Shown here: piece after piece, positions 1 through 64,000 of the stretch
Layout of the letters: every line of letters begins with the position of its first letter
How positions within the stretch are numbered: the first letter of the stretch is position 1
From: Sinimarinibacterium flocculans
Lineage (GTDB): Bacteria; Pseudomonadota; Gammaproteobacteria; Nevskiales; Nevskiaceae
NCBI RefSeq assembly: GCF_003201205.1
Contig: NZ_QICN01000001.1
Span: 186,001 to 250,000, forward strand
Direction: 5' to 3'
DNA: 64,000 nt
The notes under the pieces: generated by a model
Seen by the model: only the letters and a program-made list of their open reading frames with translations
The model's database searches: none
Told to the model about the DNA's origin: nothing
Program-made: the position numbers and the translations under genes

Positions 1-2048
1 CCGGCGGTTTCCGCCTCGCGGAAGAAGCGCTCCTTCACGCCGGCGAGTTCGTCTGGCTCGAACTCCTGCGACAGCGCCATCGTCTTGATGGCAACCTGGC
101 GGCCGATCTTAGGGTCACGGCCGACGTAGACGATGCCCATTGCCCCCTTGCCGAGTTCCTTTTCGACCTGGTAGCGCCCGAGCATCGGCTTCTCGAGCTC
201 TGCGGTCGCGTCGAGCACGAGCGTGCCGCCGGGGTGGGCCGATGCGGCGCTGCCGCCGAGGATCACGGTTTCCGACAGCTTCTTCGCCCGGCTCAGCTTC
301 TGCTGCACGTCGCGGAACTCGCGATTGTGCTCGCCGATGTACTGATACACCGACTCGGCCTTATTGAACTGCCGCTTGCGCTCGAAGTCGAGCGCCAGGT
401 TGTAGAGCAGATCCAGTGCCTTGTCGTCGACCGGTCGGACGCGACGGAACTTCTCGAAGGCCATGTCGAGTTGCCCCTGACCCTGGAAGGCGAGGCCGAG
501 CATGCGGTTGGATTCGGCGCCCTCGACTTCGCTGCTGCGCTTGAGCCGTTCGGTGACGTTGAACTTCTTCACGGTCATGAACGCATGCCCCGCGATGAGG
601 AACACGGCGGCCGTCGTCAGCTTGAACCACATCGCCTCCATCGCCATCAGGCCGATCTGTCCGCCGACCAGCATCAGCACGACGAGCGCGCTCAGCACGG
701 CCGCGATCGTCGCCGGCAGGCGCGGCAGCAGCAGCGCGACGTACAGCGCCAGGGAAAGGAACACGCCGAGCTCGGCCCACGGCGCCCAGACGGGTCGGGT
801 GAAGAAATCGCCCTGCAGCAGGCTCGACACGGCATGCGCGAGCGTGACCACGGGAGCCGTTGCCGCCGATACGGGCGTCGCGAAGGTGTCGCCGGTGCCG
901 GCTGCCGTCGTGCCGATGAGGACGATGCGGTCGCGATAACGGTCGACCGGCAGTCGCCCGCTGAGCACGTCGTAGGCGGAGTCGACGGGAAACGCCGGCC
1001 GGCCGTCGACGTCACGGTAGAAGTGGGTGTACATGCGCAATGCCGGGCTCGTGCCGATGGCCTGCGGCCCCAGGTCCACGCCCTCTCCCAGCCGCACGGC
1101 GATGTCGTTGCCTTCCAGGTTCAGCGCGGTGGCGGCGATCATCAGTGACAGCGACGGATACAGCTCGTCGTAATGCTGCAGCACCAGCGGTTCGAAGCGC
1201 ACCGCACCGTCCACGTCGGGCGTCACGTTGAGGTGCCCGATCGCGGCAGCCGCGGCGCCGATACCGGGAACCGGCACCTGGGCTTCGGTGGTCGGTAGCG
1301 GCGTCGCGCCGGCGGCACGTGCGCCCACGCGATCCTCGATGTTCGCGAGTGCATGGCGGCGAACGTAATCGGGCAGCGGCGCTTCCGGCCGGCCCTGCGG
1401 GCGGCCAATGGTGAACACCATCGGCAGGACCGCGCGCGCGTGAGCCTGCAGCGCGCTCGCCAGCGCGGCGTCGCCGGCCCCGGCGCTCGCAGCGGCCAGG
1501 TCGAGGCGGGTGCGCAGATCGCCGATGAGGCGTCCGTAGTCACGTGCCAACGCCGAGTCGGCGTAGGCGGCGGCGATGCCGCCGACGGCCGGGTCGCTGC
1601 TGGCGGCGTCCGCCAGCATCAGGCCGAAGGTCTCGATCTCGCCGGGGATCTGCCGGGTCAGCGCGGACTCGTCCAGCGTGGTGCGCAGCTCGGCGAGCGC
1701 ATCGGCTCCGGCCCCCTGTTCCGGTTCCAGGTACAGCGCCGTGCTGCCGATGACGCGTGCGCCGCCGGCGTGCAGCTTCTCGATCAGCTCGCCCTGGCGC
1801 TGGCGCGGCCACGGCCAGCGACCGAGGTTGCGGATCGACTCGTCGTCGATGGCCACCACGGCGATCCGCTCCGACGGCGCCCGTTCGCGCGCACGCACGC
1901 CCAGATCGTAGGTGTAGCGTTCCAGCGATTCGAAGCCGCTGTCGAAGACCGCGAACGCCAGCACCGCGAAGAATGCGGAGAACAGCACGGCGGCGAACCA
2001 GTCGCGTCCCCAGACCTTTGCGCTCACTACGGCGTTCCCCCAAGGCAT
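1..2048 (-). CDS. CHASE2-domain transmembrane Ser/Thr protein kinase (partial, 3' end off window)
   Basis: Reading the minus strand from an ATG at 2048 gives an uninterrupted frame to the window edge, 682 codons without a stop. In order it shows a short cytoplasmic N-terminus, one membrane segment (about residues 17-38), an extracytoplasmic CHASE2 sensor domain (about 45-405, with IAVVAIDDESI near its start and RIVLIGTTAAGTGDTFATP near its end) and a cluster of hydrophobic segments (about 420-490). A TPR-like helical linker follows, then the N-lobe of a Hanks-type kinase with the P-loop LGKGAMGIVYVG and an ATP-binding lysine in VAIK (about K655). Catalytic-loop and activation-segment residues lie outside the window, so activity cannot be judged. 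CHASE2 domains sense unknown extracellular signals; the family phosphorylates cytoplasmic proteins. It is divergent from radA with a 63-bp gap. A GTG at 2027 is an alternative start. Confidence 0.85.
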   Translation of the reverse strand, partial: MPWGNAVVSAKVWGRDWFAAVLFSAFFAVLAFAVFDSGFESLERYTYDLGVRARERAPSERIAVVAIDDESIRNLGRWPWPRQRQGELIEKLHAGGARVIGSTALYLEPEQGAGADALAELRTTLDESALTRQIPGEIETFGLMLADAASSDPAVGGIAAAYADSALARDYGRLIGDLRTRLDLAAASAGAGDAALASALQAHARAVLPMVFTIGRPQGRPEAPLPDYVRRHALANIEDRVGARAAGATPLPTTEAQVPVPGIGAAAAAIGHLNVTPDVDGAVRFEPLVLQHYDELYPSLSLMIAATALNLEGNDIAVRLGEGVDLGPQAIGTSPALRMYTHFYRDVDGRPAFPVDSAYDVLSGRLPVDRYRDRIVLIGTTAAGTGDTFATPVSAATAPVVTLAHAVSSLLQGDFFTRPVWAPWAELGVFLSLALYVALLLPRLPATIAAVLSALVVLMLVGGQIGLMAMEAMWFKLTTAAVFLIAGHAFMTVKKFNVTERLKRSSEVEGAESNRMLGLAFQGQGQLDMAFEKFRRVRPVDDKALDLLYNLALDFERKRQFNKAESVYQYIGEHNREFRDVQQKLSRAKKLSETVILGGSAASAHPGGTLVLDATAELEKPMLGRYQVEKELGKGAMGIVYVGRDPKIGRQVAIKTMALSQEFEPDELAGVKERFFREAETA

Positions 2049-2111
2049 TGCGCTAACCTGATGGTACCTGTTTTGGGTGATGCCCCGACATGGAGCCTGC
2101 AGCGAGCGCCG

Positions 2112-3467
2112 ATGGCAAAAAGCAAGATCGAATACGTCTGCCAGAGTTGCGGTGCGGCGAGCCCCAAGTGGTCGGGGCAGTGTGGCGACTGCGGCGCCTG
2201 GAACAGTCTGGTCGAGACCCAGGCGGCGCCGCGCGGCGCGCGCGCCGGCGGCATCAGCGGCACGGCGTCCGGACGCGTGCAGCGGTTGCGCGAGGTCAGC
2301 GCCGAGCAGACACCGCGCCTGGCGACCGGGCTGCCCGAAGTCGATCGGGTGTTCGGCGGCGGCGTCGTCCCCGGTGGCGTCTGCCTGCTGGGCGGCGATC
2401 CGGGCATCGGCAAGTCCACGCTGCTGCTGCAGGTCCTCTCGGCACTGCAGGACCGCAGCTCGACCCTCTACGTGACCGGCGAGGAGTCGCTCGCGCAGGT
2501 GCACCTGCGCGCGCAAAGGCTGGGGCTGCGCAATCTCGATGTGCCGGTGCTGGCCGAGACCTCGGTCGAGCAGATTCTGGCCCAGCTCGCGCAGCTCAAG
2601 CCGGCGTTCGTCGTCGTCGACTCGGTGCAGACGCTCTACACCGAGGCCCTGGAGCCGGCGCCCGGCTCGGTCTCGCAACTCCGCGAATCCGCGGCCCAGC
2701 TCGTGCGTCATGCCAAGGCGCACCAGACGGCGATCGTGCTCGTCGGGCATGTCACCAAGGATGGCGCCATTGCCGGTCCGCGCGTTCTCGAGCACATGGT
2801 GGACACCGTGCTGTACTTCGAGCACGACCCGGGTTCGCGCTACCGCATCGTGCGCGCGATCAAGAACCGCTTCGGCGCCGTGAACGAACTGGGCGTGTTC
2901 GCGATGACCGACGCCGGGCTCAAGGAAGTCAGCAATCCATCCGCGCTGTTCCTGTCGCGGCACGGTGATCCGGTGCCGGGCAGCGTCATCACGGTCGCGC
3001 GCCAGGGGAGCCGGCCGCTGCTGGTGGAAGTCCAGGCGCTGGTCGACCGCTCGCTCGCCGGTTCGCCGCGGCGCGTGACGCTCGGGCTCGAGAACAACCG
3101 GCTGAACATGCTGCTGGCCGTACTGCATCGACACGGCGGCATCGCGCTCTCGGATCAGGACGTCTACGCCAACGTCGTCGGTGGCATGCGCATCCACGAG
3201 ACCGCCGCCGATTTGCCGCTGCTGATGGCGGCCTTGTCGAGTTTTCGCTCGCGTCCCTGGCCTGGCGATACGGTGGTCTTCGGTGAAGTGGGCCTCGCCG
3301 GGGAAGTGCGCCCCGTCGCCGGCGGTGAGGAGCGCCTGGCCGAGGCTGCCAAGCAAGGGTTCCGGCGGGCGATCGTTCCCGAGGGCAACCGCCCGCGGCG
3401 TGGGGCAAAGCTCGACCTGGAGATCGAAGCGGTCGGCAGGCTGTCGCAGGCACTCGAGCGCCTGTAG
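2112..3467 (+). CDS. radA: DNA repair protein RadA
   Basis: RadA is a RecA-like ATPase that promotes branch migration of recombination intermediates in the cytoplasm. The 451-residue product matches the usual family length. It begins with the C4 zinc finger (C10, C13, C24, C27 in YVCQSCGAASPKWSGQCGDC). The ATPase core follows, with Walker A GGDPGIGKST, the RadA signature KNRFG (in IKNRFGAVNELGVF) and a Lon-like C-terminal domain ending near residue 450. The frame is open far upstream, but the ATG at 2112 puts the zinc finger directly at the N-terminus as in other RadA proteins; longer starts only add low-complexity antisense-type sequence. The upstream Shine-Dalgarno is weak. It converges with the CNNM transporter gene, leaving 10 bp between stop codons. 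Confidence 0.95.
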   Translation: MAKSKIEYVCQSCGAASPKWSGQCGDCGAWNSLVETQAAPRGARAGGISGTASGRVQRLREVSAEQTPRLATGLPEVDRVFGGGVVPGGVCLLGGDPGIGKSTLLLQVLSALQDRSSTLYVTGEESLAQVHLRAQRLGLRNLDVPVLAETSVEQILAQLAQLKPAFVVVDSVQTLYTEALEPAPGSVSQLRESAAQLVRHAKAHQTAIVLVGHVTKDGAIAGPRVLEHMVDTVLYFEHDPGSRYRIVRAIKNRFGAVNELGVFAMTDAGLKEVSNPSALFLSRHGDPVPGSVITVARQGSRPLLVEVQALVDRSLAGSPRRVTLGLENNRLNMLLAVLHRHGGIALSDQDVYANVVGGMRIHETAADLPLLMAALSSFRSRPWPGDTVVFGEVGLAGEVRPVAGGEERLAEAAKQGFRRAIVPEGNRPRRGAKLDLEIEAVGRLSQALERL

Positions 3468-3477
3468 AGATGTAACG

Positions 3478-4764
3478 CTATGCGGCCTTGCGCGTTGCCG
3501 TCGGTGTTGGCGGCGGCCAGATGCGCGTGGACTTCACCGCGTTCGCACGCATCTCCGTGATCTCGAAGCCGTAGCCGGCGATCTCGGCCTTGACGCCTTC
3601 CTGCGGGAGGTGTTCGAGCTGTTCGAGCAGCAGTCCGTTGATGGTCTTGGGGCCGCTGGTGGGCAGCTTCCAGCCGAGGTTCTTGTTGAGGCTGCGGATC
3701 GTCACCGAGCCGGTGACGCGGTAGCTGCCATCGGCGTCGGCGTAGACGTTCTTGATGCGGGTCGCCGGGTCGGAGGTGAACTCGCCGATCACCTCCTCGA
3801 GGATGTCCTCGATGGTGACGAGGCCCTGGATGTCACCGTACTCGTCGACGACGAAACCGATGCGTCGCTTCTGGTTCTGGAAGTTGAGCAACTGCTGGTT
3901 GAGTGGCGTGCCTTCGGGAATGAAGTAGGGCTCGCGGGCGAGGGCCAGCAGGCTCTTCACGTCGAGCGCGTCCTCGGCCGCCAGGCGCACGACGCGACGC
4001 AGGTGCACCACGCCCTTGAGGTTGTCGATCGAACCGTCGAACAGCGGGATGCGCGTGTGCTGGCTGTTGGTGATGGCGTCGCGGATCGCCGACCAGGGTT
4101 CGGAGATGTCGATGCCGACGATCTCGTTGCGCGGCACCATGATGTCCTCGACGGTCGCGTTCTCGAGATCGAGGATCGACAGCAGCATCTTCTGGTGGCG
4201 ATGCGGGATCATCGCGCCGGCCTCGGCGACGACCGTGCGCAGTTCCTCGGTGGACAGGCTGTGCTGGGCTGCCTCCTCGGGGGATACGCCGATGAGGCGC
4301 AGCAGCCCGTTACCGATCAGGGTGACGAGCCACACCAGCGGCCACAGCAGTCGCATCAGCGGCCACAGCACATAGGCCGCCGGGATCGCAAAACGTTCGG
4401 GGTGCAGGGCGGCGAGGGTCTTGGGCGTGACCTCACCGAAGATCAGCAGCAGCAGCGTCAGTGCGCCGGTGGCGATCGCGATGCCGCTCTCGCCGGGAAA
4501 CAGGCGCAGGCCGATCACCGTGGCCAGTGCCGCGGCCAGCGTGTTGAAGAAGTTGTTGCCGAGCAGAATCGTGCCGATCAGCCGATCCGGCCGCTGCAGC
4601 ATGCCCTGCGCCAGGCGTGCGCCGCGGTCACCCTTCTGCGCACGGGTCTTCAGGCGGTAACGATTCATCGTCATCAGCCCGGTCTCCGAACCGGAGAAGA
4701 AGGCTGAGCAGGCCAGCAGGGCAAAGAGCAATCCGAATAGAACGGATAAAGGAATATCGTCCAA
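3478..4764 (-). CDS. CNNM/CorC-HlyC family membrane transporter (YfjD-like)
   Basis: A 428-residue inner-membrane protein of the DUF21/CNNM family, linked to magnesium/cobalt ion transport. The N-terminal CNNM domain (about residues 5-185) carries the hallmark segment FFSGSETGLMTMNRYR and several hydrophobic helices. It is followed by a CBS-domain pair (about 205-325, including IEDILEEVIGEF) and a C-terminal CorC_HlyC domain (about 340-415). This is the architecture of E. coli YfjD (CorE), whose gene also lies beside ypjD and ffh, so both position and sequence support the call. The transported ion cannot be read from sequence. It is transcribed away from radA's end and lies downstream of ypjD on the same strand with an 87-bp gap. 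Confidence 0.88.
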   Translation of the reverse strand: MDDIPLSVLFGLLFALLACSAFFSGSETGLMTMNRYRLKTRAQKGDRGARLAQGMLQRPDRLIGTILLGNNFFNTLAAALATVIGLRLFPGESGIAIATGALTLLLLIFGEVTPKTLAALHPERFAIPAAYVLWPLMRLLWPLVWLVTLIGNGLLRLIGVSPEEAAQHSLSTEELRTVVAEAGAMIPHRHQKMLLSILDLENATVEDIMVPRNEIVGIDISEPWSAIRDAITNSQHTRIPLFDGSIDNLKGVVHLRRVVRLAAEDALDVKSLLALAREPYFIPEGTPLNQQLLNFQNQKRRIGFVVDEYGDIQGLVTIEDILEEVIGEFTSDPATRIKNVYADADGSYRVTGSVTIRSLNKNLGWKLPTSGPKTINGLLLEQLEHLPQEGVKAEIAGYGFEITEMRANAVKSTRIWPPPTPTATRKAA

Positions 4765-4851
4765 GTGCGCGGCACGCGGTGACCGTATCGACCTCGCTAG
4801 TTAGCGAACGCAGCGCCCGCCTGTCAACCGGTCATGGATGAAGATTGTCCG

Positions 4852-5634
4852 CTAACTCCAGTGCGTGCCGAGAATTTGTTCGAGAATCAGCTTGCTGCCG
4901 AAGTACGCGAGAACCAGCATCGCGTAGCCGGTGAGGGTCCAGCGGATGGCCGTGCGGCCGCGCCAGCCATGGCGCTGCCGCCCCCACAGCAACACGGCGA
5001 AGATCAGCCAGGCGGTAACCGACAGCACGGTCTTGTGGGCAAGGTGCTGCGCCAGCCAGTCGCGGATGAACCACATGCCGGACAGCAGCGTCAGCGACAG
5101 CAGCAGAAAGCCGATGGCGATGAGCTGGAACAGCAGCCGTTCCATCGTCTGCAGCGGCGGCAGCGTCCGCGTCATGCGCGTCATGCGGTGGTCGTGCAGC
5201 AGCCGCTCCTGCAGGGCGAGTACTCCGGCATGGACCGCCGCGAGCGTCAGCAGGCCGGCGGACAGCAGAGACAGGACGATGTGGGTGCGAGCCTTCCAGT
5301 CGCCCACGGTCACGTCGCTGATCGGGGTCGGCAGCAGCGTCGCGAGCAGCATGGCCACGGCGGCAAACGGGTAGACCACGGTTCCGAGTGCGCGCAGGGG
5401 TTCGCGGAAGCACAGGGCCCACAGCAGCAGGGCCGACTGCCACGCGAACAGCGACAGGGCCTCGTTGATCCCGATCGTGATCGCGCCGCCGAGGAACACG
5501 TGCCCGCTCAGCGCCCAGGCATGCAGCGCCAGCGCAGGCAGTGGCAGCCAGCGCCCAGCCGCAGGAGAGGCCTGGCGGTAGTGCAGCCAGCCGGCCGTCA
5601 GATAGGCGGCCAGTGCGATGAGAACGAGGATCAT
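4852..5634 (-). CDS. ypjD: Inner-membrane protein YpjD (cytochrome c assembly/HemX-like)
   Basis: A 260-residue polytopic membrane protein of the cytochrome c assembly (CcsA/HemX-like) family. The start is the ATG at 5634 (MILVLIALAAYLTAGWLHYR). The frame stays open upstream, but that extension is only the antisense of the neighbouring hydrolase gene. About eight hydrophobic segments are visible, with the conserved region SDVTVGDWKARTHIVLSLLS and a C-terminal GYAMLVLAYFGSKLILE. Length and content match E. coli YpjD (about 263 residues), whose gene is also next to ffh. Its biochemical role is not established; it lacks the clear haem-handling WWD motif of true CcmC/CcmF. It is divergent from the MBL-fold gene. 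Confidence 0.87.
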   Translation of the reverse strand: MILVLIALAAYLTAGWLHYRQASPAAGRWLPLPALALHAWALSGHVFLGGAITIGINEALSLFAWQSALLLWALCFREPLRALGTVVYPFAAVAMLLATLLPTPISDVTVGDWKARTHIVLSLLSAGLLTLAAVHAGVLALQERLLHDHRMTRMTRTLPPLQTMERLLFQLIAIGFLLLSLTLLSGMWFIRDWLAQHLAHKTVLSVTAWLIFAVLLWGRQRHGWRGRTAIRWTLTGYAMLVLAYFGSKLILEQILGTHWS

Positions 5635-5736
5635 GTCCGTGCAGCTTAGCACCGGCCAAGACGCGCTCGGGCGCGGGCTGCGGTCGGACCGGAACGCTGT
5701 GCTAGCATCGCCGGCGTCTCCCGGACGATCGAAGGC

Positions 5737-6507
5737 ATGCGGATCAAGGTCCTCGGCTGTAGCGGTGGCGTCGGTCCCGGGCTGCGGACGACGAGCCTGC
5801 TGGTCGACGACGAGTTCCTGATCGACGCAGGCACCGGGGTAGGCGACCTGACGCTGACGCAGCAGCGCCGCATCCGCGGCGTATTCCTCACGCACTGCCA
5901 TCTGGACCACGTCTGCGGCCTGGCGTTCATGGCCGACAACCTGTTCGACCTGATCGACCGGCCGATCGACGTGCATGCGACGGCGCAGACGCTGGGGCTG
6001 ATCCGCGAGCACATCTTCAACTGGAAGATCTGGCCGGATTTCTCGGTCCTGCCCAACGAGAACCACCCGCTGCTGCGCTGGTGCGAGATCGGCGTCGGAG
6101 AAACCCTGGCCCTCGACGACGCGCGCGACCTGACCGTGTTCCCGGTGCTGCATACCGTGCCGGCCGTGGGTTGTGCGATCGCGGGGCGCCGCGGGACTTT
6201 CGCGTTCACCGGTGACACCTATGCCGACGACCACATGTGGAATGCGCTCAACGCGCTTCCGCGGCTCGACAAGCTGATGATCGAGATCGCGTTTCCGGAC
6301 GAGCAGGCAGCGCTCGGGCACACGTCCAAGCATTTCACGCCGAGCCTGCTGGGCAGTGAGCTGAAGAAGCTGCGCCACCGGCCCAGGCTCTACCTGACGC
6401 ATCACAAGCCCGGCTGCGAGGGCATGATCGAACGTCAGTGCCGTACGGCATTGCGCGGCTGGGACTACACCCACCTCAAGCGCGGCGACGTCATCGCCTT
6501 CGACTGA
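5737..6507 (+). CDS. Metallo-beta-lactamase-fold hydrolase, possibly a class II cyclic-nucleotide phosphodiesterase
   Basis: A 256-residue soluble protein. The metal-binding motif THCHLDHVCGL (H53, H55, D57, H58) follows a typical N-terminal strand (LLVDDEFLIDAGTG), and later ligands are suggested by LHTVPAVG, FTGDT and LTHHKPG. The H-x-H-L-D-H form resembles the signature of class II cAMP phosphodiesterases (PDE1/CpdP type), so hydrolysis of a cyclic nucleotide is possible. The wider MBL superfamily also includes RNases and glyoxalases, so the substrate is open. No signal peptide is visible. It sits alone between divergent ypjD and co-directional ffh, with 62 bp before ffh that contain a separate -10-like TACAAT (6531-6536). 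Confidence 0.8.
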   Translation: MRIKVLGCSGGVGPGLRTTSLLVDDEFLIDAGTGVGDLTLTQQRRIRGVFLTHCHLDHVCGLAFMADNLFDLIDRPIDVHATAQTLGLIREHIFNWKIWPDFSVLPNENHPLLRWCEIGVGETLALDDARDLTVFPVLHTVPAVGCAIAGRRGTFAFTGDTYADDHMWNALNALPRLDKLMIEIAFPDEQAALGHTSKHFTPSLLGSELKKLRHRPRLYLTHHKPGCEGMIERQCRTALRGWDYTHLKRGDVIAFD

Positions 6508-6569
6508 GCACCGGAACCGTTCGCTGACCCTACAATAGCGGCTGTTCAGACGGTACATCTCCCCGAGCC

Positions 6570-7934
6570 ATGTTCGAAAACCTGACTTCGCGCCTGTCGC
6601 GCGTGCTCGACAGCATCCGTGGCCAGGGCCGCCTGACCGAAGAGCAGATCAACACCGCCGCGCGCGAGCTGCGCATGGCCCTGCTCGAAGCCGACGTGGC
6701 GCTGCCGGTCGTCAAGGACTTCGTGGAGCAGATCAAGTCGCGGGCGCTGGGCGTGGAGATCACGCAGTCGCTGACGCCGGGCCAGGAATTCCTGCGCGTG
6801 GTGCAGCAGGCCCTGACCGAGACGCTGGGCGGCAAGGCCGAGCCGCTGAACCTGCGGCAACAGCCGCCCGCGATCATCCTGATGGCCGGCCTGCAGGGCT
6901 CCGGCAAGACCACTACCACCGGCAAACTCGCGCGCCTGCTCAAGGAGCACGAGAAGAAGAAAGTGATGGTGGTGTCCTGCGACGTCTATCGCCCCGCGGC
7001 GATCGAGCAGCTGCGCATCGTCGCAGGGCAGGTGGGGGTGGACTGCTTCCCGTCCGCGGTCGGGCAGGACCCGGTCGCGATCGCGAGCGCCGCGCTGGCC
7101 GAGGCGAAGAAGCAGTACAGTGACGTGCTGATCGTCGATACCGCCGGCCGTACGACGGTCGACGAGGAGATGATGCGCGAGATCGCCGCGCTGCACGCCG
7201 CGATCACGCCGGTCGAGACCCTGTTCGTGGTCGACAGCATGACCGGCCAGGACGCGGCCAAGACCGCACGCGCGTTCGCCGACCGGCTGACACTGACCGG
7301 CGTCGTCCTCACCAAGGTCGACGGCGATGCCCGCGGCGGCGCGGCCCTGTCGGTCCGTCAGGTCACCGGCGCGCCGATCAAGTTCCTCGGCATCGGCGAG
7401 AAGTCCGACAAGCTCGAGGTCTTCCACCCGGACCGCATCGCCTCGCGCATTCTCGGACAGGGCGACGTCATGAGCCTGATCGAGGAGACCGTCCGCAAGG
7501 TCGATCAGGACAAGGCGCAGAAGCTCGCCGACAAGCTCAAGAAGACCAAGCGCTTCGACCTGGAAGATTTCCGCGAACAGATGCTACAGATGCAGAACAT
7601 GGGCAGCATGGCGTCGCTGCTCGACAAGCTGCCGGGCGGTGCCCAGCTGCAGGCGCAGCTCAAGAATGTGGACGCCGATAAGCAGGTACGGCGCACCGTT
7701 GCGATCATCAACTCGATGACCCGCCATGAACGGCGCTTCCCGGACGTGATCAAGGCGTCGCGCAAGCGGCGCATCGCGGCCGGCAGCGGCGTCGAGGTGC
7801 AGGAGGTCAACCGCTTGTTGCGGCAGTTCGAGACCACCCGCGACATGATGAAGAAGGTGGCCAGCGGCGGGATGGCCAAGCTGATGCGCGCGATGGGCGG
7901 CCGCATGCCACCCGGCATGCTGCCGCGACGCTGA
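6570..7934 (+). CDS. ffh: Signal recognition particle GTPase Ffh
   Basis: Ffh binds the 4.5S RNA (encoded at 49790-49902 in this window) and signal sequences of nascent membrane proteins and delivers them to FtsY. The 454-residue product has the N domain (1-90), the G domain with G1 GLQGSGKTTTT (about 107-117), VSCDVYRPAA, DTAGRT and TKVDGDARGG, then a methionine-rich M domain (about 300-454) with QMLQMQNMGSM and a C-terminal GGRMPPGML. The length is normal. A possible promoter -10 (TACAAT, 6531-6536) lies 33 bp upstream. Its stop codon overlaps the ATG of the following thioredoxin-like gene, so the two are probably translated together. Confidence 0.97.
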   Translation: MFENLTSRLSRVLDSIRGQGRLTEEQINTAARELRMALLEADVALPVVKDFVEQIKSRALGVEITQSLTPGQEFLRVVQQALTETLGGKAEPLNLRQQPPAIILMAGLQGSGKTTTTGKLARLLKEHEKKKVMVVSCDVYRPAAIEQLRIVAGQVGVDCFPSAVGQDPVAIASAALAEAKKQYSDVLIVDTAGRTTVDEEMMREIAALHAAITPVETLFVVDSMTGQDAAKTARAFADRLTLTGVVLTKVDGDARGGAALSVRQVTGAPIKFLGIGEKSDKLEVFHPDRIASRILGQGDVMSLIEETVRKVDQDKAQKLADKLKKTKRFDLEDFREQMLQMQNMGSMASLLDKLPGGAQLQAQLKNVDADKQVRRTVAIINSMTRHERRFPDVIKASRKRRIAAGSGVEVQEVNRLLRQFETTRDMMKKVASGGMAKLMRAMGGRMPPGMLPRR

Positions 7935-8554
7935 TGCGCCGCCGCCCGGGGGCGTTCGCGGTCCGCCTGTTCGGCGCCTGCGCGCTGCTGGGCGCCGCGT
8001 GGGGGCCTGCGCCCGTGGCGGCCGGCAGTCTGCCGATGAGCATCGCCGCGCCGCGCGCAGAGGCCATCGGTGCCGGCGTCGAGGCGCCGGAGGCGGCCGG
8101 AATTCTCGTCAGCGGGAACCCGCCGGCCAGCGTGAGCCGGCTGCGCGGGCGTGTCCTCGTGGTGGAGTTCTGGGCGTCATGGTGCGGCCCGTGCATCGAG
8201 TCGATGCCGCGTCTCGATGCGCTGCGCAAGGAAATGCACGGCGCCGGCTATGCCGAGCGCTTCGAGGTCCTGGCCGTCGGACTCGACAAGCGGGTCGAGG
8301 ACGCCGAGCGCTTTCTGCGCGTGCGGCCGGTGAGCTATCCGGTGGTCGTCGACACCATCGGCATCGCCTCGCGCAGCTACGGTGTCTGGCGCATGCCGGC
8401 CACGTTTCTCGTCGACGTCGACGGCACGATCAAGCAGATCTACCACGGCTACGGGCCGAGCTTCGGGGCCGATCTGAGAGGGCGGGTGATCGGGCTGTTG
8501 CGGGCGGATGCCCGGCGGCGCGCGCAACTCGCTCAAAGCACTGGAAATCCGTGA
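7934..8554 (+). CDS. TlpA-like secreted thioredoxin-fold protein
   Basis: A 206-residue exported protein. An arginine-rich N-terminus and hydrophobic segment (1-30, ending PVAAG) form a signal peptide or anchor. The thioredoxin/AhpC-TSA domain follows, with FWASWCGPC (redox cysteines C84 and C87), the LAVGLDK strand and a cis-proline region RMPATFLVDVDG. Such proteins reduce or exchange disulfides in the periplasm, often for cytochrome c maturation or oxidative-stress repair. The natural partner is unknown. The ATG at 7934 overlaps the ffh stop (TGATG arrangement), which is unusual for this conserved locus and suggests translational coupling. It ends 66 bp before rpsP, which seems to have its own promoter. 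Confidence 0.85.
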   Translation: MRRRPGAFAVRLFGACALLGAAWGPAPVAAGSLPMSIAAPRAEAIGAGVEAPEAAGILVSGNPPASVSRLRGRVLVVEFWASWCGPCIESMPRLDALRKEMHGAGYAERFEVLAVGLDKRVEDAERFLRVRPVSYPVVVDTIGIASRSYGVWRMPATFLVDVDGTIKQIYHGYGPSFGADLRGRVIGLLRADARRRAQLAQSTGNP

Positions 8555-8569
8555 CGAAATCGCTACAAT
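8542..8569 (+). promoter_or_regulatory. Probable sigma-70 promoter of rpsP-rimM-trmD-rplS
   Basis: A good -10 hexamer TACAAT (8564-8569) lies 51 bp before the rpsP start codon. Only a weak -35 (TGGAAA, 8542-8547) is seen, at 16 bp spacing. It overlaps the 3' end of the thioredoxin-like gene. Confidence 0.4.
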
Positions 8570-8620
8570 ACGCGGCCTTTTCGGCGGCCTTGGGGCCGTC
8601 CAGTCCTGGATAACGCAAAG

Positions 8621-8869
8621 ATGGTAACGATTCGATTGGCCCGTGCCGGCGCGAAGAAGCGCCCGTTCTACCACGTGGTCGCCACGGAGAAGAGCAGCCC
8701 GCGTGACGGCCGCTTCATCGAGCGCCTCGGGCATTACAACCCGAACGCCCGCGGCGCCGAGCAGAAGCTGGTGCTCGACGTGGCCAAGGTCGAGGCTTGG
8801 CAGCAGAAGGGCGCGAAGCTGTCCGAGCGCGTCGCCTACCTGGTCAAGACGGCGCCCAAGGCCGCCTGA
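8621..8869 (+). CDS. rpsP: 30S ribosomal protein S16
   Basis: An 82-residue basic protein starting [20 protein letters not shown], the classic bS16 N-terminus, with the conserved [13 protein letters not shown]. bS16 is a primary assembly protein of the small subunit that binds 16S rRNA. It is the first gene of the highly conserved rpsP-rimM-trmD-rplS operon, all present here in order. Only 5 bp separate its stop from the rimM start, which fits translational coupling. The start codon is preceded by a short GGA purine stretch. Confidence 0.97.
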
Positions 8870-8874
8870 TTCCG

Positions 8875-9399
8875 ATGTCGGTGCGCCGGGTGACGCTGGG
8901 CCGCGTCGCCGGTGTCTACGGCGTCAAGGGCTGGTTGCGGATCGATTCGCAGACCCGCCCGGCGGCGAAGATTCTGAAGTACCCGGACTGGTGGGTGCGG
9001 CTCGAGGGCCGCAGTTTCCGGATCGAAGTGGTCGAGGGGCGGGCGCATGGCAATGGCGTCGTCGCGAAGATCACCGGAGAAGATGGCCAGGCCATCGATG
9101 ACCGCGATCAGGCGGCGCGATGGATCGGTGCGACGATCGAGGTCGAGCGCGATGCGCTGCCGGTGCTGCCGAAGGGGCAGTATTACTGGATCGATCTGAT
9201 CGGGCTGAACGTGGTGAATCCGGCCGGGGCGCATCTGGGCACCGTGCGGGAGATGACGAGCAACGGCAGCCAGGACATCCTGGTGGTCGTCGACGAGGCG
9301 GGCACGCAGCGGCTGATTCCGTTCGTGCTCAAGCACATCGTAAAGCGCGTGGAGATGGACGAAGCTCGCATCGTCTGCGCGTGGGAAACGGACTACTGA
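8875..9399 (+). CDS. rimM: Ribosome maturation factor RimM
   Basis: RimM helps maturation of the 30S head and contacts uS19. The 174-residue product starts at the ATG at 8875 ([20 protein letters not shown]). The motif [15 protein letters not shown] is the RimM N-terminal signature, and the C-terminal PRC-barrel domain carries [11 protein letters not shown] and [10 protein letters not shown]...RLIPFV. An upstream in-frame ATG at 8797 lies inside rpsP and would add a meaningless extension, so it was not chosen. It lies in the rpsP operon, with only 2 bp before trmD. Confidence 0.95.
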
Positions 9400-9401
9400 C
9401 G

Positions 9402-10157
9402 ATGTCGTTGAAGATCGACGTCGTCACGCTGTTCCCGGAGCTGGTGGAGCAGGTGGTGCGGCACGGCATGCCGCGCATCGCGGTGGAAGCGGGGCAACTC
9501 GCGCTGACCACGCGCGATCTGCGCGACTACAGCGAGAATCGCTGGCGCCGGGTCGACGACCGGCCCTACGGCGGCGGTCCGGGGATGGTGATCGAACCGC
9601 AGCCGCTGGCGGCGGCGGTGCAGGCGTCGAAGCAGGCCCTCACGGAGGGTACGGGTGCAGCGCAGGTGATCCTGCTGTCGCCCCAGGGTGAACGCTTCGA
9701 CCAGCACTGGGCGCAGCGGTTGTCGCGGGAGCAGGGCCTGATCCTGCTCTGCGGGCGGTACGAAGGGCTCGACGAGCGTTTCGTGCGTGCGGAAGTGGAT
9801 GTGGAGCTGTCGCTGGGCGACTTCGTGTTGTCGGGCGGCGAGCTGGCGGCGATGGCGGTGATCGATGCGATCGCGCGCCTGCTGCCCGGAGTGCTCGGTC
9901 ATGCCGAGTCGGCGCAGAACGATTCGTTCTCGGCCGGCCTGCTGGACCACCCGCACTTCACGCGCCCGGAGGTCTGGCGTGGGGAGTCGGTGCCGGAGGT
10001 GCTGCTATCCGGCGACCATGCGCGCATCGCGCGATGGCGCCTCAAGCAGGCCCTGGGAGCGACATGGCTGAAGCGGCCCGATCTGCTGGACGGGGTCGCG
10101 ATGAGTGACGAGGTACGGACGCTGCTGCGCGAGTTCATCTCCGAAGCGGCACTTTGA
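9402..10157 (+). CDS. trmD: tRNA (guanine-37-N1)-methyltransferase TrmD
   Basis: TrmD methylates N1 of G37, next to the anticodon, using S-adenosylmethionine, and prevents +1 frameshifting. The 251-residue protein starts [16 protein letters not shown] at the ATG at 9402. It shows the SPOUT knot motifs [13 protein letters not shown] and [16 protein letters not shown], plus YGGGPGMV near residue 60. The C-terminal domain includes [16 protein letters not shown]. Length and order in the operon are standard. Longer in-frame starts run back into rimM. Confidence 0.97.
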
Positions 10158-10173
10158 AGACGAGGTAAGGACG

Positions 10174-10527
10174 ATGCGCGCGAACAAGATCATTGCCCAG
10201 ATCGAGGCAGAGCAGATGACCAAGCAGGTCCCGGACTTCCGGGCCGGCGACACGGTCGAGGTGAAGGTGAAGGTGAAGGAAGGCGACCGCGAGCGCCTGC
10301 AGGCCTTCGAGGGCGTGGTCATCGCGCGGCGCAACCGCGGCATGCACTCGGCGTTCACCGTGCGCAAGGTGTCGCACGGCGAAGGTGTCGAGCGCGTGTT
10401 CCAGACCTACAGCCCGCAGGTGGCCGACATCTCGGTGAAGCGTCGCGGCGACGTGCGTCGCGCCAAGCTCTACTACCTGCGCAACCTGTCGGGCAAGAAG
10501 GCGCGCATCGCCGAAAAGCTCGACTGA
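10174..10527 (+). CDS. rplS: 50S ribosomal protein L19
   Basis: A 117-residue bL19 protein at the subunit interface. It starts [18 protein letters not shown] at the ATG at 10174, which is preceded by a purine-rich ribosome binding site (GAGGTAAGG). Conserved stretches include [32 protein letters not shown] and [14 protein letters not shown]. It is the last gene of the rpsP operon and is followed by a strong intrinsic terminator at 10580-10609. Confidence 0.97.
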
Positions 10528-10579
10528 TCCGTCGGTCGCGGGCGCAGGCCCCGGCCGACCGCAGATCGGATCAAGGCGA

Positions 10580-10609
10580 CCCCGCAGCCGCATGGCTGCG
10601 GGGTTTTTT
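10580..10609 (+). terminator. Rho-independent terminator of the rpsP-rplS operon
   Basis: A perfect 10-bp stem (10580-10589 with 10594-10603, CCCCGCAGCC / GGCTGCGGGG) with a 4-nt loop is followed by six T residues (10604-10609). Confidence 0.93.
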
Positions 10610-10629
10610 CGTGTCCGGAAAACGAGTGC

Positions 10630-10659
10630 TTGCCGGGGATGACCTGTCGACACTAGAAT
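10630..10659 (+). promoter_or_regulatory. Promoter of the TetR-exporter operon
   Basis: A -10-like TAGAAT (10654-10659) lies 18 bp after a -35-like TTGCCG (10630-10635). Transcription would start near 10666, giving a leader of only about 24 nt with no Shine-Dalgarno before the ATG at 10690. The -10 overlaps the left end of the operator at 10658-10688. Confidence 0.5.
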
Positions 10660-10688
10660 CAAACATCTGTTTGAAACAAATGTTTGAT
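10658..10688 (+). promoter_or_regulatory. Near-perfect 31-bp palindromic operator for the TetR-family repressor
   Basis: Outer arms ATCAAACAT (10658-10666) and ATGTTTGAT (10680-10688) are exact inverted repeats. Inside them a second inverted repeat, TGTTT/AAACA (10668-10672 and 10674-10678), has the same centre at 10673. Only the 10667/10679 pair breaks the symmetry. It covers the start of the transcript and ends one base before the repressor ATG, an arrangement that implies autorepression. Confidence 0.8.
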
Positions 10689-10689
10689 C

Positions 10690-11352
10690 ATGTCGGACGA
10701 CACCCGTTCTCCCATCGACCCGGCGGCGACGCATGCGGCACTGCTTGCGGCGGGCGCCGAGCTGTTCGCCGAGCACGGCTACGCGGCGACGCGCGTGCGC
10801 GACATCGCCGCGCGGGCAGGCGCCAATCTGGCCGCCATCAGCTACCACTTCGGTGGCAAGCAGGAGCTGTACATGGCGGTGCTCGAACACGAGGCCGCGC
10901 GCATGATCGCCCAGCATCCCCTGAGCCAGCCCGATCACGCCGATGACCCGGTTGCGCAGCTGCGTGACGTCATCGGCGGATTGCTCGGTCGCGTGCTCGC
11001 CGACGACGAACGAGGCCTGATCCAGCGCCTGTTGCTGCGCGAGATGTTCAGTCCCAGCGAGGCGCTGCCGTTGCTGGTCGAGCGGGTGCAGAAGCCGCAG
11101 TTCGCGCTGGTCCTGTCTGCGGTGACCGCCGTCGCCGGGCCGCATGTGCCCCCCGACCGGCTGCGGCTGGCGGGTCTGAGCCTGGTTGCGCAGTGCCTGT
11201 TCTACCTGAGCGCGCGGCCGGTCGTGGAGCGGATCGTGCCGGACGTCGTGTCGGCCGGCGGCCGTACCCGGCTGGTCGAGCACCTGACCGACTACAACCT
11301 TGCCGCCCTCCAGGCGCTGCGCGCGGCCCATGCGGAGCCCGGCGATGCGTGA
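10690..11352 (+). CDS. TetR/AcrR-family repressor, CecR-like
   Basis: A 220-residue regulator starting MSDDTRSPIDPAATHAALLA. The N-terminal helix-turn-helix (about residues 12-60) contains LFAEHGYAATRVRDIAARAGANLAAISYHF, the TetR pattern. The C-terminal ligand domain resembles the CerR/CecR family (LLREMFSPSEALPLLVE). The downstream HlyD-ABC-ABC order matches the E. coli cecR (ybiH)-ybhGFSR cluster, so it probably represses an exporter and responds to an exported toxic compound. The ligand is unknown. The ATG at 10690 has no Shine-Dalgarno because the operator occupies that space; a TTG six bases upstream is an alternative. It overlaps the next gene by 8 bp. Confidence 0.88.
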   Translation: MSDDTRSPIDPAATHAALLAAGAELFAEHGYAATRVRDIAARAGANLAAISYHFGGKQELYMAVLEHEAARMIAQHPLSQPDHADDPVAQLRDVIGGLLGRVLADDERGLIQRLLLREMFSPSEALPLLVERVQKPQFALVLSAVTAVAGPHVPPDRLRLAGLSLVAQCLFYLSARPVVERIVPDVVSAGGRTRLVEHLTDYNLAALQALRAAHAEPGDA

Positions 11353-12295
11353 AGCCATCCTGCTGATGCTCGGACTGTGCCTGCTCGCCGGGTGCGGCGC
11401 GGATGGGCGTCAGACCTATGCCGGATACGTCGAGGCCGAGCCGCTGCGCCTGGCCCCGGGACGGTCCGGATATCTCGACAGCGTGTCGGTCGAGCGCGGC
11501 GATGAGGTCGACGCGGGTGCCGCGCTGTTCGCCGTCGACGCGGCGTCCGAGGAAGCCGCCTTGGCGGCGGCCGAAGCCCGACACGCGGCGGCGCAGGCGC
11601 GCAACGAGGACTTGCGCAAGGGCAGTCGCGACGAGGAACTCGCCGTGTACCGTGCGCAGCTCGACCAGGCGCGTGCGGCATCGGAGTTGTCCGCTGCGCA
11701 GTTGCAGCGCCAGCAGGCCCTGTACGCCCGCGATGCCGTCAGCCGCGAGGCCCTGGACCAGGCACAGAGCGCGGTCGCGCGCGACCGGGCGCGGGTGCGC
11801 GAACTGCAGGCGGCGATCGCATCGGCGGAGCTGGCCGCCCGCGACGATGCGCTGCGTGCGGCCGGGGACGAGGCGCGCGCCGCCGCAGCCGTGGTGCGCG
11901 AGGCACAGGCGCAGCTCGCGCAGAAGCAGGTGCAGGCGCCGGCGGGCGGGAGGATCGAGGACATCTACTTCCGGCCGGGCGAGTGGGTCGCCGCGGGTCA
12001 GCCGGTGCTCGCCTTGCTGCCACCGCAGAACCGGCATCTGCGCTTCTTCGTGCCGGAAACCGCGCTGGGCGGCTTGCAGCTCGGCCAGGCGATCCGCGCG
12101 CATTGCGACGGCTGCGCCGAACCGGTGGACGCGCGGATCCGCTTCATCGCCGCCAGCGCGGAATACACGCCGCCGGTGCTGTACTCGCGCGAGCAGCGCG
12201 CCCGGCTGGTGTACCGCGTGGAGGCGCAACCCTCTGCGGAGGCGTCGTTGTCATTGCGGCCCGGCCAGCCGGTCGACATCGAGTTGCTGCCGTGA
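11345..12295 (+). CDS. HlyD-family membrane-fusion lipoprotein of an ABC exporter
   Basis: A 316-residue periplasmic adaptor. The start at 11345 gives a lipoprotein signal MREAILLMLGLCLLAGC with the lipidated cysteine at residue 17. An N-terminal half-lipoyl region (SGYLDSVSVERGDEVDAGA) is followed by a long alanine/arginine-rich coiled coil (about 70-195), the second lipoyl half (APAGGRIEDIYFRPGEWV) and a beta-barrel domain. It is similar in layout to E. coli YbhG. It bridges the inner-membrane ABC proteins to an outer-membrane channel that is not encoded here. The gene overlaps the repressor (8 bp) and the ATPase (4 bp), so the operon is tightly coupled. Confidence 0.87.
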   Translation: MREAILLMLGLCLLAGCGADGRQTYAGYVEAEPLRLAPGRSGYLDSVSVERGDEVDAGAALFAVDAASEEAALAAAEARHAAAQARNEDLRKGSRDEELAVYRAQLDQARAASELSAAQLQRQQALYARDAVSREALDQAQSAVARDRARVRELQAAIASAELAARDDALRAAGDEARAAAAVVREAQAQLAQKQVQAPAGGRIEDIYFRPGEWVAAGQPVLALLPPQNRHLRFFVPETALGGLQLGQAIRAHCDGCAEPVDARIRFIAASAEYTPPVLYSREQRARLVYRVEAQPSAEASLSLRPGQPVDIELLP

Positions 12296-13203
12296 CCGAG
12301 GCGGTGATCGATGTGCAAGGACTGACGAAGACTTTCGGCACACGCAGGGTCGTCGACCGCCTGGCGCTGCGCGTCGGGCGCGGGGAAATCTTCGGCTTTC
12401 TCGGGCCCAACGGCAGTGGCAAGACCACGTCGATCCGCATGCTGTGCGGACTGCTGACACCCGACGAGGGCGAGGGGCGGTGTCTGGGCTACGATATCCG
12501 CACGCAATCGGCCTTGATCAAGCGCGAAGTCGGCTACATGACCCAGCGCTTCAGCTTCTACGAGGATTTGTCGATCCGTGAGAATCTCGAGTTCGTCGCC
12601 GAGGTTTACGAGCTGCGGAATGCGCGCGCGGCCGTGGACGCGGCGCTGAACGACCTGGGTTTGGCCGATCGCCAGCGTCAGCTCGCGGGGCAGCTCTCCG
12701 GCGGCTGGAAGCAGCGCATGGCGCTGGCTGCCTGTCTGCTGCACCGGCCGCAGCTGCTGCTGCTCGACGAGCCGACGGCCGGCGTCGACCCGCAGGCGCG
12801 GCGCGAGTTCTGGGCCGAGATCCACCGGCTGGCCGCCGACGGCATGACGGTCCTGGTGTCCACGCACTACATGGACGAGGCGGAACGCTGCCATCGCCTG
12901 GCCTACGTCGCCTACGGCACGCTGCTGGCGCAGGGCTCCCCGGCACAACTGGTGCGCGACTGCGGCCTGTCCACTTTCACCGTCGACGGCGAGAATCTGC
13001 ATGCGCTCCAGGCCGAGCTGCTCCGCTTGCCGGCGGCCGAGCAGGTCGTGCCGTTCGGCACCAGCCTGCACGTCAGCGGCGCCGAGGAGGACGCCCTGGA
13101 ACGTCAGCTCCAGCCGTACTTCGCCCGCAGCGAGCTGCGCTGGACGCGCGACCGACCCCGGCTCGAGGACGTGTTCATCCACCTGATGCGGGGGCGTTCG
13201 TGA
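12292..13203 (+). CDS. ABC exporter ATP-binding protein (YbhF-like, single domain)
   Basis: A 303-residue ATPase starting at a GTG (12292) that overlaps the HlyD stop codon. Motifs: Walker A GPNGSGKTTS, Q-loop YMTQRFS, signature LSGGWKQRM, Walker B LLLLDEPTAGVD and the switch histidine in VLVSTHYMDEAE. It belongs to the ABC-2 drug/polysaccharide exporter group. E. coli YbhF is a tandem ATPase with two nucleotide-binding domains; only one is present here, so this protein would act as a dimer. The alternative longer frame upstream is HlyD antisense-frame sequence and was not used. Confidence 0.92.
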   Translation: MTEAVIDVQGLTKTFGTRRVVDRLALRVGRGEIFGFLGPNGSGKTTSIRMLCGLLTPDEGEGRCLGYDIRTQSALIKREVGYMTQRFSFYEDLSIRENLEFVAEVYELRNARAAVDAALNDLGLADRQRQLAGQLSGGWKQRMALAACLLHRPQLLLLDEPTAGVDPQARREFWAEIHRLAADGMTVLVSTHYMDEAERCHRLAYVAYGTLLAQGSPAQLVRDCGLSTFTVDGENLHALQAELLRLPAAEQVVPFGTSLHVSGAEEDALERQLQPYFARSELRWTRDRPRLEDVFIHLMRGRS

Positions 13204-14333
13204 ACGCCCTGCGCGTGCTGTCGTGGCGGCGCCTGCTGGCCGTGGTGCGCAAGGAGTTCGTCCAGGTCATGCGCGACCGCCTGACCTTCGCGATGATGGT
13301 CGGCATCCCGGTCGTGCAGCTTGCGATCTTCGGCTTTGCCATCAACGCCGATCCCAAGCGCCTGCCGACCGCGGTCGTCGTCGAATCGCCGGGCGTCTAC
13401 ACCCGCAGCCTGATCAGTGCCGTCGAGGCCACCGGATACTTCCGCCTGGTCGAATCGCCGGATCCGCGCGATGCGGCGGCGCTGCTGGAGGGGGGCGAGG
13501 TGCAGTTCGTGATGGTCGTACCCGCCGATTTCGAGCGTCGGCTGGTGCGCGGCGAGCGACCGGCCGTGCTGCTCGAGGCCGATGCGACCGACCCTGCGGC
13601 GACGAGCAATGCGCTCGCCTCCCTGGAGCCCCTGGCCCGAAGCGCGCTGCGCTTCGATCTGGACGGCCCGCTCGCCGGTGGCAGCGGGCCACCGTTCGAG
13701 TGGCGCGTGCATCGTCGCTACAACCCGGAGGGCATCACCCAGTACAACATCGTGCCGGGCCTGATGGGCGTGATCCTGACGATGACGATGATCATCATGA
13801 CCGCGCTCGGCATGACCCGCGAACTGGAGCGCGGCACGATGGAGAACCTGCTGTCGATGCCGGTGCGGCCGCTGGAGGTGATGATCGGCAAGATCCTGCC
13901 GTACGTGCTGGTCGGCTACGTGCAGGTGATCGTGATCCTGCTGGCGGCCCGTTTCGTCTTCGAAGTGCCGATGGAAGGCAGCCTGGCGTGGCTCGGGCTG
14001 TGCGTGCTGGTCTTCATCGTGGCCAACCTGACGGTCGGCATCACCTTCTCCAGTCTGGCCCGCAACCAGACACAGGCGATGCAGATGAGCTTCTTCTTCT
14101 TCCTGCCGTCGATCCTGCTGTCCGGTTTCATGTTTCCGTTCCGTGGCATGCCGGCATGGGCGCAGGTGGTCGGCGAGGTGCTGCCGCTGACGCATTTCCT
14201 GCGGCTGGTACGCGGCATCCTGCTCAAGGGCTACGGCGTCGCCGATTCCTGGCCGCATCTGTGGCCGCTGATGCTGTTCATCGTCGTGGTGATGGGGATC
14301 GGCCTGAAGCGCTTCCGCCGCACGCTGGACTGA
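13200..14333 (+). CDS. ABC-2 type exporter permease (YbhS/YhhJ-like)
   Basis: A 377-residue inner-membrane permease starting at a GTG that overlaps the ATPase stop codon by 4 bp. An N-terminal anchor (VRKEFVQVMRDRLTFAMMVGIPVVQLAIFGFAI) is followed by a large extracytoplasmic domain (about 45-170). Five membrane segments follow, with the ABC-2 signature around QYNIVPGLMGVILTMTMIIM and ELERGTMENLLSMPVRPLEV. The cluster has one permease where the E. coli counterpart has two (YbhS and YbhR), so a homodimeric channel is likely. It is the last gene of the TetR-regulated operon; htpG follows with its own promoter. Confidence 0.9.
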   Translation: MNALRVLSWRRLLAVVRKEFVQVMRDRLTFAMMVGIPVVQLAIFGFAINADPKRLPTAVVVESPGVYTRSLISAVEATGYFRLVESPDPRDAAALLEGGEVQFVMVVPADFERRLVRGERPAVLLEADATDPAATSNALASLEPLARSALRFDLDGPLAGGSGPPFEWRVHRRYNPEGITQYNIVPGLMGVILTMTMIIMTALGMTRELERGTMENLLSMPVRPLEVMIGKILPYVLVGYVQVIVILLAARFVFEVPMEGSLAWLGLCVLVFIVANLTVGITFSSLARNQTQAMQMSFFFFLPSILLSGFMFPFRGMPAWAQVVGEVLPLTHFLRLVRGILLKGYGVADSWPHLWPLMLFIVVVMGIGLKRFRRTLD

Positions 14334-14343
14334 GCGCCGGCCT

Positions 14344-14372
14344 CTTGAACCCGGCCCGATCGTCCCCAGCTT
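14344..14372 (+). promoter_or_regulatory. Sigma-32 (heat-shock) type promoter of htpG
   Basis: CTTGAA (14344-14349), then 14 bp, then CCCCAGCTT (14364-14372). This matches the known RpoH consensus (CTTGAA, 13-16 bp, CCCCATnT) closely, and it lies about 30 bp before the htpG start codon. Confidence 0.7.
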
Positions 14373-14402
14373 GCGGACGACATCACGGGAGATCGACAGA
14401 CC

Positions 14403-16277
14403 ATGTCCGACACTGCGCAGAAGAGCGAGAAACGGGAATTCCAGGCCGAGGTGCGGCAGCTGCTGCACCTGATGATCCACTCGCTGTACTCGAACCGCGA
14501 GATCTTCCTGCGCGAGCTGATCTCGAACGCCTCGGACGCCTGCGACAAGCTGCGCTTCCTGGCGATCGACAAGCCCGAGCTGCTCGGCGGCGACGAGCTG
14601 GCCATCGAGCTGATTCCCGATGCCGCCGCCGGCACGCTGACGATCAAGGACAACGGTGTCGGCATGTCGCGCGACGAGGTCATCGACAACCTCGGCACGA
14701 TCGCGCGCTCGGGCACGAAGCGCTTCATGGAAGCGATGTCCGGCGACCAGAAGAAGGACGCGCAGCTCATCGGCCAGTTCGGCGTCGGGTTCTATTCGGC
14801 CTTCATCGTTGCCGACAAGGTCAGCGTGCTGACGCTGCGGGCCGGCGAGAGCGAGGCCGTGCGCTGGGAGTCGGACGGGCAGGGCGAGTTCACCATCGAA
14901 CCCTCGTTCAAGACCGATCGCGGCACCGAGGTGATCCTGCATCTGCGCGAGGACGCGCGCGAGTTCATCGAGGACTACCGGCTGCGCGCCATCGTGCAGC
15001 GCTACTCCGACCACATCGGTCTGCCGATCCGCCTGCGCAAGGACAAGGCCGAACCCGAGACGCTCAATCAGGCGCGCGCGTTCTGGACGCGGCCGAAATC
15101 CGAACTCAAGGACGAGGACTACCAGCAGTTCTACCAGCACCTCTCGCACGATTTCGAGGCGCCGCTGGCCTGGGGTCATCACAAGGTCGAGGGCACGCTG
15201 GAGTACACCTCGCTGCTGTACATCCCGGCGCGGGCGCCGTTCGATCTGTGGGATCGCGAGCAGGCGCGCGGCGTGAAGCTCTACGTCAAGCGCGTCTTCA
15301 TCATGGACAAGGCCGCCGAGCTGCTGCCGGCCTACCTGCGCTTCGTCCGTGGTCTGGTCGATACCGCGGACCTGCCGCTGAACGTCTCTCGCGAGATCCT
15401 GCAGGGCAACCGCACCGTCGACAAGATCCGCAATGCGCTGGTCAAGCGCGTGCTCGACCTGCTCGATGAACTCGCCGAGAAGCGGCCGGAGGACTACACG
15501 AAGTTCTGGGCGACCTTCGGCCCGGTGTTCAAGGAAGGCATCGTCGAGGATGCGGCCAACCGCGAACGCATCGCCAAGCTGTGCCGTTTCGCGTCGACCA
15601 CGCAGGCCGAGCGTCAGGACGTGACGCTCGATGCCTACCTCGGCCGCATGCCCGAAGGGCAGTCGAAGATCTACTACCTGACTGCCGAGACGCTGGCGGC
15701 GGCGCGCAGCAGCCCGCACCTCGAGGGCTTCCGCGCGAAGAACTACGAGGTACTCTTGCTGGCCGACCGCATCGACGAATGGGTCGTCGCCCATCTGCAC
15801 GAGTACCAGGGCAAGCCGCTGGAGTCGGTCGCGCGCGCTTCGAAGGATGTCGAGAGCCAGATCGAGACGCCGGAAAAGGCGCGCCTGGAGGGCGAGTACG
15901 CGGACGTGCTCAAGCGCGTGCAGGAAACGCTCGGCGAGCGCGTCGAGGCCGTGCGCCTGTCATCGCGGCTGACGGAGTCGCCGTCCTGCCTGGTTGCGTC
16001 CGAGCAGGGCATGTCGCGGCGGCTCGAGGAAATCCTCAAGCGTGCCGGCGAGAACGTGCCGGTTTCGCGGCCGATCCTCGAACTCAACGGCAGCCATCCG
16101 TTGGTCGACAAGCTCAAGACGGCGGAGGACGGCAGTTTCGGCGACCTCGCCGAGCTGCTCTTCGGCCAGGCCGTGCTTGCCGAGGGCGGTCAGCTGGATG
16201 ACCCTGCCGGCTTCGTCAAGCGCCTCAACGCGCTGGTGCTGGGCAACCTCGGCGACAAGCCGCGCATCATCGTGTAG
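14403..16277 (+). CDS. htpG: Chaperone HtpG (Hsp90)
   Basis: A 624-residue cytoplasmic Hsp90 chaperone of normal length. The ATP-binding domain contains [43 protein letters not shown] and [17 protein letters not shown]. The middle domain includes [12 protein letters not shown] and [11 protein letters not shown], and the C-terminal dimerisation domain ends at LGDKPRIIV. Translation starts at the ATG at 14403 after a GGGAGA ribosome binding site. Expression is probably heat-inducible from the sigma-32-like promoter just upstream. Confidence 0.97.
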
Positions 16278-16314
16278 TGCGCATCCTGCGCAAGCCGGGG
16301 CCATCCATGGCCCC
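16278..16314. terminator. Hairpins between convergent htpG and NlpC/P60 gene
   Basis: Two inverted repeats sit in the 61-bp gap: TGCGCA on both sides of TCC (16278-16292), and GGGGCCAT / ATGGCCCC (16297-16304 and 16307-16314). Neither is followed by a T tract in either direction, so a terminator role for both strands is only probable. Confidence 0.4.
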
Positions 16315-16338
16315 GACTGTCAAAACAAGACGACGACC

Positions 16339-16863
16339 TCACCGCAGCACGCGTACCGCGTCGACGTAGCGCTTCTTCCAGTGCGGCAGGTCCACGCTGG
16401 CGACGATGACCGCCCGCCCGTTGGCGGGCGCGTGCACGGCCTGGCCGTCGCCGAGGTAGATCGCGACATGGTCCACGGGCCGGCGGCTGAAGCGGTAGAA
16501 CAGCAGGTCGCCGGGCTCGAGCTCGCGCAGCTTCACACGCTCCCCCGTGCGGTACTGCTCGACGGTCGTGCGCGGAAGGCGGACGCCCGCCACGGCGTAT
16601 ACGTACTGCACCAGCCCGCTGCAATCGAAGCCATCGGGCGTCGTGCCGCCGAAGCGGTAGGGGCGTCCCACCTGACCCAGCGCTTCGAGGACCACGAGAT
16701 GCTGCACAGCCGGATCAGGCCGCAGTCCCGTGCCGCCTCCGCAGGCTGTGAGCAGGGCGAGCAGCAGCATCGCTGACGCGCCCAGGCGGCGCATGCGCAC
16801 GGACGGCGCGCGCCGGCTTCTCGACCGGGTGGGGTTCGCAGGGAGGCTCGGTGTCATGTCCAT
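16339..16863 (-). CDS. NlpC/P60-family lipoprotein, peptidoglycan endopeptidase
   Basis: A cell-wall cysteine peptidase that cleaves within peptide stems. Counting from the ATG at 16863 (174 residues), a basic N-terminus leads into the lipobox LLTAC (Cys41). The NlpC/P60 domain follows, with catalytic C81 in FDCSGLVQYVY, H132 in DHVAIYLG and a polar third residue, H144 in AVHAPANG. It resembles the E. coli Spr/NlpC group. I chose 16863 because AGGA lies 7 nt upstream; ATGs at 16887 and 16794 are alternatives. Single gene, convergent with htpG. Its promoter region backs onto the Pho-regulated receptor promoter. Confidence 0.88.
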   Translation of the reverse strand: MDMTPSLPANPTRSRSRRAPSVRMRRLGASAMLLLALLTACGGGTGLRPDPAVQHLVVLEALGQVGRPYRFGGTTPDGFDCSGLVQYVYAVAGVRLPRTTVEQYRTGERVKLRELEPGDLLFYRFSRRPVDHVAIYLGDGQAVHAPANGRAVIVASVDLPHWKKRYVDAVRVLR

Positions 16864-16932
16864 CCGCGGGTCCTGAACGGAGCGCATTGTGCCGCGCCCC
16901 GTCGGCGGTACGTCTCCAAAGTGCAGCAGAGC

Positions 16933-16976
16933 TGTCGCATTTCCGTCATCAGATCGTCATTTGCCGCCTCTAGTCT
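16933..16976 (+). promoter_or_regulatory. PhoB box and -10 of the TonB-dependent receptor gene
   Basis: Three direct repeats at exact 11-bp spacing: TGTCGC (16933), CGTCAT (16944), CGTCAT (16955). They are followed after exactly 10 bp by the -10-like TAGTCT (16971-16976). This is the arrangement of PhoB-activated promoters, where the box replaces the -35. The gene-free stretch 16864-17223 holds this promoter and a leader of about 240 nt in which I see no further clear element. Confidence 0.75.
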
Positions 16977-17223
16977 GCCGCCGCGTGAAGGTTAGGGGCA
17001 GACCGCACCGCATGGCATCGCCTGCGGGTGAACCGGGGTGAACCGAGATGGGTACGGCAGTCGAGCGGGTGCGGTTTCTGGAATCCCGCAGCGACGGTGC
17101 TCCCCTTGAATGCCACCGGGCACCTCCCGCGTCCTTCGCCCCGCGGCGGTCCGACCGACCGCCATCGCATCCGGCATACGCGCCCGAGGCCGTGCCGAAC
17201 CGAATGTCCGATTGAAAACACTG

Positions 17224-20200
17224 ATGAGACGGCACCCTCGCTTTTCCCTGTTCCCCGCCGCCCTCGCCCTGGCGGCGTTGCTGCTCAGCCACGGCGCTGC
17301 GGCAGCCGAGCTCTACCTGAGCGTGTTCCTGCAGGCGAATCCCCTCAAGGGGGTCGATGTCGAACTCAACGATCGCTTCGTCGGTGTCACGGGTGCCCGT
17401 GGTGACGTGACCACGGAGCTCTATGCAGGCCGTCACGTCGTGCGCCTGGTCAAGAACGGCGCGCCGCTGACGGAGTATGCGTTCGCCGTGAAGGAGGGCG
17501 AGAACGCCGAGATCAGCATCGGCTTCACCGACTTCCAGAAGAAGCCCGATGTCGCGATCGACATCTATCAGCCGGGCACGGCGTCGGGCGCCACCGGCGA
17601 GCTGAGCGGCGTCATCGCCGATGCGGACGGCGCAGCGGTCGTCGGCGCCCAGGTTGCGGTAGAGCCGGGTGTTGCGCAGGCGACGACCGACGAGCGCGGT
17701 GTCTACTCGCTGACGGTGCCGCGTGGCGAGTACCGCCTCACCGTGACGCATCCCGACTACGAGGCCGTCAAGAGCGGCGCGATCCGCGTGATCGCGAATG
17801 TCGGTGTCGCGGCGAACATCAGTCTCACACCGAAGCAGGCCGAACCGGCCGAAGCCCCGGTTGCGGCGGTGCCCGCGCCCGGCGCGACGGTGGCGGCACC
17901 ACCCAGCGGTGTCGAGGAAGTCGTGGCACTGGGCTCGTACAAGCCGCTCGAAAGCACCGTCGAGACGGAGCGGTTCTCGCTCGCGGTGACCGACGCGATC
18001 AGTATCGACGAACTGCTGCGCATCGGCGACAGCGACGTCGCCGCGACGCTGCGCCGCATCGTCGGTGTCTCCGTGACCGGCGGTCGCTACGCGGTGGTGC
18101 GCGGTCTCGACGGCCGCTACATCTCGGCCACGCTCAACGGCAACCTGATGCCGAGTACCGATCCGTTCCGTCGCGACGTGCAGCTCGACCTGTTCCCCAA
18201 CGACATCCTCGGCGGCATCGAGATCCAGAAGACCTTCACCGCCGACATGCCCGGCGACACCACCGGCGGCATCATCAAGATCAAGACGCGCGATCTGCCG
18301 GAGAACTACGTCAACAGCCTCTCGGCGTCGCTCGGCTATGTCACCGGCACGACCGGCGAGGATCTGCTGACCTACGAAGGCAGTGGCTCCGACGGCCTGG
18401 GCATGGACGACGGCCTGCGCGATCTGCCGGGAGCGATCTACGCGGCGACCAACGGCGGCAGGGACTTCAGCGTCTGCCAGTTCGAGGGTCAGCAGAACTG
18501 CGTCGAACGCGCGCGCGCCGCGGAACTGGCCACGCTGCTGCCGAACATCTACAACGTCCGCCGCGAGAGCGCTGCCCCGGACTTCGGTCTCGGCTACACC
18601 CTGGGCAACGTCTTCGACCGTGATATCGGCACGGTCGGGATGTACGGCAGCGTGTCGTACGACACCGGTGCCAAGTCACGACAGGACGCGGTCATCAACA
18701 TCCCCAACGTGCGCAACTCCAGCTACGCGCGCGACGAGTTCGAGACGACGCTCAACGGCTACTTCGTCGCCGGCATCGAGAGCGACGACGGCTGGGAAGT
18801 GCTGAGCAAGACCATGGTCCTGCGCTCGACCGAGGACACGACCGAGGTCGAGGTCGGCGTCGATCCCGCGAACGACCAGCTGTTCGAGGAATACCTGATC
18901 GAGTGGGTCGAGCGTCAGTTCCTGGCCCAGCAGTTCGAAGGTGAGTGGTTCCTGTTCGACGATCACGAGCTGAACTGGCGCGCCGGCCTGTCGCAGACCC
19001 GCCGCGACGCCCCGGACCGCAGGTCCTACGAGTACCAGGCATCGATCGTCGATGGCCAGGCCGGAACCCCCGCGGTCATCGTCAACACTGTCGAGCGCAG
19101 CTATGCCGAGCTCACGGAGGATGGCGTCGATCTGGGTGTGGACTACCTGATCCCGTTCGAGCTCAACGACAAGATCTTCCTCGACGTACAGGTCGGCGCC
19201 CTGTTCAACCGGCGCGAGCGTGAGTCCGAACTGGTGCGCATCGGTTTTCGCGGTGGCAACAACGTCGACCGCACGCAGGACCTCGAGTCGCTGCTGACGC
19301 CGGAGAACTTCGCCAACGGCACGTTCACGCTGGCGGCGACGTCGACGGACACCGATGCGTATGACGCCGAGCAGGAGAGCGTCGCCTACTATCTGAGCAC
19401 GACGACGACGATCGCCGACGTACTGACGATCATCGCCGGCATCCGGCAGGACGAGTTCACGCAGAAGATCGAGTTTCCGAACGCCTCGGTGGACCCGGTC
19501 GAGATCGACTCGAACGAGGCGCTGCCCTCCCTCGGGCTGATCTACCAGCTCGGTGCGTCCTGGCAGCTGCGCGCCGGTTACGGCAAGACCGTGTCCCGCC
19601 CGAACATCACCGAGAATGCGCCGACCCGGTTCTTCGACGAGCGCGGCCGGCAGTTCATCGGCTGCACCGCGGCACAGGCACCGGCGTGTACGCCCTCGCT
19701 GATCGACAACTACGATCTGCGTGCCGAGTACTACTTCAACGACGATCGCGACAGCGTCTCGCTGGCCCTGTTCTGGAAGGACATCAGCGATCCGATCGAA
19801 CGCGCCGTGCCGTTCATCTCCGGGCAGGCGCAGGACTCGCTGACCTTCCGCAACCAGGAATCGGCGATGATCGGCGGCATCGAGATCGACGCGAGCGTGA
19901 CCGCGCTCGACATGGCCAACCATGCGCTGACGATCGCGGCCAACGTCGCCTTCATCGAGTCCGAGATCAACCTCGACGCGCAGGGCCGGCAGCTGGAACT
20001 CGATCCGAATCGCGAACTCCAGGGCCAGTCGCCGTTTCTTGCCAACCTGCAGTTCGCCTACGACCACTTCCCGAGTGCGCAGAAGGTCACGCTGCTGGCG
20101 AACTACTTCGACGATCGCATCGACATCGTCGCCGGCCGCCCGGATACGCCGATCTACGAGGTCGGTCGCGCGACGGTGAACCTGAACTACGAGAAGGAGT

Positions 20201-20337
20201 TCGCGAACAGTTCGAAGATCAGCTTCAAGGCCAAGAACCTGCTCGATGAAGAGATCCAGTACGAGCAGAACGGCCGGATCATCGAAAGCTATTCCGAAGG
20301 CACGGAGTTCTCGGTGGGCTACACCTACAAGTTCTGA
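17224..20337 (+). CDS. TonB-dependent outer-membrane receptor with two N-terminal carboxypeptidase-regulatory-like domains
   Basis: A 1037-residue outer-membrane beta-barrel importer. After a signal peptide (1-26) come two Ig-like domains. The first begins AELYLSVFLQANPLKGVDVEL. The second (about 120-205) has the CarboxypepD_reg pattern GVIADADGAAVVGAQV...TDERGVYSLTVPRGEYRL. A proline/alanine linker leads to a TonB-box-like VEEVVALGSY, then the plug (SIDELLRIGDSDVAATLRRI, VVRGLDGRYISATLNG) and a long barrel ending in the terminal aromatic YTYKF. The plug is of the type found in large substrate (oligomer or organic-complex) receptors rather than siderophore receptors, but the ligand is unknown. 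The start at 17224 gives the only sensible signal peptide; its ribosome binding site is poor. It is preceded by a PhoB box and followed 140 bp later by the tandem-repeat lipoprotein gene. Confidence 0.9.
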   Translation: MRRHPRFSLFPAALALAALLLSHGAAAAELYLSVFLQANPLKGVDVELNDRFVGVTGARGDVTTELYAGRHVVRLVKNGAPLTEYAFAVKEGENAEISIGFTDFQKKPDVAIDIYQPGTASGATGELSGVIADADGAAVVGAQVAVEPGVAQATTDERGVYSLTVPRGEYRLTVTHPDYEAVKSGAIRVIANVGVAANISLTPKQAEPAEAPVAAVPAPGATVAAPPSGVEEVVALGSYKPLESTVETERFSLAVTDAISIDELLRIGDSDVAATLRRIVGVSVTGGRYAVVRGLDGRYISATLNGNLMPSTDPFRRDVQLDLFPNDILGGIEIQKTFTADMPGDTTGGIIKIKTRDLPENYVNSLSASLGYVTGTTGEDLLTYEGSGSDGLGMDDGLRDLPGAIYAATNGGRDFSVCQFEGQQNCVERARAAELATLLPNIYNVRRESAAPDFGLGYTLGNVFDRDIGTVGMYGSVSYDTGAKSRQDAVINIPNVRNSSYARDEFETTLNGYFVAGIESDDGWEVLSKTMVLRSTEDTTEVEVGVDPANDQLFEEYLIEWVERQFLAQQFEGEWFLFDDHELNWRAGLSQTRRDAPDRRSYEYQASIVDGQAGTPAVIVNTVERSYAELTEDGVDLGVDYLIPFELNDKIFLDVQVGALFNRRERESELVRIGFRGGNNVDRTQDLESLLTPENFANGTFTLAATSTDTDAYDAEQESVAYYLSTTTTIADVLTIIAGIRQDEFTQKIEFPNASVDPVEIDSNEALPSLGLIYQLGASWQLRAGYGKTVSRPNITENAPTRFFDERGRQFIGCTAAQAPACTPSLIDNYDLRAEYYFNDDRDSVSLALFWKDISDPIERAVPFISGQAQDSLTFRNQESAMIGGIEIDASVTALDMANHALTIAANVAFIESEINLDAQGRQLELDPNRELQGQSPFLANLQFAYDHFPSAQKVTLLANYFDDRIDIVAGRPDTPIYEVGRATVNLNYEKEFANSSKISFKAKNLLDEEIQYEQNGRIIESYSEGTEFSVGYTYKF

Positions 20338-20477
20338 CGTGAAGTTTTTCCCGGGCCGGATGCGCGGCGCGGGATCGCGGCGGCTACCCGAACGGAGCGT
20401 GGCTCCCATGGACCCGACCGCGGAGGCGTGAAGCGAAGCGCGTTTTTGTCCCGGCAACCCGACTATGTGAGGATGCA

Positions 20478-23219
20478 ATGAAACGAGAGAACCTACTCGG
20501 CTTGATCTGCAGCGCCAGCGTGCTGCTGGCCGCCTGCGGTGGTGGCGGTGGTGGCGGCGGCGGTGACCCGACGCCGACTCCGACGCCGACGGCAACCCCG
20601 CCGCCGACGGAGCCGGACTTCGTCAGCTGTGCCGGCAACACCTGCACGATCAGTGGCGACGTCGACGAGGACTACACGATGGTCGCGTCGCGCAGCTGGA
20701 TCCTCGATGACGTCGTGCGCGTCGGTGCTGGCAACGTCAGTGCGACCACGCAGGCTGCCGTTGATGCGATCAAGGCCGCTGGCGTGACGCTGACGATCGA
20801 ACCCGGCACGAACATCAAGGCGACCGACGATGCGAGCCTGCTGGTGACGCGTGGTTCGAAGATCAACGCAAACGGCACGGCGGCTGCACCGATCACCTTC
20901 AGCAGCCTCGACGACGGTTTCGATGGCGAGGGCGAGTGGGGTGGCGTCGTGATCCAGGGCTTTGCCCCGCAGTTCGGTCAGGGCAACTCCGGCGCCTGCT
21001 CAGAAGCCACCGGCTTCTGCAACGTGCAGGGCGAAGGCGGCGATTTCATCGGCGTGTACGGTGGTACCGATGCGGCAGACGACAGCGGTGTCTTTCGCTA
21101 CGTGCGCATCGCCGAGGGCGGCCTGATTGCCGGTCCGAACAACGAGGTCAACGGTCTGACGCTGCAGGGCGTCGGTCACGGCACGACGATCGAGTACGTG
21201 CAGGTGCACGCCAACCTCGACGACGGTGTCGAGTGGTTCGGCGGTACGGTCAACGCCCGCTACCTCGTGCTGACCAGCAACGACGATGACGACCTCGACT
21301 ATGACGAGGGCTATCAGGGCAACGTGCAGTATGTGATTGTCCGCAAGAACCCGACCAAGCTCGGACCTACGGGCTCGAACGATCCGCGCATGATCGAGGC
21401 CAACAGCAGCGATGCGGACTACACCCCGCAGACCAATGCGGTGCTCGCCAACATCACGGCGATCGGATCGCAGGTCTCCAAGGGCGAGCCGGGCTTCCGC
21501 CTGCGCGGTGCCGTACAGTCGACGATCTACAACACGGCGCTGGTCGACGTGACGCAGCAGTGCGTGCGTATCGACAATGCCGACACCGACGGTGACGGCA
21601 CGACCGACGTCGACTCGGTGATCGGCCTGGTCAACGTGATCGGCGACTGCGACGCCGGCTTCTACCGCGGCAGCAACGTCGCCAACCCCGAGACCAACGT
21701 GCAGGACACGACGGTAACGCTCGACGACGCCTACGCGGTGACGCAGGCCGCGGCGCAGCTCGGTGCTCCGGCGAATATCGTTCCGGTCGCCAATGGTTCG
21801 TCGTTCACCTTCGACCAGACCGACTACATCGGTGCGGTCGAGCCGGGTACGGCAGCCAACGAGGCCTGGTGGGCAGGCTGGACGCTGCCCGGCACGCTGA
21901 CGGAGGCGGATGAGGAAGAACCCGCGGCGGCCGACTTCGTGTCGTGCACGGCGACGGTCTGCACGATGACCGGCGACGTGACCGAGGACTACGTGATGGT
22001 GGCCTCTCGTCAGTGGATCATCGACGACGTCGTGCGCGTGGGTGCCGGCAACGTCAGCGCGACGACTCAGGCCCAGGTCGACGCGATCAAGGCTGCCGGC
22101 GTGACGCTGACGATCCGTCCGGGTGTCGACATCCGCGCCACCAACGACGCGAGCCTGCTCGTGACGCGTGGTTCCAAGCTGATCGCCGCCGGCACTGCCG
22201 CTGCACCGATCACCTTCAGCAGCCTCGACGACGGTTTCGACGGCGAGGGCGAGTGGGGCGGCGTCGTGATCCAGGGCTTCGCGCCGCAGTTCGGCCAGGG
22301 CAACACGGGCGCCTGCTCGTTGGCCACCGGTTTCTGCAACGTGCAGGGCGAGGGCGGCGACTTCATCGGCGTCTACGGCGGCGACGATCCGGCGGACAAC
22401 AGCGGCATCATCCGCTACGTGCGCATCGCCGAAGGCGGTCTGATCGCAGGGCCGAACAACGAGGTCAACGGTCTGACGCTGCAGGGCGTCGGTCACGGCA
22501 CCCAGCTCGAGTTCGTGCAGGTGCACGCCAACCTCGATGACGGTGTCGAGTGGTTCGGCGGCACGGTCAATGCCCGCTATCTGGTGCTGACCAGCAACGA
22601 CGACGACGACCTCGACTACGACGAGGGTTACCAGGGCAACGTGCAGTACGTGATCATCCGCAAGAACCCGACGAAGGCCGATCCTTCCGGTTCGAACGAT
22701 CCGCGCATGATCGAGGCCAACAGCAGCGATGCGGACTACACGCCGCAGACCAATGCGGCGCTGGCCAACATCACGGCGATCGGTGCGGAAGTGTCGGACG
22801 GCGAGCCGGGCTTCCGTCTGCGTGGTGCGGTGACGACGACGATCTACAACACCGCGCTGGCCAACGTCGCGCAGCAGTGCGTGCGTATCGACAATGCCGA
22901 TACCGATGGCGACGGCACGGCCGACGTCAACTCGGTCATCGGCATGGTCAACGTGATCGGCGACTGCGATGCGGGCTTCTACCGCAACAACATCGTCGCG
23001 GATCCGGACACCAACACCGCCACTGGCACCGTCACGATTGACGCCGCCTATGCGGTGACGGAAGCCGCGGCGCAGCTGGGCGCGGCGCCGCAGATGTCGC
23101 CGGTCAATAACGGTTCGTCGTTCACCTTCGACCCGACCGACTACATCGGCGCTGTCGAGCCAGGCACGGCTGCCGGCCAGGCCTGGTGGGCCGGATGGAC
23201 GCTTCCGGGCACGCTGTAA
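20478..23219 (+). CDS. Large tandem-repeat lipoprotein, probable parallel beta-helix, partner of the TonB-dependent receptor
   Basis: A 913-residue exported lipoprotein of no named family that I recognise. The signal peptide ends in the lipobox LLAAC (Cys20), followed by a poly-glycine and Thr/Pro linker (21-46). The rest is two tandem copies of a ~439-residue unit (nucleotides 20616-21932 and 21933-23219). Each copy carries FVSC, WGGVVIQGFAPQ, YVRIAEGG, NEVNGLTLQGVGHGT, DDGVEWFGGTVNARYLVLTS, an aspartate-rich DDDDLDYDEGYQGN, and WWAGWTLPGTL at its end. The short hydrophobic-strand/glycine pattern suggests a right-handed beta-helix, and the Asp clusters suggest calcium sites. A GTGAGG ribosome binding site precedes the ATG. 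Directly downstream of the receptor and without a promoter that I can see, it is probably co-transcribed and may be a surface substrate-binding protein. Confidence 0.8.
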   Translation: MKRENLLGLICSASVLLAACGGGGGGGGGDPTPTPTPTATPPPTEPDFVSCAGNTCTISGDVDEDYTMVASRSWILDDVVRVGAGNVSATTQAAVDAIKAAGVTLTIEPGTNIKATDDASLLVTRGSKINANGTAAAPITFSSLDDGFDGEGEWGGVVIQGFAPQFGQGNSGACSEATGFCNVQGEGGDFIGVYGGTDAADDSGVFRYVRIAEGGLIAGPNNEVNGLTLQGVGHGTTIEYVQVHANLDDGVEWFGGTVNARYLVLTSNDDDDLDYDEGYQGNVQYVIVRKNPTKLGPTGSNDPRMIEANSSDADYTPQTNAVLANITAIGSQVSKGEPGFRLRGAVQSTIYNTALVDVTQQCVRIDNADTDGDGTTDVDSVIGLVNVIGDCDAGFYRGSNVANPETNVQDTTVTLDDAYAVTQAAAQLGAPANIVPVANGSSFTFDQTDYIGAVEPGTAANEAWWAGWTLPGTLTEADEEEPAAADFVSCTATVCTMTGDVTEDYVMVASRQWIIDDVVRVGAGNVSATTQAQVDAIKAAGVTLTIRPGVDIRATNDASLLVTRGSKLIAAGTAAAPITFSSLDDGFDGEGEWGGVVIQGFAPQFGQGNTGACSLATGFCNVQGEGGDFIGVYGGDDPADNSGIIRYVRIAEGGLIAGPNNEVNGLTLQGVGHGTQLEFVQVHANLDDGVEWFGGTVNARYLVLTSNDDDDLDYDEGYQGNVQYVIIRKNPTKADPSGSNDPRMIEANSSDADYTPQTNAALANITAIGAEVSDGEPGFRLRGAVTTTIYNTALANVAQQCVRIDNADTDGDGTADVNSVIGMVNVIGDCDAGFYRNNIVADPDTNTATGTVTIDAAYAVTEAAAQLGAAPQMSPVNNGSSFTFDPTDYIGAVEPGTAAGQAWWAGWTLPGTL
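20616..23219 (+). repeat. Tandem 1317-bp coding duplication
   Basis: Copy 1 is 20616-21932 and copy 2 is 21933-23219. Long blocks are identical at amino-acid level (for example GQGN, DGFDGEGEWGGVVIQGFAPQ and GNVQYV with flanks), while nucleotides differ mainly at third positions. This indicates an old duplication kept by protein-level selection. Confidence 0.9.
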
Positions 23220-23264
23220 GCCCGAAGCGGGCCGGTTGTTGATTAGCCGGCATTGAGGGACATC

Positions 23265-23294
23265 GGGCGGCGACCGAAGGGTCGCCGCCCTTTT
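23265..23294 (+). terminator. Rho-independent terminator of receptor/lipoprotein operon
   Basis: A perfect 11-bp stem GGGCGGCGACC (23265-23275) / GGTCGCCGCCC (23280-23290) with a 4-nt loop is followed by TTTTCCTTT. It isolates the receptor pair from the next operon. Confidence 0.88.
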
Positions 23295-23337
23295 CCTTTG
23301 CTGTTCCTCTACGCGACGCCCCGGCCTCGTGTGCAGA

Positions 23338-23381
23338 TGTCATGAAAACGACATCTGATCGTCACAATCTGGCCTTAGCCT
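23338..23381 (+). promoter_or_regulatory. PhoB box and -10 of the DUF3450-ExbBD-TonB operon
   Basis: Three direct repeats at exact 11-bp spacing: TGTCAT (23338), CGACAT (23349), CGTCAC (23360). After exactly 10 bp comes TAGCCT (23376-23381). The -10 and following bases (TAGCCTGCCGC) nearly match the receptor promoter (TAGTCTGCCGC). The gene-free stretch 23220-23526 holds the terminator, this promoter and a leader of about 145 nt. Confidence 0.78.
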
Positions 23382-23526
23382 GCCGCGCACACTCTCTACG
23401 GCGACCGCTCGGTCGGCTCGCGGACGTGACGCCCGTCGAAGCTCGCGTGGCCTGGCTGGCACGCCGGCGCTGTCGCAACCGGGGCTCCTCAGCCGTTCTC
23501 AAAACCTCAGGGAATTCATCATCAAC

Positions 23527-24288
23527 ATGGTCAGCAAGACTCCGATGAGGGCGCTGATGCTGGCGAGCCTCGTGCTCGCGTCGTCCGGTGCCTCCGCGCA
23601 ACTCGACAATGCCATCGCCAAGGAGGCGACGCGCGTCGAGAAGGGGGCCCAGGCCCAGGACAAGGTCGACCAGATCTACGACCAGACACGGGACAGCGTC
23701 ACCGAGTTCAAGAGCGTGACCAAGCAGGCCGACGGCCTGCGCGTCTACCTCCAGCAGCTGCAGAAGCAGTTGCAGAACCAGGCCACCGAGCTGGCCGAGA
23801 TCGAGCGGTCGGTGCAGGACGTGACCGTCATCGAGCGGCAGATCGTGCCGCTGATGCTGCGCATGATTGACGGCCTCGAACAGTTCGTCGCGCTGGACCT
23901 TCCGTTCCTGCTCGAGGAGCGTCGCGAGCGGGTGTCCGGTCTGCGCGGCCTGCTCGAGCGCGCCGACGTGACCGTGGCCGAGAAGTTCCGGAACGTCATG
24001 GCGGCCTACACCACCGAGATCGAGTACGGGCGGACGATCGAGGCCTATCGCGGCACGCTGCCGGGAACCGATCGCGAGGTCGACTTCCTGCGCATCGGGC
24101 GTATCGCGATGTTCTACGAAAGCCTCGACGGCAAGGAGGTCGGTCGCTGGAACGCCGACGGCAAGGCCTTCGAGCAACTGTCCGGCGCCTATCGCGGCCA
24201 GATCGGGCAGGGCATCCGTATCGCCCGCGAACAGGCTGCGCCCGACCTGATCCGCCTCCCGATCCAGACCGCCGGAGCCGCGCAATGA
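23527..24288 (+). CDS. DUF3450 periplasmic coiled-coil protein of a TonB2-type system
   Basis: A 253-residue exported protein with signal peptide (1-24, ending SGASAQ) and a long helical coiled coil (about 30-105, rich in Gln/Glu/Lys: LRVYLQQLQKQLQNQATELA). A conserved helical domain follows (PLMLRMIDGLEQFV, DLPFLLEERRERV, EYGRTIEAYRGTL, VDFLRIGRIAMFY). This matches the DUF3450 family, which is found upstream of ttpC-exbB-exbD-tonB clusters in Vibrio, Shewanella and relatives. Its molecular function is not known; a role in organising the periplasmic part of the energising complex is inferred from position. Its stop overlaps the next ATG (ATGA). Confidence 0.85.
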   Translation: MVSKTPMRALMLASLVLASSGASAQLDNAIAKEATRVEKGAQAQDKVDQIYDQTRDSVTEFKSVTKQADGLRVYLQQLQKQLQNQATELAEIERSVQDVTVIERQIVPLMLRMIDGLEQFVALDLPFLLEERRERVSGLRGLLERADVTVAEKFRNVMAAYTTEIEYGRTIEAYRGTLPGTDREVDFLRIGRIAMFYESLDGKEVGRWNADGKAFEQLSGAYRGQIGQGIRIAREQAAPDLIRLPIQTAGAAQ

Positions 24289-25682
24289 GCCGCGTCATGA
24301 CCCGTTTCAAATCGTTGTTTGCCGCAGCGGCCCTCACCGCGATCGTTGCGGCGCCCGCGACCGCGCAGAACGACGGTGCACGATCGGTCGACGACCTGCT
24401 GCGCCTGATCGAGCAGGGCGTCGCCAAGGATGCCGCCGAGCAGCGCCGGCGCATCCAGGAGTTCGAGGCGGACCGCGCGCAACAGACGCAGCGCCTGAGC
24501 GCCGCGCGTGCGGAACTGCGCGACTTGGAATCCCGCAGTGTCGCTGCCGAGCAGCAGTACCAGACCAACGAAACGAAGATCGCTGAAGAGACCGCGCGGC
24601 TCAATGAAAGACTGGGCGCGCTGCGCGAGCTGTTCGGCGTGCTGCAGCAGACGGCCGGCGACTTTCGCGGCGTGGTGCAGTCCTCGATCGTCAGTGCCCA
24701 GTATCCGGGGCGCGAGGACTTTCTCGGCGAGCTGATCAGGAAGGCCGGATCGGGCTCGCGCCTGCCGTCGATCGAGGAGCTCGAGAAGCTCTGGTTCGAA
24801 ATGCAGCGGCAGGCGGTCGAATCCGGAAAGTCCGTCAAGTTCAGTGCCGAGGTCGTGGACCCCAACGGCGACAAGCGCCAGGCCGAAGTGATCCGCGTCG
24901 GCGAGTTCAACGCGGTGGCCGGTGGCGACTTCCTGTACTTCGACAGCGAGCGCGGCAACCTCGTCGAACTCGCGCGGCAGCCGGCCGGCCGCTACACCGG
25001 CGTGGCCGCGGACTACGCAAGTGCCGCCGAAGGGCAGGTGGAGGACTTCTGGATCGATCCGTCGCGCGGTTCGATTCTCGCGCTGCTGATCCAGTCGCCG
25101 AACCTGATGGAACGCGTCCATCAGGGCGGCATCGTCGGCTACGTCATCATCGCGCTGGGCGTGATCGGCGTGCTGCTGTTCCTGGAGCGCCTGATCTCGC
25201 TGTCGTCGATCGACGGCAAGGTGCGCCGCCAGATGAAGAGCACCGAGCCGCGTGACGACAATCCGCTCGGACGCGTGATGGCGACCTACCAGAAGTATCG
25301 CGGCACCGACCAGGAGACCCTGGAGCTGCGCCTGACCGAGTCGATTGCGCAGGAGACGCCCAGCCTGACGCGCTTCCTGCCGCTGCTGAAGATCATCTCG
25401 GTCGTCGCGCCGCTGCTCGGCCTGCTCGGCACGGTCACCGGCATGATCAATACCTTCCAGGCGATCACGTTGTTCGGTACCGGCGACCCCAAGCTGATGG
25501 CGGGCGGCATCTCGCAGGCGCTGGTCACGACCGTCCTGGGCCTGTGCGTGGCGATCCCGACCGTGTTGCTGCACACGATCGCGCAGGGACGTTCGAAGCG
25601 TATCGCCCAGGTCATCGAGGAGCGCGCCGTGGGCATCATGGCCGAGCACGCGGAGACCGAGGGCCATGTACGCACTGCTTGA
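24285..25682 (+). CDS. TtpC-like MotA/TolQ/ExbB proton-channel family protein
   Basis: A 465-residue inner-membrane protein. A signal peptide (1-27), a periplasmic coiled coil (about 35-115) and a beta-rich periplasmic domain (about 165-250) precede a C-terminal ExbB-like domain. That domain has one membrane segment (GGIVGYVIIALGVIGVLLFL, about 285-305) and the paired TolQ/ExbB helices around LLGLLGTVTGMINTFQ and GGISQALVTTVLGLCVAIPT. This is the layout of Vibrio TtpC, a component needed for TonB2 energy transfer. It is the second gene of the Pho-box operon, overlapping DUF3450 by 4 bp and exbB by 17 bp. Confidence 0.85.
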   Translation: MSRVMTRFKSLFAAAALTAIVAAPATAQNDGARSVDDLLRLIEQGVAKDAAEQRRRIQEFEADRAQQTQRLSAARAELRDLESRSVAAEQQYQTNETKIAEETARLNERLGALRELFGVLQQTAGDFRGVVQSSIVSAQYPGREDFLGELIRKAGSGSRLPSIEELEKLWFEMQRQAVESGKSVKFSAEVVDPNGDKRQAEVIRVGEFNAVAGGDFLYFDSERGNLVELARQPAGRYTGVAADYASAAEGQVEDFWIDPSRGSILALLIQSPNLMERVHQGGIVGYVIIALGVIGVLLFLERLISLSSIDGKVRRQMKSTEPRDDNPLGRVMATYQKYRGTDQETLELRLTESIAQETPSLTRFLPLLKIISVVAPLLGLLGTVTGMINTFQAITLFGTGDPKLMAGGISQALVTTVLGLCVAIPTVLLHTIAQGRSKRIAQVIEERAVGIMAEHAETEGHVRTA

Positions 25683-26193
25683 GGCGTACGAACAGGTCCA
25701 GATCTTCCTCGAACGCGGGGGGCCGATCCTGTTGTGGATCGGTCTGCTGGTGTTCGTCATGTGGACGCTGATCATCGAGCGGCTGATGTACTACCGGATC
25801 GGCTTTCCGCGCCTGGCGCGGCAGATCATGGGGCGCTGGGAGGCGCGCCGCGAGCGCAAGTCCTGGGAAGCGCACCAGATCCGGCAGTCGATGGTCGCCG
25901 ACGCCAAGATCAACCTGCAGTCGCAGTTGTCGCTGATTAAGGCGATGGTCGCGCTGTGCCCACTGCTCGGCCTGCTCGGCACCGTGACCGGCATGATGGA
26001 AGTGTTCGACGTCATGGCGATCGCCGGCACGGGGAGCGCCCGCAACATGGCCTCGGGCATCTCGAAGGCGACGATTCCGACCATGGCCGGCATGGTCGGG
26101 GCGCTCACCGGCGTGTTCTTCACGGCGATTCTCGATCGCCAGGCCAAGATGAAGAAGACGCACCTCGAAGACGAACTCACGTTCGACCACTAA
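25666..26193 (+). CDS. exbB: Biopolymer transport protein ExbB
   Basis: A 175-residue inner-membrane proton-channel subunit. It has an N-terminal membrane segment (GPILLWIGLLVFVMWTLIIE) and the paired helices LCPLLGLLGTVTGMMEVFD and ISKATIPTMAGMVGALTGVFF characteristic of ExbB/TolQ. With ExbD it forms the proton-driven motor for TonB. It starts inside the end of the TtpC-like gene (17 bp overlap), which indicates coupled translation. It is shorter than E. coli ExbB (244 residues), normal for ExbB2-type proteins. Confidence 0.93.
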   Translation: MYALLEAYEQVQIFLERGGPILLWIGLLVFVMWTLIIERLMYYRIGFPRLARQIMGRWEARRERKSWEAHQIRQSMVADAKINLQSQLSLIKAMVALCPLLGLLGTVTGMMEVFDVMAIAGTGSARNMASGISKATIPTMAGMVGALTGVFFTAILDRQAKMKKTHLEDELTFDH

Positions 26194-26217
26194 CGAATTC
26201 GCGAAGCCCCTACGCCC

Positions 26218-26622
26218 ATGCGACAGATCTTCCCCAAGGCCGAAGAAGAGGAATCCAGCATCGACCTGACGCCGATGCTCGACGTCGTCTTCATCATGCT
26301 GATCTTCTTCATCGTCACCGCGACCTTCGTCAAGGAGTCCGGCATCGAGGTCAATCGCCCCGAAGCCAGCACCGCAACCAAGCAGGAGCGGGCGAACATC
26401 CTGGTCGCCATCGACCGCAACGGCGAGATCTGGATCAATCGCCGCCGGGTCGAGGTCGATGCCCTGCGGCCGAACATCGAGCGCCTGCACGCGGAGAATC
26501 CGCAGGGAACGGTCGTCATCCAGGCCGATCAGGAAGCGCAGACCAAGCAGCTCGTCGCGGTGATGGACGCGGCACGCGAAGCCGGCGTGTACGAGATCTC
26601 GATCGCCGCGGAGTCGCAGTGA
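26218..26622 (+). CDS. exbD: Biopolymer transport protein ExbD
   Basis: A 134-residue protein with a short cytoplasmic N-terminus, a single membrane helix with the essential proton-carrying aspartate (D22 in DLTPMLDVVFIMLIFFIVTA) and a periplasmic domain (about 45-134). ExbD binds peptidoglycan and TonB and couples proton flow to TonB movement. It lies 24 bp downstream of exbB. The sequence fits ExbD2 of TonB2 clusters in length and motif. Confidence 0.94.
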   Translation: MRQIFPKAEEEESSIDLTPMLDVVFIMLIFFIVTATFVKESGIEVNRPEASTATKQERANILVAIDRNGEIWINRRRVEVDALRPNIERLHAENPQGTVVIQADQEAQTKQLVAVMDAAREAGVYEISIAAESQ

Positions 26623-26650
26623 TCCATGCAGCGACAGACCGGGGTGTGAC

Positions 26651-27271
26651 GTGACGGCTCTCGTGCAGCGCTTTCCCGTGGCGGCGCCGCTGGCGGCGCT
26701 GGTGACCTTCGCGATCTTCTTCGTGATGACCGTGCTGATCGCCACCGGCAAGTCGGCTTTCACCGAGGAAGTGCAGGGACGCGTCATCGATTTCGTCCGC
26801 GTCAAGCAGGATGAGGACGTCACGCGGAAGGAGCGCAAGCCGGACCGTCCGCCGCCGCCGGACCGCCCGCCGCCGCAGCCGGAAGTGCCGCAGCAGCAGA
26901 TGACCGCGCAGGCGATCAAGCAGGATTTCTCGATCGGCGCCGTCAGCGCCGACGTGGACGTCGACGTCTCCGCCGGCATGGGCGCCGGCGCGTCCGACGG
27001 TGACTATCTGCCGATCGTGAAGGTGGCGCCCGTCTACCCGCAGCGGGCGCTGTCCCGAAAGATCGAAGGCTGGGTGCTGGTCGAGTTCACGGTGACCGAG
27101 ACCGGCGCCGTCGCCGACGCGCGGGCGATCGAGGCCGAGCCACCCGGCATCTTCGAGGATGCGGCGGTCGAGGCCGCACTGAAATTCCGCTACAAGCCGC
27201 GGGTCATCGACGGCAAGCCGGTGGCTGTCAGCGGCGTGCAAAACCTGATCCGCTTCGAGATGGAGAAATGA
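26651..27271 (+). CDS. tonB: TonB energy-transducing protein
   Basis: A 206-residue TonB2-type protein starting at GTG (26651). A membrane anchor (about 12-35, FAIFFVMTVLIATG) lacks the SHLS-type sequence of E. coli TonB. A proline-rich periplasmic spacer follows (RPPPPDRPPPQPEVPQQQ), then the globular C-terminal domain with the YP motif (VAPVYPQRALSRKIEGWVLV) and RFEMEK at the end. It would contact the TonB box of outer-membrane receptors such as the one at 17224. The operon context and shared PhoB-type promoter tie it to that receptor. It overlaps the TPR gene by 4 bp. Confidence 0.92.
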   Translation: MTALVQRFPVAAPLAALVTFAIFFVMTVLIATGKSAFTEEVQGRVIDFVRVKQDEDVTRKERKPDRPPPPDRPPPQPEVPQQQMTAQAIKQDFSIGAVSADVDVDVSAGMGAGASDGDYLPIVKVAPVYPQRALSRKIEGWVLVEFTVTETGAVADARAIEAEPPGIFEDAAVEAALKFRYKPRVIDGKPVAVSGVQNLIRFEMEK

Positions 27272-28545
27272 TCATGCGCAAGACGATCCTGATGCTGGGA
27301 ATGCTCGCCGCCCTCTCGTCGCCTGCGGTAATGGCCGAGGAGGGCGAGTCTTCCTCCAGTCGCGGCGAGCGCAGCCTCGCGATGCGCGAGACCACCTTCA
27401 AGCAGCTCAACAAGGCACGCGAGCTGTCCGAGCAGGACAATCACGCGGAGGCCATCTCGGTGCTGACGCGCATCGCCGACGACCGTCGGGCGAACGGCTA
27501 CGAGAAGGCACAGGCTTACTACATGCTGGCGTTCTGTCACTACCAGCAGGGCGACAACGCCAAGGCGATCGCGGCCTACGAGCAGGTGCTGACGCAGGAC
27601 GGCGTGCCCGACAGCCTGCGCACCAGCACGCAGTACGCGATCGCCCAGATGTACATGGCCACCGAGAAATGGGGCAAGGCGGTCGCGGTGCTCGAAGACT
27701 GGTTCAAGGCGACCGACGAACCGGGCGCGAACGCCTATGTGCTTCTCGGTCAGGCCTACTTCCAGCTCAGGCAGTACGACAAGGCGCGCCGTCCGATCGA
27801 ACGGGCGATCGTCAACGCGAAGAACAGCGGCGAGCAGGTCAAGGAGAACTGGCTGCTGCTGTTGCGTTCGATCTACTACGAGGCGGGCGACTTCCGCAAC
27901 ATGATGGTCACGCTCAAGGATCTCGCCGGGCTCTATCCGAAGCGAGAGTACTGGCTCCAGCTCGCGGCGGTATACGGCGAACTCGACGATCCGAAGCGCC
28001 AGCTCGCGGTGCTGCTCGCGGCCTACGACCAAGGCTATTTCGAGCGCGGACAGGACTACGTCAACCTCGCCCAGCTGCTACTCGGCAACGACGTGCCCTA
28101 TCGCGCGGCGACGGTGCTGCAGGAAGGCATCGACAAGAAGCTCGTCGAATCCAGCGCGCAGTACCTGAACCTGCTTGCGGACGCCTACGTGCGTGCGAAG
28201 GACTACGCGGCCGCCATCGAAGTCCTGCGCCGTGCGGCCCAGACCACCGGCGACGGCGAATCGGAACTGCGGCTGGCACAGGCGCTGATGGAACAGAACC
28301 AGTGGGGCGAAGCCGCCGCCGCCGCACGCCGCGCGATCGAGAAGGGCGGGCTGCGCCGTCCCGACGTTGCGAACGTCGTGCTCGGGCTCGCGCTCTACGA
28401 GCAGAACCAGTTGCCGGCCGCGGCCGCCGCGTTCAGCAAGGCATCCGAGGACGAGCGTTCGCGCACCGTGGCCGAGCAGTGGAAGCAGTTCATTGCCCGC
28501 GAGCAGGAGCGGATTCGCGCGATCGCGGCCTTCGGCGCGGGGTGA
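27268..28545 (+). CDS. TPR-repeat periplasmic protein of the TonB2-type operon
   Basis: A 425-residue exported protein with a signal peptide (1-24, ending AVMAEE) and TPR-like helical repeats through most of its length (for example YEKAQAYYMLAFCHYQQGDN, AYVLLGQAYFQLRQYDKARR, DAYVRAKDYAAAIEVLRRAA). TPR proteins close TonB2 clusters in Vibrio and Shewanella, where they are thought to scaffold the complex. The ATG at 27268 overlaps the tonB stop; an ATG at 27274 is an alternative. It is the last gene of the operon, followed by a hairpin at 28560-28582. Confidence 0.85.
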   Translation: MIMRKTILMLGMLAALSSPAVMAEEGESSSSRGERSLAMRETTFKQLNKARELSEQDNHAEAISVLTRIADDRRANGYEKAQAYYMLAFCHYQQGDNAKAIAAYEQVLTQDGVPDSLRTSTQYAIAQMYMATEKWGKAVAVLEDWFKATDEPGANAYVLLGQAYFQLRQYDKARRPIERAIVNAKNSGEQVKENWLLLLRSIYYEAGDFRNMMVTLKDLAGLYPKREYWLQLAAVYGELDDPKRQLAVLLAAYDQGYFERGQDYVNLAQLLLGNDVPYRAATVLQEGIDKKLVESSAQYLNLLADAYVRAKDYAAAIEVLRRAAQTTGDGESELRLAQALMEQNQWGEAAAAARRAIEKGGLRRPDVANVVLGLALYEQNQLPAAAAAFSKASEDERSRTVAEQWKQFIAREQERIRAIAAFGAG

Positions 28546-28559
28546 GCGATCGCGTCTTT

Positions 28560-28582
28560 GCGAATGCCCGGTGGGCATTCGC
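28560..28582. repeat. Conserved-core hairpin, copy 1 (3' of TPR gene)
   Basis: A perfect 10-bp inverted repeat GCGAATGCCC (28560-28569) / GGGCATTCGC (28573-28582) around GGT. The same CC-GGT-GG core recurs at 41138-41162 and 52553-52577. The rest of the 271-bp gap to GST holds more GC palindromes, GCCCGGCC / GGCCGGGC (about 28596-28617 and 28692-28714) and a GGGACTGA tandem (28745-28765). Confidence 0.7.
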
Positions 28583-28816
28583 AGCGATCGCGAACGCCCG
28601 GCCATGGATGGCCGGGCCGGGGGGCACTAAGCGGCGATCCGTCGCGCCATGGATGGCGAGCCTGCTGCGTCCCGAAGGAGCCTGCCGCGAACGCCCGGCC
28701 ATGACTGGCCGGGCGAGGCGCTCATCGGCACGGGGTACCCGCTAGGGACTGAGGGACTGAGGGACGGCCGGCCCGACGCATTCACCGTGGTACAGGCACG
28801 CCCGACGCCCGCCTGC

Positions 28817-29422
28817 TCAGCCGGTCGGAGGCGCTGTCTCGATCATCGACGGGCGCTGCGCGAACTGCGCATGCCATTCGCCGAGCGCCACGCCGGTATG
28901 GCGCCACTCGACGTACGGCAGACGAAAGTCGAGGTAGCTCAAGGCAACGGCCGCGGTGATCTCCAGTACGCCGACCTCGTCCCGCGACAGCGCGCCGTTT
29001 TCCAGTTCCAGCAGCTCGATGGCGCGGCGGATCGCCAGTGCCTGGCGATCCAGGAACGGGATGTAGACGATGCTTTCCGGGCGCCTGCGTTCGTAGACCG
29101 TCGCGACCGCAGCGTCGATCACGCCCTCGGCGATGCGCTGCAGGCGCAGCGCCGCCCAGCGGCGACGGCCCCGTGGCAGGGGGGCGAGGCCGCCGTGGCG
29201 CGCCTGCAGGTACTCGAGAATCAGGTTCGAATCCGGCAAGGCCTCGCCGCGGTCCGTCACCAGCGTCGGAATCTTCGACATCGGGTTCGCAGCCAGCAGT
29301 TCCGGCGGCGGATCGAAGGGGTCGGTCATGACCAGCTCGACCGACTCGCCGATGCCCTGCTCCAGCAGCGCGACGCGTACCTTGCGCGAGTAGGGGGATG
29401 TCGGGCTGCAGTAGAGGCGCAT
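28817..29422 (-). CDS. Glutathione S-transferase family protein
   Basis: A 201-residue cytoplasmic GST. The start is the ATG at 29422 (MRLYCSPTSPYSRKVRVALLE). The thioredoxin-like N-domain has YSRKVRVALLEQG, a cis-proline in KIPTLV and the glutathione-binding ALPDSNLILEYL; the all-helical C-domain follows (about 85-201). A tyrosine or serine near residue 9-11 could be catalytic. The electrophilic substrate is unknown. It is divergent from the sulfotransferase gene with an 84-bp gap, and convergent with the TonB operon. Confidence 0.88.
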   Translation of the reverse strand: MRLYCSPTSPYSRKVRVALLEQGIGESVELVMTDPFDPPPELLAANPMSKIPTLVTDRGEALPDSNLILEYLQARHGGLAPLPRGRRRWAALRLQRIAEGVIDAAVATVYERRRPESIVYIPFLDRQALAIRRAIELLELENGALSRDEVGVLEITAAVALSYLDFRLPYVEWRHTGVALGEWHAQFAQRPSMIETAPPTG

Positions 29423-29506
29423 GCGATGACTCGTGGGGGCGGGGGGGCTGGATGCGATATCGTAGCGGCCCTTTGATGTCGCGCGCCGAGGAGTTTTCCG
29501 CCGGTC

Positions 29507-30394
29507 ATGAATGTCCTCGTCGTTGGCAAGGCCAAGACCGGCACGACGGTCATCTCCAAGGCCATCCATCAGGCGCTCCCCGGAGCCCGCTATCACCTCG
29601 AGCCGAAGGCGGCAAGCTATTTCGAGGAGCACGGCGGGGGAGGTGGGTCGGACATCGTCAAGATCATCTTCGAGCATTGGGGCGGCCGGCCCGCGGATCG
29701 TGACGCGCTCGTCGACAATCGCCTGGCGATGCGTTTCGACCGCAGGGTGTTCATCGTCCGCGACCCTCGCGATGAAGCGATCAGCCGCTTGCTCTACCTG
29801 GCATATCCATGGATGGCCAAGCACGGCGCAGGCCGCGATCAACGCCAGACCCTGCGCGAATGGATCGGCCTGTTGCAGTGCAAGGAGCGCGACCCGCAGT
29901 CGGTGGGCGGACTGGAGCTGTTCGCATGGGCGCGCGAGCGGCTGGGGACCGACGTGCTCGCCTCAACCGCGCAAAGCGCTGCGCGTTACGCGGCGTTTCT
30001 CGCCAGAGCCCCGGCGAGCAGCTTCCTCATCCGTTACGAGGACTTCGTCGAGGGCAGAATCGCGGCGCTGAACGAGTATCTCGGGCTGCAGCTGGAGCCA
30101 CAGACGGTCCCGCTCGGTGATCTGGCCCGTACGCGGCGCTCCGCAACGAGCGGCAACTGGAAGTCGTTCTTCGCGGCATCCGAAATGTCGACGCTGCAGT
30201 CGCTGTTCGGTGAGGCGTGCGAGGCCCAAGGCTATGAGGACTGGGCGCCACAGTCGGTAGCGGCGCTCGACAGCCGGCATTTCTCCGGCTATGTCGCGCG
30301 CCTGGTCGAATCGGGCACGCCGACGCGCCTGCAGAGGCTCAGGGCCGTGCTGAGTGGTCTGCTGCAGCGGGTGCATGGATGGCCCGCGGGCTGA
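29507..30394 (+). CDS. Sulfotransferase-family protein
   Basis: A 295-residue predicted PAPS-dependent sulfotransferase. The 5'-phosphosulfate-binding loop VGKAKTGTT (about residues 6-14) and the 3'-phosphate-binding segment VFIVRDPRDEAISRLLYL (about 81-98) are both visible, and a later SGNWKSFF resembles the conserved GxWK-type region. No membrane segment or signal peptide is seen, so it should act in the cytoplasm on a cell-envelope or small-molecule acceptor. No glycosyltransferase or sulfate-activation genes are nearby, so the acceptor cannot be guessed. It lies alone between gst and trxB. Confidence 0.78.
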   Translation: MNVLVVGKAKTGTTVISKAIHQALPGARYHLEPKAASYFEEHGGGGGSDIVKIIFEHWGGRPADRDALVDNRLAMRFDRRVFIVRDPRDEAISRLLYLAYPWMAKHGAGRDQRQTLREWIGLLQCKERDPQSVGGLELFAWARERLGTDVLASTAQSAARYAAFLARAPASSFLIRYEDFVEGRIAALNEYLGLQLEPQTVPLGDLARTRRSATSGNWKSFFAASEMSTLQSLFGEACEAQGYEDWAPQSVAALDSRHFSGYVARLVESGTPTRLQRLRAVLSGLLQRVHGWPAG

Positions 30395-30451
30395 GGTGGC
30401 CGAAGGGCGACCCGTGCGCGGCCTGCGGTCGCCAGCCCGCGCTTGCGCGCC

Positions 30452-31456
<1,005 letters not shown>

Positions 31457-31539
31457 CTACGGACGACGCGGCGATAGGTCAAAGCAACTCGATTCATGCT
31501 GCCGATAGCGCGGCACAATGAAGCCCGAAGGACAGCGGA

Positions 31540-31572
31540 CGTCACAAATCGGTCATCTATTGTTCATATGCT
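31540..31572 (+). promoter_or_regulatory. PhoB box and -10 of phoB (autoregulation)
   Basis: CGTCAC (31540) and GGTCAT (31551) are 11 bp apart. After exactly 10 bp comes TATGCT (31567-31572). A third weaker repeat GTTCAT (31562) overlaps the -10. This matches positive autoregulation known for phoBR in other bacteria. Confidence 0.8.
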
Positions 31573-31600
31573 TGGCCTGTTTTCTAATGAGATCATGCTG

Positions 31601-32293
31601 ATGCAGGGCAAGCTGATACTGGTGGTCGAGGACGAGGCACCGATTCGCGAACTGCTCCGTTTCGCGCTCGCGCGCGCCGAGTTCCGCGTCGTCGAGGCCG
31701 AATCCGCACAGGACGCGCGCCTGCGCATCGCCGACCAGCGTCCGGACCTGATCCTGATGGACTGGATGATGCCCGGCGTGTCCGGCATCGAGCTCACGCG
31801 CGAACTCAAGTCGCAGGCCACCACGCGAGACATCCCGGTGATCATGGTGACGGCGCGGGCCGAGGAAGAAGACGCCATCCGCGGGCTCAACGTCGGCTGC
31901 GACGACTACGTGTCGAAGCCGTTCTCGTATCCGGAACTGATCGCGCGCATCAACGCGGTGCTGCGGCGTGCCGTGCCCGGCGGGGAGGAGGAGCGCGTCG
32001 CAGTCAACGGCCTCGTGGTCGACGCCGCCAGCCAGCGTGTCACCGCCAAGGGCGAACCGGTGAAGCTCGGACCGACCGAATACCGCCTGCTGCACTTCTT
32101 CGTCAGCCACCCCGAGCGCGTCTATTCGCGTGAGCAGGTGCTCGATCGCGTATGGGGGCAGAACGTCTACGTCGAGGAGCGCACGGTGGACGTGCATATC
32201 CGACGATTGCGCAAGGCGCTCGAGCCTTTCGGCTACGATGCGATGATTCAGACCGTGCGTGGATCGGGTTATCGCTTCTCGGAAAAATACTGA
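31601..32293 (+). CDS. phoB: Phosphate regulon response regulator PhoB
   Basis: A 230-residue OmpR-class regulator. The receiver domain has the acidic pocket VVEDEAP, the phosphoacceptor D54 in [10 protein letters not shown] and the lysine in [11 protein letters not shown]. The winged-helix DNA-binding domain (about 130-228) has [20 protein letters not shown] and [16 protein letters not shown]. Starting at 31601 gives D54 in the same position as E. coli PhoB and leaves a GAG ribosome binding site 9 nt upstream; ATG at 31595 is possible. It should activate the five PhoB-type promoters in this window. phoR follows after 7 bp. Confidence 0.96.
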
Positions 32294-32300
32294 GCCCGCC

Positions 32301-33713
32301 ATGGCCGGCGCGTCGGACGTGCAGCAGACGAACGACAGCGCCGGCACGGCGTCCGGCGGTGATGCACCGCTGGCGAGCCAGGCGCGCCTGTGGCAGCGCG
32401 AGCTGCTGCGCCTGATCCTGCTGCTCCTGCTCGGCGGCCTGGCCGGTTGGCTGTTCGAGCATCCCGCCGCCGGCGTCGCGATTGCCGCGTTGTTCGTGCT
32501 GTTGCTGCAGGCACGCAACCTGATCCGCCTGCGCCTGTGGCTGCAGATGCCCAAGCGACTCGAACTGCCGGAGCCGGGTGGCTTGTGGGGCGAGGTGTTC
32601 GACGGCCTCATCGAACTGCAGCGCAAGAACCGCAAGAAGAAGAAGAAGCTCGCGGCGATGCTGTCCGAGTTCCAGGCCTCGACCGCAGCGCTGCCGGACG
32701 GCGCCGTGGTGCTGGGCGAGCGCGGCGAGATCGCGTGGTTCAACAGCGCCGCCCAGCGCCTGCTCGGCCTGCGCGTACCGCAGGACATCGGCATCCGCGT
32801 GCCGAACCTGATTCGCCACCCGGACTTCGCGCAGTACTTCGACGGCGGCGAGTTCGACCGCGAGGCCGAGCTGCCGTCGCCGATCAATCCGGCGAAGACG
32901 CTGTCGCTGCGGGTCGTGCCCTACGGCCGCAACCAGCGTCTGCTGATCGTCCGCGACGTGTCGGAGCGGCTGATGCTCGACGCCGCCCGGCGCGACTTCG
33001 TCGCCAACGCCTCCCACGAGTTGCGTACGCCGTTGACCGTGCTGCGCGGCTATCTGGACCTGATGGAGATGGAGTCCCAGGGCAACGGCGTGCTGGCGCC
33101 GTGGCACGCGCCGGTGGTCGAGATGCGCAGCCAGGCGATGCGCATGGAAAACCTGATCAACGACATGCTCAAGCTCGCGCGGCTGGAGTCTGGGCGCGCG
33201 CAGATGCGCGAGGAACGCCTCGATGCCCCGGCGATGATCCAGCGGGCGGTCGAGGATGCGCGGGCACTGTCGCGCGGCCAGCACCGTTTCGAGCTGGCGG
33301 TCGAGCCCGGACTGGGGCTGTCGGGCGGGGAAACCCAGCTGCAGAGCATCTTCGTCAACCTGATCAGCAACGCGGTGCGCTATACCCCGCCCGGCGGCGC
33401 CATCCGCGTGCGCTGGCAGCAGACCGCGGAGGGGGTGCGTTTCTCGGTGGCGGATACCGGCATCGGCATCGCCCAGAAGGACATTCCGCGCCTGACCGAG
33501 CGCTTCTACCGGGTGGACGTCGGGCGCTCGCAGGCCAGCGGCGGCACCGGGCTGGGCCTGTCCATCGTCAAGCACGCCCTGGAAGCCTTCGACGGCCGCC
33601 TCGAGATCGAGAGCGAGATCGGGGTCGGCAGCACCTTCACCGGCGTGTTTCCGCCGCACCGCCTGCTGCGACTGCCCGCGCCGGAACCGGCCGAAACCCC
33701 GCTACGACGCTGA
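32301..33713 (+). CDS. phoR: Phosphate regulon sensor histidine kinase PhoR
   Basis: A 470-residue membrane kinase. Two hydrophobic segments lie near the N-terminus (about 36-51 and 56-70), with a lysine-rich linker (RKNRKKKKKLA). A PAS domain follows (about 120-220), then HisKA with the phosphorylated H239 in VANASHELRTPLTV, and HATPase motifs (NLISNAVRYTPPGG, VADTGIGIAQKDIPRLTERF, GGTGLGLSIVKHAL). PhoR has no large periplasmic domain; it reads phosphate status through the PstSCAB-PhoU complex encoded just downstream. The start at 32301 follows the phoB stop directly; upstream in-frame ATGs lie inside phoB. Confidence 0.95.
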   Translation: MAGASDVQQTNDSAGTASGGDAPLASQARLWQRELLRLILLLLLGGLAGWLFEHPAAGVAIAALFVLLLQARNLIRLRLWLQMPKRLELPEPGGLWGEVFDGLIELQRKNRKKKKKLAAMLSEFQASTAALPDGAVVLGERGEIAWFNSAAQRLLGLRVPQDIGIRVPNLIRHPDFAQYFDGGEFDREAELPSPINPAKTLSLRVVPYGRNQRLLIVRDVSERLMLDAARRDFVANASHELRTPLTVLRGYLDLMEMESQGNGVLAPWHAPVVEMRSQAMRMENLINDMLKLARLESGRAQMREERLDAPAMIQRAVEDARALSRGQHRFELAVEPGLGLSGGETQLQSIFVNLISNAVRYTPPGGAIRVRWQQTAEGVRFSVADTGIGIAQKDIPRLTERFYRVDVGRSQASGGTGLGLSIVKHALEAFDGRLEIESEIGVGSTFTGVFPPHRLLRLPAPEPAETPLRR

Positions 33714-33733
33714 GTTTCCCGGGACTTTTCGCC

Positions 33734-33766
33734 TGTCATCAAACCGTCACGAAAGTTTCATACTGT
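33734..33766 (+). promoter_or_regulatory. PhoB box and -10 of pstS
   Basis: TGTCAT (33734) and CGTCAC (33745) are 11 bp apart. After exactly 10 bp comes TACTGT (33761-33766). A third repeat TTTCAT (33756) overlaps the -10. The repeat and -10 positions match the phoB promoter base for base in spacing. Confidence 0.85.
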
Positions 33767-33821
33767 GCTCGGGTGTCGCGGCGACACTTCGCCGCCGAAA
33801 CCACCCAGACCGAGGACGCAC

Positions 33822-34904
33822 ATGAAACGATTGATCGCTGCCCCCGTCGTCGCGGCGCTGATGCTGGCGCTGGCCGCTTGCGGCAAGAAGGACGAAGCGC
33901 CGACCGCGCCGGCCAGCACGACGAGCGCCGCGGCACCTGCCGCCGAGACCGCACCGGTGGCGAGTGCGCCGGCCGAGAAGACGGCGGACGAGGGTTCGAC
34001 GACGGTCGACCCGGACCTGCCGGGCTATGAGCCCGTCTCCGGCGTCTCCGGGAACTTCTCCAGCGTGGGCTCGGATACGCTGAACAACCTGATGACGCTG
34101 TGGGCCGAGGCGTACCAGAAGTTCTATCCGAACGTGAACATCCAGATCCAGGGCGCGGGCTCGTCGACGGCGCCGCCGGCGCTGACCGAGGGCACCGCCA
34201 ACTTCGGCCCGATGTCGCGGCCGATGAAGGATCAGGAGATCCAGGCGTTCGAACAGAAGTACGGCTACAAGCCGACCGCCGTCGGCGTCGCCATCGACGC
34301 CCTCGCGGTCTACGTCAACAAGGACAACCCGATCGAGGGCCTGTCGATTCCGCAGGTCGATGCCATCTTCTCGGCCACGCGCAAGTGCGGCGGCGCGCAG
34401 GATCTGACCCGCTGGGGCGACGTCGGCCTGACCGGCGACTGGGCGTCCAAGCCGTTCCAGATGTATGGCCGCAACTCGGTGTCCGGCACCTACGGCTACT
34501 TCAAGGAAAACGCGCTGTGCAAGGGTGATTTCAAGTCGACGGTCAACGAGCAGCCGGGTTCGGCCTCGGTGGTGCAGTCGATTTCGACCAGCCTCGCCGC
34601 GATCGGCTACTCCGGGCTCGGCTACAAGACCTCGGGCGTTCGCGCACTGCCGCTGTCGCGCGCCGACGGCGAGCCGTATGTCGAGGCCAGCGACGAGAAC
34701 GCGGTCACCGGTGCCTATCCGCTGTCGCGCGTGCTGTTCGTCTACGTGAACAAGGCCCCGAACAAGCCGCTGTCGCCGATGGAAACCGAGTTCTTCCGCA
34801 TGGTGCTGTCGCGCCAGGGCCAGGAAGTGGTGCAGAAGGACGGCTACACGCCGCTGCCGGAGAAGCTCGCGGCGCGTTTCCGCTCCGAGCTGGGCATCGA
34901 ATAA
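33822..34904 (+). CDS. pstS: Phosphate ABC transporter substrate-binding lipoprotein PstS
   Basis: A 360-residue periplasmic phosphate-binding protein. The start at 33822 has GAGGA upstream and gives a lipoprotein signal ([20 protein letters not shown], Cys20). A Thr/Ala/Pro-rich spacer follows, then the binding domain with [42 protein letters not shown] and [14 protein letters not shown], which supply the phosphate-binding serines and threonines. The domain is of the PstS type found in Pseudomonas-like bacteria. It is the first gene of the PhoB-driven pst transcript; the porin gene follows after 108 bp containing two hairpins. Confidence 0.95.
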
Positions 34905-34918
34905 GTCTTTCCCGGACC

Positions 34919-34997
34919 GGCGGTGCGGTGGCCCGCAGGGTGCCGCACCGCCATCACACCAAACCGATACGATAGGCCCGCACCGTTCTGGTGCGGG
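34919..34997 (+). other. Two hairpins between pstS and the phosphate porin gene
   Basis: A 10-bp perfect stem GGCGGTGCGG (34919-34928) / CCGCACCGCC (34943-34952), then an 8-bp stem CCCGCACC (34977-34984) / GGTGCGGG (34990-34997). Neither has a T tract and no PhoB box is present, so these are more likely mRNA-stabilising or attenuating structures inside one transcript than a true terminator. Confidence 0.5.
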
Positions 34998-35012
34998 TGC
35001 AGGGGAGTGCGC

Positions 35013-36188
35013 ATGAACAACAAACTTCATCGGATGAGCATCGTCGTCGCAGGTGCGGCACTGATCGGTCTCGTCGCGGTGCCGGCGCAGGCCGAAACCG
35101 TCGAGACCCGCGGTGGCATCCGCATCACCTCGGACGACGGCCGGTTCAAGGCCCAGCTCGGCGGCCGCATCCACCTGGACAGCAATGTCTGGGTCGACGA
35201 CGACGAGTTCGGCGATCTGGAAACCGGTGTCTTCTTCCGCCGCGGTCGCATCACGCTCGAAGGCGAGGCCTACGGCTGGCGCTACAAGTTCGAGAACGAC
35301 TTTGCCGGACAGAGCGGCGACAACGGTTCGGGCATTCGCGAGATGTGGATCGGCACGACCCTGGCCGGCGTCAAGCTGCGTCTCGGTCAGGCCAAGCCCT
35401 ACCGCGGCATCGAGGAGCTGACCAGCTCCAACGACCTGCTGTTCATGGAGCGTCCTTTCGCCAGCGGCTCGGGCATCTACCGCCAGTACCAGACCGGCGT
35501 GTTCGCCGACGCCGCCGGCAGCAACTACGGCTGGGGCGCGGCGGTTTACAACCTGCGCAACGGTGCTGACAGCGACGACGACACCGACGGCGTCGGCGCG
35601 ACCGTTCGCGGCTACTACCTGCCGATAATGGACGACGACGTACTGCTGCACGTCGGCGGCATCGCCAGCCTCGACAATCCGGCGAACGGCAAGACGGTGG
35701 GCGCCTCGGTGCGCTTCGCCGGCCGTCGCGGTCCGTCCCAGGGGCTCGGCAGCACCACAGAAGATCAGCAGAGCTTCGGCGTCGAACTGGCCGGCCGGGT
35801 CGGCTCGCTGTCGCTGCAGAGCGAGTACCACTTTGTCACACTCGCGCAACCTTCCGGAGACGATACTGACCTTTCGGCCAGCTACGTCCAGGTGTCATGG
35901 CTGCTCAACGGGGAGGTCAAGCCCTACGACGTCGGCAAGGGTGCGTTCAAGTCGCCGAAGCCGGCGGGTGGCCGGGGAGCCTGGGAGCTGAAGCTGCGCT
36001 ACGACCTGATCGACGTCTCCGGCCGCGATCCGGAGATCGACGTGAGCCAGCTCGCCGCCGGTGCGAACTGGTACATCAATCCGAACGTGCGCTTCATGCT
36101 CGAGTACATCCAGGGCGAAAGCGACCTGAGCGATGGCACGGGAGTCGACGGCAGCCTGATCGCCGCCCGCGCGCAGCTCAGTTTCTGA
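35013..36188 (+). CDS. OprP/OprO-type phosphate-selective porin
   Basis: A 391-residue outer-membrane porin. The signal peptide (1-30, ending VPAQAET) is followed by the Porin_O_P pattern: GRFKAQLGGRIHLDSNVW, FFRRGRITLEGEAYGWRYKFENDF, VKLRLGQAKPYRGIEELTSSND, and a C-terminal strand ending AARAQLSF with terminal phenylalanine. Homologues form trimeric anion-selective channels for phosphate or polyphosphate. Start at 35013 follows an AGGGGAG ribosome binding site. Position inside the pst operon supports a phosphate role. A 28-bp perfect palindrome separates it from pstC. Confidence 0.88.
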   Translation: MNNKLHRMSIVVAGAALIGLVAVPAQAETVETRGGIRITSDDGRFKAQLGGRIHLDSNVWVDDDEFGDLETGVFFRRGRITLEGEAYGWRYKFENDFAGQSGDNGSGIREMWIGTTLAGVKLRLGQAKPYRGIEELTSSNDLLFMERPFASGSGIYRQYQTGVFADAAGSNYGWGAAVYNLRNGADSDDDTDGVGATVRGYYLPIMDDDVLLHVGGIASLDNPANGKTVGASVRFAGRRGPSQGLGSTTEDQQSFGVELAGRVGSLSLQSEYHFVTLAQPSGDDTDLSASYVQVSWLLNGEVKPYDVGKGAFKSPKPAGGRGAWELKLRYDLIDVSGRDPEIDVSQLAAGANWYINPNVRFMLEYIQGESDLSDGTGVDGSLIAARAQLSF

Positions 36189-36193
36189 TCACA

Positions 36194-36221
36194 CCCGGGC
36201 GCCGCCGCGGCGGCGCCCGGG
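36194..36221 (+). other. Perfect 28-bp palindrome between porin gene and pstC
   Basis: Arms CCCGGGCGCCGCCG (36194-36207) and CGGCGGCGCCCGGG (36208-36221) are exact inverted repeats without a loop. No T tract follows, so partial termination or 3'-end protection of the pstS-porin message is the likely effect. Confidence 0.6.
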
Positions 36222-36246
36222 CTTCAAGTCACCGCGATCCGCAGCC

Positions 36247-38508
36247 ATGAGCGAATCCGACGCAGTTGCCGCCCCCGGGGTGGAGAGCATCATTGCCGGC
36301 AAGGCGCCGGGCATGCGGGCCCGTTATCTCAAGGACGCCGCGGCGCGGTGGATCGTTTGGCTCGGCGGGCTGGGCGTGATCGGTGCGCTGATGCTGATCT
36401 TCGTCTACCTGCTGTCCGAGGTGATGCCGCTGTTCGGCGGCGCCCACATTGATGCGCGCCAGAGCTTCGCCATGCCGGGGCCCGCAGCACAGACCCTGTA
36501 CGTGGCTGCCGAGGAGCAGGGCGAGATCGGCCTGCGCGTCACCGATGGCGGCGAACTGGTGTTCTTCGATCTCTACGACGGCAGCGTGCGCGACCGACAG
36601 GCGCTGCCGGGCGGCGACGCAGGCGTGTCGGGCATCGCCGAGCTGTCGGCGGAGCGCGGCGAGCTCGCCGCGCATCTACGTGACGGCAGTGTCACGCTGT
36701 TCCGCCACCGCTATCGCGTGAGCTATCCCGGCGACCGGCGGCTGATCACGCCGGAAGTCGAGTTCCCGATGGGCGCCGAGCCGCTGGCGTTCATGGACGA
36801 GGCTGGGCGCGGCCTCGTGGCCCGTTCGGAGCGTGGCGCGCTGGTGCTCGCCGCGATCGACACGAACGGCGACGTGCAGATCAAGCGCTTCGACCGCCGC
36901 GAGAACTTTCTCGGTGAGGTCGAGGTGCAGGAGCGCGAGCGTCAGCGCTTCACGCCGGCGGTGAAGGCCGACATCCTCCTGCTGGAGCCGCTGCTGACCT
37001 GGCTCTACGTCGTCGAGCGCGAAGCCGGGCGCATCGCGATGTATCGCCTGTCGTCCGGTAATCCTGAGCTGGTCAATGTCTACGACGTCGGCGCGCGGGT
37101 CCGCGAAGCGCGTTATCTGGCCGGCGGCATCTCCATCGTCGTCGCGCAGGACGACGGACGGGTCTCGCAATGGTTCCCGGCGCGCGACGAAGGCGGCCAG
37201 TACTACCTGGCGCGGGTGCGCGAATTCCGGTTGCCCGACGGCAGCGCCAGGCCGACGGCGATCGGTCCCGAGTTGCGCCGCCGCACCTTCGCCGTCGGCG
37301 GCAGCGACGGCAGCGTCTCGCTGTTTCACGCCACCGCCGGCCGACGGATCGGCACCGAGCAGGTGCTCGACGGCGAGATTGCCCTGCTGGCGTTCAATCC
37401 GCGTGCGCAGTACCTGATGGCGATCGGCGCGGACGGCCAGATCCGCGGTTTCGACGTCGACAACGAACATCCGGAAGTCTCGTTCAAGGCGCTGTGGGGC
37501 CGCGTCTGGTACGAAAGCTACGACGAGCCGCGCCTGCTCTGGCAGTCGTCGGCCGCGACCTCCGACTTCGAACCCAAGTTCAGCATCACGCCGCTGTCGG
37601 TGGGCACGCTCAAGGGCGCGTTCTACGCGATGATTTTCGCGATTCCGCTGGCAATCCTCGGCGCGATCTTCACGGCTTACTTCATGTCGCCGGAGATGCG
37701 CCAGATCGTCAAGCCGACGGTCGAGATCATGGCGGCGCTGCCGTCGGTGATCCTCGGCTTCCTCGCCGGCCTGTGGCTGGCGCCGTTCGTCGAGACCAAT
37801 CTGCCCGGCGTCTTCCTGACGCTGATCCTGCTGCCGCTGTCGGTGCCGATCTTCGGCTTCGCGTGGTCGAAGATGCCGCGTGCCCTGCGCTACCGCGTGC
37901 CGCCCGGCTGGGAGGCGGCGATGCTGGTGCCGGCAATCGCACTGGTGGTCTGGGTCTGCTTTGCCATCGCCAAGCCGATCGAGGCGGTCGTGTTCGGCGG
38001 CAACATGCAGGCGTGGATGGACCACACGCTGGGCATTGGCTATGACCAGCGCAATGCCCTGGTCGTCGGCGTCGCGATGGGCGTGGCCGTGATCCCCGTC
38101 ATCTTCTCGATCGCCGAGGACGCCATCTTCACCGTACCCAAGCACCTCACGCTCGGTTCGCTGGCCCTGGGCGCCACCGCCTGGCAGACGCTGGTGCGCG
38201 TGGTGCTGCCGACGGCGAGCCCGGGCATGTTCTCGGCGGTGATGATCGGCATGGGCCGTGCCGTCGGCGAGACCATGATCGTGCTGATGGCCACCGGCAA
38301 CACGCCGATCACCGATTTCAGCATGTTCTCCGGCATGCGCACGCTGGCCGCGAACGTCGCCGTCGAGATGCCCGAGTCCGAGGTCGGCAGCACCCACTTC
38401 CGGCTGCTGTTCCTGGCCGGCCTGGTGCTGTTCGTCTTCACCTTCCTGCTCAACACGCTGGCCGAGGTCGTGCGCCAGCGGCTGCGTGCGCGTTACAGCA
38501 ACATCTAG
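36247..38508 (+). CDS. pstC: Phosphate ABC transporter permease PstC (large form)
   Basis: A 753-residue inner-membrane permease, much longer than the ~319 residues of E. coli PstC. One membrane segment (about 35-60) precedes a ~370-residue insertion (about 70-440) of repeated beta-strand units (VTDGGELVFFDLYDGSV, GGSDGSVSLFHATAGRRIG, IGADGQIRGFDVDNEHPEV) that looks like a beta-propeller. The true permease domain then follows (about 455-750) with the inner-membrane loop SLALGATAWQTLVRVVLPTA. Large PstC forms are known in Pseudomonas and relatives; the function of the extra domain is not established. Expressed with pstA-pstB. Confidence 0.92.
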   Translation: MSESDAVAAPGVESIIAGKAPGMRARYLKDAAARWIVWLGGLGVIGALMLIFVYLLSEVMPLFGGAHIDARQSFAMPGPAAQTLYVAAEEQGEIGLRVTDGGELVFFDLYDGSVRDRQALPGGDAGVSGIAELSAERGELAAHLRDGSVTLFRHRYRVSYPGDRRLITPEVEFPMGAEPLAFMDEAGRGLVARSERGALVLAAIDTNGDVQIKRFDRRENFLGEVEVQERERQRFTPAVKADILLLEPLLTWLYVVEREAGRIAMYRLSSGNPELVNVYDVGARVREARYLAGGISIVVAQDDGRVSQWFPARDEGGQYYLARVREFRLPDGSARPTAIGPELRRRTFAVGGSDGSVSLFHATAGRRIGTEQVLDGEIALLAFNPRAQYLMAIGADGQIRGFDVDNEHPEVSFKALWGRVWYESYDEPRLLWQSSAATSDFEPKFSITPLSVGTLKGAFYAMIFAIPLAILGAIFTAYFMSPEMRQIVKPTVEIMAALPSVILGFLAGLWLAPFVETNLPGVFLTLILLPLSVPIFGFAWSKMPRALRYRVPPGWEAAMLVPAIALVVWVCFAIAKPIEAVVFGGNMQAWMDHTLGIGYDQRNALVVGVAMGVAVIPVIFSIAEDAIFTVPKHLTLGSLALGATAWQTLVRVVLPTASPGMFSAVMIGMGRAVGETMIVLMATGNTPITDFSMFSGMRTLAANVAVEMPESEVGSTHFRLLFLAGLVLFVFTFLLNTLAEVVRQRLRARYSNI

Positions 38509-38517
38509 GGCCGCTTC

Positions 38518-40239
38518 ATGGAACAGACCCAGACCCCGCAGATGATCGCGCAGCAACTCGTCGCCGGCGACACGACGACGGTGCGCGCCTACGTCAAGTC
38601 GGGACAGCCGTGGATCTGGCTCACCGCGGCGGCGATCTCGGTGGCTTTCATCACCACCGTCGCCCTGCTCGGACTGACGGCGGCGCGCGGCCTGCCGCAC
38701 TTCTGGCCGGCGGACCTGCTCCAGGCCCGCTACGAGCAGCCGGGGGCGGCGCCGGTGCCGATGCTTGCGGAGGTCCGTTCGAGCGAAGAGGTCACCGCCG
38801 CGCGCCTGCTCGATGCCGGCCTGCCGGTCGATCCGCAACGCGATCTGTACGAGCGGCTGCTGCTGAAGATCGGCAATCGCGACATCGGCGGCGTCGACTT
38901 CCGCTATGTCGTGTCGGACTGGCTGGTCGACCGGCAGACGCCGGCGGACGCGGTCGTCCTCGAACGCATCGAGTGGGGCAATTTTCACGGCTTTCTCGAC
39001 GCGGTCGTCGTCGACGGCAACAGCGTCGCCGGCAGCGAGGCGTGGTCGGCCTACCAGCAGGCCCAGCGTCGCGTTGATGCGCTGCGTGGCGACATCCGTC
39101 GCATCGAGAAGAAGCAGATCGGTGCCATCAACTACGAACTCGAGCGCTTGCGCCTGCAGGCGCGGCGGCTGGAGATCGACGGCAAGACCCGCGAATCCCA
39201 TCCGGAGGCCTTCGCGCCGCTGGATCGTCGTCGCGACGAGCAGGGCGCGAAGTACGAGGCGTTGCGGGCGGAGCTCAATGCGCTCAACCGCGACATCCGC
39301 CGCGATTCGGTGCGCGTGCGCACGGTGGACGGGCAGCAGCGCACGATCGCGCTGGCGCAGCTGGTCCATGGCTACCGGCCCAACCGCATGGGGGTGCTGG
39401 ACAAGACCCTCCACTTCTTCGGCAAGGTCTGGGAGTTCGTTTCGGACGAACCCCGCGAGGCGAATACCGAGGGCGGCATCTTCCCGGCGATCTTCGGGAC
39501 GGTGCTGATGGTCATGATCATGTCGATCGTGGTGACACCGTTCGGCATCCTCGCCGCGCTGTACCTGCGCGAGTACGCGCACCAGGGTGCGATGACGCGT
39601 GCGATCCGCATCGCCGTGAACAATCTCGCCGGCGTGCCGTCGATCGTGTTCGGCATGTTCGGCCTGGGCTTCTTCGTCTACTTCCTCGGCGGCGGCATCG
39701 ACCGGCTGTTCTACCCGGAAGCGGCGCCGGCACCGGTATTCGGCACGCCGGGCATCCTCTGGGCCTCGCTGACGCTGGCGCTGCTGACGCTGCCGGTGGT
39801 GATCGTCGCGACGGAGGAGGGCCTGGCCCGCATCCCGCGTGCCACGCGCGAGGCCTCGCTCGCGCTCGGCGCGACCAAGGCCGAGACCCTGTGGCGGGTC
39901 GTGCTGCCGATGGCGTCACCGGCGATGATGACCGGGCTGATCCTGGCCATCGCGCGTGCCGCCGGCGAAGTCGCGCCGCTGATGCTGGTCGGCGTGGTCA
40001 AGCTGGCGCCGACACTGCCGATCGACGGCAACTTCCCGTTCATTCACTTCGAACGCAAGTTCATGCACCTGGGCTTCCACATCTACGATGTCGGCTTCCA
40101 GTCGCCCAACGTGGAGGCGGCGCGCCCGCTGGTGTATGCGACTTCGTTCCTGCTCGTGCTCGTCGTGGTGCTGCTCAACGTCAGCGCCATCATGATCCGC
40201 AACCGCCTGCGCGAGCGGTACAAGGCACTGGACCACTGA
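38518..40239 (+). CDS. pstA: Phosphate ABC transporter permease PstA (large form)
   Basis: A 573-residue permease, again nearly twice the usual ~296. An N-terminal membrane helix (about 35-58) precedes an extra ~250-residue extracytoplasmic region. This region has a PDZ-like or beta part (about 80-175), a charged coiled coil (about 178-262, [20 protein letters not shown]) and [11 protein letters not shown]. The permease domain (about 315-570) carries [20 protein letters not shown], the coupling loop to PstB. It lies 9 bp after pstC. The paired extension in PstC and PstA suggests the two extra domains form one periplasmic structure. Confidence 0.92.
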
Positions 40240-40280
40240 CCCGGTCCGGCGCGAGACTTCAACTCATGGAGAATCCGAGC

Positions 40281-41126
40281 ATGTCCGGCGTTCAATCCAA
40301 GACGGCACTGGCCCAGGGTCTCGACATCGACGCGCTGCGCCGCGAGCAGGCGGGCGCAGGCATCGACGCCGAGACGATCGCGATCGAGGTCGAGGGGCTG
40401 AACCTGTTCTACGGTTCGTCGCAGGCGCTGAAGGGCATCGGCCTGAGCATTCCGCAGCGCAAGGTCACGGCCTTCATCGGCCCGTCCGGTTGCGGCAAGT
40501 CGACGCTGCTGCGCTGCTTCAACCGCATGAACGACCTGATCGACGGCTGCCGCATCGAGGGCCAGATCCGCCTGCACGGCAAGAACATCTTCGACCGCGA
40601 CGTCGACGTCGCGATGCTGCGCCGGCGCGTGGGCATGGTGTTCCAGAAGCCCAATCCGTTTCCGAAGTCGATCTACGAGAACGTGGCCTACGGGATGCGC
40701 CTGGCCGGCATGAACCGCAAGCGCGACCTCGACGACACGGTGGAGTGGGCGCTCAAGGGCGCCGCGCTGTGGGACGAGGTCAAGGACCGGCTCGAGGATT
40801 CGGCGCTGGGCCTGTCCGGCGGCCAGCAGCAGCGCCTGGTGATCGCCCGCGCCATCGCGATCCAGCCGGACGTGATCCTGCTCGACGAACCCTGCTCGGC
40901 GCTCGATCCGATCTCGACGCTCAAGGTCGAGGAGCTGATCAACGAGCTGAAGAACCGCTACACGATCGTGATCGTCACGCACAACATGCAGCAGGCGGCG
41001 CGTGTGTCCGACTACACGGCATTCATGTACATGGGCGACCTGGTCGAGTACGGCAATACCGACCAGCTCTTCACCAAGCCCAAGCAGAAGCAGACCGAGG
41101 ATTACATCACCGGAAGATACGGGTGA
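40281..41126 (+). CDS. pstB: Phosphate ABC transporter ATPase PstB
   Basis: A 281-residue ATPase. Walker [21 protein letters not shown]-loop [12 protein letters not shown], signature [14 protein letters not shown], Walker [16 protein letters not shown] and switch histidine [14 protein letters not shown] all match PstB. Start at 40281 is placed 9 nt after GGAGA; the ATG at 40266 would add five residues. It powers phosphate import and takes part in PhoR signalling with PhoU. Followed by a repeat-rich 181-bp gap before phoU. Confidence 0.96.
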
Positions 41127-41137
41127 GGCGGGGTTGT

Positions 41138-41162
41138 CCGGTTCGTCCGGTGGACGAACCGG
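41138..41162. repeat. Conserved-core hairpin, copy 2 (between pstB and phoU)
   Basis: A perfect 11-bp inverted repeat CCGGTTCGTCC (41138-41148) / GGACGAACCGG (41152-41162) around GGT. It shares the CC-GGT-GG core with copies at 28560 and 52553 while the outer stem differs with full compensation. Confidence 0.75.
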
Positions 41163-41166
41163 CCGC

Positions 41167-41236
41167 CGAACGCCCGGCCAGGGAGCGTTTGCCCGGGCGA
41201 GTCGTGACTCGATGTCACGACGAGTTAAGCAAACGC
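41167..41236. repeat. 70-bp dispersed intergenic repeat, copy A
   Basis: Gap-free match to 52585-52654 with 5 differences by eye. It contains nested inverted repeats GCGTTTGC / GCAAACGC (outer) and GTCGTGAC / GTCACGAC (inner), so it can fold into a cruciform or RNA hairpin. It lies inside the pst operon just before phoU. Confidence 0.85.
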
Positions 41237-41307
41237 GGACCGGGGCCGGTAGCCGTGCGCGGAGTCGCGCCATGGACGGCCAGAGCACAGATTGAAGGGC
41301 ACAGTAC

Positions 41308-42024
41308 ATGAACACACCCGGCTACAAATCCCACATCTCCAGCCAGTTCAACGCCGAGCTGGAAGACGTGCGTCAGCGCGTGCTGGCCATGGGCGGGCTG
41401 GTGGAACAGCAGATCGTCGAGGCGACGCGGGCGCTGATGGATGCCGACGCCGATCTCGGCCAGCAGGTGGCCAAGAACGACTACAAGGTCAACGAGCTGG
41501 AAGTCTTCATCGACGAGGAGTGCGCGCGCATCCTCGCGCGGCGCCAGCCGACCGCCAGCGACCTGCGGCTGGTGTATGCGGTGATCAAGACCATCACCGA
41601 TCTCGAGCGCATCGGCGACGAGGCCGAGAAGATCGCACGCATGGCCGTGGACCTGTCGGCCCAGGACCGGCTCAGCGTCGGCATGCTGGAAGTGCACCAC
41701 CTGTCGCGCCATGTCGTGCAGATGGTGCACGACGCGCTCGACTCCTTCGCGCGCATGGACCCGGAAGCTGCGCTGGCGGCAGCGCGCGAGGACCAGGCGA
41801 TCGACCGGGAGTACGAGTCGCTGATGCGCCAGTGCATCACCTTCATGATGGAGGATCCGCGCACGATCCGGCGGGTGATGGACATCATCTGGAGCGTACG
41901 TGCGCTCGAGCGCATCGGCGACCACGCCAAGAACATCGCCGAGTACGTGATCTACTACGTCAAGGGCAAGGACGTGCGCCACGTCTCCATCGAAGCGATG
42001 GAGCGCGAGGTCAAGGGCGGCTGA
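41308..42024 (+). CDS. phoU: Phosphate signalling protein PhoU
   Basis: A 238-residue helical protein made of two PhoU three-helix repeats, each with the metal-binding E/DxxxD-type pattern (IKTITDLERIGDEAEKIARM and DIIWSVRALERIGDHAKNIAEY). PhoU links PstSCAB to PhoR and keeps the regulon off in high phosphate. The ATG at 41308 follows a GAAGGG ribosome binding site. It ends the pst operon; a 9-bp hairpin (42037-42058) follows and overlaps the next PhoB box. Confidence 0.96.
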   Translation: MNTPGYKSHISSQFNAELEDVRQRVLAMGGLVEQQIVEATRALMDADADLGQQVAKNDYKVNELEVFIDEECARILARRQPTASDLRLVYAVIKTITDLERIGDEAEKIARMAVDLSAQDRLSVGMLEVHHLSRHVVQMVHDALDSFARMDPEAALAAAREDQAIDREYESLMRQCITFMMEDPRTIRRVMDIIWSVRALERIGDHAKNIAEYVIYYVKGKDVRHVSIEAMEREVKGG

Positions 42025-42043
42025 ACGCCTGCGCCGGACGCCG

Positions 42044-42087
42044 CGTCACCGCGGCGTCACGTTGACGTCATCTGTGCTGCCTACATT
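42044..42087 (+). promoter_or_regulatory. PhoB box and -10 of the choice-of-anchor-I lipoprotein gene
   Basis: Three repeats at exact 11-bp spacing: CGTCAC (42044), CGTCAC (42055), CGTCAT (42066). After exactly 10 bp comes TACATT (42082-42087). The first repeats are also part of a perfect hairpin GACGCCGCG / CGCGGCGTC (42037-42045 and 42050-42058) that may end the phoU transcript. Confidence 0.8.
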
Positions 42088-42125
42088 CCCCGTTCTGTCA
42101 CAAATCACACAGGGGAAGAACGGGC

Positions 42126-43793
42126 ATGCGTATCAGGCAAGGTCTGGCCGTCGCGTTGGCGACGCTCACGTTGGGACTCGCGGCTTGCGACGGCGACGAC
42201 GGTGCGACCGGCGCGCCCGGCCCGCAAGGACCCGAGGGTCCGGGCGGACCGCAGGGGCCCGGCGGCAGCGGTGAGGTCCTGCTCGATCTCTCCCTGATCG
42301 GACGCTACGCCTCCGGCGTCTTCGACGAGGGCGCGGCGGAGATCGTGGCCCACGACGCCTCGACGCAGCGCATGTTCGTGATCAACGCCGCGGCGGCGAC
42401 GGTCGACGTGCTGAACATCGCCGACCCGAGCGAGCCCGTGCTGCTCGAGACCATCGACGCCAGCGCCGAGGGTGCCGGCGCCAACAGCGTCGCGGTCTTC
42501 GGCGGTGTCGCCGCTGTCGCGATCGAGGCCGATCCGAAGACCGATCCGGGCAAGGTCGTGTTCTACGACACCACCAGCCTGCAGAAACTCGGCGAGGCCA
42601 CGGTCGGCGCACTGCCGGACATGCTCACGTTCACACCCGATGGCAGCGCCGTGCTGGTCGCCAACGAGGGCGAGCCCAACGAGGGGTACACCGTCGATCC
42701 GGTCGGTTCGGTCAGCGTCATCGACGTCAGCGATGGCTTCGCCGCGCCGACGGTCGCGACGGCCGATTTCACGGCCTTCAACGCCCAGGCGGCGGCGCTG
42801 CGCGCAGCGGGCGTGCGCATCTACGGTCCGGGCGCCACGGTGGCCCAGGACCTGGAGCCTGAGTACATCGGCATCGCCGCCGACGGGCAGTCGGCCTGGG
42901 TTGCGCTGCAGGAGGCCAATGCCATCGGCGTGCTCGACCTGAGCGATCTCTCGGCGCCGGTGTTCACCGACATCCTGCCGCTGGGCTACAAGGATCATCG
43001 CGTGCTCGGCAACGAGCTCGATGCCAGCGATCGCGACGGCCTGATCAACATCCGCAGCTGGCCGGTTCTGGGCATGTACCAGCCGGACGCGATCGCCAGC
43101 TACAGCTTCAACGGCAAGACCTACTACATCACCGCCAACGAGGGCGACGACCGCAACGACTTCATCCCCGACGAGGAGACGGTGCGGATCAAGGATCTGA
43201 CGCTCGACGCCGAGGCCTTCCCGGATGCCGCGACGCTGCAGGCCGACGAGGCGATCGGCCGTCTGGCGGCCACGCGCTTCAACGGCGATACCGACGACGA
43301 CGGCGACTTCGATGCGCTGTACGTCCTCGGCGGCCGCTCGTTCTCGATCTGGTCGGCCGATGCCACCCAGCTCTACGACAGCGGCGCCGACTTCGAGCGC
43401 ATCACCGCGCAGCGCTATCCGGCGAACTTCAACGCCAGCAACGACGACAACGAGGCCGAGGACCGCAGCGACGCCAAGGGGCCGGAACCGGAAGGCCTGG
43501 CCGTCGGCACGATCGCCGGGCGCACGTTCGCGTTCATCGGCCTCGAGCGCATCGGCGGCATCATGGTCTACGACGTGACCAACCCGCAGAACGCGCGCTT
43601 CGTCCAGTACATCAACCCGCGCGACTTCAGCCGCACCCCGGGCGACGATCCGGACGCCGGCGATCTGGGGCCGGAGGGACTGGCCTTCATCGCCGCCGAG
43701 GACAGCCCGATCGACGTGCCGATGCTCGTCGTCGGCAACGAGGTCAGCGGCACCACGGCCTTCCTGCGCATCGACGTGATCGAGCTGGACTGA
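42126..43793 (+). CDS. Choice-of-anchor-I family lipoprotein, probable Pho-regulated secreted beta-propeller protein
   Basis: A 555-residue exported lipoprotein with lipobox LGLAAC (Cys21). A short collagen-like Gly-X-Y stretch (about 26-48, GATGAPGPQGPEGPGGPQGP) links to a propeller-like domain. That domain has the family hallmarks VANEGEPNEGY, ITANEGDDRNDF, GPEPEGLAVG, FIGLERIGGIMVYDVTNP, DLGPEGLAFI and VVGNEVSGTT. Related domains are annotated as phytase-like or alkaline-phosphatase-associated, but no reaction is proven; a phosphatase/phosphodiesterase role is inferred mainly from its PhoB box and its place after phoU. A terminator follows at 43817-43843. Confidence 0.8.
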   Translation: MRIRQGLAVALATLTLGLAACDGDDGATGAPGPQGPEGPGGPQGPGGSGEVLLDLSLIGRYASGVFDEGAAEIVAHDASTQRMFVINAAAATVDVLNIADPSEPVLLETIDASAEGAGANSVAVFGGVAAVAIEADPKTDPGKVVFYDTTSLQKLGEATVGALPDMLTFTPDGSAVLVANEGEPNEGYTVDPVGSVSVIDVSDGFAAPTVATADFTAFNAQAAALRAAGVRIYGPGATVAQDLEPEYIGIAADGQSAWVALQEANAIGVLDLSDLSAPVFTDILPLGYKDHRVLGNELDASDRDGLINIRSWPVLGMYQPDAIASYSFNGKTYYITANEGDDRNDFIPDEETVRIKDLTLDAEAFPDAATLQADEAIGRLAATRFNGDTDDDGDFDALYVLGGRSFSIWSADATQLYDSGADFERITAQRYPANFNASNDDNEAEDRSDAKGPEPEGLAVGTIAGRTFAFIGLERIGGIMVYDVTNPQNARFVQYINPRDFSRTPGDDPDAGDLGPEGLAFIAAEDSPIDVPMLVVGNEVSGTTAFLRIDVIELD

Positions 43794-43816
43794 TCCGGGG
43801 CGTCCGATCGTGACCA

Positions 43817-43843
43817 GGCCGCCGGGTCACCGGCGGCCTTTTT
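43817..43843 (+). terminator. Rho-independent terminator after the choice-of-anchor-I gene
   Basis: A perfect 9-bp stem GGCCGCCGG (43817-43825) / CCGGCGGCC (43830-43838) with a 4-nt loop and five T residues (43839-43843). Confidence 0.92.
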
Positions 43844-43894
43844 CGTGCCCCCGCGATCCGCGGACAGGGCCGATGGACTACACTGCGCGCCTTC

Positions 43895-46198
43895 ATGGCA
43901 CGCCGCAAACCCCGAACGCTCAGGATCGCGCTCGCATCCGCCCTGCTCGTTGCGCTGAGCCTCGGGCTGGTTGTGCTGAGCACCTATCTGCTCGGCCTCG
44001 ACCGCGAGATTCGCGAGCGTTTCGCCGGCGCGCGCTGGGCGCTGCCGGCGCAGGTCTACGCGGCGCCGATGGAGCTGTACACGGGCCTGGACATCGCCCC
44101 CACCGAGCTGGTGCACGAGCTCAACCGTCTGGGCTACCGCGAAGACCCGCGGCTCAGCGGCCCCGGCAGCTTCCTGCCGTCGCGCACGCAGGTCGACATC
44201 CATCTGCGCGAGTTCGCGTTCTGGGACGGGCTGCAGCCGGCGCAGACCCTGGCCGTGCGCTTCGGTGGCGACAGCATCACCTCGATCGTGCGCGTGGCCG
44301 ACGGGGCCCCGGTCGACATCTTCCGCCTCGATCCGATGCTGATCGGCAGCATCTTCCCGTCGCACGGCGAGGATCGCGTCCTCGTGCGCATCGACGAGGT
44401 GCCGCCGCTGCTGGTCAAGGGACTGATCGCGGTCGAGGACCGGCAGTTCTACGGGCACTTCGGCATCAGCCCGCGCTCGATCCTGCGGGCGATGGTGGCC
44501 AACCTGCGGGCGGGGCGCGTGGTTCAGGGCGGCAGCACGATCACGCAGCAGCTGGTCAAGAACTTCTTCCTGTCGAACCGGCAGACCTGGGCACGCAAGA
44601 TCAACGAGGCCTTCATGGCGCTGCTGATCGAGCGCCACTACGACAAGGACCAGATTCTCGAGGCTTACCTCAACGAGGTGCACCTCGGGCAGGACGGCAG
44701 CCGGGCGGTGCACGGCTTCGGGCTCGGTGCGCGCTTCTACTTCAACAAGCCGCTGGAGGAACTGGAGCCCCAGGAAGTGGCGCTGCTCGTCGGGCTGATC
44801 AAGGGCACGTCCTACTACAACCCGCGCCGCAACGCCGAGCGGGCGCTGGCGCGGCGCGACCTCGTGCTCGGGGTGTTTTTCGAGGACGGCCTGATCGACG
44901 AGGCGGCCTACCAGCGCGCGCTCGCCGCGCCGCTCGGCGTCGATGGCGGCCGCATCGGTGGTGCCGAGCGCTACCCGGCCTTCGTCGAGCTGGTCAAGCG
45001 GCAGTTGCGCGGACAGTACGACGATGCCGATCTCACTGACGAAGGGCTGCGGATCTTCACGACGCTGAACCCGCGCGCGCAGGAAGTGCTCGAACGGCAC
45101 ATCGTCGAGTCTGTGGCCGAGATCGAGCGCTTGCGCAAGATGAAGCCGCAGACGCTGCAGGCCGCCGGCGTGATCACCAGTGCCGACGGCGGCGAGGTGA
45201 TGGCGCTGGTCGGCGGTCGCGACGTGCGCTACGCCGGGTTCAACCGCGCGCTCGATTCGCAGCGTCCGATCGGGTCGCTGGTGAAGCCCTTCGTCTACCT
45301 GACGGCACTCGAGCGCCCGGGCGAGTTCAACCTGCATTCGATCCTGCCGGACGAACCCATCGAGCTGCGCCTGCCACACGGCGCGCTGTGGGCCCCGCGC
45401 AACTACGACAAGCAGTTTCACGGGCCGCAGCCGCTGTACCGGGCGCTGGCACAGTCCTACAACCTGCCGACGGTCTACACCGGGCTGCAGGTCGGCGCCG
45501 AGCAGGTATTGCGCACGATCCGGCGCGCCGGCTACGAGGGCGACGCGCAGGCGCTGCCGTCGCTGTTCCTGGGCGCCATCGGCATGTCGCCGCTGCAGGT
45601 CGCGGAGATCTACGGCACGCTCGCGGCCGGCGGCTTCCAGGCGCCGCCGTCGGCCATCCGCGAGGTCCAGACCAAGGACGGCGAGCCGCTGTCGCGCTAC
45701 CCGATCGCCGTACGCCAGACCTTGCCGGACGGACCGGTCTATCTGGTCGGCTGGGGCCTGCAGCGCGTGGTCGCCGAGGGCACCGGTCGCGGGGTCTATG
45801 CCGCGTTGCCCGGCAGCGCCGTCGTGGCCGGCAAGACCGGCACCACCGACGACTATCGCGACAGCTGGTTCGCCGGCTTTTCCGCGGACCGGGTCGCCGT
45901 GGTCTGGGTCGGCCGTGACGACAACCAGCCGACCGGGCTGTCCGGTTCCAGCGGCGCGCTGCCGGTGTGGGCGCGCGTGATGCGCGATCTGCGCGTGCGC
46001 AACTTCGATCCGATTCCTCCGGCCAGCGTGGAAACGCTGCGGGTCGACCGGCTGACCGGTCAGCGCGCCGACGACGGTTGCGCGGAAACGATCGAGGTGC
46101 CGTTCATGGTCGGCTGGGGTCCACAGGAATGGGCACCCTGCGCCTACGGCGGCGAGCGCAGTCCGCTGCGCTGGCTGCGCGATATCTTTGAGCGCTGA
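43895..46198 (+). CDS. mrcB: Penicillin-binding protein 1B (bifunctional)
   Basis: A 767-residue class A PBP that polymerises and cross-links peptidoglycan. After a membrane anchor (about 10-33) comes a UB2H-like domain (about 60-145). The glycosyltransferase domain has catalytic E181 in AVEDRQFYGHFGI and GGSTITQQLVKNFF. The transpeptidase domain has the nucleophile S461 in SLVK, SYN at 521-523 and KTGTT at 647-651. The UB2H domain is where lipoprotein activators dock in E. coli. The neighbouring TPR lipoprotein gene fits such a partner. Length and motifs indicate an intact enzyme. Confidence 0.95.
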   Translation: MARRKPRTLRIALASALLVALSLGLVVLSTYLLGLDREIRERFAGARWALPAQVYAAPMELYTGLDIAPTELVHELNRLGYREDPRLSGPGSFLPSRTQVDIHLREFAFWDGLQPAQTLAVRFGGDSITSIVRVADGAPVDIFRLDPMLIGSIFPSHGEDRVLVRIDEVPPLLVKGLIAVEDRQFYGHFGISPRSILRAMVANLRAGRVVQGGSTITQQLVKNFFLSNRQTWARKINEAFMALLIERHYDKDQILEAYLNEVHLGQDGSRAVHGFGLGARFYFNKPLEELEPQEVALLVGLIKGTSYYNPRRNAERALARRDLVLGVFFEDGLIDEAAYQRALAAPLGVDGGRIGGAERYPAFVELVKRQLRGQYDDADLTDEGLRIFTTLNPRAQEVLERHIVESVAEIERLRKMKPQTLQAAGVITSADGGEVMALVGGRDVRYAGFNRALDSQRPIGSLVKPFVYLTALERPGEFNLHSILPDEPIELRLPHGALWAPRNYDKQFHGPQPLYRALAQSYNLPTVYTGLQVGAEQVLRTIRRAGYEGDAQALPSLFLGAIGMSPLQVAEIYGTLAAGGFQAPPSAIREVQTKDGEPLSRYPIAVRQTLPDGPVYLVGWGLQRVVAEGTGRGVYAALPGSAVVAGKTGTTDDYRDSWFAGFSADRVAVVWVGRDDNQPTGLSGSSGALPVWARVMRDLRVRNFDPIPPASVETLRVDRLTGQRADDGCAETIEVPFMVGWGPQEWAPCAYGGERSPLRWLRDIFER

Positions 46199-46216
46199 CG
46201 GTCTACACTGGCGTCC

Positions 46217-46801
46217 ATGGACGTGATCGACGACGCGCGGGCAGGGCGGCGGGCGCTGCCGCCGATGATCGCCCTGGCGCTCCTGGCCAGCGCCTGCGGT
46301 GGTACCCAGGGGACGCACAAGGTGTGGTCCGAGCCGGAGCCGGCGATCGTCGGGCAGCCGGTCGACCCCGCAGTGGAGACGGCGCCCGCCCGGCCGCTGC
46401 CGCCCCGCGGGATCGACGATGCACCGGGGCAGCCGCAGCGCGCCGAGGACATCAGCGGCGCTGCGGTCACTGCGCTGATGCGCCAGGCCCGCAGCGCCCT
46501 CGACAGCGGCGAACCGCAGCACGCAGCCTCGGCGCTCGAACGCGCGCTGCGCATCGAGCCGCGCAACTACTTCGTCTGGTCGCTGCTGGGTCAGGCCTAC
46601 CTCGCCCAGGACAACTACAGCCAGGCCGACAGCGTCGCCGCCAAATCCAATGCGCTGGCGCGCGGCAATGCCTATGTCGAGCTGAGCAACTGGCGCACGA
46701 TCGCTGCCGCACGCGCCGCGCTCGGCGATGCCGCCGGCGCCGGCGCCGCCCAGGTGCGGCTGCGCGAGCTGGAGCAGTGGCTGCAGGACGGCAGCCGCTA
46801 G
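46217..46801 (+). CDS. TPR lipoprotein, candidate PBP1b activator (LpoP-like)
   Basis: A 194-residue protein with a probable lipoprotein signal ending LLASAC (about residue 26), a proline-rich linker (about 40-70) and a TPR region (about 78-190: RQARSALDSGEPQHAASALERALRIEPRNYFVWSLLGQAYLAQDNY). In Pseudomonas aeruginosa the PBP1b activator LpoP is a TPR lipoprotein encoded beside ponB; layout and position here, 18 bp after mrcB, match. The assignment is by context, not by detailed similarity. Its TAG stop codon is made from the TA target and the first base of the MITE-like element; without the insertion the stop would be TAA. Confidence 0.7.
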   Translation: MDVIDDARAGRRALPPMIALALLASACGGTQGTHKVWSEPEPAIVGQPVDPAVETAPARPLPPRGIDDAPGQPQRAEDISGAAVTALMRQARSALDSGEPQHAASALERALRIEPRNYFVWSLLGQAYLAQDNYSQADSVAAKSNALARGNAYVELSNWRTIAAARAALGDAAGAGAAQVRLRELEQWLQDGSR

Positions 46802-47049
46802 CCCGCATTTCTCACAGGGTCGCCTTCGATCCCGGTGCAACGGATTGACGGCGTGGAGAACTTCATAGTGGGCTCCTTGAACAAGCTGTTGGAAGGATCG
46901 AAGGCTGATCGGCGCTGGCCTGCCTGCGGTGCCATCGGCTTGGGCTTCACTCAACCGATGGAACGACCATCGGTTTCGTTCCAGCCCGGCGCCGCTGGCA
47001 TCCTCGGCGTACGGCCATCGCTCGATCCCCCTGTGAGAAATGCGGGCTA
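46799..47049. mobile_element. MITE-like element with 21-bp terminal inverted repeats and TA target
   Basis: Left end TAGCCCGCATTTCTCACAGG plus G (46799-46819) is the exact reverse complement of the right end (47029-47049). The element is about 247 bp between a TA duplication, with no transposase gene; a 71-codon frame inside (46835-47050) has no recognisable domain. A TA target fits the IS630/Tc1-mariner group. It separates the LpoP-like gene from the helicase gene exactly at the former's stop codon and supplies an in-frame ATG (47040) to the latter. Confidence 0.75.
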
Positions 47050-49010
47050 ACGGCGTGGACGCCGCTCACGCAGACCTCGCCATCGGCACCGAACTGCTGG
47101 GCGCGGACGGTCCACTCGCGCAGCGCATCGAAGGGTTCGCACCGCGCGCCGCCCAGCAGCGCATGGCCGACGCGGTGGCCGCCGCATTGCGCGACGCAGA
47201 GACCCTCGCCGTCGAGGCCGGTACCGGCACCGGCAAGACCTACGCCTATCTCGTGCCGGTACTGCTGTCCGGCATGCGCACGGTGATCTCCACCGGCACG
47301 CGCACGCTGCAGGACCAGCTGTTCCACCGCGACCTGCCGCGCGTTCGCGAGGCACTCGCCGCGCCGGTACGCGTCGCCCTGCTCAAGGGGCGCGGCAACT
47401 ACCTGTGCCTGCACCGCATGAAGCGCGCGCGCGGCCTGCCGGCGATGCGCGCGCTGTTCGACCAGTTGCGCGCGGTCGAGGAATGGGCGCGGCGCACCGA
47501 GCGCGGCGAACTGTCGGAACTCGGCGAGTTCCGCGAGGACTCGCCGCTGACGCGGCAGATCACGTCCACCGCCGACAACTGCCTGGGCAGCCGCTGCGAC
47601 GATTTCGACGACTGCTTCGTCGCCATCGCCCGGCGGCGGGCGCAGGCGGCCGATGTGGTCGTCGTCAACCACCACCTGCTGCTGTCGGACTTCACCCTCA
47701 AGGACCAAGGCTTCGGCCAGATCCTCTCCGGCAGTGACGCCGTCATTCTCGACGAGGCGCATCAGTTGCCGGAGCTGGCGGCGCAGTTCTTCGGGCGGCG
47801 CGTGTCGACGAGGCAGATCCAGGAACTGGCGCGGGACGCGCACGTGGAAGCACAGAACTGCGGCGACCTGCCGGAGCTTGCCGAGGCCGCGCAGCGGTTG
47901 TCCGCCGACGTGACCCGGCTCGAAGCCTGCTTCGTACCGGGCAGTGGCCGCCAGCTGCTCGCGCGCTTTCGCGCCGACGGCGTCGCCGAACTGCCGCTGG
48001 AGCAGCTCGGGCAGTCGCTGGACGAGCTGTATGCCCTGCTGCGACCGCTGGAAGAACGCAACGCCGAGATCGCCGGCGTGCTCGAGCGCACGCACGGTCT
48101 GCGCGAGCACTGGCAGCACATTCTCGAACTGCCGCCGGACGAGGACGATGCGCCGCGGGCAGAGGTGCGCTGGGTGGAGCCCCTGATGCGCGGCGGCAGC
48201 TTCCATGCGACACCGATCGAACTCGCCGAGGGGTTCCGGCGCATGCGCGAGACCTATCCCGGTGCCTGGGTGCTGACCTCGGCGACGCTGGCGGCGGGCG
48301 GCGACTTCTCGCACTTCGTGCGCACGCTCGGCATCGAGGACGCCCGCACCGAATGCCTCGACAGCCCGTTCGACTACGCGCAGCAGGCGCGCCTATATCT
48401 GCCGCGCGGGCTGCCGGAACCGAACCAGCCGGGCTACGCCGAGGCTGTGGCCGCGGCGGCGTTGCCGGTGATCGAGGCCTCCGGCGGCGGCGCCTTCGTC
48501 CTGTGCACCAGCCACCGTGCGCTGCGCGTGATCGCGCAGCAGTTGCGGGCGAGGCTGTCGCTGCGCGTACTGGTGCAGGGCGAGGACACGCGATCGGCGC
48601 TGCTCGACGACTTCACCGCCGACGGCAACGCCGTGCTCGTCGGCACCAGCAGCTTCTGGGAAGGTGTCGACGTGCGCGGCCAGGCACTGCGCCTCGTGAT
48701 CATCGACCGTCTGCCGTTCGCGGCGCCGGGCGATCCGGTGCTCGATGCCAAGATCGCGGCGATCCGCAGTGCCGGCGGCAAGCCGTTCTTCGAGCTGCAG
48801 CTGCCGGAGGCGATCGTCACCCTGCGACAGGGCGTCGGCCGCCTGATCCGCGACAACGCCGATCACGGCCTGCTGATGCTCTGCGACCCGCGGCTGACGC
48901 AGAAGGCCTACGGTCGCCAGGTCCTCGCGGCGCTGCCGAGGATGCCGGTGCTGCGCGAACTCGAGGATGCCACGGCGTGGATGCGGCATCTCGCGGAGAC
49001 CGTGTCATGA
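47040..49010 (+). CDS. DinG/YoaA-type ATP-dependent DNA helicase
   Basis: A 656-residue XPD-like superfamily 2 helicase. Walker A VEAGTGTGKTYAY, a Fe-S cluster set of four cysteines (YLCLHRMKR, then NCLGSRCDDFDDC), VVVNHHLLLSD, the DEAH box ILDEAHQLPELAA and the C-terminal motifs LVGTSSFWEGVDVRG and RQGVGRLIR are all present. It unwinds damaged or structured DNA. The closest E. coli match by length is YoaA. The ATG at 47040 lies inside the MITE-like element; the in-frame GTG at 47055 was probably the start before insertion and may still be used. Its stop overlaps tsaB (ATGA). Confidence 0.92.
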   Translation: MRANGVDAAHADLAIGTELLGADGPLAQRIEGFAPRAAQQRMADAVAAALRDAETLAVEAGTGTGKTYAYLVPVLLSGMRTVISTGTRTLQDQLFHRDLPRVREALAAPVRVALLKGRGNYLCLHRMKRARGLPAMRALFDQLRAVEEWARRTERGELSELGEFREDSPLTRQITSTADNCLGSRCDDFDDCFVAIARRRAQAADVVVVNHHLLLSDFTLKDQGFGQILSGSDAVILDEAHQLPELAAQFFGRRVSTRQIQELARDAHVEAQNCGDLPELAEAAQRLSADVTRLEACFVPGSGRQLLARFRADGVAELPLEQLGQSLDELYALLRPLEERNAEIAGVLERTHGLREHWQHILELPPDEDDAPRAEVRWVEPLMRGGSFHATPIELAEGFRRMRETYPGAWVLTSATLAAGGDFSHFVRTLGIEDARTECLDSPFDYAQQARLYLPRGLPEPNQPGYAEAVAAAALPVIEASGGGAFVLCTSHRALRVIAQQLRARLSLRVLVQGEDTRSALLDDFTADGNAVLVGTSSFWEGVDVRGQALRLVIIDRLPFAAPGDPVLDAKIAAIRSAGGKPFFELQLPEAIVTLRQGVGRLIRDNADHGLLMLCDPRLTQKAYGRQVLAALPRMPVLRELEDATAWMRHLAETVS

Positions 49011-49705
49011 AACTGCTGGCGATCGATACGGCCACTGAAGCCTGTTCCGTCGCCCTGCTGGCCAATAGTCAGGTGCTGGCCGATCACGTGGTGGCCGGAC
49101 GCTCGCATACCGAGCGGCTGATGCCGATGGTGCATGCGCTGATGGCACAGGCCGGGCTGGCGTTCGCGCAGCTCGACGGCTACGTCTGCGGTGTCGGCCC
49201 CGGCAGCTTCGCCGGCGTGCGCATCGGCGTCGGCTACGTCAAGGGCCTGGCGCTGGCGCACGATCGGCCGGTGATGCCGGTGTCGTCGCTCGCGGCGCTG
49301 GCGCTGCCGGCCTTGCGCGACGGCGCACAGCGCGTGCTCGCGGCGATCGACGCGCGGCTCGACGAGGTCTACTTCGGCGTCTTCTCCGCCGGAGACGACG
49401 GCCTGCCGCGGGCCCTGCAGCCAGAGATTGTCTGTGCGCCGCAAGCCGCGCCGAGGCTCGACGCCGGGCCCTGGCATGCGGTCGGCTCCGGCTGGGCGCG
49501 CTATGCCGAGGTCCTGCGCGGCGCAACCGGCGCATCGCTTGTGGAGCCCGACGGCGAGGCGCTGCCACGGGCCAGCGATGCGCTGGCGATCGCGTTGCCG
49601 CGGCTGCGCGCCGGCGAGGGGATCGCAGCGGACGCGCTGGCACCGGCCTACCTGCGCAACAAGGTGGCGCTGACGCTCGAAGAGCAGCGCGCGAGGCGCG
49701 GCTGA
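49007..49705 (+). CDS. tsaB: tRNA N6-threonylcarbamoyladenosine synthesis protein TsaB
   Basis: A 232-residue pseudo-peptidase of the ASKHA fold that partners TsaD and TsaE in t6A37 formation on ANN-decoding tRNAs. It starts MKLLAIDTATEACSVALL, with HTERLMPMVHALMAQAG and VGPGSFAGVRIGVGYVKGLA as conserved stretches. Overlaps the helicase stop by 4 bp, so the two are co-translated; yoaA-tsaB adjacency is also seen in E. coli. The frame extends upstream, but only as a shadow of the helicase gene. Confidence 0.95.
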   Translation: MKLLAIDTATEACSVALLANSQVLADHVVAGRSHTERLMPMVHALMAQAGLAFAQLDGYVCGVGPGSFAGVRIGVGYVKGLALAHDRPVMPVSSLAALALPALRDGAQRVLAAIDARLDEVYFGVFSAGDDGLPRALQPEIVCAPQAAPRLDAGPWHAVGSGWARYAEVLRGATGASLVEPDGEALPRASDALAIALPRLRAGEGIAADALAPAYLRNKVALTLEEQRARRG

Positions 49706-49789
49706 GGCGCCGCGGCTGGAGAAGCGCAGGGGATTCAGGCACACTCGTGCTCCGCCGCACGCCTTACGGGCGTCGCGCCACGTTTCGAC

Positions 49790-49902
<113 letters not shown>

Positions 49903-49925
49903 CTCATCGATGCCGGGTCACCCCG

Positions 49926-50522
49926 ATGATCGAGCCTGTGACCGTCACGCTGGAAGGCCACGGCGTCCGCCTGGAGCCGCTCGCGCTTTCACACGAGGAT
50001 GACCTGCGCGCTGCCGCGGCCGACGGCCAGCTGTGGACACTGTGGTACACCGGCGTGCCCGAGCCCGCACAGACGCGCAGCTACATCGAGGCGGCGCTGG
50101 AAGGCCAGGCGCAGGGCCACATGCTGCCGTGGGCCGTGCGCGATCTGGCGAGCGGCCGCGTCGTCGGTTCCACGCGCTATCACGACATCGTTGCCGCGAT
50201 CGACCGGGTCGAGATCGGCTACACCTGGTACGCCGCCAGCCGTCAGCGCAGCCACGTCAATACCGCGTGCAAGCTGCTGCTGCTCGGGCACGCCTTCGAT
50301 CGCCTGCGCTGCGCGGTCGTCGGCCTGCGCACCGACAACTTCAACTTCGCGTCGCAGCGGGCGATCGCCGCGCTCGGCGCGCAGCGCGACGGCGTGATGC
50401 GTCACCACGCCGCGCGCCGCGACGGCAGCGTGCGCGATACCGTGATGTTCAGCATCCTCGCGGTGGAATGGCGGGACGTGAAGCGGCATCTGGAACTGCG
50501 CCTGGCGCGGCACGCCGGCTGA
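49926..50522 (+). CDS. GNAT-family N-acetyltransferase (RimJ/RimL-like)
   Basis: A 198-residue cytoplasmic acetyltransferase starting MIEPVTVTLEGHGVRLEPL, 23 bp after the SRP RNA. The RimL pattern is visible: RLEPLALSHEDDLRAA, PWAVRDLASGRVVGSTRYHD, VEIGYTWYAASRQRSHVNTACK (acetyl-CoA strand and loop) and LRTDNFNFASQRAIAALGAQ. The acceptor (protein N-terminus, antibiotic or metabolite) cannot be told. In many gammaproteobacteria ffs is directly followed by dnaX, so this gene looks like an insertion into that block. Confidence 0.87.
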   Translation: MIEPVTVTLEGHGVRLEPLALSHEDDLRAAAADGQLWTLWYTGVPEPAQTRSYIEAALEGQAQGHMLPWAVRDLASGRVVGSTRYHDIVAAIDRVEIGYTWYAASRQRSHVNTACKLLLLGHAFDRLRCAVVGLRTDNFNFASQRAIAALGAQRDGVMRHHAARRDGSVRDTVMFSILAVEWRDVKRHLELRLARHAG

Positions 50523-50593
50523 TCCGCCGGCGGTAGCCGGGCGGCGGTCAATCCGCGACAATCCGGGCTCCGTTTTCCCCAACGCCGCTCGCC

Positions 50594-52162
50594 ATGAGCT
50601 ATCTCGCGCTCGCCCGCAAATACCGCCCCCGACGCTTCGAGGACGTGGTCGGCCAGGACCACGTGGTCCGGGCGCTGTCGCACGCGCTGGCCGGCGACAA
50701 GCTGCACCCGGCGATCCTGCTCACCGGAACCCGCGGCGTCGGCAAGACCACGCTGGCGCGCATCGTCGCCAAGTGCCTGAACTGCGAGACCGGTGTCAGC
50801 GCCAGTCCCTGCGGCCGCTGCACGGCCTGCGGCGAGGTCGACCAGGGCCGCTTCGTCGATCTGCTGGAAATCGACGCGGCCAGCAACACCGGCGTCGACG
50901 ATGTCCGTCAGCTGATCGAGAATGCGCAGTACTCCCCGGCGCGCGGTCGCTACAAGGTCTACCTGATCGACGAAGTCCACATGCTCTCGAAGAGCGCGTT
51001 CAACGCGCTGCTGAAGACGCTGGAGGAGCCGCCGCCGCATGTGAAGTTCATTCTCGCGACCACCGACCCGCAGAAGCTGCTGGTGACGGTGCTGTCGCGC
51101 TGCCTGCAGTTCAATCTCAAGCGCCTGCCGGTGTCGGTGATCCGCGAGCAACTCGGCAAGGTGCTGGATGCCGAGAGCGTCCCGTTCGAGCCGGGTGCGG
51201 TGGTCGAGATCGCGCGCGCGGCGGACGGTTCGATGCGGGACGGGCTCTCGCTGGTCGACCAGGCGATCGCCTTCTCGGGCGGTCAGCCGCTGACGCGCGG
51301 CGGCGTCGAGGACATGCTCGGGACCAGCGGCCGCGAGCGCCTGTTCGAGCTGTTGCGCGCCCTGGCGTCGGGCGAAGCGGCTGCGGTGGGCGATTGTCTG
51401 CAGGCGCTGGATGCGCAGGCGCCGGACTACGGTGCCTTGCTCGGCGACGTGGCAACCGCGCTGCAGCGCATCGCCGTGCTGCAGACCCTGCCCAGCGTGC
51501 GCAGCGAGGACGACGACGAGGCGTTGCTGGCGCTGGTCGCGCAGTTCACGCCGGAACATGTGCAGCTGCTCTACCAGATCGCGGTGCACGGCCGTCGCGA
51601 CCTGCAGTGGGCGCCGGAGCCGCGGATCGGCTTCGAGATGAGCGTCCTGCGCATGTTGGCGTTCCAGCCGGAAAACCAGGTCGACGGCGGTGCCGCGCCG
51701 GCCCAGGGCGCGCCGCGGGCGCGCAGTGCCGGCACAGAGCCGGGTGCCGCGCCGGCGCGCGCCGACAGCGCAGCCGCCGCGTTGCCGTGGGAGCAACGCG
51801 TCGCCGCGCTGCCGCTGGACGGTTTCGTGCGCCAGCTCGCGCGGCATTGCGCGTGGGTGGGACAGGACGGGACGAACGTACGCCTGCGCGTGGACCCCAG
51901 GGCGCAGCACCTGCTGCTCGAGGAGCGCCGGGTCGCCCTGGAGGCAGCGCTGTCGGCACAGGCGGGCACACGGCTGAGCGTGCACATCGAGACGGCGCAG
52001 GAGGAAGCGCCCGCGACGCCGGCGCAACTGGCACAGCGGCGCGAACAGGCGCGGCAGCAGGCAGCGGAGGATGCGGTGCTCGCCGACCCCGTGGTCCGCG
52101 CCTTCCAGGAACAATTCGGGGCGCGCGTGAAGGCCGGTTCGGTCCGCGCGCTCGACAGTTGA
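50594..52162 (+). CDS. dnaX: DNA polymerase III subunit tau/gamma
   Basis: A 522-residue clamp-loader ATPase. [21 protein letters not shown] opens the protein. Walker [10 protein letters not shown] (about 45-53), a four-cysteine zinc module (KCLNC...[10 protein letters not shown]), Walker B LIDEVHML and the sensor-1 [17 protein letters not shown] follow. Domain III ends near 370, then comes an Ala/Pro-rich linker and a C-terminal DnaE-binding region. It is shorter than E. coli tau (643). No A-rich slippery heptamer is seen in the linker, so a separate gamma form made by frameshifting is not indicated. Confidence 0.95.
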
Positions 52163-52190
52163 TGACCCACGACGATTTCGGAGAACGATG

Positions 52191-52520
52191 ATGAAAGGCG
52201 CTCTCGGCCAGATCATGCGTCAGGCCCAGCAGATGCAGGACAACATGAAGCGCGTGCAGGAGGAGATCGCGCGCATGGAAGTCTCGGGCGAGGCCGGTGC
52301 CGGCCTGGTCAAGGTCACGCTGACCGGCAAGTACCAGTGTCGCAGCGTCGAGATCAGCCCCGACGCGCTCAAGGAAGACAAGGAGTTCGTCGAGGACCTG
52401 ATCGCCGCGGCGATCAACGATGCGGCGCAGAAGGTCGAGGAAACGAGCAAATCCAAGCTCGGCGCGGTGACGGCGGGGATGCAGCTGCCGCTGCCGCCGG
52501 GTTTCGCGGGCTTGGGCTAG
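52191..52520 (+). CDS. ybaB: Nucleoid-associated protein YbaB/EbfC
   Basis: A 109-residue DNA-binding protein, the same length as E. coli YbaB. It starts [20 protein letters not shown], with the conserved [26 protein letters not shown] and a methionine/proline/glycine-rich tail ([14 protein letters not shown]). The ATG at 52191 is 6 nt after GGAGA; the adjacent ATG at 52188 is possible. It lies 28 bp after dnaX. recR, which usually follows, is absent; a hairpin and repeat sit there instead. Confidence 0.94.
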
Positions 52521-52552
52521 GCGCCTGCGCGGTTCCTGCCGCCCAGGCTCCT

Positions 52553-52577
52553 GGCGAATGTCCGGTGGACATTCGCC
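52553..52577. repeat. Conserved-core hairpin, copy 3 (3' of ybaB)
   Basis: A perfect 11-bp inverted repeat GGCGAATGTCC (52553-52563) / GGACATTCGCC (52567-52577) around GGT. It differs from copy 1 by a C-to-T change on one arm with the matching G-to-A on the other. Confidence 0.75.
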
Positions 52578-52584
52578 GAGCTCG

Positions 52585-52654
52585 CGAACGCCCGGCCATG
52601 GAGCGTTTGCCTGGGCGAGTCGTGACTCAATGTCACGACGAGTCACGCAAACGC
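52585..52654. repeat. 70-bp dispersed intergenic repeat, copy B
   Basis: Matches 41167-41236 without gaps. Outer inverted repeat GCGTTTGC / GCAAACGC and inner TCGTGAC / GTCACGA are kept. It lies between convergent ybaB and pgm. Confidence 0.85.
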
Positions 52655-52745
52655 CGGGCAGCGCGATCTGACGGGCACGCCGTTTCGCCATGGATGGCCG
52701 ACGCGAAGTTTCTCAGTGGCGGCGCAACCGGATTCGCACCCCGCC

Positions 52746-54377
52746 CTAAGTCACCAGCGTCGGCGCACGCCGCCCGGTCAGCTCGCCGATGCGGCCCAGA
52801 CGATCGGCGGCGGCAGCCAGCGGCGCCAACGCGTCGGCAGGGCGCCACGCCAGCGCGCTGGCGTCATGCTCGTAGCGTTCGAGGTACAGCCGCAGCGTCG
52901 CGCCCTGGGTGCCGGTGCCGGACAGGCGCATGATGATGCGTGCGTGATCGCCGCAGACGATGCGCAGGCCCTGGTTGCTGGCGATGCTGCCGTCGATGCG
53001 ATCGTGATAGCTGAACTCGTCGGCGAGCGTCACGTCCCGGTCGCCGACCTGCTGTCCCGGCAGGTTCGCCAGCTCGCCGGCGAAGGCCTGCATCACTGCT
53101 TCCGCCGCCGGGCCGGGCAGGCCCTCGTAGTCGTGCCGCTGGTAGTAGTGGCGTCCGTAGCGTTGCCAGTGCGCGCGCGCGATCTCGGCGATGGGCTTGC
53201 CGGTGACGGCCAGTACGTTGAGCCATGCCAGAACGGCCCACAGGCCGTCCTTCTCCCGGGCGTGGTTGGAACTGGTGCCGAAGCTTTCCTCGCCGCAGAT
53301 CGTTGCCTGGCCGGCGTCGAGCAGGTTGCAGAAGAACTTCCAGCCGGTGGGCGTCTCGAAAGCCGGCACCTTGAGGGCGCGGGCGACGTGATCGGCCGCG
53401 CGCGAGGTCGGCATCGAGCGTGCGATACCGGCGACGCCGTCACGGTAGCCCGGGAGTTGCGGCAGGTGCGCGGCCAGCATCGCCAGCGAGTCGCCGGGCG
53501 AGACGAAGATCTCGCGACCGAGAATCATGTTGCGGTCGCCGTCGCCGTCGCTGGCCGCAACCAGTTCCGGTGCGCCCGCACCGAAGGCGAGTTCGACCAG
53601 ATGCTTGCCGTAGACGAGGTTGGGGTCGGGGTGACCGCCGCCGAAGTCCTCGAGCGGGGTCGCATTGAGCACGGACGCGGCCGGGGCGCCGAGCTGTTCG
53701 ACGAGGATGCGTCGCGCATAGGGGCCGGTCACCGCGTGCATCGCGTCGAAGCGCAGGCCGTGACCCTGTCTGATCCAGTCGCGCATGCGATCGAAGTCGA
53801 ACAGCGACTGCATCAGTTCGGCGTAGTCGTCGACGCCGTCGACGACGTCGATGCGCATGCTGCCGGTCTGCACGGTGGCACGCCGGTCGAGATCGACGTC
53901 GGCATCGTCGTCTATGCGGTAGTGCGTGATGCGCTTGCTGTGGGCGTGGATGCGCTCGGTCAGGCCTTCGCCGGCCTGGCCGCCGCCGGCGATGTTGAAC
54001 TTGATGCCGAAATCGCCTTCGGGGCCGGCGGGATTGTGGCTCGCGGTGAGCAGGAAGCCGCCGGCGGCGCCGAGCTTGCGGATCAGGTGCGAGGCCGCCG
54101 GGGTCGACAGCAAACCGCCCTGGCCGACGACGACGCGCGCGACCCCGTTGGCGCTCGCCATCGCGATCGCGGTGCGGATCGCGTCGCGGTTGTGATAGCG
54201 GCCGTCGCCGCCGATCACCAGCGTGGCGCCCTTGAGTTCGGGCGCGCAGTCGAAGATCGACTGCAGGAAGTTTTCCAGGTAGTGCGGCTGCTGGAAGACC
54301 TCGACCTTCTTGCGCAGTCCGGCGGTGCCGGGCTTCTGGTCGAGGTAGGGCTTGGTGGGGATTTCGCGTGCGGCCAT
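52746..54377 (-). CDS. pgm: Phosphoglucomutase (alpha-D-glucose phosphate-specific)
   Basis: A 543-residue alpha-D-phosphohexomutase that interconverts glucose 1-phosphate and glucose 6-phosphate. The start at 54377 gives MAAREIPTKPYLDQKPGTAGLRKK. It shows the phosphoserine loop TASHNPAGPEGDFGIKFN (S113), metal-binding DGDGDRNMI, the sugar-binding GEESFGTSSNHAREKDGLWA and the phosphate-binding C-terminal RLSGTGTQGATLRLYLERYE. The protein is of the eukaryotic-like PGM1 type rather than ManB. Divergent from the DUF1249 gene (100 bp). Confidence 0.93.
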   Translation of the reverse strand: MAAREIPTKPYLDQKPGTAGLRKKVEVFQQPHYLENFLQSIFDCAPELKGATLVIGGDGRYHNRDAIRTAIAMASANGVARVVVGQGGLLSTPAASHLIRKLGAAGGFLLTASHNPAGPEGDFGIKFNIAGGGQAGEGLTERIHAHSKRITHYRIDDDADVDLDRRATVQTGSMRIDVVDGVDDYAELMQSLFDFDRMRDWIRQGHGLRFDAMHAVTGPYARRILVEQLGAPAASVLNATPLEDFGGGHPDPNLVYGKHLVELAFGAGAPELVAASDGDGDRNMILGREIFVSPGDSLAMLAAHLPQLPGYRDGVAGIARSMPTSRAADHVARALKVPAFETPTGWKFFCNLLDAGQATICGEESFGTSSNHAREKDGLWAVLAWLNVLAVTGKPIAEIARAHWQRYGRHYYQRHDYEGLPGPAAEAVMQAFAGELANLPGQQVGDRDVTLADEFSYHDRIDGSIASNQGLRIVCGDHARIIMRLSGTGTQGATLRLYLERYEHDASALAWRPADALAPLAAAADRLGRIGELTGRRAPTLVT

Positions 54378-54477
54378 CGTCGCTCTCGTCGTTGTCGGGC
54401 CCGGCACTATCTTAACGATCCGGGGATGACGGGACCGTGCGCGGGATGCGATGGCGCGGCTTGATATAGTGCGACGC

Positions 54478-54957
54478 ATGCAAGCGACCACGGAACTGTG
54501 CCCCTGCTGCGGAAAGCCGCGCCGCCTCGCGCACCTGATCGAGTTGTACGAACACAACTACCGGCTGATCCAGCGGCTGGTGCCGGAGTTCGACATCCCG
54601 TACGACGGTGCCGTGTCGCACAGCCAGAGCGACTGCCCCTTGCACCTGCAGATCGTCGACCGGGATCGCTACACGCTGACGGTGCACCTGACCTACGAGT
54701 TCACCGACGAGACCGGGGTGCGCCGGCAGCCGGACCTGTGGGTACGCCTGTACCGCGACGCCGGCGTGGCCGAGGCCCTGCGCTGCAGCTACCGGCCGCC
54801 GTGGCGCGTCGAGGACGACGCCGATCCGGCGGCGCACGCGTTTCTGTCCGAACAGTGGCGGCGCAATCTGCTGCTGAACAAGTGGCTCGAGTACCTGCTC
54901 GAGCACGGACACGGCTTCGGCCTGGCCGAGCGTCCGCGGCTCGCGGTCACTGCTTAG
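54478..54957 (+). CDS. DUF1249 family protein (YqiB-like)
   Basis: A 159-residue cytoplasmic protein. It starts MQATTELCPCCGKPRRLAHL with a CPCCG cysteine cluster that could bind metal, followed by ELYEHNYRLIQRLVPEF, SDCPLHLQIVDRDRYT, LTYEFTDE and WRRNLLLNKWLEYLLEHGH, which mark DUF1249. In E. coli yqiB lies in the nudF-cpdA operon, not seen here. No function is established. It converges with the transglutaminase-like gene, leaving 4 bp. Confidence 0.85.
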   Translation: MQATTELCPCCGKPRRLAHLIELYEHNYRLIQRLVPEFDIPYDGAVSHSQSDCPLHLQIVDRDRYTLTVHLTYEFTDETGVRRQPDLWVRLYRDAGVAEALRCSYRPPWRVEDDADPAAHAFLSEQWRRNLLLNKWLEYLLEHGHGFGLAERPRLAVTA

Positions 54958-54961
54958 GTTT

Positions 54962-55888
54962 TCAGATCGGGTCGACGCGGATGTCCTCGCCGGCTCTCAG
55001 CGCCGCGAGTGTGCTGTCCGCCACGTCGCCCGGCCGGCGCATTGCCGGCCCCGCCGCCTCGACCAGGACATACGTCTGCCCCTCGTGCCGGATGTGGGCC
55101 TGACCGGGCAGCGGCCGGCCGGCAATGCCGAGCAGGTAGTGACCGGGCACGTGGATGCCCACGAGGCGTTCCTCGGTGAGATGCAGCAGGACGGCGGCGA
55201 GCAGCGCCGATTTGGTGTCGCAGTCACCATAGCCCTGCTCCAGCGCCCGAGCCGGCGGATAGAAGCCGACGATCCTGCGTCCGTTGTCCCAGTCCCCGGG
55301 TTCGCGATAGGGCAGGCCGGTCTGCACGAGCGCGATCGCGGCGTCGACGGCCCAGCGCGAGTCCCGTCCGCGTTCCGCGGCCAGACGGCGCAGGGCCTCG
55401 GCGAGCGGCTGCACGTGCGCGCGATTGCGATGCACGGCCAGCGGGACATCGACGAACAGGCGCGTCGGCTGACCGCTACGGCGCTTCATCCGCAGTCCGC
55501 GCTCGCCGTAGTAGCGCGCGACGTGCTGGTCGAGCGCCGCCTGGTTGCAGGCCTTGCTGCGGGTGCAGCGATCGACCAGCGCGTCGAGTTCCGTGCGGGC
55601 GATGCCAAAGCCCTGAGCGGCGTTCCGCGCCGCGCCGGCGGCCAGCGGAAAACCGATGTGCAGCGGATCGCCATCGAAGCTGGTGAAGCGCGCGGTGACG
55701 CGATACAGGCCGTCCCTTGCGAGGCTGCGCGAATAGCCGCTGCCGGCGGCGGGAATCGCGATGCTGCGCACCATCGCGGCATCCGGCTGCGATTCGTCGA
55801 CGGAAGCCTGCGAGGCGCAGACCGGCCCGAGCATGGCGAGCACGACGACCAGCGACGTGCGGACGGAGGACAAGGGCTTGGACGACAT
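54962..55888 (-). CDS. Exported transglutaminase-like (papain-fold) protein
   Basis: A 308-residue secreted protein with a signal peptide (1-28, ending VCASQASV). The C-terminal half has a transglutaminase-like core: a catalytic cysteine in GYGDCDTKSALLAAVL (about 218-233), a histidine in VGIHVPGHYLLGIAG and an acidic residue further on. The N-terminal half (about 30-160) has no recognisable domain. The cysteine-histidine pair is intact, so it may be an active peptidase or amidase in the periplasm. It stands alone, 373 bp downstream of lpxH on the same strand. Confidence 0.75.
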   Translation of the reverse strand: MSSKPLSSVRTSLVVVLAMLGPVCASQASVDESQPDAAMVRSIAIPAAGSGYSRSLARDGLYRVTARFTSFDGDPLHIGFPLAAGAARNAAQGFGIARTELDALVDRCTRSKACNQAALDQHVARYYGERGLRMKRRSGQPTRLFVDVPLAVHRNRAHVQPLAEALRRLAAERGRDSRWAVDAAIALVQTGLPYREPGDWDNGRRIVGFYPPARALEQGYGDCDTKSALLAAVLLHLTEERLVGIHVPGHYLLGIAGRPLPGQAHIRHEGQTYVLVEAAGPAMRRPGDVADSTLAALRAGEDIRVDPI

Positions 55889-56261
55889 GCGCGGCTCCCG
55901 GCAGTGAGACTGACTGCGGGGAGCGAGGCAATCCGTGTACGACGCGGCGCACGTCTCGTCGGGGAATGTCCGTCGGTTGCAATGATGCGGCGCAGCGATC
56001 GCGCCCCGACCGGCATGTCGGTCCTGGGCCGGCGCAGCTTGCCCGGCCGGCGGCGAACCGTTGCGATCTCAGTTGCTTGTGCGCGAGCGCGCGATCAGCG
56101 GGCGCCCGGCCGGTCGCCAACCGTCGCCCGACAGCGGCTGTCAGGGAATCCCGCTCGATAAAATGTCTAGGCGGTTGTGGGCGCCGGGCGAGCGGCAGGT
56201 GCCGCGCCGGTGCGGCGCCGGCCTCCGGCGCAGCGAAAACGACACTCGCCGTCGAATGGCG
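55889..56261. other. Gene-free stretch between lpxH and the transglutaminase-like gene
   Basis: No gene with support on either strand. A hairpin-capable CCTGACAGC / GCTGTCGGG pair (near 56131-56149, minus strand reading) may end the lpxH transcript. The promoter of the transglutaminase-like gene should lie within it but shows no convincing hexamers. Confidence 0.5.
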
Positions 56262-57008
56262 TCAGCAAGTGCCGCGAATCGTCAGATTGCCGTCGAAGCC
56301 GACGCGGCGCAGGCCATCCCCGGCCTCCAGCCATTCCATGCGCTGCGGGGTCCAGTCGGCGAGCACGATGCGCTCGACCTCGCGACCGCCGATCTGCAGC
56401 CGGTGCGTCGCCGGCCGGTGCGTGTGCCCGTGAATGATCCGGCGGCAGCCGCAGGCGCGGAACGCCTCGGCGATCGCCGATGGATGCACGTCCATGATCT
56501 CGACGGTCTTGCGATCCTTGTCGTCGTCGCTGCGTCGGCGCACGTCGCCGGCGATGCGTGCGCGCAGGGATGTCGGCAGCCGCAGGAACAGCGACTGCGC
56601 CAGCGGATTGCGCGAGAAGCGGCGCCAGCGCTGGTAGGCGCGATCGTCGCTGCACCACGCGTCGCCGTGCGACAGCAGGGTGGCCTCGCCATCGAGATCG
56701 ACGCGTATCGGATCGGCGAGCAGTTCCACGCCGCTGGCGCGGGCGAAACCGGTGCCGACGAGAAAGTCGCGGTTGCCGTGCATGAAGCCGATGCGCACGC
56801 CGGCATCGGTCAGTGCGCGCAACGCACGGATCTCGTCGCGATAGAGTGCCAGGCCGGCATCGTCGCCGATCCAGTATTCGAACAGGTCGCCGAGGATGTA
56901 GACCTGCCGGGCCGTGCGCGCCGGACCGTCCAGGAAACGCAAAAAGCCCTCGCGCAACGGCGAGGGCTCTGCGGGCAGGTGCAGGTCCGACAGCAGCAGT
57001 GCAGTCAT
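56262..57008 (-). CDS. lpxH: UDP-2,3-diacylglucosamine diphosphatase LpxH
   Basis: A 248-residue peripheral membrane enzyme that makes lipid X (2,3-diacylglucosamine 1-phosphate) in lipid A synthesis. Calcineurin-like metal motifs are in order: LLLSDLHLP (D8, H10), ILGDLFEYW (D41), MHGNRDF (N78), LLSHGDAWCSDD and IIHGHTHRPATH. The length is normal. It lies 20 bp after the peptidyl-prolyl isomerase gene on the same strand; ppi-lpxH adjacency is also found in E. coli (ppiB-lpxH). Probable three-gene operon dusA-ppi-lpxH. Confidence 0.94.
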   Translation of the reverse strand: MTALLLSDLHLPAEPSPLREGFLRFLDGPARTARQVYILGDLFEYWIGDDAGLALYRDEIRALRALTDAGVRIGFMHGNRDFLVGTGFARASGVELLADPIRVDLDGEATLLSHGDAWCSDDRAYQRWRRFSRNPLAQSLFLRLPTSLRARIAGDVRRRSDDDKDRKTVEIMDVHPSAIAEAFRACGCRRIIHGHTHRPATHRLQIGGREVERIVLADWTPQRMEWLEAGDGLRRVGFDGNLTIRGTC

Positions 57009-57028
57009 GCGCGCGGCACGACGTGCGA

Positions 57029-57652
57029 CTACTCGCTCTTAGCGGGCTCCGCCGCCTCGATCACGCTGACCTTCTCGATCACGACCTGCTCCACCGGCAC
57101 GTCGCGGCCGAATGGGCGGATCGCGCCGGTCGGGGCCTCGGCGATCTTGTCGACCACGTCCATGCCGTCGACGACCTTGCCGAACACCGCATAGCCCCAG
57201 CCGTCCTGCCCCGGGTAGTCGAGGAAGGCATTGTTGCCGTGGTTGATGAAGAACTGCGAGCTGGCGGAATGCGGGTCGCTGGTGCGCGCCATGGCGATCG
57301 TGCCGCGCTCGTTCTTCAGGCCGTTCTTGGCCTCGTTCTCGATCGGCGCGCGGGTCTTGCGCTGCGCGTAGCTGGCGTCGTAGCCGCCGCCCTGGATCAT
57401 GAAGCCCTTGATCACGCGGTGGAACACCAAGCCGTCGTAGTGCTTGTCCTGCACGTACTGCACGAAGTTGGCCGTGCTCTTCGGCGCCTTGTCGGCGTCG
57501 AGTTCGAGCGTGATGTCGCCCACGGAGGTTTCCATGAGCACGCGGACGGGTTCAGCGGCAGCAGCAGTCATTGTCATTCCCAGAATCAGTGAGCCAAGCA
57601 GGGTTCTTGCGGCAGGCTTGAGGGTGGTTTTCATCTTCGTGGTGTCTCTCAT
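57029..57652 (-). CDS. Periplasmic cyclophilin-type peptidyl-prolyl cis-trans isomerase
   Basis: A 207-residue cyclophilin. A signal peptide (ending MTAAAAEP) marks it as exported, closer to PpiA than to cytoplasmic PpiB although its position beside lpxH is that of ppiB. The isomerase domain has VGDITLELDADKAPKSTANF, YDGLVFHRVIKGFMIQGG (catalytic arginine), ARTSDPHSASSQFFIN and GWGYAVFGKVVDGMDV. The ATG at 57652 overlaps the dusA stop (ATGA), arguing for coupling; ATG at 57634 would start directly before the signal peptide and is an alternative. Confidence 0.92.
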   Translation of the reverse strand: MRDTTKMKTTLKPAARTLLGSLILGMTMTAAAAEPVRVLMETSVGDITLELDADKAPKSTANFVQYVQDKHYDGLVFHRVIKGFMIQGGGYDASYAQRKTRAPIENEAKNGLKNERGTIAMARTSDPHSASSQFFINHGNNAFLDYPGQDGWGYAVFGKVVDGMDVVDKIAEAPTGAIRPFGRDVPVEQVVIEKVSVIEAAEPAKSE

Positions 57653-58653
57653 GCAGCGAATGCGTGGGGCAGGGCCGCGTCGACATCGGCGAGCGCATCC
57701 TCGATCAGCTCCCAGCTGTCCGCGGCGTGCATGCCCTCGGACAGCGTGCGCCGGAACGCACGGCCGCCGGGCTGGCCACGATACAGGCCCAGGATGTGAC
57801 GCGTGATGTGTTTGAGTGCGACCCCGCTGGCGAGTTCACGCTCGACGTAGCCGCGCAGGCGCTCGACCACCTCGTGGCGTGTCGGCACGGCATGGGCGTC
57901 GCCGAACAGCCGCTGGTCGACGTCGGCGAGCAGATACGGGTGATCGTAGACCTCGCGGCCGAGCATCACGCCGTCGACGGTTTCGAGGTGCTGCTCGCAG
58001 GCATCGAGCGTCTTGATGCCGCCGTTGATGACGACGGTGAGCTGCGGGTAGTCCTGCTTGAGGCGCTGGACCAGTTCGTAGGTCAGCGGCGGGATCTCGC
58101 GGTTCTCCTTGGGCGACAGGCCCTTGAGCCAGGCCTTGCGCGCATGGACGATGAACACCTCGCAACCGGCCTCGGCGACGGTCTCGACGAAGTGCCGCAT
58201 GAAGGCGTAGTCCTCGGAGTCGTCCACGCCGATACGGTGCTTGACCGTGACCGGCAGCTTCGTTGCGCCGCGCATCGCGCGCACGCAGTCGGCGACCAGT
58301 TCCGGCTCGCGCATCAGGCAGGCCCCGAAACGGCCTTCCTGCACGCGGTCCGACGGACAGCCGCAGTTGAGGTTGATCTCGTCGTAGCCCTGGCGCTCGC
58401 CGAGTTCGCTGCAGTACGCCAGTTCGTCCGGGTCGGAGCCGCCGAGCTGCAGCGCGATCGGATGCTCGGCACCGTCGAACTTGAGCAGGCGCCTGCGCGG
58501 CCCGTGAATCAGCGCCGGCGTGCACACCATCTCGGTGTACAGCCGCGCGTGACGCGAAATCTGGCGCAGGAAGAACCGGCAGTGCCGGTCCGTCCAGTCC
58601 ATCATCGGCGCCACGCAGAAGCGCCAGGGTGAAAGGTCGGCAGTCGGGATCAT
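57649..58653 (-). CDS. dusA: tRNA-dihydrouridine synthase DusA
   Basis: A 334-residue FMN enzyme that reduces uridines in the tRNA D-loop (U20/U20a in E. coli). FMN-barrel motifs: FCVAPMMDWTDRHCRFFLRQ, EINLNCGCPSDRVQEGRFGACLM (catalytic cysteine), VTVKHRIGVDD, FIVHARKAWLKGLSPKENRE and VINGGIKT, with a helical C-domain. The NCGCPS and KAWLKGLSPKEN forms are DusA-specific. First gene of the dusA-ppi-lpxH operon, divergent from the oxidoreductase gene at 58800. Confidence 0.94.
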   Translation of the reverse strand: MIPTADLSPWRFCVAPMMDWTDRHCRFFLRQISRHARLYTEMVCTPALIHGPRRRLLKFDGAEHPIALQLGGSDPDELAYCSELGERQGYDEINLNCGCPSDRVQEGRFGACLMREPELVADCVRAMRGATKLPVTVKHRIGVDDSEDYAFMRHFVETVAEAGCEVFIVHARKAWLKGLSPKENREIPPLTYELVQRLKQDYPQLTVVINGGIKTLDACEQHLETVDGVMLGREVYDHPYLLADVDQRLFGDAHAVPTRHEVVERLRGYVERELASGVALKHITRHILGLYRGQPGGRAFRRTLSEGMHAADSWELIEDALADVDAALPHAFAA

Positions 58654-58799
58654 CGGCGGATTCTACACGTCGCTTCGACGCGGTCGGCGCATTGCGTCCT
58701 TTGTGCCGGGAACGGCCAGCCAAGTTCCGCGCTGGCAGTGGATGGCCCTTTTTGCAAAGATGCCGCGCCGGATTGCGGCGCGCTGCAGGTGGAGCACGA

Positions 58800-60032
58800 A
58801 TGACCGATCGCCAGTACCACATCGTTGTTTTCGGAGCAACGAGCTTCGTCGGCGAGATCCTGACCCGCTATCTGCTCCAGAGACACGGGGTGGGCGGGGA
58901 TCTGCAGTGGGCCATCGCCGGGCGCTCGGCGACCAAGCTCGGTGCCTTGAAGGCGGGGCTCGGCGCGGATGCCGAGGCGCTGCCGGTGCTGCTCGCCGAT
59001 GCGGCGGACGATGCGCAACTGCGGCAGATGTGCGCGCAGGCGCGCGTCGTGGTCTCGACGGTCGGGCCCTACGCACTGTACGGCTCGCCGCTGGTTGCGG
59101 CCTGCGCGCAGACCGGAACCGATTACTGCGATCTCACCGGCGAGGTGCAGTGGATCCGCCGGATGATCCTGGCGCACGAGGACGAGGCGAAGGCCTCGGG
59201 CGCACGCATCGTGCATTGCTGCGGCTTCGACTCGATTCCGTCGGACCTGGGCGTGTACTTCCTCCAGCAGCAGGCGCGCGAGCGCTTCGGTGCGCCTTGC
59301 ACGCGGGTGAAGCTGCGCATCAAGGCGATGCGCGGCGGCTTTTCGGGTGGCACCGCCGCGAGCCTGATGAACGTGCTCACGGAAGTGAAGCGCGACCCCT
59401 CCCTGCGCAAGGTGCTCGGCAATCCCTTCGCACTGTGCGTCGGTGACGATTCAGGTCGACCGCGCCAGCCGGAAGTGCGGCTCGCCGCCTACGACGAGGA
59501 GTTCGGCAGCTGGGCCGGACCGTTCGTGATGTCGGCGATCAACACGCGCGTCGTCCATCGTTCGAACCACCTGGCCGGGCACCCCTACGGGCGCGACTTC
59601 GTCTACGACGAGGCGATGATGACCGGTCGCGGCATCCGCGGGCGCCTGACGGCGGCCGGCATCGGCGCCGGACTCGGCGGCTTCGTCGCCGCCGCGGTCG
59701 TGCCGCCGACCCGCTGGCTGCTGGAGCGCTACGTGGTGCCCAAGCCGGGAGAGGGGCCGAGTCCGGCCGCGCAGGAGAGCGGCTTCTACGATTTTCGTTT
59801 CATCGGCACGACGGCGGACGGCCGCAGCCTGCGTACCAAGGTGACCGGCGACCGTGACCCGGGGTACGGCTCCACCGCCAAGATGCTCGGGGAGGCGGCG
59901 GTGTGCCTGGCGCAGGACCTCCCGCGTGAACGCAAGGCGGGAGGCTTCTGGACGCCGGCGACGGCCTTCGGCGGGCAACTGATCGATCGGCTGCAGGCGC
60001 ACGCCGGCCTGCGATTCGAAGTCCTCGACTGA
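58800..60032 (+). CDS. Saccharopine dehydrogenase-like / trans-acting enoyl reductase family oxidoreductase
   Basis: A 410-residue protein with an N-terminal Rossmann fold (MTDRQYHIVVFGATSFVGEILTRYLL, VVSTVGPYALYGSPLVAAC). The conserved YCDLTGEVQWIRRM and HCCGFDSIPSDLGVYFLQQQ mark the saccharopine dehydrogenase-like/YwnB group that includes mycobacterial trans-acting enoyl reductases and eukaryotic SCCPDH. A hydrophobic stretch (about 285-305) suggests membrane association. The substrate is probably lipidic but unproven. The start at 58800 follows a GGAGC ribosome binding site. Co-directional with the DUF808 gene, 21 bp apart. Confidence 0.85.
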   Translation: MTDRQYHIVVFGATSFVGEILTRYLLQRHGVGGDLQWAIAGRSATKLGALKAGLGADAEALPVLLADAADDAQLRQMCAQARVVVSTVGPYALYGSPLVAACAQTGTDYCDLTGEVQWIRRMILAHEDEAKASGARIVHCCGFDSIPSDLGVYFLQQQARERFGAPCTRVKLRIKAMRGGFSGGTAASLMNVLTEVKRDPSLRKVLGNPFALCVGDDSGRPRQPEVRLAAYDEEFGSWAGPFVMSAINTRVVHRSNHLAGHPYGRDFVYDEAMMTGRGIRGRLTAAGIGAGLGGFVAAAVVPPTRWLLERYVVPKPGEGPSPAAQESGFYDFRFIGTTADGRSLRTKVTGDRDPGYGSTAKMLGEAAVCLAQDLPRERKAGGFWTPATAFGGQLIDRLQAHAGLRFEVLD

Positions 60033-60053
60033 TCGGCAACCCGGGAGCGAGCC

Positions 60054-60989
<936 letters not shown>

Positions 60990-61004
60990 AGCGCGGGTCC
61001 GGTT

Positions 61005-61613
61005 TCAGGCGCTGCCGCCCGGCTCGGCCTGCGCGCGCAGGCTCTCCCACAGCAACGACTGCTTGGCGCTCGGATCGCTCGTCTCGAGCAGACGCTGCCG
61101 TGCCGCGAGCGGCAGGTCGAGCAGTTCCGCCAGCCGGTGGCTCAGCCAGATGCCGTCCTGCGGCCGTTGCGGGGCGGGGAACACGTCGGCGCCGAACTGT
61201 TCGACGATGCGTTCGTACAACTGGGTCAGGCCGCCGTAGTTCCCGTCGACCGGCGCGGGCTGCGCCGGCGGCAGCAGGGTCACGTGCGCGCGGATCAGGC
61301 CGTCGTGCTGCACATGGCGCTCGTCGATGCGGAACACGCGCTCGCCGCGGACCCGCAGGTTGAACAGGCCGGGCGTCGGCACGTCCCAGTCGACGATGCG
61401 CGCCGTGCACCCCACTGCATGCGGCACCGCCGGCTCGCCGGCCTCGCGGCCGTCGAGGATCAGGCAGACACCGAAGGTGCTGTCGCCGCCGATGCAGGCC
61501 TTGGTCATGTCGACGTAGCGCTGCTCGAAGATGCGCAGCGGCATCACGCCGTCGGGAAACAGCACCGTGCCCAGCGGGAAGATCGGGATGTCCTGAATCG
61601 TCTCCGTCGTCAT
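61005..61613 (-). CDS. Lon N-terminal (substrate-binding) domain protein
   Basis: A 202-residue stand-alone LON-N/PUA-like protein without ATPase or protease domains. It starts MTTETIQDIPIFPLGTVLFPDGVMPLRIFE; the IFPLGTVLFPG-type motif and LRIFEQRYVDM mark the family. A helical C-terminal part (about 130-202) includes DGIWLSHRLAELLDLPLAAR. Such proteins are common and uncharacterised in gammaproteobacteria. Its ATG overlaps the hmuV stop (ATGA), placing it, oddly, at the end of the haem-import operon by translational coupling. Confidence 0.88.
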   Translation of the reverse strand: MTTETIQDIPIFPLGTVLFPDGVMPLRIFEQRYVDMTKACIGGDSTFGVCLILDGREAGEPAVPHAVGCTARIVDWDVPTPGLFNLRVRGERVFRIDERHVQHDGLIRAHVTLLPPAQPAPVDGNYGGLTQLYERIVEQFGADVFPAPQRPQDGIWLSHRLAELLDLPLAARQRLLETSDPSAKQSLLWESLRAQAEPGGSA

Positions 61614-62431
61614 CGGTCCACGAGCGCCTCGGGCAGTAGTAGCGGGTCGAGCCGGTTGCCGGCGACGCGCACCCAGGGTGCGTCCGGTTCTGCCGACACC
61701 TCGACCGGAATTCCGTAGACGCGCTCGATGCGGGCGGCGGTCAGCACTTCGCCGGGCACCCCCTGCGCGACGACCTCGCCGCAACACAGCAGGGTGGCAC
61801 TGTCGGCGTACGCGAACACGAGATTGGGGTCATGTAGGACGGCGATCACGGCGACGCCCTGTGCGGCGAAGGCGCGGGCGATGCGCAGGCAATGGTGCTG
61901 GTGGGCGAGGTCGAGGCTGGCGGTCGGTTCGTCGAGCAGCAGCAGGCGCGTCCCCGAGGCCGGCGGGTCCCAGATCTGCGCCAGCACGCGCGCGAACTGG
62001 ACGCGAGCCCGCTCGCCGCCGGACAGCGCCGTGTACGGTCGGCTGCGCAGGTGGTCGGTCGCGGTCAGGCGCAGGGCCGCATCGACGATGGCGCGTTCTC
62101 GCGCCGGGTGCGATGCCGAAGCCGGCAGGCGGCCCATCGCCACGACGTCCTCGACGGCGAAGGCGAAGCTCAGCTCGTGACGCTGCGGCAGCACGGCCCG
62201 CAGCGTGGCCAGCTGCGGCAGCGGCCAGTCCGTCAGCGGGCGGGCGTTGAACGCGATGGTGCCGGCCTGCACGCGACGATCGCCCGCGAGCAGGTTCAGC
62301 AACGTGGACTTGCCGGCGCCATTGGGACCGAGGATGGCATGCACCTCACCCGGGCCGACGCTCAGCGAGACGTCACGCAGCAGGTGCTGTGCGCCGAGGC
62401 GGTAACCGAGCCCGTCGGCGTGCAGCGTCAT
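61610..62431 (-). CDS. hmuV: Haem ABC transporter ATP-binding protein HmuV
   Basis: A 273-residue ATPase starting MTLHADGLGYRLGAQHLLRD at 62431. Walker A GPNGAGKSTLLNLLAGD, Q-loop VLPQRHELSFAF, signature LSGGERARVQFARVLAQ, Walker B RLLLLDEPTASLDLAHQ and switch histidine VIAVLHDPNLV. The RHELSFAF and LAHQH forms are typical of HmuV/BhuV haem importers within the FepC family. It overlaps hmuU by 4 bp and the Lon-N gene by 4 bp. The periplasmic haem-binding protein HmuT is not encoded in this window. Confidence 0.92.
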   Translation of the reverse strand: MTLHADGLGYRLGAQHLLRDVSLSVGPGEVHAILGPNGAGKSTLLNLLAGDRRVQAGTIAFNARPLTDWPLPQLATLRAVLPQRHELSFAFAVEDVVAMGRLPASASHPARERAIVDAALRLTATDHLRSRPYTALSGGERARVQFARVLAQIWDPPASGTRLLLLDEPTASLDLAHQHHCLRIARAFAAQGVAVIAVLHDPNLVFAYADSATLLCCGEVVAQGVPGEVLTAARIERVYGIPVEVSAEPDAPWVRVAGNRLDPLLLPEALVDR

Positions 62432-63486
62432 GACAGTTCCGCGCCGCCGCGGTAGCGCAGCAGCAGGGCCAGGAAGAAGGGGCCGCCGACGAGTGCCGTC
62501 AGAATGCCGACCGGCAGCTCCGCCGGCATGAACAGCGTGCGGGCCAGCGTATCGGCGACCAGCAGCAGCAGCGCACCGAGCAGACCGCTGAGCGGCAGCA
62601 CGAGACGGTGATCCGGGCCGACCCACAGGCGGACCAGGTGCGGCACGATCAGGCCGACGAAGCCGATGATGCCGGCGAGGGCAACGGCGATCCCCGCCGC
62701 GACGACGATGGCCAGCGTCAGCCGGCGTTTCAGCGCCTCGACGTCCACGCCCAGGTGGCGCGCCTCGGCTTCACCGAGCAGCAGGGCATTGAGCGCGCGC
62801 GCCCGCAGACCGATCCAGGTCGCGGCGATCAGCAGCAGCGGGACACCGACGGCGAGATCGGCCAGTCCCGCGCGCGCCAGCGAGCCGAACATCCACAGCG
62901 TGACCGCGCGCAGGGCGAAGTCGTCGGCGACATAGGACAGCAGGCCGATGCCGGCACCGGCGACAGCATTGAGCGCGAGCCCCGCCAGCAGCATCGTCGC
63001 CACCTGGGTGCGGCCGCCGACCAGGGCCAGGCGCAGCACCGCCCAGGCCGCGATCGCGGCGCCGGCGAAGCTCGCCAGCGGCAGTCCCAGTGCGACCGGC
63101 ACCAGGCCGGTTCCGAGCACCAGGTAGGCGGCGGCGGAGAGCGCGGCGCCCGAAGAGACGCCGACGAGGCCCGGCTCGGCGAGCGGATTGCGCAGCAGTG
63201 CCTGCATGCCGGCGCCGGCGATGCCCAGCGCCGCGCCGATCGCGAGTGCGAGGACGATGCGGGGCAGCCGAATCTGCCAGAGCACGGCGTGCTCATAGTC
63301 GGCGAGCGCCGTGGCATTGCCGATGGCGGCGAGCAGGCGCCCGGGGGCGATCGGGACCGGGCCGAGGCTCAGCGCGACGAGGCAGACGCAGGCCAGCGCG
63401 AGCACCAGGCCGGCGACACGGCGGGACAGGCCGCGGCCGGGTCGGGCACGGTGGAGCATGCTGGAAAACGTTTCTGCGGAAGCCAT
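62428..63486 (-). CDS. hmuU: FecCD-family haem/iron ABC permease HmuU
   Basis: A 352-residue permease with about ten membrane segments. The FecCD landmarks are present: LPRIVLALAIGAALGIAGAG, MQALLRNPLAEPGLVGVSSG, ATMLLAGLALNAVAGAG and GIIGFVGLIVPHLVRLWVGPDHR. The start at 63486 gives a normal length; ATGs at 63567 (inside the terminator) and 63459 are alternatives, and none has a clear ribosome binding site. A strong terminator lies between hemP and this gene, so its expression should be lower than hemP's or need another signal. Confidence 0.9.
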   Translation of the reverse strand: MASAETFSSMLHRARPGRGLSRRVAGLVLALACVCLVALSLGPVPIAPGRLLAAIGNATALADYEHAVLWQIRLPRIVLALAIGAALGIAGAGMQALLRNPLAEPGLVGVSSGAALSAAAYLVLGTGLVPVALGLPLASFAGAAIAAWAVLRLALVGGRTQVATMLLAGLALNAVAGAGIGLLSYVADDFALRAVTLWMFGSLARAGLADLAVGVPLLLIAATWIGLRARALNALLLGEAEARHLGVDVEALKRRLTLAIVVAAGIAVALAGIIGFVGLIVPHLVRLWVGPDHRLVLPLSGLLGALLLLVADTLARTLFMPAELPVGILTALVGGPFFLALLLRYRGGAELS

Positions 63487-63535
63487 CGGGCCGCAGCGTA
63501 GCAAAGCGCGCCTCGCCGCTCTGGACGCGCAAAAC

Positions 63536-63573
63536 AAAAAAAAGCGGCGGTGCCGGGAAGGCACCACCGCCGC
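63536..63573 (-). terminator. Rho-independent terminator between hemP and hmuU
   Basis: On the minus strand a 9-bp GC stem (63565-63573 pairing with 63544-63552) is followed by eight T residues (63536-63543) and TTTT after one G. It sits 22 bp after the hemP stop. Confidence 0.85.
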
Positions 63574-63595
63574 GACCGTAGCGGGCGAGTCGGGG

Positions 63596-63778
63596 TTACT
63601 TGTTGAGAATCAGGCGATCGTTGCGGGTGCGCAGCAGCCGGTATTCCTCGCCACGATGTTCGATGACGATCTCGCGGCTCCCGCGCAGCAACTCGTCGCT
63701 GTTGACGCGGACGATGGCGGGGTTGCGCGGGGCGCGGGCGGCAGGGGTCTGGGCGGGCAGGCGAACGACGACGGTCAT
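63596..63778 (-). CDS. hemP: Hemin uptake protein HemP
   Basis: A 60-residue HemP/HmuP-family protein starting MTVVVRLPAQTPAARAPRNP at 63778 after a GGAG ribosome binding site. The family core VNSDELLRGSREIVIEHRGEEYRLLRTRNDRLILNK fills the C-terminal half. HemP homologues help expression of haem receptors and uptake; HmuP in Bradyrhizobium is a co-activator. The gene lies directly under a Fur box and ahead of hmuU-hmuV, from which a terminator separates it. Confidence 0.9.
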   Translation of the reverse strand: MTVVVRLPAQTPAARAPRNPAIVRVNSDELLRGSREIVIEHRGEEYRLLRTRNDRLILNK

Positions 63779-63811
63779 GGGACACTCCAGGCAGTGGATG
63801 CGATAACGAAT

Positions 63812-63830
63812 AGTAATGATTATCATTTAA
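63812..63830 (-). promoter_or_regulatory. Fur box upstream of hemP
   Basis: Read on the minus strand, TTAAATGATAATCATTACT matches the 19-bp Fur consensus at 14 positions, including the central AATGATAATCATTA. It lies 34 bp before the hemP start codon, where it would block transcription when iron is plentiful. Confidence 0.85.
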
Positions 63831-63910
63831 GTGTCAACAGGGTATCTGCCGGATGCTCGGATTCCGTCACGGCCGCCCGGAGCGGCGCTGCTATACTGCT
63901 GGGCTCGCGC

Positions 63911-63995
63911 GCGAAAGTGGCGGAATTGGTAGACGCACTGGATTTAGGTTCCAGCGCCTAGCGGCGTGAGAGTTCGAGTCTCTCCTTTCGCACCA
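63911..63995 (+). tRNA. tRNA-Leu (anticodon UAG)
   Basis: An 85-nt class II tRNA with encoded CCA. The acceptor stem GCGAAAG pairs with CTTTCGC, and the D-loop contains GGAATTGGTAGAC. The anticodon arm CTGGA / TCCAG encloses TTTAGGT with anticodon TAG (63945-63947). A variable arm follows, then GTTCGAGTC in the T arm. A -10-like TATACT lies at 63892-63897. Confidence 0.96.
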
Positions 63996-64000
63996 CCGGC

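Follow-up and report, generated by a model that had tools for sequence, protein, structure and literature searches.

The closest described counterparts of the locus examined here are two lipoprotein–receptor pairs and several TonB energizer systems. In Caulobacter crescentus, the lipoprotein ElpS (cc0170) is made specifically in phosphate starvation, the neighboring TonB-dependent receptor (TBDR) cc0171 is reported as constitutive, and re-folded ElpS has no phosphatase activity (PMC2996285). In Flavobacterium johnsoniae, PUS-IV combines the TBDT Fjoh_0545 and the lipoprotein FII (Fjoh_0546) with PhoBR and OprP; low phosphate strongly induces this TBDT/FII pair, which lies in the phoBR operon (PMC8115612). 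In Caulobacter and Flavobacterium alike, lipoproteins of the ElpS type count among the surface or exported proteins with the strongest reported phosphate induction (PMC2996285, PMC8115612). Among the energizers, the Vibrio TonB2 operon (TtpB-TtpC-ExbB-ExbD-TonB-TtpD) carries a putative Fur site and serves siderophore transport (PMC6957404). PUMA3 of Pseudomonas aeruginosa (vreAIR, exbB2D2-tonB4) places a TonB energizer under PhoB control; in the part of that account used here, it also needs the sigma factor VreI, its receptor-like VreA lacks a barrel, and no ElpS-type lipoprotein or TtpB/C/D is named (PMC4971064). Clusters in Acidithiobacillus and Leptospirillum bring receptor, energizer, and phosphate genes together, there with a surface-layer protein, and in the portion of the report drawn on here are proposed as iron uptake through phosphate chelation; the term pho box is absent from its main text (PMC2631029).

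We analyzed a 64-kb stretch of Sinimarinibacterium flocculans DNA (the window) that encodes a TBDR, a lipoprotein, and a six-gene energizer operon (Table 1). As in the ElpS/cc0171 arrangement, the lipoprotein has a TBDR neighbor, and just as ElpS is made in phosphate starvation, the window pair lies behind a pho box. Unlike ElpS, the window lipoprotein is duplicated, follows its TBDR instead of preceding it, is accompanied by a whole TonB motor, and has no type II secretion system (T2SS) gene among its scanned neighbors. Relatives of the window lipoprotein in Hyphomonas (L142) and Phenylobacterium adjoin T2SS genes, the former as described for the elpS homolog of Hyphomonas neptunium (PMC2996285). 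By gene neighborhood, rather than by comparison with the ElpS sequence, we infer that the relatives of the window lipoprotein include ElpS. PUS-IV shares the order of TBDR then lipoprotein and a PhoBR operon with an OprP porin gene, and its lipoprotein is assigned to IPR011050, which we take to be the pectin-lyase-like fold. PUS-IV differs in belonging to Bacteroidota, its OprP is itself not induced, and exbB is absent from the main text of the paper (PMC8115612); homology of its lipoprotein to the window protein would run through ElpS rather than through a direct comparison. Although the receptor–lipoprotein pair has precedents in Caulobacter and Flavobacterium, we found none in the literature searched for a TtpB/C/D-type motor tied to such a pair by pho boxes.

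Pho-box promoters in the window and the genome

A preliminary description of this DNA had reported five sites of identical geometry (hexamers repeated every 11 bp, then 10 bp and a −10 element), three of them ahead of the expected targets phoB, pstS, and a lipoprotein gene after phoU. All five sites read as described, and Pfam assignments of the neighboring genes agree with the three targets. Scanning the window for YGTCAY-N5-YGTCAY-N10-TANNNT with at most one mismatch returned five matches (three exact, two with one mismatch), all of them the reported sites, whereas none of 100 dinucleotide shuffles matched (mean 0.00). The −10 spacing matters, since the bare two-hexamer unit without the −10 element, at the same tolerance, occurs 11 times against 5.2 expected, a count reached by 3 of 100 shuffles.

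Table 1 Features of the receptor, energizer, and phosphate loci in the window
Feature	Position	Strand	Basis or details
Pho-box promoter of TonB-dependent receptor	16933..16976	+	Repeats 16933/16944/16955 TGTCGC-CGTCAT-CGTCAT, 10 bp, TAGTCT at 16971
TonB-dependent receptor	17110..20337	+	Pfam, alignment, structure model, fold search
Surface-type lipoprotein	20478..23219	+	Lipobox LAAC; two tandem right-handed beta-helix units, 85% identical
Terminator-like hairpin	23265..23290	+	11 pairs, 10 G-C, then TTTTCCTTTG; between lipoprotein gene and second box
Pho-box promoter of energizer operon	23338..23381	+	Repeats 23338/23349/23360 TGTCAT-CGACAT-CGTCAC, 10 bp, TAGCCT at 23376
DUF3450 protein (TtpB-type)	23527..24288	+	Pfam
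TtpC-type protein	24285..25682	+	Pfam; long N-terminal region and MotA/TolQ/ExbB domain
ExbB	25666..26193	+	Pfam
ExbD	26218..26622	+	Pfam
TonB	26651..27271	+	Pfam
TPR protein (TtpD-type)	27268..28545	+	Pfam
Pho box of phoB	31540..31572	+	Repeats 31540/31551 CGTCAC-GGTCAT, 10 bp, TATGCT at 31567
PhoB response regulator	31595..32293	+	Pfam; start re-examined
PhoR sensor kinase	32259..33713	+	Pfam
Pho box of pstS	33734..33766	+	Repeats 33734/33745 TGTCAT-CGTCAC, 10 bp, TACTGT at 33761
PstS-type binding protein	33822..34904	+	Pfam; start re-examined
Phosphate-selective porin (Porin_O_P)	34923..36188	+	Pfam
Pho box of choice-of-anchor I lipoprotein	42044..42087	+	Repeats 42044/42055/42066 CGTCAC-CGTCAC-CGTCAT, 10 bp, TACATT at 42082
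Choice-of-anchor I lipoprotein	42126..43793	+	Short Gly-X-Y stretch after lipobox; gene follows phoU

The genome scan proposed in that description, run here with the consensus pattern at up to one mismatch, gave 12 matches in the whole 4.4-Mb genome. Exact matches number three, all inside the window, and the backwards control returned no match of either kind; the expectation per genome from base composition is about 0.02 for exact matches and 0.95 for those with one mismatch. Equal numbers at random positions would have undermined the earlier reading, and neither the shuffles nor the backwards genome control produced any. Established phosphorus families follow eight of the 12 boxes (phoB, pstS, three PhoX, two PhoD, and one phospholipase C), the remaining four preceding the choice-of-anchor I protein, a glycosyltransferase, and, twice, the importer module. 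Since the seven boxes outside the window precede the PhoX, PhoD, phospholipase C, and glycosyltransferase genes, the two module sites belong to a very specific set. Scored with a matrix made only from these seven boxes, the TBDR site comes out first in the window and the DUF3450 site fourth. Both module sites carry at least two YGTCAY-type repeats with an 11-bp period and a −10 element 10 bp downstream. Within the genome, a box precedes one of the 38 TBDRs above the cut-off and only one DUF3450 module, another copy lying at a contig start with its upstream DNA unseen. The box is specific to phosphorus genes in this genome and conserved before orthologs, with exceptions among relatives. The box at the DUF3450 site deviates from the consensus at one position, a kind of match that base composition alone would yield about once per genome. 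An OprP-type porin gene sits between pstS and pstC.

The receptor, the lipoprotein, and the energizer operon

Translation of the TBDR more likely begins at the ATG at 17224 than at 17110, as the signal peptide begins at 17224. The protein comprises, in order, an N-terminal beta domain, CarboxypepD_reg, a conserved EEVV-type TonB box, the plug, and the barrel, and its structure model has a pLDDT of 83.6. Arginine is over-represented at its conserved positions (25 of 182, against 5.7% overall). TBDRs are generally arginine-rich at conserved places, and the excess was therefore set aside as a sign of an anionic ligand. The lipoprotein has no family assignment in Pfam, NCBIfam, or PHROGs, and its sequence matches to solved structures are spurious (a TNF-ligand fusion, MHC chains, and antibody chains). 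Its lipoprotein signal with a lipobox and its neighboring TBDR are those of an ElpS-type protein, and the pair is present in 71 of the 78 loci found through the lipoprotein. The pair does not have the SusD-type lid of SusCD/PusCD systems, the lipoprotein being a beta-helix without a Pfam family.

Because the terminator-like hairpin follows the lipoprotein gene and precedes the second box, the DUF3450 operon looks, from its sequence, like its own transcription unit; a terminator consensus scan found five sites of this kind in the region, where shuffles give 7.1. The operon has the same six gene kinds as Vibrio TonB2, with DUF3450 first, TPR last, and an ExbB-domain protein with a long N-terminal region beside a separate ExbB, but it carries pho boxes where Vibrio has a putative Fur site. 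A link to the orphan Vibrio TonB3, which also starts with an outer-membrane receptor, was dropped because reports of its serum activation conflict: it was activated in human serum or minimal medium with glycerol (PMC6957404) and showed no change in serum in another study (PMC4260858).

Conservation among relatives

At least five families have the cassette TBDR-lipoprotein-DUF3450-TtpC-ExbB-ExbD-TonB-TPR, again with boxes. Across 73 genomes of the order, the full pattern has 98 exact matches against one in the backwards control, and the 78 named loci contain 17 exact matches (control, 0) and 59 with at most one mismatch (control, 4). Ahead of the TBDR/lipoprotein pair, the two-hexamer box, with no −10 element required, is found without mismatch in 23 of 68 loci and with at most one in 46 (control, 0 and 1); the 22 loci without it include nine of the 12 in which the lipoprotein comes first. 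A box lies directly ahead of DUF3450 in 16 of 22 lipoprotein-linked modules, compared with none of 100 unlinked paralogs (Fisher 1.8e-15). Four of the other six linked modules have a box ahead of the TBDR and two have none. These two, L261 and L262, whose receptor and lipoprotein are more distant (27–33% identity) and whose motor genes come first, show no box with at most one mismatch across 16–18 kb. Outside these 22, the linked modules L263 and L264 also have a box just ahead of DUF3450.

The pair adjoins pstB/phoU in 15 of the 78 loci, and in three a phoB with 50% identity or more lies nearby. In the DNA examined around each pair, a neighboring motor module occurs in 13 of 78 loci; as the majority thus have no motor beside the pair, the gene content indicates that a private motor is not essential to it. 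Clustering of the neighbors returned pstS-type proteins in 14 loci, T2SS secretin genes in nine, and a calcineurin-like phosphoesterase in seven, with no universal partner enzyme of the pair among them. Marine groups, SAR92 and Halieaceae among them, also carry the pair; phosphorus can be in short supply for such groups.

Proposed function and alternative readings

We propose, with a probability of about 0.7, that the TBDR and its lipoprotein work together with the DUF3450-TtpC-ExbB-ExbD-TonB-TPR operon, their private TonB2-type motor, as a single machine for import in phosphate starvation. The preliminary description had placed an importer and its own energy transducer in the phosphate-starvation regulon; the genome box set, the matrix ranks, and conservation across families support this placement, and PhoB regulation of the module is strongly supported at the level of sequence. 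In low phosphate, PhoB would bind the 11-bp direct repeats at 16933–16960 and 23338–23365, and transcription would start from the −10 element that follows each set of repeats after 10 bp, in the manner of phoB and pstS. On the surface, the beta-helix lipoprotein may capture or trim a phosphorus-containing ligand, as ElpS, the F. johnsoniae proteins, and the fold suggest, and hand it to the TBDR for import into the periplasm. Power would come from the private motor, not from the other TonB systems of the genome, to judge from the shared boxes and the linkage, and the PhoX and PhoD phosphatases under the same kind of box may then release phosphate for PstSCAB. The ligand is probably an organic or polymeric phosphorus compound because inorganic phosphate more likely enters through the OprP-type porin; no phosphate-specific feature was recognized in the module proteins themselves. 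Since similar arrangements recur in related bacteria, the module is probably a little-known route of phosphorus scavenging. A dedicated motor joined to the pair by pho boxes and gene order argues for an energized importer and offers a clean genetic test of the pair's task; if the proposal holds, a TonB-type energizer can be dedicated to phosphorus, although such systems are discussed mainly in connection with iron. More tentatively, and at somewhat less than even odds, an ElpS-family beta-helix lipoprotein, a TBDR, and a private TtpB/C/D-TonB motor could constitute a new three-part class of phosphorus importer, SusCD-like with a different lid and with the motor placed under PhoB in Gammaproteobacteria. 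In such a class, the motor genes would be tied to PhoB either by sharing an operon with the receptor gene or by forming a separate transcription unit behind another pho box. Starved cells would then take up intact organic or polymeric phosphorus by energized import, beyond what secreted phosphatases alone provide.

A PhoB-controlled module that imports iron (for example as ferric phosphate or a siderophore), iron and phosphate supply being coupled, is quite unlikely. Phosphate-mediated iron uptake has been proposed for the Acidithiobacillus/Leptospirillum TBDR-ExbBD-TonB clusters with PhoB or PhoD (Osorio et al. 2008, PMC2631029, in the part used here), TonB2 motors with this gene order drive iron uptake in Vibrio (PMC6957404), and the solved receptors closest to the TBDR in our fold search are mostly iron receptors, although that ranking does not discriminate ligands. 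A simple Fur pattern, however, matches at three places in the window (13783, 39506, and 63811, with two to three mismatches; expectation 0.12), none of them near either promoter or the operon, and Fur control of the module was rejected on this ground; the absent match lowers the case for an iron TonB2 system, not for a TonB2-type motor. ElpS production is not induced by iron depletion (PMC2996285), low-phosphate loci of unknown function in F. johnsoniae are tightly repressed under N and Fe limitation (PMC8115612), and the genes downstream of the genome's other boxes encode phosphatases and similar proteins rather than iron functions. It is unlikely that the lipoprotein is instead a carbohydrate-active beta-helix enzyme and the module imports a glycan or phospho-glycan, the phosphorus link running through phosphorylated polysaccharides or starvation carbon scavenging. 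Cell-wall-bound phosphorus has been suggested for the FI/FII lipoproteins (Lidbury et al., PMC8115612), an acidic cluster is strongly conserved in alignments of the lipoprotein and its relatives, and the best fold matches are the alginate epimerases AlgG/AlgE4 and other carbohydrate-active beta-helices. With a TM of about 0.3 to the query, however, these matches are weak and would suit any right-handed beta-helix, and no glycan-degrading family appears among the nine recurring neighbor families scanned, two of which have no Pfam match.

That the TBDR senses phosphate status across the envelope rather than importing a ligand is very improbable. PUMA3, in the part of its description used here, links the exbB2D2-tonB4 operon to a sigma factor and to a receptor-like protein under PhoB control (PMC4971064), but Pfam detected no STN signaling domain in the TBDR and, in the 25 window frames scanned, no sigma or anti-sigma family. 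In Caulobacter, ElpS was still produced after cc0171 had been deleted (PMC2996285). We give almost no weight to a reading of the boxes as chance or as sites of another OmpR-family regulator. OmpR-family proteins bind similar direct repeats, and two-hexamer units alone are not rare in the window; with the −10 spacing, however, the expectation there is 0.00, most genome matches lie at established phosphorus families, and the arrangement is conserved in other bacterial families. Chance repeats were rejected on three grounds: the shuffles, the scan of the genome, and its backwards control.

Phylogeny of the DUF3450 modules

In a tree of DUF3450 proteins, the 20 rows then labeled as linked fall in one larger clade of 32 rows, with two label changes. 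L161 and L168, at first labeled as other, also have a linked receptor and lipoprotein, both of them distant. These two rows fall outside that clade and are boxless; because they are linked yet outside the main clade, linkage arose more than once or was lost. Inside the clade, L206 (from G006) and L210 (from G005) belong to modules next to another TBDR and have no box. In G005, a PGA_cap protein and a HupE/UreJ protein are encoded near the module of L210.

Pho boxes in the window and across the genome

The preliminary description listed five PhoB-type promoters, and a scan of both strands with a single pho-box pattern (YGTCAY-N5-YGTCAY-N10-TANNNT, at most one mismatch) returned precisely these five sites, whose letters and spacings are confirmed by direct reading. 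Three matches are exact (16944, 33734, and 42055) and two carry one mismatch (23349 and 31540), compared with an average of 0.00 over 100 shuffles of the window that kept its dinucleotide content. The specificity of the pattern comes from the fixed distance to the −10 element, as the hexamer pair without that element is found 11 times at up to one mismatch, versus 5.2 expected.

Across the whole genome (4.40 Mb in 39 contigs, window included), the exact pattern occurs three times, always within the window, and 12 times with up to one mismatch, and the reversed pattern, used as a control on the same DNA, gives 0 in both scans. From base composition alone, 0.02 exact matches and 0.95 with one mismatch are expected, and chance may therefore account for one of the nine one-mismatch sites. 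Of the seven boxes on other contigs, three precede genes for PhoX (two of these genes recognized by partial matches over the cut-off), two precede genes for PhoD, one a phospholipase C gene, and one a gene for a family-1 glycosyltransferase; the last would fit low-phosphate lipid remodelling. All lie upstream of a correctly oriented called gene except at one locus (L254), where the box falls no more than 160 bases into the called frame and the true start is probably later than called. These boxes and genes give an initial inventory of the Pho regulon in the S. flocculans genome. A matrix built from the seven outside boxes only ranks 16944 first and 23349 fourth across the whole window, the two sites that precede the receptor and DUF3450 genes. 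The matrix is not independent of the pattern, because its boxes were found with that pattern; the independent evidence lies in the identity of the genes preceded, which mostly concern phosphorus. Only 1 of the 38 TonB-dependent receptors over cut-off in this genome has a box site, as does one of its DUF3450 modules, counted without the upstream DNA of the copy that opens contig 24.

Organization of the boxed genes

The receptor comprises an N-terminal beta domain, a CarboxypepD_reg domain, an EEVV-type TonB box (its EE invariant across 45 alignment rows), a plug, and a barrel; no STN signalling domain was found in it. The adjacent lipoprotein is an internal tandem duplication, and no family match was found for it in Pfam, NCBIfam, or PHROGs. 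The closest solved structures to its modelled single unit (pLDDT 93.9) are, at low TM-scores, right-handed beta-helices, AlgG and AlgE4 among them. Some relatives (for example, L058, L059, and L060) match a single unit and others have two. Beyond a hairpin and the second box follow the genes of the motor, DUF3450-TtpC-ExbB-ExbD-TonB-TPR. The N-terminal part of TtpC (24285-25682) has a weak DUF3450 match (E 1e-4, below cut-off) that rises above cut-off in some relatives, which suggests that TtpB and this part of TtpC are homologous.

Positions of the proposed importer genes and neighbouring features
Feature	Position	Basis or remarks
TonB-dependent receptor	17110-20337, likely start 17224	domain search, alignment, model
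Lipoprotein	20478-23219	lipobox; tandem repeat of two units with 85% identity
Terminator-like hairpin	23265-23290	after lipoprotein gene, before second box
Phosphate-selective porin (Porin_O_P)	34923-36188	between pstS and first permease gene
Choice-of-anchor I lipoprotein	42126-43793	pho box upstream; short collagen-like Gly-X-Y stretch after lipobox

Conservation of the pair, the cassette, and the boxes

The exact pattern matches 98 times in 73 genomes of the order (reversed control, 1). Lipoprotein matches (E ≤ 0.001) occur in 33 of the 73, several being merely signal-peptide or short matches, and among 370 genomes sampled from the class, 32 have a match to the lipoprotein profile. Among 20 regions fetched around the better matches in the order, nine (L051, L052, L054, L058, L059, L060, L061, L063, and L065) hold the full cassette of receptor, lipoprotein, and six-gene motor in the order seen in the window, and all nine are boxed (at most one mismatch) before the receptor, DUF3450, or both. 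The pair is present with no box upstream of it in L053 and L062. A second and more divergent cassette, in the order motor-receptor-lipoprotein, appears in four genomes (L261-L264; receptor 27-30% and lipoprotein 31-38% identical), with a box just before DUF3450 in L263 (exact) and L264 (one mismatch) and none in L261 and L262.

When the lipoprotein profile was run against the genomes of named species, at least 78 loci (1.39 Mb) were obtained. The matches listed come from Halieaceae, SAR92/Porticoccaceae, Cellvibrionaceae, Teredinibacter, Thalassolituus and relatives, Hydrocarboniphaga, Oceanococcus, Pseudoalteromonas, Pseudidiomarina, Luteimonas, Hyphomonas, Henriciella, and others. Over the 78 loci listed, exact matches to the full pattern number 17, rising to 59 when one mismatch is tolerated; the controls give 0 and 4. 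A receptor accompanies the lipoprotein in 71 of these 78; in five of the remaining seven, the lipoprotein stands at the very start of the sequence examined. Nearby lie pstB/phoU in 15/78, a TonB module in 13/78, and phoB (identity of 50% or more) in 3/78 of the loci listed. In those 15, SAR92/Porticoccaceae loci within L102-L136, the pair comes after the pstB/phoU genes. When a two-hexamer box, with no −10 element demanded, was sought within 700 bp upstream of the pair at 68 of the listed loci, it was found exactly in 23 and with up to one mismatch in 46 (controls, 0 and 1), a few of those counted sitting more than 600 bp away. The 22 loci with no such box within 700 bp, among them 9 of the 12 in which the lipoprotein comes first, count against control by PhoB.

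Specificity for lipoprotein-linked motors

We compared 122 distinct DUF3450 genes, 22 linked to the gene of this lipoprotein and 100 unlinked, drawn from fetched paralogues (96 unlinked and two linked), the S. flocculans genome (four), and the cassette loci. A box lies within ≈500 bp upstream of 16/22 linked and 0/100 unlinked genes (Fisher 1.8e-15; reversed control, 0/122), where the linked rows are not all independent, because ten come from Oceanospirillaceae, two unlinked genes had <200 bp of upstream sequence, and unlinked modules were scored directly before DUF3450 rather than before a receptor. The boxed linked modules cover three families of the window's order as well as Oceanospirillaceae and Idiomarinaceae. 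In four of the six unboxed linked modules (L054, L058, L059, and L061), DUF3450 runs on from a boxed receptor; the other two (L161 and L168) have no box. Two relatives' genomes (G005 and G006) carry DUF3450-TonB modules (L249 and L250) from the same larger DUF3450 clade. That of G005 lies behind a different receptor, with PGA_cap and HupE/UreJ proteins and no pho box, and may be a related importer with another substrate.

A proposed phosphate-controlled importer and its published counterparts

The proposal of the preliminary description, that an outer-membrane importer with its own energy transducer belongs to the phosphate-starvation regulon, is supported by boxes that are conserved and specific to linked motors. 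On this sequence evidence, phosphate control of the module is strongly supported. Most likely, PhoB would activate two adjacent units under phosphate starvation, one comprising the receptor and its surface lipoprotein, the other a private motor. A phosphorus-containing ligand would be captured or trimmed by the lipoprotein and imported by the receptor with power from the motor, and phosphatases under the same boxes would release phosphate for Pst. The import function follows from the known role of the protein families; we infer that the ligand contains phosphorus and that the motor is private. For phosphate itself an OprP-type porin gene is present already, so the ligand is probably organic or polymeric phosphorus.

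Excerpts of published reports describe related parts. Caulobacter ElpS is a surface lipoprotein produced specifically in phosphate starvation, beside receptor and type II secretion (T2SS) genes (PMC2996285). Relatives of the window lipoprotein in Hyphomonas (L142) and Phenylobacterium (L143) likewise adjoin T2SS genes, so from gene neighbourhood rather than ElpS sequence, the two likely share a family. The excerpts further describe control of various Caulobacter TonB receptors by PhoB (PMC11208175) and a Flavobacterium johnsoniae phoBR operon with OprP, a TonB-dependent transporter, and an IPR011050 lipoprotein, the latter two strongly induced by low phosphate (PMC8115612). Pseudomonas aeruginosa exbB2D2-tonB4 requires PhoB and the sigma factor VreI (PMC4971064), and acidophile clusters of receptor, ExbBD-TonB, and PhoB or PhoD were interpreted as iron uptake (PMC2631029). 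All six kinds of motor gene recur in Vibrio TonB2, there under a putative Fur site (PMC6957404). The parts are known; for their combination and control, a pho-boxed DUF3450-TtpC-ExbB-ExbD-TonB-TPR motor tied to an ElpS-type pair, no description was found in the titles, openings of abstracts, and excerpts searched, from a library without subscription papers and preprints. The finding is of interest because the boxed cassette makes the task of ElpS-type lipoproteins directly testable.

Downstream neighbours

Further downstream lie phoB-phoR, pstS, the porin gene, two ABC permease genes (pstC and pstA, assigned by place), phoU, and the choice-of-anchor I lipoprotein, a probable further phosphorus-starvation protein. 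A plus-strand ORF (28649-29476, 275 aa) is probably spurious, because it overlaps a minus-strand frame (28817-29842) that encodes a glutathione S-transferase domain at this place. Distant from the module, a Fur-box-like sequence with two mismatches occupies 63811-63825.
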